A stretch of 19,347 nucleotides of DNA from Hansfordia pulvinata (lineage: Eukaryota > Ascomycota > Sordariomycetes > Xylariales). Position 1 is the first letter of the stretch. The number at the start of each line of letters is the position of its first letter. This document shows, piece after piece, positions 1-19,347 of the stretch. The position numbers and the translations under genes were made by a program. The stretch spans positions 1 to 19,347 of the forward strand of contig BJKQ01000056.1 in NCBI GenBank assembly GCA_006538405.1. The letters run 5' to 3'. The notes below the pieces were generated by a model. The model made no database searches and was not told the origin of the DNA. It saw only the letters and a program-made list of their open reading frames with translations.

Positions 1-655
1 TGCTTCCGCCCGGCCTTGCCCCTGCCGCCCGCTGGGCTTCCCTCCTCTCCTCTCCCCCTTGCGTTCCCTCCGCTTCTGTCTCCTTCCGTCCCGGTCCTCT
101 GGCCCGCTTCCTTCCGGGCCCGGTGTGCTCTTCTCCGCCTTTTTTTTTCCTTTCTTCCTCTCGCTCCCCTCTCCCCCCCCCTCTCTCTCTGCCCCCGGCT
201 CTTCCTTCCTCCTTCCTTTTGTGTGGGCCGCGGCCGCCTCCCTCGCCCGCCTCGTTCCCTCCTTCCCCTCCCTCCCTTTCGTTTCCTCTCGCGCTTTGGT
301 TTTCGTTCTCTCTCTGTCCCTTTTGCCCCTCTCGCCCGTGCTCCCTTCCCCCCCCTCCCCTCCTCCCCGTCCCCTCCTCTTCCCTGCGCCTCCTCTCCGC
401 GCCCTCCCCCTCCCCTCTTGGCGCCCCCCCCGCTCGCCCCGCGCTCCGCCCCGTGCCCCCTTCCTGTTTTCCCTCTTCCCCCTGTCCCCTCTCCTCTCGC
501 CCTTCCGCCTTTCCCCGCTCCCTGCCTTCCCTCTTTTCCGCGCTCGCCTCGCCTCGCCCCCGCTTCCTCCTTTCCCGTTTTTGCGGGCGGCTCCGGGTGT
601 GCGCTCTCTCTGTCCCCGTGTTCTTCCTTTTCCCTCTCCCCCTGCGGGCTTTTCT
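1..655. other. Pyrimidine background, no gene
   Basis: This is C/T-rich sequence with scattered G. It holds a T9 run at 140-148, a C9 run at 173-181 and a short CT dinucleotide tract at 181-191. I see no repeat module, no structured element and nothing that could be a gene. Confidence 0.8.
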
Positions 656-660
656 GTGCG

Positions 661-685
661 GCGCGGGGGGGGGGGTCCCCCCCCC
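661..685 (+). repeat. G-run/T/C-run hairpin module, copy 1
   Basis: The string GCGC leads into G11 (665-675), a single T (676) and C9 (677-685). The two runs are mutually complementary and could fold into a G-C stem with T at the turn. G is only about one base in eight overall, so an 11-base G run is not expected from the background. The same arrangement recurs at 5755, 13161, 14604 and 19188, which makes it a family. It could be a fold-back or dark-cycle sequencing artefact as easily as a real hairpin. Confidence 0.75.
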
Positions 686-686
686 T

Positions 687-1436
687 CCTCCGCTCTCCTG
701 CCCGCTCGCCCTCCTTCCCCCCCGGCTCCCCGCTGGGTTTTCCGCCCCCTCTCTCCTCTTGTCTTCCCCTCCCGGTCGCTTCCGTTCCCTTTCTCTTCCC
801 CTGTCCTCTCTCCGCGGGCCGCCTTGCCCGTCCCCGCTTCTTCCTCCCCCGCTTCCGTTTGCCCTGTCTCCCTCTTCCCGCCTCGGCTTTTTTTTTTTCT
901 CCTTCGGCTCGGCCGCTCCCTCTCCTTTCTCCGTGTCTCGCCGCGGCCCTCTCCGGCTCCCTCGCCGGCTCCCCCTTGTTTGGGTGCGCTGGTGGGTCCC
1001 CCTTCCGCCCCCTCCCCGCCGTCGTCCCCGCCCGCTCGCTGTCGCCGCCGCCCGCTCTCCTTCCCGCTCCGTGTCCCCCTGCCGTTCTCCTGCCCCTTCC
1101 CTGCCCCTCTTTCCGTCCGCTTTCCTCCGGGCCCCCCCCCTCTCTCTCGTCCTCCCCTCCCGTTCCCGTTCCGTCGGCCCCCCTCTCCGCCGTCCCCTTT
1201 CCTCGCTTCCTCCTCGTCGCCCCGCTCCCCTTTCCTCCTTCCCTTCTCCCCCCCCTTTTCGGGGGTTTTTTTCCGGCCCCCGTGCCTTGCCCCCTTCTCC
1301 TTCCCGTTCTGCGCCGTCCGCTTTCCCCCTTCCGCTCTCGCCTCTTCTTTCCCCGGCCTCCTCTCTCCCCTCCCCTTTTCTTTCCTGCTCGCCGGTGGGT
1401 CTCCCTCCCTTGCCCTCTTCCTCCGGCTTTCTCCGT
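687..1436. other. Pyrimidine background, no gene
   Basis: The stretch is mostly C/T. It contains a T11 run at 888-898, a G-richer patch near 979-1000, and a string C8-TTTT-C-G5-T7 at 1248-1272 that superficially resembles an intrinsic terminator (see rejected items). No gene can be supported. Confidence 0.75.
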
Positions 1437-1478
1437 CCCGCCGGCGCGGGGCGGCGGGCGGCCGGCGGCGGCGCCCGC
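1437..1478. other. 42-base island of G and C only
   Basis: The 42 bases from 1437 to 1478 contain no T, and about 23 of them are G, against roughly one in eight in the surroundings. The island is built from GGCG/GCCGG units and can fold on itself in several registers. Similar but shorter GGC-rich patches occur near 9195-9212, 13981-14001 and 14297-14315. No function can be assigned. Confidence 0.8.
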
Positions 1479-1481
1479 TCC

Positions 1482-1512
1482 GCCCCTCCGCCTTCTCGCC
1501 CCTCCGCTTCTC
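1482..1512 (+). repeat. Two-copy tandem repeat, 15-16 bases
   Basis: GCCCCTCCGCCTTCTC (1482-1497) is followed directly by GCCCCTCCGCTTCTC (1498-1512), which lacks one C. The pair runs straight into a 17-base C tract. It looks like a local duplication with a one-base slip. Confidence 0.75.
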
Positions 1513-1513
1513 G

Positions 1514-1530
1514 CCCCCCCCCCCCCCCCC
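1514..1530 (+). repeat. C17 homopolymer
   Basis: This is the longest single-base run I found in the window. With C at about 55 percent, a run of this length is only mildly surprising somewhere in 19 kb, so it needs no special explanation. Confidence 0.9.
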
Positions 1531-1960
1531 TGGCTCTCCCCCCCGCCCCCCCCCTCCCTCCCCTCTGCCCGCCCGCCCTCCTTTTCCGTGTCCCCTGCCC
1601 GCTCTTTTTTTTTTTCTGTCTCCGCGGCCCCGGCCTTGCCCCTTCCTCCTCTGGGCCTGCGCCCCCTCTGTTCCCTCTTCCCTCCTCCGCCTCGCCTCGC
1701 CTCGCCGGGCTTCGCCCCCGTGTCTCCTGCCGTTGCCCGGGTCCCGTCGTCCCGCTTGCCTCCTCCTCCTCTCCGGTTTCCTTCCCTCTCCCGTCTTTCC
1801 GGTTGCCCTTCCCCCGGGCGGGCCGCTTGCTCCCGCCTCTTCCCGCTCGCTCTCGCTTGCTGCTCGCGCCCCGCCCCTCTCTTCGCCGGGCTTTTTTTTC
1901 GTGCTGTGTGGTGTCCCCTCTCCTCCCGGGTGCTCTCTTTCGGTTCCCCTTTTCGGGCGG
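1531..1960. other. Pyrimidine background, no gene
   Basis: The stretch is C/T-rich with a T11 run at 1605-1615 and a few GC patches. CGCTTGCTGCTCGCGCC near 1853 loosely resembles part of the dispersed 19-mer but is not a copy. Nothing else is recognisable. Confidence 0.7.
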
Positions 1961-2028
1961 CTCCCTTCCTGCGGGTGTGTCTCCTCCGGCTCCGCCCGCT
2001 CCCTCCGCCTTTCGCCTCCCCCCGGCGG
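1961..2028 (+). repeat. Mosaic repeat block, copy 1
   Basis: Two segments match a second locus at 10000-10069. The 17-mer CTCCCTTCCTGCGGGTG (1961-1977) is identical to 10000-10016, and the 21 bases at 1999-2019 are identical to 10041-10061; both are then followed by a GGCGG-containing tail. Between the shared segments the loci differ completely: here a CTCCTCCGGCTCCGCCCG unit, there a GGCGGCGC hairpin. The pattern is two conserved flanks with a swapped cassette. Confidence 0.75.
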
Positions 2029-2052
2029 CGTCTCCTCCGGCTCCGCCCGCTC
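1980..2052 (+). repeat. 22-base direct repeat pair
   Basis: The 22 bases at 1980-2001 (TCTCCTCCGG then CTCCGCCCGCTC) are repeated exactly at 2031-2052, an offset of 51 bases. The element GGCTCCGCCCGCTC within it also ends hexamer arrays elsewhere, for example at 12955. It overlaps the mosaic block and leads into the next module. Confidence 0.8.
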
Positions 2053-2054
2053 TG

Positions 2055-2136
2055 CTTGCGGCTCCTTCCCCTTCCCTTTCCCTTTCCTCCCTTTCCCTTC
2101 CCCCCCGGTTCTGGTTCTGGTTCTGGTTCTGGCTCC
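2055..2136 (+). repeat. Leader + TTCCC tract + GGTTCT array, copy 1
   Basis: The 16-mer CTTGCGGCTCCTTCCC (2055-2070) opens a run of CTTCCC/TTTCCC units, then C8, then four GGTTCT hexamers (2107-2130) and a closing GGCTCC (2131-2136). The same leader, tract and array order recurs at 12338 and 15225. Read in one frame the array is Gly-Ser repeats with synonymous-type variation, but no start or stop frames it. Its spaced GG pairs also fit a weak two-layer G-quadruplex pattern. Confidence 0.85.
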
Positions 2137-3303
2137 GCCCCCTCTCCTCCGCTTCTCGCCCTCCCCCCCCCGCTCGCTCCCCGCCTCCTTCCCTTCTCCC
2201 GGTGGCTGCCTCGGCGCCGCCCTGCCCCCCCCCGCCCCCTCTCCCTCTCCCTCTTTCGCCCCCTGGCCGTCTCGCCCTGCCTTCTCTTGCTTCCCCCCCT
2301 TGCCTTGCTTTTCTGCTCCTCCGGCTCTTCTTCCTGTTCCCCCTTCTCCCTCTCCGCTTGTCCCTCCCTCCCGGGCGGCGCTTCTCTGCGCGGCCTGCCC
2401 GGTGGCGCCCTCCTTCCTCCCGGCGGGCCTCCTCCTCCCCTCCCCCTCCCCGCCTGCCGCGCTTGCCTGCGCGCTCGCGCTTTCTGCTCCCTCGGCTCCC
2501 CCCCTCGCCTTCTTCCCCTCCGCTCCCCCCCTTCCCTTCCCTTTCCCTTCCTCCGCCCCCCCCTCCCTCCCTCTCTCTCTCCGTCGCCCGCCCTTCCCGC
2601 TCTTTTTCTCCCGTGTCCGCTCTCTCTCCCTCCTCTCCGTTCTTTCTCTCCTTCGTCCTTCCTTCCTTCCCTCTCTCGCTTCTTCCCGCTTCCGCCTCTC
2701 TTCTTTCCGCGGCCCGCGCTCCTTCCCCCCCTCCCCTTCCTGTTTGTCCTGCTCTCTTCCGTCTCTTTCCGCCCTCTCTCCGGTGCGCTTCGTGCCTCTC
2801 TGCTTTCCGCCCTTCTCTCGGCCTCCCCTCGCTTCCCTGCCGTGCCTCTCTCTCCTCCCTCCTCCCGTGCCCGTCGGCTCGTCTTCCTCCCTCCTTTTCC
2901 TCCGCCCTCTCCCCCCGGTCCCCCGCGCTTCTCCCTTTTGTTCTTTCCCTCTTCCTTCTCTTCCTCTTCCCCGTTCCTTTCGTCCTCGGTTCTTCCTTCT
3001 TCTCTTCTCCTTTCCTCTCGCCGCTCGCCCCCTCCTGTCTCCCGCCGTCTTTCCCCCGCTCCTGTCCCTTTTCCTCGCCGCCCCGTCGTCCCCTCCCTCG
3101 TTTCTGCCTCCCTGCGGCTCCGTTCCGCCGCCCTCGCGGTGCCCCCCCGCGCCCTCCTTTTGCCCCCTCTTGCGCCCCTTCGCCTGTTCCCCTGTTCTCT
3201 TTCCCTTCCTTTCCCCTTTTTCCCCCTGGTTCCGCCTCTTTCTTCTTTTTTTTTCTCTCTCTCTCTTTCCCTCGCCCTCCCTGCGCGCTTGCTTGCTGTC
3301 TTT
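2137..3303. other. Pyrimidine background, no gene
   Basis: About 1.2 kb of C/T background. The only shared element noticed is the 15-mer GCTTGCCTGCGCGCT at 2461-2475, repeated exactly at 5329-5343. A T9 run at 3246-3254 continues into a CT dinucleotide tract to about 3267. No gene is supported. Confidence 0.75.
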
Positions 3304-3399
3304 CCGTGTGTCCCCTCTCCGTGTGTCCCTCTCCGTGTGTCCCCTCTCTTTCGTTCCGGTTCCGCTTCCGGTTCCGGTTCCGGTTCCGGTTCTGGCTCT
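3304..3399 (+). repeat. CCGTGTGTCCCCTCT x3 + GGTTCC array
   Basis: CCGTGTGTCCCCTCT occurs in tandem at 3304-3318, 3319-3332 (one C shorter) and 3333-3347. Ten bases later a seven-hexamer array runs from 3358 to 3399: GGTTCC, GCTTCC, three GGTTCC, GGTTCT and GGCTCT. The same pairing of the GTGTGT element with a GGTTCC array recurs at 14242, 16056 and 19215. This is the longest tidy array in the window. Confidence 0.85.
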
Positions 3400-5159
3400 C
3401 CCTTCCCTTTCCGCCTTTTTCGGTCTCTTCCGGCTCCTCCTCCTCGTTCTTCCTTCGTCGCTCGTCCCCCTGCCCCGCGCCCGCTCCCTTCTTCGTTTCC
3501 TTGCTCGCCTCGCTTTTTCTCCCTTTGCCTCTCCCTGCCCTCTCTCCCCTCCCGCCGCTCCTCCTTTCCCCGCTGCCTCTCCCTTTTTCCCTCCTCCTTT
3601 TTCCTTTCCCTTTGTCTGTCGCTCTCGCTGCTTTCTCCCGTTTCGTTCCTCTCCCTTTTCCTCTCCTTCGCCCCCCTCTTGTCTCTTTCTCCTTTCTTTC
3701 TTCCCTCTCCTTTTTTTTCTCCGTGCCCTTTTCTGCCTCCCTGTCCTCCTTCGCCCTGGTCGTCTTCTTCTGTCTCTTCCTTCCTCCTTCCTTTCCCGCC
3801 CTCGGTGCCGGCTTCTGCTCCCCGGCTCCGCGCTCTCCCCTGCCCCCCCCTCTTCTTCCTCCGTCTTGCCCTTCTGTTCCTCTTTTTCCCTTTCTTTGCC
3901 CTCCCCTCTTCTCTCCTCCTTTCCGCCTTTCGCTCTCTCTGCCGGGTTTTCCTCTTTGCCTTTCCCTTTCCTTCCTCCCGCTTCCTTCCTGCCCTTGGCC
4001 TTGCTTTTTCTTTCTTCCTTTTTGCCGTTCCCCTTTGCGTCCCTCTCTCTGCCTTCTGTGTTCTCGCTTTTCCCTTCCTCTCTTCCCTTCTCCTTCTTTC
4101 CCCTCCTCTTGCCTCCTCTCCTTCCCTCCTTTCGCTCCCCCTTGTTTTTCCCTTTTGTCCTGCTTTCCCTTTCCTTTTCCTTTTCCTCTTCTCCTCTTTT
4201 TTCCTCCTCTCCGCCTTTTCTCTCCTGCCTCTTGCCCTTTCCGCCGCCCGCTCTTCTCCTTCGGTCGGTTCCCTGCGCTTGCGCCTGCCCCCCCCGTCCG
4301 CTTGCCCGCCGCGCTTGCTTGGTGTGCTGCGCCCGCTCTGCCTCCTTCTCCGCTTCCCGCCTCCGCCCGCGCGTTTCTCTTTTTCCCTTTTTTCCTTCCC
4401 CTCCCGGTCTCCCTCTTTTCTTCCCCCCGTCTTCCTCCCTCTCCTCTTCCCTGCTTCTTTCGCTGTGTGCGCGCTTGCTGTGCCCTCGTCCCCCCGGCCG
4501 GGTCTCCTCCTTCCCCCTTCCCCCTCGGTCCCCGCTCCCTCTCCCCGTTCCGCCCCTTCCTTTCCTTCCCCTCCCCCTCCTTTCTTCCCCCTCGGTCTTC
4601 CCGCCTTCCTTTTTGGTCTCCTCCCTTTGTTCTCTCTTCTCCCCCCCCTTGTTCTTCTCGCTTTCGCCTTTGTGTGTTTTCCTTCTGCTTTCCTTCCTCC
4701 CCTCTTCTTTCCGCCCTGCTTCTTTTTTTCCGCGCCCTCCCTTTCTGTTTGTCCTGGGGCGCCGTCCCCCCTGCCGCCCTCCCTTTCTTTTTCCCCTCCC
4801 TCTTCCCCTCTCCTTTTCTTCCCGTCTTTCTCTTTCCCTTCTCTGCCGGGTCCTTTTTTGTCGTCTTCGCCTTCTCCGTCTCTCCTGCCTTTTTCCCTTC
4901 TTTCGCTCCCGCTGGCCCCTCCCTTGTTTCCCCTCCTCTTTTTTTCTGTCCGTTCCCCGGCGTTCCTTTCCCCGCGGCCGGCTTCCCTGCCTTCCGTCCC
5001 GCCGTTTCGCGTTTCCGCCCTCCTCTCTCCGCTGCCCCCCTCTCCGGCTCCTTTCTCTTCTTCTCCGCGCTTGCGCCTCCGGTTCTCCCTCTCTTTCCCT
5101 TTTGCCTTTTCGTCTGTTTCCTCTTTTCGTTCTGCCTTTTTTTCTCCCCTTTCGTTTCT
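3400..5159. other. Pyrimidine background, no gene
   Basis: G is especially sparse in much of 3540-4250. A G-richer patch at about 4261-4340 contains GCCGCGCTTGCT (4308-4319), which matches the inner part of the dispersed 19-mer, followed by a TGGTGTGCTGCGCCC stretch. From 4400 to 5159 I see only C/T background and homopolymers. Confidence 0.7.
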
Positions 5160-5469
5160 CTCTCTCTGCGCTGGTGCGCGGTGGTTCCTCTGCGCGCTTG
5201 TGCCTCCCCCCGCCTCCCCCCGCTCCCCCCCCCCGTCCGGTTTTTCTGGCGGCGCTTGCGCCGCCTCCTCGTCGTTGCCCGCTTTTTTCCTCGCCCCCCC
5301 CCCTCGTCCCTTCCGTGGGCGGGCGGGCGCTTGCCTGCGCGCTGTCGCTTCCTTTGTCGGTGGGTGGGTGCCCGCTCTCCTTCTGCGCGCCGCGCTTGCT
5401 GCCTCTCCGCTTCCCGCCCCCCGGCGCCGGCGCGTTTGCTGGGGGTCCCCTCCCCCGGCTCCGTCGTCC
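5160..5469 (+). repeat. G-enriched repeat block
   Basis: Several shared elements are packed here. A perfect hairpin has stem GGCGGCGC (5248-5255), loop TT and stem GCGCCGCC (5258-5265). The 15-mer GCTTGCCTGCGCGCT (5329-5343) matches 2461-2475. The dispersed 19-mer CTGCGCGCCGCGCTTGCTG sits at 5383-5401. A 10-base palindrome CCGGCGCCGG lies at 5421-5430. TCCCCCGGCTCCGTCGTCC (5451-5469) matches 9945-9963. No coding content can be shown. Confidence 0.8.
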
Positions 5470-5754
5470 GCCCTGGTTCCCGCCCCCTCCCCGCTCTGCT
5501 CTCCTCCCTGCCGCTCCCCCTCCCCCCCCTTCCCTCTCGTTTCTTTCCCTCCGCCCCCTTTCGCTTCCCCTTTCCTTCTCTGTGCGGCGCTCGCCGCTCT
5601 TCTTTCCTGGGCTCCTTCCCCGGCCTTCTCTCCTCTTCTTGTCGCTCCCCCGCCCGTCCTCTTTGCCCTTTCCCCTTCTTCTTCTCCCTTCTTTCCCTCC
5701 GCCCTCCCTCTCCGCTCCTTTCGCTTCTCTTTCCCGTCCTCCTCTCCCTCCCCC
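5470..5754. other. Pyrimidine background, no gene
   Basis: C/T background with a few G. Nothing recognisable was found between the G-enriched block and the hairpin module at 5755. Confidence 0.7.
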
Positions 5755-5785
5755 CGCGCGGCCGGGGGGGGTTCCCCCCCCCCCC
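5755..5785 (+). repeat. G-run/TT/C-run hairpin module, copy 2
   Basis: CGCGCGGCC leads into G8 (5764-5771), TT (5772-5773) and C12 (5774-5785). The CGCGCGGC prefix is shared with the copies at 13161 and 14604. The C run is followed by TTGTGTCCCC, which resembles the GTGTGTCCCC element that follows the copy at 19191. Confidence 0.75.
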
Positions 5786-8700
5786 TTGTGTCCCCCTGCC
5801 TTTTCGCCTCCCCCCTCCCCTCCCTGCGCTTTCTGTGGCCGGTTCCTCTCCTGCCCTGGTCTTCCTCGCCGTCGTTCCCCTTCCTCCTTTCTTTCGTCTC
5901 TCTTTCTTTCCCGCTTGCCGGCCCCCCTCCCTCGCGTCGCTTTTCCCTCCTCCCCGCCCTTTCCTTCCGGTGTCTTGTGCTCCTCTGCCCCGCTTCCGCG
6001 CCTGTCCGCCTTGTTGGTGGTCCCCCCGTCCGGCCCGCTTTCGCCCTTCCCCTTGGTCCGTCCTCTCCCGCCCCTCCCTGTTTTCTGTTTCGTCGCTCCC
6101 GCTCTCTTTCCTTCCCTCCCCCCTCTCCCCGCTCCCGCTCCTCCCTTCTTCGCCCGGCTTCCCCTTCGTCCCTTTTTCCTTCCCCTCCTTTCGCTCTCGT
6201 CCCCTCTTCCTCTCCTTGCTCCCTTGCTCCTCCTCCCTGGGTTGTCTCTTTCCCCGCGCTCCCTTCGCGCTCTCGCCCCTTTCGCCGGCCCCGGGCCCCT
6301 TCCGTCCCCCTCGGTCGTCCGCGCCCGCTCTCGTCTTGCTCCTTTCTCTTCCCGGCTCCCGCCCCTCCCCGGTCGCCCTCCCCCCCGCCCCGCTCCCCTT
6401 CGCCCGGCCCCGTTCCGTCTCTCGGCTTGTCCCTCTCTCCCTCTCTCCGCTCGCCTCTCGCCTCGCTCCCTCCTCTTCCCCCCCCCTCCTGCCCTCCCCG
6501 GTCCCCGGGTTTCCTCGCCGCCTCCTTGCCGTCTTTCCCTTTCCCGCTCCCTGCGCCCGCTCGCTTCTGCCCCGTTCTCCTTTCTCGTCCCGGCTCCTCC
6601 CGTTCTTGTTTCCGTCTTCCCGCCCCCCCCCCTTTTCTCTCGTTCTCCGTCTGTTCTTCCTCTCCCTCGCCCCGTCCCCGTCCCCCGTTGCGCTTCCCTT
6701 TCCGCTCCCGCTTTCCCCCCTCTCTCCCTCCTTGGCCCCTCCCTTTCCTCTTTGTGGGGTCTGTGCCCCGCCTCCCTGTCTCCTCGCGCTTTTTCCTTTC
6801 TCCGGTTCCCTTCCCCGCCTCGTTCGCTTCTCCGCCCGCCGGTTCCTCTCCCTCCCCGTCCGCTCCCCCCTCCCGGTCTTCCCTTTTTCTCTTCTCGCTT
6901 CCCTTCTTTCCTCCCTTTGTCCCCCCCGCCCCTCGTCCTTCGTCCCCGTCCCGCTGCCTCGGGTCTTCTCGTCTCCCTCGCGGTCCCCTGTCTCTGCCCC
7001 GTTCTGCCCCTTTCCCTGCGTCCCTCCTCGCGCCCGCTGTTGTCTCGTTCCCTCCTTCCTGCCCCGCCTGCCTTTCCCCGTCCCGGTCTTCCGCTCCCTT
7101 CGGCCCCTCCCGTTCCGGCCGCCCTTGCCCGGGGGTTCCTCCCGTCCCCCCCTCTTCCGGTCCGTTCTTTTCGTTCGCCCGCCGGGCTCGGGCCGCCCTC
7201 CCCCTCTCTCCTTCGCCTTTCCGTCTTTCTGCCCCGTGCTTTGTTTTCCTTCCCCGTCGTCCCCCTCTTTTCTGCTTCTTCCTTCTTCCCCGTCTTGTTT
7301 TCCGTCTTCCCCTTCTTTCCGCTCCTCCCCCGCCCGGGCGGCCTGCGCCCTCCTTCTCCCTCCGTTCCGGTCGTCCTTTTGCCGCGTTCCTTTCTGCTTG
7401 TTCGCTCCTTTCCGCCTTCGTCTCCTCTCCTCGCTTCCTTGTCCCCGTTTTTCGGTCCGGTTTTTTCTTCCTTCCCCCGCCCTCCTCTGTTTCGTTTGTT
7501 GTCGCTTTTTCCTCTCTTCCTTCCTTTTTCCCGCCCCCTTTTCCCTTTTCCCGTGTTGTCCTTTCCGTCCTCCGTTTTCTTTCTCCTCGCTTCCGCCTTT
7601 CGGCCTGCTCCCTTCGCGGCCGTTGCCTTTCCCTTCCCCCTCCGCTTTCGGCGCGTGTTCCCGGCTGGCGGGCCCCCCGCGCTTCCCTGCGCCCTCTCTC
7701 GCCTCCCCCCCTCTGCCTTGCCCCTCTCTTCCCTTCTTTTTTGTTCCTCCTGTCCCCTTCTCTCTTGCGTTTCCTGTCTCGTCCCGCTTTTCCTCTTCTT
7801 CCTTTTCCCCTTTCTTCCCCCTTCCTCTCCTGTTGCCGGTTTCCTCCCTGTTCTGCTCCCCCCGTCCTTCCTTTCCTCCCTCTCCTTCTCCTTTCTGGCC
7901 CCGGTTTCGGTCTCTTCTTTCGCTCCGCTCCCTTTTCGCTGCCCTTTCGTCTTCCCCCGCGCTCTCTTCCGCGCTCTTTCCCTCCTGGCTGCTTCTCCGC
8001 CCCTCTCCTTGTCGCCTTCCGCCCCGCCCTTCTTCCTTTCCCTTCCTCCTCCTTTCGGCCCCTTCCCCCTTGTTCTGGGCTGTTTCCCTTTTGCCCTCCC
8101 CCTTCGCCTTCTCTGTCTGCTCCTTCCCGCTCCCTCTCTGCCCTTCCGCGTCTCCCTCCTCCCCGCTCCCGTCTTCCCGCCCCCCGCTCTGCCCCCCCGT
8201 CCCTGTCTCTTTCCGCGTCTCCGCCTCCCCTCGCCGCCCGCCTCCTCCCTCCCTTCCCTCTTGCCTGCGCTTCCGTTCTGTCCCTGCGCTCCTGTTCCTT
8301 GCCTTGCCTCCTCTTCTCGGTTTCGCCGCCCCCCGCTCTCTCGGTCCGCTTTGTCTTTCCCTCCCCTTCCCCTCGTTCTTCGGCTCTTTCTGCCCCCTCC
8401 CCCGTTCGGCCCTTTCTCGTCCTGCCCTCGTCCGCTCCCCTCGCTTCGGGTCTCCCTTTCGCCCCTCCTTCCTTTGTTTGCTCCTTGTTTTCCCTGCGCC
8501 CTTTGCTCGCCTCTCCTGTTCCCTTGGTGCCCCCTTCTGCCCCCGGTCCGCTCTCGTCCCCTCCCTTGCGCTGCTTCTCCCCCTCCTCTTTCCCCCCTTT
8601 CCCTCCCGGTCCTCTTCGCTGTCGCTTCTGTCTTCTCTTTCGCCTTCGCGGCCGGTTCCCTTCCTCTTTCCCCGGTTTGTGTCTCTTTTCCTTCTTCCTC

Positions 8701-9566
8701 TCTCGGCTCTTCTCCTTTCCTTCCCCTCCTTCTCGCCTCTCGTTTGCTTTCTTTTCCTGCCGCTCCTCCGCTCTTTCCCTTCGCCTTCGTTTCTTCTTTC
8801 CTTTCTCTTCGCGTTCCTCTGTTTGCCGCTCTCGCTTGCCTGCTCGCCGCGCTTGCGCCCGCCTTCCCCCGCCCGGTGTCCCTCTCCTTGCCGCTCTCGT
8901 CTCCCTCCTTTTTTGTCCCTCTTTCCTCCCTCGCTCCTTCCGGGCTCCCTCCTCCTCTCTTTGTCTCCTTGTTTCTGGCCTCCTTCTCTCCGCCTTCCCG
9001 CCCGCTGTCTCTCCCTTTTCTCCTTCTCCCCCTCTTCCCTTTTTTCTCTCTCCCGTCCCTTTCTTTCTCCCCTCCCTCTTTTCGGCTTCTTCCGCTTCGC
9101 CCGTCCCTTCTCCCCTCCCCCCGGGGCGCCTCCCCCCCGGCCCTCCTCCGTTGCCCCTCTTGGCTCTCCCCGTGTGGGCCGTTTTCCCCTCCGCCCGCGG
9201 CCGGCGGCCCGCTTGCTTTTCTCCTTTTTCGCGCGCTCTCTTCTCCTCCCCCGCCCGCGGCCTGTCGTCCCTCTCCCCTCCCCTTCGCTCCTCCGCCCGC
9301 GCTTGCGCTCCCTTCTTCTCGCGGGCGGGCTCCCTTTCTTCGGGCCGGCTTTTTTCGGCGGGCTCTCCTTCTCGCTCCCCCCCCCCCCCGTCTCCCCCCG
9401 CCTCCGCCGTCTCCCGCTCCCTCTCTCCCTCGGTCCCCTTCCCCCTGCCTTCTCCCGCTCCCCTCCCCCTCCTCCCGCGCCTCTCCGCTTCGCCCGGCTG
9501 TGCCCCTTCCGGCCCCGTCCCCTCCCCTTCCCCTCTTCCCCCCTCGCTCCCTTCTCTTCCCGGTTC
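5786..9566. other. Pyrimidine background, no gene
   Basis: Nearly 3.8 kb of C/T background with a moderate, fairly even scatter of G. Minor exceptions are GCCGCGCTTGC at 8846-8856 (part of the dispersed 19-mer) and GC-rich patches near 7180-7195, 9195-9212 and 9296-9350. This is the longest part of the window without a clear repeat module. No gene can be supported. Confidence 0.7.
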
Positions 9567-9603
9567 TGGCTGCCTTCTGCTCCTTTGGCTGCCTTCTGCT
9601 CCT
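9567..9603 (+). repeat. Tandem duplication, 19-base period
   Basis: TGGCTGCCTTCTGCTCCT occurs at 9567-9584 and again at 9586-9603, separated by one T. A related string, CTCCTGCTCCTTTGGCTCCC, appears near 18542-18561. Confidence 0.8.
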
Positions 9604-9932
9604 CTGGCTCCCTTTCTTGTCCCCCGCCCCCCGGGCCTCGGGTGCCTCTCCCTCCTCTTCCTTCCGGCGCCCGCTCTCCTCCTTTCCCCCCCCCCCCTTT
9701 CCTTCTTCCCGCCTTGCCCTTGCCTCCCCTTTCTCTCCCCCTGTGTTTTCCCTCTTCCCCTCCCGCCTTCGTCGTCTTCGCTTGCCTCCCCGCGCGCTCG
9801 CTCTTGCCGGCTCCGCCCCTTCTCCCGTCCGCGCCCGCTTTCCCTCTGCCTCCGTTCCGCGCGCGTTTCCCCCTTCTCCCCCGGGGCCGCGCGGTTTTTC
9901 TTCGTGTGGTGTGGCTTTCCTCGCCGCCGGCG

Positions 9933-9963
9933 GCTTGCTGTTTCTCCCCCGGCTCCGTCGTCC
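9933..9963 (+). repeat. Shared 25-mer and 19-mer junction
   Basis: The 25 bases at 9933-9957 (beginning GCTTGCTGTTTCTCCCCC) are identical to 18068-18092, where they continue directly out of a copy of the dispersed 19-mer. The overlapping 19 bases at 9945-9963 are identical to 5451-5469. One site therefore joins two different repeat partners, a mosaic pattern. Confidence 0.8.
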
Positions 9964-9999
9964 CCCCCCGCCCGCTCTGCTCTCCTTTCCCCTCGGCTC

Positions 10000-10069
10000 C
10001 TCCCTTCCTGCGGGTGGGCGGCGCTTTCGCTTGCGCCGCCCTCCCTCCGCCTTTCGCCTCCGCCCGGCG
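10000..10069 (+). repeat. Mosaic repeat block, copy 2, with hairpin
   Basis: The flanks 10000-10016 and 10041-10061 are identical to 1961-1977 and 1999-2019. The central cassette is a hairpin: stem GGGCGGCGC (10016-10024), loop TTTCGCTT (10025-10032) and stem GCGCCGCCC (10033-10041), nine G-C pairs with no mismatch. The stem is the same sequence as the 5248-5265 hairpin, but with a longer loop. Confidence 0.8.
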
Positions 10070-10085
10070 GGGCTCTCCTTTTTCT

Positions 10086-10111
10086 GGGCGTCGCTTTCGC
10101 TTGCGCCGCCC
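10086..10111 (+). repeat. Second copy of the GC hairpin, one mismatch
   Basis: GGGCGTCGC (10086-10094), loop TTTCGCTT and GCGCCGCCC (10103-10111) repeat the hairpin of 10016-10041 seventy bases downstream. One stem position has changed from G to T, leaving a T opposite C. The change weakens the stem, so pairing does not appear to be conserved here. Confidence 0.75.
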
Positions 10112-12337
10112 CTTCTCCTTTCGCCCTCCGCCCCTCCTCTCCTCTTCCCCGGTCCGCTTGTCTCCCGTTTTCGTCCCCCTTCGCTTCCGCCCCTCCGTCC
10201 TCTCCTGCTCCCTCCCGCCCTCCTCCCCCCGTCCCCCCCTGTCCCTCCCCGCTCGCCCTTTCCCCTCCTCCCTGCTGCTTCTCTGTTCCCTGGTCTGCTC
10301 TCCTTCTTCCTCCCGCTCCCGCTCTCCCCTCGTCCCTCTCCTTCCCTGTCCCCCTGCCCGGCTGTCCTCCCCTCCCCTGCTGCCCCGTCCGCCCCCTCCC
10401 TTCTCGTCCCTGCCGCTCCCGCGTCTTCTCCCCCTTGGCCTCCTGTCCCCCCCCGCTCGTCTTCCCGTCGCTCTTGCCCCGTCTCTCGCTCCTGTTCTGT
10501 TTCCTTGCCTTCCCGCGTGCTGTGCCTCCGTTCTCGTTCCCCCCTCCCTCCTCCCTCCCTGTCTTTCCTCCCGGCCGTTCCCCCGCCTTCCCTGCTTCCC
10601 TCCTCCCGGCGGTCCTTGTGCCCCTCCTTCCCCTGTCGGTGTCCGCGCCCTCTGCCCCCTGCTCCCCTCTCGCCCTCCCGCCTCCCGCTTCCGCTCCTCT
10701 CCCTCCTCTCCCCCTCCCTTTCCCCCTTTTTGCCCCGCTCCCGTCTGGTTCCTCCCCCTGTCCCCTCCGCTCTGCTCTCTCTCCCTCCCCCTGTCCTCGC
10801 TCCCCTTCCGGCCCTCCCGCTCCTCCGTCCTCCTCTCCGCCTTCCTCCCCGCGTGCCTCCTTCCTGCCCCCCTCCGCGTTCCCCTCCGTCCCCTTCCCCT
10901 CGTCTTTCCCGGCCCCGGTGCTGGCGCCCCTCCGTGCCCCGGCTGCTTTTGCCCTTGCTTCTTCTCCGTTGCGTCCTCTCTCCCCCTCCCGTCCCCCTGC
11001 CCCCCCTCCTCCGTCTCTCCTTTCCCCTCTCCCCTCCCCCCCCCCTCCCCGCCTCTCCGGCCGCTCGCTTCGGTTCCCCCCGGTCGGTCCGCCCGCTCTT
11101 CTCTCCTCGGCTCCCCGCCGCGTGCTCTTTCTTCTCTTTTCCCGTTTCTGTCTCCGTTCCCCTCTCTCCTCCCCTCTCTCCGCTCCCCCCCCTGCGTCCT
11201 TTTCCCGTTCCCCTCCCTTCCGCCCGTTCCGCCCCGGTGCTTCGCCCCCCCCCTCCCGTGTGTCCCCCGGTTGCTCTCCCCTTGCGCTCCTCTCTTTGTC
11301 GGTTGTCCTCCCCTTCCTTTCTTTCTTTTGTGCCGCTTCCGCTTCGCGCCTTTCCCTCTCTCCCGCTCTCGGGGTGGGCCCTCGCTCTCTCCTCCCCCTT
11401 GCCCCCTCTTCCCTTTTCGTCTGCCCCGTGCCCCGTGCCCCGTGCGCGCGGTCTCCCCTCGCTCCCCTCTCCTTTCGTTCCGTTGTTTTCTCGTTCTCCC
11501 TCTCGCTCCTCCCTTGCTCCTCCTCCTCTCCCCTCGCTCTCCTCCGTCCCCTCTTCTCCTTCGTCTCCCTTCTGTTCCCTCTCCTCGTCCTCTGTGTGTT
11601 TTCTCTTCCCTTCCCCTCCCTCTTTTCCTTGTCCCCCTCCGCTCTCCTTCTTTGCCGTTCTGTCTGCCGCGCTCGCCCCTCCTGTTCCCCTCCCCCTCCC
11701 TCTCCGTTGTGTCCCTTCTGTGCCGCCGCCCTCGCCCTCGCGGCGTGGGCTCCCCCTCCCTCTGTCCGCGGCCTCGCCCTCTTGTCTCCCCTCTTCTTTC
11801 CCGTCCTTCTTTTCGGTGCCCTTTCCGGTCCCCTGTCCCCCTCCTGCTGCCGGCGCCCGCTCTCTTCCCCCTGCTCCCTCGCTCTTTCCCCTCGCTCTGT
11901 TCTCCGGTCCTCCTTGCCCCCCGGCTCCTTCCCCGCTCCTGCTCTCGCTGCCGCTCCCGGTCTCCTCTTCCTCGTGTTCCTTTGCCCTTCGCTTCTTCTC
12001 CTCTTTCTTCCCTTCCCCTCCCTCCCCTCCTCTGGCCCCGCCCCTCTGTCTCCCCTTCCTCCGCTCCCCTCTCCCGCTTCCCCCTCTTCCTCTTCCCTCC
12101 CCCGCTCTCTTCGCCCCTCCCCCTCTTCCCCCTCCCCTGCCCCGCTCGGCTTTTTCCTTCTCCTTCCCCTCTTCCCCTCCCTCGCTCCTCCCGCTCTCCT
12201 CTCTCCCCTTCTGTTCTCTCCCCTTTGTGTCCGTTTCCTCTCTCGTCCCTCCTTCTTCCTCTCTCTCTCTCTTCGCCTTTTTCCCCTTTCCCTCGGCCCC
12301 CTGTCGTTTCTTCCCCTTCCCCTCTCTTTCGCCCTCT
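10112..12337. other. Pyrimidine background, no gene
   Basis: Over 2.2 kb of C/T background. The only local repeat I saw is TGCCCCG three times in tandem at 11422-11442, running into a TGCGCGCGG string. G is very sparse between about 12000 and 12330. No gene can be supported. Confidence 0.7.
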
Positions 12338-12445
12338 CTTGCGGCTCCTTCCCTTCCCCTCCCTTCCCCTTCCCTTCCCCTTTCCCTTCCCCTTCCCCCC
12401 CGTTCTGGTTCTGCTTCTGGTTCTGGTTCTGGCTCTGGTTCTGGC
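12338..12445 (+). repeat. Leader + TTCCCC tract + GGTTCT array, copy 2
   Basis: CTTGCGGCTCCTTCCC (12338-12353) is followed by a longer CCTTCC/TTCCCC tract to 12400. The array then reads CGTTCT, GGTTCT, GCTTCT, GGTTCT, GGTTCT, GGCTCT and GGTTCT (12401-12442), ending GGCGCG. This is the largest of the three GGTTCT modules. The odd GCTTCT unit parallels GCTTCC inside the array at 3358. Confidence 0.85.
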
Positions 12446-12942
12446 GCGTTTCCCCCGGCTCTGCCCGCTCTCCTCGCCTCCTCCTTCGCCGGTGCCCCTT
12501 CCTTCTCCTCCCCTCTCCCCCTTTCCTGTTTCGGCCGGGCGGCTTCTCCGCTTCCTGTCCCCTGCCCGCTCTCCTTTTTCTGTGTCCCCTCCGCCTGCTC
12601 TCCCTGCCGCTGCCCTTCTTCTCCCCCCCCCTCCTCTCTCCCGCCTCTTCTCCTCTCTCCTCCGCCCCGCGCGCTCTCGCTCTCCGCTCTTCCGGCTCCG
12701 CTTCCTGCTCCCCGGTTCCGTGCCTCCCTCTCCCTCCCTTCCGGCCCCCCTCTCCTCCTTTCCCCCGGCCTCTTGTGTCTGTGTCCGCGTGCCGGGGGGG
12801 GGCGGGGGCTTGGCCCCTCTCCTCTCCCCTTGCGCCCCTCGCCCGCTTTCCCCTTTCCTCCCTGCCCCGCGCGCTTGTCCCCTCCGCTTTTCCGCCCCCT
12901 CCCTCTCTTTGTGCGTGCCCTCTCCGCCCCGCCCGCGGTGCC
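12446..12942. other. Background with one G-rich string
   Basis: C/T background, except for a G9-C-G5 string at 12794-12808 that is not followed by a C run and so is not a hairpin copy. CGGCTCTGCCCGCTCTCC near 12456 resembles the GGCTCCGCCCGCTC tail seen after other arrays. Confidence 0.65.
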
Positions 12943-12960
12943 GGTTCCGGTTCCGGCTCC
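12943..12960 (+). repeat. Short GGTTCC array with GGCTCC tail
   Basis: Two GGTTCC hexamers (12943-12954) and GGCTCC (12955-12960) are followed by GCCCGCTC. No CCGTGTGTCCCCTCT element precedes it; the nearest upstream string is CGCGGTGCC. This makes it an exception to the usual pairing. Confidence 0.75.
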
Positions 12961-13160
12961 GCCCGCTCGCCCTTTCGCTTCCCCTTTCTCTCTTTCTTCC
13001 CGCGTCCTCTGCTTCGCCCCGCGCCCTTGGCGGTTGCCGCTCCCTCTTTTCCCCTTCCCTTCTCCTCTTTTTTGTTTCCTTTCCTGCGGCGCTCGGCCGG
13101 GTGGGCTCCCCCCCTTTTTTTTTTCGGGCCGGTGCGCGCCCGCCCGCTCTGCTCCTCCCC

Positions 13161-13196
13161 CGCGCGGCGGGGGGGGGGGGTCCCCCCCCCCCGCGC
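13161..13196 (+). repeat. G-run/T/C-run hairpin module, copy 3
   Basis: CGCGCGGC precedes G12 (13169-13180), T (13181), C11 (13182-13192) and then GCGC (13193-13196). The GCGC at 13162-13165 can pair with the final GCGC, and GG with CC, so the stem extends beyond the homopolymers with one bulged C. It leads directly into copy A of the 59-base repeat, as does the copy at 14604. Confidence 0.8.
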
Positions 13197-13319
13197 TCCT
13201 TCTTCGCGCGGGTCGGCTGGCTGCGCGCCCTTCCTGCGCGCCGCGCTTGCTGCTCCGGCGGCTCCGCCTCCCCCGGCCCCGCTCTGCCCGCCCCCCCCGT
13301 CCCCGCGCTCTCCTTCTTC
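13193..13319 (+). repeat. Long GC-rich repeat, copy A
   Basis: The core at 13215-13273 (59 bases, starting GGCTGGCTGCGCGCCC) is identical to 18907-18965. It contains the dispersed 19-mer at 13234-13252. Upstream, TCTTCGCGCGGGT (13201-13213) is shared with copy B at 14641. Downstream come a C/G tract and GCTCTCCTTCTTC (13307-13319), also found at 14206 and 15376. A 59-base identity cannot be chance even in a three-letter text, so these copies have a common source. Confidence 0.9.
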
Positions 13320-14205
13320 TGGGTGCCCGTCGCTCCCCCTTCCTCCCCCTCCCCCCCGCCCGCTCTCGCTCTTCTCCCTCTCCCGGGCGCCCCGTGCCTC
13401 GCCCCTCCGCTCTCCTCGCCCTTGTTTCGCCCCCCCTCGCCCTCCCTCTGGCCCTCCTCCCTTTGTGTTGTCTTTCTTCCCGCTCTTCTTGGTCTTCTCT
13501 CTCCCCCCTTCGCCCTTTCGGCTTCCTTTTCCCGCTCTCCCGTGTCTCTTTCCGCGCTCCGCCCTCCCCTCTCTCGCCTTTCCGCTCTCTCTTTCGCCTC
13601 CCCCTCCCCCTCTCCGCCCTCCCTCCTTCCTTGTTTCTCCTCCCCTCGGCTTCCGGCGCCTCCCCCTTCGGGCGCTTGCCCGGGGCTCGGGTCGGCCGTG
13701 CCTTCGCCCCTCCCGCGTTTGCCTTTCTCCTGCCCCCCCCCGTCGGCCCCCGGGGTGGGGCTCGGGTTTTCCTCGGTCTTCCTCCCCGCTCCCTCCCCCT
13801 CTGTTTTTCCTCTTTGTGCGCTTTCTCCTCTTTCGTTGCCGGCCCCCTTTCTCCGCCCCCGGTCGGCTTCGCCCCGCCCTCTCCTCCTGTGCCCCGTCGC
13901 TCTCGCCCCCTTCCGTTCCTGCTTCTCTTTCGTTCTTCTCTCCTTCCCTCTCCCCCCCCTCCCTCCGCGTGCCCTTTTTCCCGGCGGCGCGGGGCGCGGC
14001 GTCGCCTCCTTCCTTCCCTTCCTCCGTTCCCTCCTTCCGTCTCCCCCGCCTCCGTTCTCCCCTCTCCCTTCCTCCCCGCTCCCTTTCCCTTGTGCCTCGT
14101 CGGCCTTGCCCCCCCTCCTCTCTTTGGCCGCCCGCCCTTTTCCCCTTCCCTTCTCCTCCCTTGTTCGCTTTTTTTTCTTGTCGTCTGCTCCTCCGGGGCG
14201 GGTGT
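13320..14205. other. Background with GC patches, no gene
   Basis: C/T background with G-richer patches at about 13660-13765 (CGGGGCTCGGGTCGGCC and GGGGTGGGGCTCGGG strings) and 13981-14001 (GGCGGCGCGGGGCGCGG). None of these matches the named modules closely. Confidence 0.65.
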
Positions 14206-14279
14206 GCTCTCCTTCTTCCGGGCCCCGCCTCCGCCTCCTCTCCGTGTGTCCCTTCTCTTTTGGTTCCGGTTCCGGCTCC
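14206..14279 (+). repeat. CCGTGTGTCCCTTCT + GGTTCC array
   Basis: GCTCTCCTTCTTC (14206-14218) opens the block. CCGTGTGTCCCTTCT (14242-14256) is followed after five bases by GGTTCC, GGTTCC and GGCTCC (14262-14279). This is one of four loci where the GTGTGT element precedes a GGTTCC, not a GGTTCT, array. Confidence 0.8.
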
Positions 14280-14603
14280 TCCTCCCCCCCCCGGTCCGGC
14301 CGGCGGCCCGCGGCCCTCGGTGCCCGCTTCCCTTCGTCCTTTCGGCTCCTCCTCGTCTCCCCTCTCTCCCTGCCCCCGGCCCGTTCCCCGCCGCCGGGCG
14401 CTTTCTTTCGGCCTCCGGTTTCTTTCCCTCTTTCGGCCTGCTCCCTCTTTCCCGGGTGGGCCGGGTCCCTCCGCCCCCTCTCCCGTCTTCTCTTTCTGTG
14501 TTCCTTCTCGTCCGCCCCGGCGCCTTTTCCCGTGTCCCTTCCTCTCTCTCTTCTTCTCGCTCTTTTGCCCTGTCCGTTCTCTTCCCTCCCGTTCCGGCCT
14601 TCC

Positions 14604-14635
14604 CGCGCGGCGGGGGGGGGTCCCCCCCCGTGCGC
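14604..14635 (+). repeat. G-run/T/C-run hairpin module, copy 4
   Basis: CGCGCGGC precedes G9 (14612-14620), T (14621) and C8 (14622-14629), then GTGCGC. The arrangement matches copy 3 except for shorter runs and an inserted GT. GCGC at 14605-14608 can pair with GCGC at 14632-14635. Confidence 0.8.
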
Positions 14636-14640
14636 TCCCT

Positions 14641-14740
14641 TCTTCGCGCGGGTGGGCTGGCTCCGCGCCCTTCCTGCGCGCCGCGCTTGCTGCTCCTCCG
14701 GCTCCGCCTCCTCCGGCCCTGCTCTCCCCGCCCCCCCCCG
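14641..14740 (+). repeat. Long GC-rich repeat, copy B (diverged)
   Basis: TCTTCGCGCGGGT (14641-14653) and the following core align with copy A, with a few changes: CTGCGCG to CTCCGCG, and CCGGCGG to CCTCCGG. The exact 19-mer is at 14674-14692. The distance from the start of the hairpin module to the 19-mer is 73 bases in copy A and 70 here, and the run-length differences account for the gap. Hairpin and repeat therefore travel as one unit of about 140 bases. Confidence 0.85.
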
Positions 14741-15224
14741 TCCGCCTCTCGTTCGTTCCCCCGGTCCGGGCGGCCCGCTCCCCTCGCCTCCCCCTTCCCC
14801 CCTCTCGTGCGTCGTTCCCGCCTCCTCCTCCTTCCTTCGGCTCTGCGCGCTTCGCCCTCCCCTCCCGCTGCTTCCCCGTCCTCCGCCTTCCCCTCTGCTC
14901 CTCTCCCTTCGTTCGCCTTCGCTTCCGCCTCTCCGCTGCCTCGCCCCTCTCTCCTGCTCTTCCCCGTCTCCCGCTCTCCCCTTGCGCTCTCGCGCCTCCC
15001 GCCTCTTTTCGCTTCCTGGGCGGTGTGGCGGCTTCTTGTCCGCTCCCCTCGCTCTCCTCCCGGCTCCCCTTCCCCCGTCCCTCGGCTCCGTTCTCCCCCG
15101 CCCCCCCCCCCCTTTTTTTTTTTTCGTCCGCCTCCTCTTCCTCTGGGCCCGCCCCCCCCCTCCCGTCCGCCTCCCCGGTGCGCTTGCGCTTCGCTTCGCT
15201 CCCCTGCCCTCCTTCCCGTTCGCG
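14741..15224. other. Background with a C12-T12 tract
   Basis: C/T background. C12 (15101-15112) is followed directly by T12 (15113-15124), the longest T run I found. A TGCGCTTGCGCTTCGCTTCG stretch lies near 15179. No gene is supported. Confidence 0.75.
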
Positions 15225-15279
15225 CTTGCGGCTCCTTCCCTTCCCCTTCCCCTTCCCCTTCGGTTCTGGTTCTGGCTCT
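15225..15279 (+). repeat. Leader + TTCCCC tract + GGTTCT array, copy 3
   Basis: CTTGCGGCTCCTTCCC (15225-15240) is followed by TTCCCC units to about 15260, then GGTTCT, GGTTCT and GGCTCT (15262-15279). This is the shortest of the three leader-array modules, and the order of parts is unchanged. Confidence 0.85.
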
Positions 15280-16055
15280 GGCCCGCCCCCTCTCTCGGGG
15301 TTTCCCTCTCCCTCCTCTGTCTCCCTCGCTTGCTTCTCTCCCCTGCTTGCTCCCTCTCTCCGTGGCGGGCGGCGGGCTCTCCTTCTTCTCGGCGGCGGTC
15401 TCCCCGGGTTGCTTGGGTCCCCCTTCTCCGCTTCGTGTCCCCCTGCCCGCTCCGCCCTCTGTCCTCCTCCCCCTCCCCTTTTCCCGTCTCTCCCCCGCTC
15501 TTCCTCCTTTTCTCTCTCCTTTTCTCTCTCCTCCGGGTCCCTTGCCTCTCCCCGGGGGGGGGTCGGTCCCTCTTTCCCCGCCCCCCTCCCCCCCCCCTCT
15601 CTCTCGCCCCCTCCCTCTCGGCTTTTCCCTTCCCTCCCCTCCCCCGTCCCCGGCGTCCCCCCTCCTCCGGCTTCTTTTTTTCTCCTCGGCCCCCCGCGCT
15701 TCGCCCTCTTCCCGTCTCCTCCCTCCTGCGTTTCCCGCTCCGCCCTTCTTGCCCCTCCGGGCGTCTCCTTCCCGTTCCCCCCCCCCCCCGCGCCGCCCCT
15801 CCCTTCTCCGGTCCTCGTCCCTTCCTCCGTCCCCTTTCTGTCCTGTGTCGCTTTTTCGTTTCCCTTCTCCTTCCCGGTTTCCTGTGGCTGCCCCCGGCCT
15901 CCCTCTCCTTTCCGCCCGGTTTCTTCTTGCCGGGCGTGTCTCCCTCCTGCTCTCTGCCCGTTTCCGTTCGCCTCCCCTTCTCGGGTCCCGCTTCCCTCTC
16001 TCTCCTTTCCGCTCCTTCCCCCCCCCTCTCCCGCCCCCCCCCCCCCCGGGCCCTT
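15280..16055. other. Background with minor repeat fragments
   Basis: GCTCTCCTTCTTC is present at 15376-15388, set between two GGCGG-rich strings. A G9 run at 15554-15562 is followed by TCGGTCCC, not by a C run. Long C runs flank 15580-15597, 15777-15789 and 16034-16047. Otherwise this is plain C/T background with no gene. Confidence 0.7.
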
Positions 16056-16140
16056 CCGTGTGTCCCCTCTCCCGTCCGCTCCCCTGCGCCTTGGGTCCCG
16101 GTTCCGGTCCCGGTTCCCGTTCCCGGCTTCGGTTCCGTTC
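16056..16140 (+). repeat. CCGTGTGTCCCCTCT + degenerate GGTTCC array
   Basis: CCGTGTGTCCCCTCT (16056-16070) is followed 23 bases later by a decayed array beginning at 16094, with units such as GGTCCC, GGTTCC, GGTTCCC and GGCTTC. Extra C bases break the strict six-base period. It looks like an eroded or miscalled version of the arrays at 3358 and 19251. Confidence 0.75.
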
Positions 16141-16162
16141 CGCTTCCCGGTCTCCGGCCCCT

Positions 16163-16188
16163 CGCGCGCGGGGGGGGGGGCGGGCGCG
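16163..16188 (+). repeat. CGCGCGC-G11-C-GGG string
   Basis: An alternating CG stretch leads into G11 (16170-16180), then C, GGG and CGCGG. It resembles the prefix of the hairpin modules but has no following C run, so it may be a partial or unrelated copy. Confidence 0.6.
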
Positions 16189-16199
16189 GTCCGCGTCCC

Positions 16200-18050
16200 G
16201 CCTCTTCCGCTTTCGTGGGCCTCGCCCGTTGTCTCTCCCCTCTCCGTCCTCCTCCCTTCTTCTGGCCTCGCCCCCGCCCCTCCTTCCCCCTGCCGCCTTC
16301 GCTCCTTCCCCGCTCGCCCCCCTCCCTCTTTCCTGTTCGTCGGCTCCCTTCCTGCGCGCTTCCCCGTTTTCGCGGCGCTTCCGCCTTCTTTCTCTTTTTT
16401 CTGGCGCTCCGCCCCCGTGTCCCCGCCCTCTCGCCCCCCCTTGCGCGCTTCTTGTGCCTCCCTCCCCCCCCGCCCGCTCTTCTCCTCCTCCTCGTTTTTC
16501 CTCTTTTCGCCCCTCGCTCTCCGTTTGTTCTCTTTCCCCCCCTCTCCTCTCTTCTGTCCCCGTTTTCTTCTTCCCGTGCCCCTTCCGCTCCCCGCCCGTC
16601 TTTCGCCTTCCCTCCTCCGCGCCGCGCCTCCGCGGCCTCCTCCTCTCCGGTCTCCCTCCTTTCCTTTCCGTCCTTCTCCTCCCCCCGCCCCTTCTTGCGC
16701 CCCTCCTTTCCGCCTGTGCCGCGTGGTTCGTCCCCCTCCGCCGTGTCCTTCCCCGTGCCCTGGTGCTTCCCGCTTCCTCGCCCTTTCTTCTTCCTGCCGC
16801 CGCCTTTCCGCCTCCCTCCCTTTTCGTCTTTTTTCCTCTTTTGGCGCTTCGCTCCCCTCGCCTCCTCGCCTCTCTTTGTCTCGGTCTCTGCCGCCCGTCT
16901 CTCGCCCCCCCCTTTCGGCCCTGCTGCCTTGTCTTCTTCCTGCTTCTCCTGCCCGCTCTCTGTGGTCCCCGTCCCCTTTCTCTTCCTCCTTTCCCCCTCC
17001 CGTTCCGGTCTTCGTTCCTTCCCCGGCCGCCTCCGCCCTTTCCCCCCTTCCCTGCCCCCCGCCGTGCCCCCCTTGTGCTCTCTGTCGGCTTCCTTTCCCC
17101 CTTTTCCCTTCGGCCGCCCCGCGCTTCCCCTCGCCTGCCTTGCCCGCTCCCTTCCCGTTGTGGTCCGGTTTTTCGTGGGTCCTCGCCTTCCCTCCCCTCC
17201 TTCCCTGCTGGTGTCCGCCCGGTCTCGTGCTTTCCGTTCCTGCGTTGCCCCCTTCCTCTTGCGGTGGCCTGCTTTCCCTTTCCTTTCTCCCCCCTTTCTC
17301 TCTTCTCTCTGGCCTTCCGCCTTGTCTGCCCCGCCTCCTCGGGTCTCTCCTCCTGTTTGTGCTCTGTGCCTTCGTCCTTTCCCGTCCGTTCTTCCCTCCG
17401 CGGTCGCCTTCGCCCGTCCCGTCCCTCCGGTCTTCCCCCTCTTGCCTCTCCCCTCCGGTCCTCCCTCCTCCCCTCCCTCTCGTCCCTCGTCCCCGTCTTC
17501 GCGCTTTTTTCCCGTCTGCGTCCCCTTTCCCCCTCTTCCTGCTGCCTCCCCTCGCCTCTTCCGTCTTCCCGCGCCTGCTGGCCCGTCCTTGGTCCCGGCC
17601 TCCTCTGTCTCTCGTCCTCCTCCCTCCTCCCTCCGCCTTTTCTTTGCTTCCTCCCTTCTGTCGTCCGGCGTCTCCCCTCCTTTCCCTTTCTCTCTCTTTT
17701 CCTCGGTCCTCTCCTCTCCCTTCTTCTCCCTTCCCCGTTCCGCCGTTCGGCCCTTGCCCCCGCTTCCTCCCTGCTGTCCTCCTTGCCCTGGGGTTTTTCC
17801 GCCCCCGTGTGGTCGCTCCCCCTTTCCGTTCCGCCTCCGCGCCTTCCCGCTTGTTCCGTCCTTCCCTTTCCCCCTCCTTCTCTCGCCGCCTCTTCTTCGC
17901 TCCTCTTCCCGCGGCTCCGTTCCGCCCTTCCCCTTTCTTTGTTTCTTCCCTTTTCCCCTTTTTTCTCTCCGGGCTCTGTCCCTTCCTTTCCGTTCGGCCG
18001 CCCTTCTCTCCTCCCCTGTCCCCCCTTTTCCTCCCCTCCTTCCTCGCTCT
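16200..18050. other. Pyrimidine background, no gene
   Basis: About 1.85 kb of C/T background with evenly scattered G. I found no copy of the named modules and no gene. Confidence 0.7.
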
Positions 18051-18056
18051 CGCTTG

Positions 18057-18092
18057 CTGCGCGCCGCGCTTGCTGTTTCTCCCCCGGCTCCG
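18057..18092 (+). repeat. Dispersed 19-mer fused to the 25-mer
   Basis: The 19-mer CTGCGCGCCGCGCTTGCTG (18057-18075) overlaps a 25-base string (18068-18092) identical to 9933-9957. The locus at 9933 lacks the 5' part of the 19-mer, so the two elements share a boundary inside GCTTGCTG. Confidence 0.85.
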
Positions 18093-18906
18093 CCCTCCCC
18101 GCTCCTCCGGTCTTCTCGCCTTGCTTTCTTCCTTCCCCGTTCGCTTCGCCTGTGTCCCGCCTTTCGCCCGCGTTCCCTCCGCGCCCTCCCCCCCTCCTCT
18201 CCCTCTCCCCCCCGTCTTCCCGTTTTTCCCTTCCCTTCCCCCCTCTGTTCCTCTCCCTCTCTCTGTTCCTGCCTTTTTCCGCTTCTCTCTTTTTCTTTCG
18301 CTTCCTCTTTCCTTTCTTCTCTTTCTCTTCCCCCCCCCCCCCCCTCCCCTCCCTCCCGGGTGGCGGGCCCGCCTGGCCCGGCGTCCCTCCTGCCCTCTCC
18401 CGCCTGTCTCCCCTCCTCCTTTCGCTCCTCCGCCGCCCTTGCTTGGTTTTGGGTGGCCCTCTCGCTTGCTCGGTTTCCCTCCGTCCCCGCCCGCTCTCCT
18501 GCTCCTCCTCTTCTCCTCTCTTCTTTTTGTGCTGGTTTTGCCTCCTGCTCCTTTGGCTCCCGCCCGCTCTCCTCCTCCCCCCCCCTCTCCTCCTCCCCGG
18601 TCCCCTCGCTCTCCTCCCCCTTTCTCTCTCCCCTCCTCCCGCTCGGTCCTCCTCCTCCCTCTCCCTCCCCCTCCGCCCGCTCTCTCTTCCTGGGGGGGGG
18701 CGGCGTTTTTCTGTTCCGGGTGGTCTTTTCCTCCCCGGTTCGCCCCTCCCTCGGCGGCTCCCTTTTGCCCCTTCTTCCCGCTTTGCCTCTGGTCCGCTCT
18801 TTCTTGTTCCTCGTTCTTTCTCCCTGCCCTCCCCTGTCCGCTTTGCCCCGCTCGTTCGCCCGTTCCTCTTTTCCGGCGGCTGGTCGCGGGTCTGCCCGGG
18901 CCGGTG
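18093..18906. other. Background with C15 and G9 runs
   Basis: C15 lies at 18330-18344, followed by a GC-rich patch to about 18380. A G9 run at 18692-18700 is followed by CGGCG and has no C-run partner. TTTTGCCTCCTGCTCCTTTG near 18536 resembles the 9567 duplication. No gene is supported. Confidence 0.7.
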
Positions 18907-18965
18907 GGCTGGCTGCGCGCCCTTCCTGCGCGCCGCGCTTGCTGCTCCGGCGGCTCCGCCTCCCC
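18907..18965 (+). repeat. Long GC-rich repeat, copy C
   Basis: These 59 bases are identical to 13215-13273 and include the 19-mer at 18926-18944. Unlike copies A and B, no G-run/T/C-run hairpin lies directly upstream; only a GGGCCGGTG string does. Downstream the match to copy A continues imperfectly through GGCCCCGCTC, with one C fewer in the preceding run. Confidence 0.9.
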
Positions 18966-19187
18966 GGCCCCGCTCCCCCCGCCCCCTTCTGCCGCCCCTC
19001 CCCCCGGCTCCCCCCCTTCGCTCCCCGTTCTCTCCTCCTTCCCCCTTTTCTTCTTCCGCCCTCCCTTTCCCTTTCGCCGTCTCTCTCTCCGGCCCTTTCC
19101 CTCTTTCGCTCCCCTTTCCCTCCTCTCCCTCGGGGTCCCCTCTTCCTCGTTCTGCCCGCGGGGTTCGGTTCCGTCCTCCTTCCTCCC
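18966..19187. other. Pyrimidine background, no gene
   Basis: C/T background between copy C and the last hairpin module. Nothing recognisable was found. Confidence 0.7.
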
Positions 19188-19213
19188 GGCGGGGGGGGGG
19201 GGGTCCCCCCCCC
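19188..19213 (+). repeat. G-run/T/C-run hairpin module, copy 5
   Basis: GGC precedes G13 (19191-19203), T (19204) and C9 (19205-19213). G13 is the longest G run I found. The CGCGCGG prefix is reduced to CCCGGC. The module runs straight into the CCGTGTGTCCCCTCT element. Confidence 0.8.
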
Positions 19214-19214
19214 T

Positions 19215-19347
19215 CCGTGTGTCCCCTCTTCCGCCCCCGCCCCGCCCTTGGGTTCCGGTTCCGGTTCCGGTTCCCGCTCCGCCCGCTCTGCCCGCCTCTC
19301 TCCCGCCCGTTCCGGCTTTGCCCGCTCCTCTCCTGGTTCTCCCCCCC
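19215..19347 (+). repeat. CCGTGTGTCCCCTCT + GGTTCC array + tail
   Basis: CCGTGTGTCCCCTCT (19215-19229) is followed 21 bases later by four GGTTCC hexamers (19251-19274) and the tail CGCTCCGCCCGCTCTGCCCG. Hairpin, GTGTGT element, array and tail are in one chain here. The window ends in C/T background after about 19320. Confidence 0.85.

Follow-up and report, generated by a model that had tools for sequence, protein, structure and literature searches.

A contig without adenine in the Hansfordia pulvinata assembly, almost certainly mitochondrial DNA with A written as C

The stretch of DNA analysed here (the window, 19,347 bases) is almost certainly ordinary fungal mitochondrial DNA in which every A has been written as C. 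There is very little doubt that the missing base reflects a base-calling artefact in high-copy DNA and is not a biological feature. The value of the finding is as a quality-control warning. Reads that lose a base can enter an assembly as separate contigs, and A-less contigs of this kind evade homology searches, skew base composition and yield stop-free frames. A zero-count filter applied to each contig would catch them.

Base content of the window and the assembly

A count by program found no A in the window, with 9865 C, 6275 T and 3207 G over the 19,347 bases, bearing out the first-pass annotation, which had described a complete absence of adenine over 19 kb. A chance origin is excluded. The annotation had proposed counting bases over the whole contig as well and looking for A beyond the window; the window is the entire contig C56 (G000:C56:1-19347), so one count serves for both and A cannot reappear farther along C56. 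The text is non-random, with an excess of GG, long G runs, short-range correlation and simple repeats. Rfam and tRNA searches of the window's own letters gave no match, as expected of an altered text. Six open reading frames without a stop, each of more than 6,400 codons, carry no meaning because a stop codon needs A on one strand and T on the other.

Several repeats can be seen in the window's own letters. Hexamer arrays occur at 2107-2132 (GGTTCT) and 12402-12444 (GTTCTG, the same hexamer) and at 3353-3392 (GTTCCG), in which some C may be native A. Dispersed repeats of about 100-200 bases with 82-88% identity lie at 13159-13357, 14602-14802 and 18897-19045.

The assembly has 46,805,188 bases (46.8 Mb) in 63 contigs. 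The other 62 contigs were sampled at 300 to 10,000 bases or more each, and all 300 bases sampled from C12 were N. With the window counted, five of the 62 readable contigs lack A (C44, C55, C56, C58 and C63). There is no A over the full length of C55 (19,420 bases), C56, C58 (14,661 bases) and C63 (12,423 bases), and a single A was found in 5663 bases sampled at seven places in C44 (64,463 bases). On the assumption that all of C44 is A-less, the five together come to 130,314 bases, or roughly 0.28% of the assembly. The remaining 57 contigs had ordinary A content in their samples, which form a small part of the large contigs, and an A-less stretch deep inside one of these could escape the count.

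Mitochondrial counterparts of the window

In the window T and G together make up 0.490 of the bases and C makes up 0.510. As A=T and C=G nearly hold in long duplex DNA, A and C together would be expected at about 0.49, so that A written as C was suspected. Native contigs have A+C of 0.49-0.51, compared with the window's C of 0.510. Intact stretches of the same assembly were rewritten in several ways (A to C, A to G, A to T, A deleted, and unaltered), and the A-less contigs were aligned to each version. With A rewritten as C, the window matched fetched pieces of C54 at 97.8% identity over 10,006 columns, of C51 at 97.1% and 96.4%, and of C62 at 96.8%. When the whole intact contigs C51, C54 and C62 were used under the same rule, positions 1-19141 of the window were covered, the long alignments having 96.2-97.4% identity. 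Among the best 12 rows for each version, identity was 65.8-69.0% with A rewritten as G or T or left unaltered, and deletion of A gave 66.5% over 1845 columns, 76.5% over 260 columns and 81-82% over at most 138 columns. The reversed window gave 17 short matches (best 74.3 bits) and the shuffled window one (60.8 bits), compared with 25,631 bits for the true window.

A table of native against window letters was compiled over the covered part, with every window position entered once. The 6419 native A correspond to C in 6117 cases, are missing in 272, and read G in 13, T in 17 and A in none. Native C was kept in 3602 of 3753 cases (133 missing), G in 3128 of 3165 and T in 6177 of 6251, a retention of 96-99% for these three letters. 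A native copy of the window thus exists that differs from it essentially only by A written as C, as a miscall would leave it. The annotation's suggestion of a data artefact or a recoded text is accordingly supported by this alignment to intact contigs, which also names the code.

For window positions 19142-19347 the fetched contigs contained no native counterpart. In two-letter text, positions 18,673-19,331 of the window's reverse complement (window 17-675 on the other strand) align with the end of C44. Shorter matches under the A-to-C rule, at 81-87% identity, are dispersed repeats, and a 65% alignment to C51 over 1273 columns falls within window bases already counted and leaves the letter table unaffected.

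The intact contigs C51, C54 and C62 are mitochondrial because they carry cox3, nad6, rRNA and tRNAs. Native contigs contain genes for cox3, nad6 and a VAR1-type ribosomal protein (Pfam), together with bacterial-type large and small subunit rRNA, group I introns and tRNAs (Rfam). The whole window (1-19347, no strand assigned) is annotated as mitochondrial DNA, very probably with A written as C, from its zero A and the alignment of 1-19141. Individual features were found on native pieces L012 (C51) and L015 (C54) and then mapped to window coordinates, and all of those mapped (two LSU rRNA parts, cox3, nad6 and ten tRNA genes) lie on the minus strand. The 3' part of the LSU rRNA is at 2686-3494 (Rfam RF02541; native L012:9173-10000, minus strand), where the match ends with the fetched piece, and the 5' part is at 7008-8959 (RF02541, 589.5 bits; native L015:2318-4293, minus strand). 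The cytochrome c oxidase subunit 3 gene (cox3) is at 10185-10977 (Pfam PF00510, E 1.2e-122; native L015:5540-6349, minus strand) and the NADH dehydrogenase subunit 6 gene (nad6) at 11474-12260 (Pfam PF00499, E 1.3e-28; native L015:6866-7672, minus strand); both are unreadable in the window's letters.

The ten tRNA genes are a partial list of the Rfam matches. Five were mapped from minus-strand matches on L012, at 1-73 (native L012:6409-6481), 1271-1344 (L012:7721-7793), 2257-2325 (L012:8730-8800) and, as a pair spanning 1622-1769, at 1622-1691 and 1697-1769 (L012:8077-8148 and 8154-8226). Minus-strand matches on L015 place the others at 9700-9769 (native L015:5051-5122), 11228-11296 (L015:6615-6686), 12999-13069 (L015:8432-8502), 13854-13925 (L015:9307-9379) and 14091-14160 (L015:9549-9619).

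Run lengths and strand of the A-less text

Run lengths were compared in the two alignments that scored more than 20,000 bits. Shortening tracks the length of the merged A/C run irrespective of its A/C make-up. Shortened runs of three numbered 17/215 for pure A and 3/41 for pure C; at length four they were 13/55 for pure A, 62/264 for mixed A/C and 2/16 for pure C, with 3/97 for T and 0/15 for G. At length six, 10 of the 13 pure A runs and 32 of the 46 mixed A/C runs were shortened, together with 2 of the 18 T runs. Runs of T and G from three to seven bases were largely spared, and of those of at least eight bases 3/7 T and 2/7 G were shortened, so shortening as such is not peculiar to A/C, and only its extent is. 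As shortening of A/C runs is set by merged length and lies far above that of T or G, A and C had been merged by the time the consensus was made. That the merger preceded the fixing of run lengths argues against a later replacement in the text and for a calling fault. Pure C runs, which are few, seem to be hit like pure A runs, and this suggests a weak detection common to A and C.

The other A-less contigs show how the fault relates to strand. C55 and C58 have tandem periods of about 8.48 kb and 8.46 kb, respectively, with 98% identity. With the text reduced to two letters ({A,C} and {G,T}), C55 and reverse-complemented C58 agree at 96.4% over 13,742 columns. The two contigs represent opposite strands of a single tandem unit, and each of them is free of A as it is written. 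A-less text thus arises from both strands and the fault follows the strand that was read, as seen in the C55/C58 pair and in pieces of C44. The C content predicted from T and G is 0.48 for C55 and 0.54 for C58, and the values seen (0.465 and 0.519) are slightly lower, as run shortening would give.

The C55/C58 unit is probably nuclear rDNA, judging from rRNA motifs and the tandem period. Eight rRNA motifs were given to the scan, which reported on those of at least 14 bases and left out three shorter ones. A-to-C forms of SSU and LSU rRNA motifs were found in sense in C55 and in antisense in C58. Some expected copies are missing: at the mismatches allowed, C55 has no SSU 1391 motif and one copy fewer of the 515 motif than expected. 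The window gave two matches with one mismatch in the same scan. The native form of one 18S motif had no match in the assembly with at most one mismatch, and its A-to-C form occurs once in C55 and twice in C58; for this motif the assembly yielded the A-less form only. Another native motif had no exact match in the assembly. Under the A-to-C rule C55 and C58 had no match to the whole intact mitochondrial contigs.

Seven pieces of C44 were sampled: three have opposite-strand matches, two to the window and one to C63, and the other four match neither contig. C44 is possibly most of the mitochondrial genome. Strand relations among C44, C62 and C63 are not simple. Forward matches to C62 are seen for C63 703-7370 and for a piece of C44 at 50 kb, yet another C44 piece, at 30 kb, matches C63 on the opposite strand; one of the three contigs may hold an inversion or fold-back. 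C63 also has matches of 66-74 bases, at 84-85% identity, to telomere repeats in A-to-T form.

Source of the missing A

In the mechanism we propose, A and C were almost certainly called as one letter, written C, upstream of the consensus, and the fault probably arose in a small share of the long reads. Faulty reads would overlap each other only, and the assembler would make separate contigs from them. Enough such reads to assemble would be expected only from high-copy DNA, here mitochondrial DNA and, probably, rDNA. The fault may lie in how a single-molecule fluorescence instrument of the PacBio Sequel type tells A from C, with A pulses being assigned to C. The chemistry of such instruments gives A and C the same colour at different brightness, and text of precisely this A-less kind would result if the dimmer class were lost. 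Since letters at A and T would disagree in a consensus drawn from both strands of a molecule, the explanation presupposes single-strand or single-pass reads.

If a person or a program had exchanged A for C in the contigs once assembly was complete, this would explain why four of the five have no A left, but we consider it very unlikely. Indels concentrate in merged A/C runs of any make-up, far above T and G, just 5 of the 62 readable contigs are affected, the window sequence is also present intact in the assembly, and one A remains in the sampled part of C44. Dropping of A bases, for example through an unlabelled or missing dATP analogue, would likewise leave a text without A, namely normal DNA minus A. 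The native-letter table refutes this (6117/6419 A became C), and we give it almost no credence: only scraps match native text with A deleted, length is nearly kept (15,408 window bases against 15,744 native), and the 272 of 6419 native A that are missing go in step with A/C run length.

Two further alternatives place the lack of A in the DNA itself. The C/T-rich sequence and its simple repeats would suit a natural satellite or polypyrimidine DNA with one strand truly free of A, but intact mitochondrial contigs account for 19,141 of the 19,347 bases under the A-to-C rule, in alignments that run through rRNA, tRNA, cox3 and nad6. With an A-containing counterpart found for window 1-19141 this candidate was rejected, and its probability is practically nil. 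Alternatively, adenines in a subset of mitochondrial and rDNA molecules might be chemically modified and so be read as C by the instrument; a change of every adenine would also make both strands A-less in their own direction. Against this, no adenine of an affected molecule could have been left unaltered, and this in two cell compartments, although A-containing copies of the mitochondrial sequence stand in the same assembly. Pure C runs, of which there are few, also seem to lose length much as pure A runs do, which points to shared A/C detection and not to adenine itself. This alternative is exceedingly improbable. A fully substituted adenine analogue in some mitochondrial and rDNA molecules, pairing as A in the cell and read as C by the sequencer, is just as hard to credit. 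Noise was ruled out by the alignment to mitochondrial contigs and by the 8.5 kb period in A-less contigs. A base-calling fault that merges A with C thus remains the preferred explanation.

None of the titles and abstract openings found in literature searches described such a fault. Among contigs of prokaryote genomes, one A-to-C 16S rRNA motif had no match, although a run of seven C in this motif is easily missed, and a second A-to-C 16S motif matched two stretches, both of normal A content and so not true cases.

Three known kinds of altered or faulty sequence text bear comparison. Long-read sequencers make systematic base miscalls, bisulfite-type conversion gives three-letter texts, and missed adapters give palindromic contigs. 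Like systematic miscalls, the fault proposed for the window would be a read-level calling fault carried into the assembly; unlike them, it has one base wholly lost across entire contigs, and C56 stands as a separate duplicate of intact sequence. With bisulfite-type text it shares the rewriting of one base over whole reads and the need for a reduced alphabet to align, but bisulfite turns C into T, whereas here A becomes C with intact copies alongside. Palindromic contigs from missed adapters are also a read-processing artefact that persists in small contigs built from high-copy DNA, but there the fault is in geometry and here it is in letters. Long inverted self-copies are present in C51 (G000:C51:1-13775) and C54 (G000:C54:9253-19803), at 99.5% and 99.4% identity, respectively, and are what missed-adapter chimeras would give.

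Elsewhere in the assembly, telomere repeats of the CCCTAA type open several contigs, which, taken with the mitochondrial genes, points to a fungus. C2, C20, C50, C57 and C59, sampled at 10 kb each, contain very AT-rich stretches (G+C about 0.20-0.25), in contrast to contigs of normal composition; fungi that undergo repeat-induced point mutation may show the same contrast.
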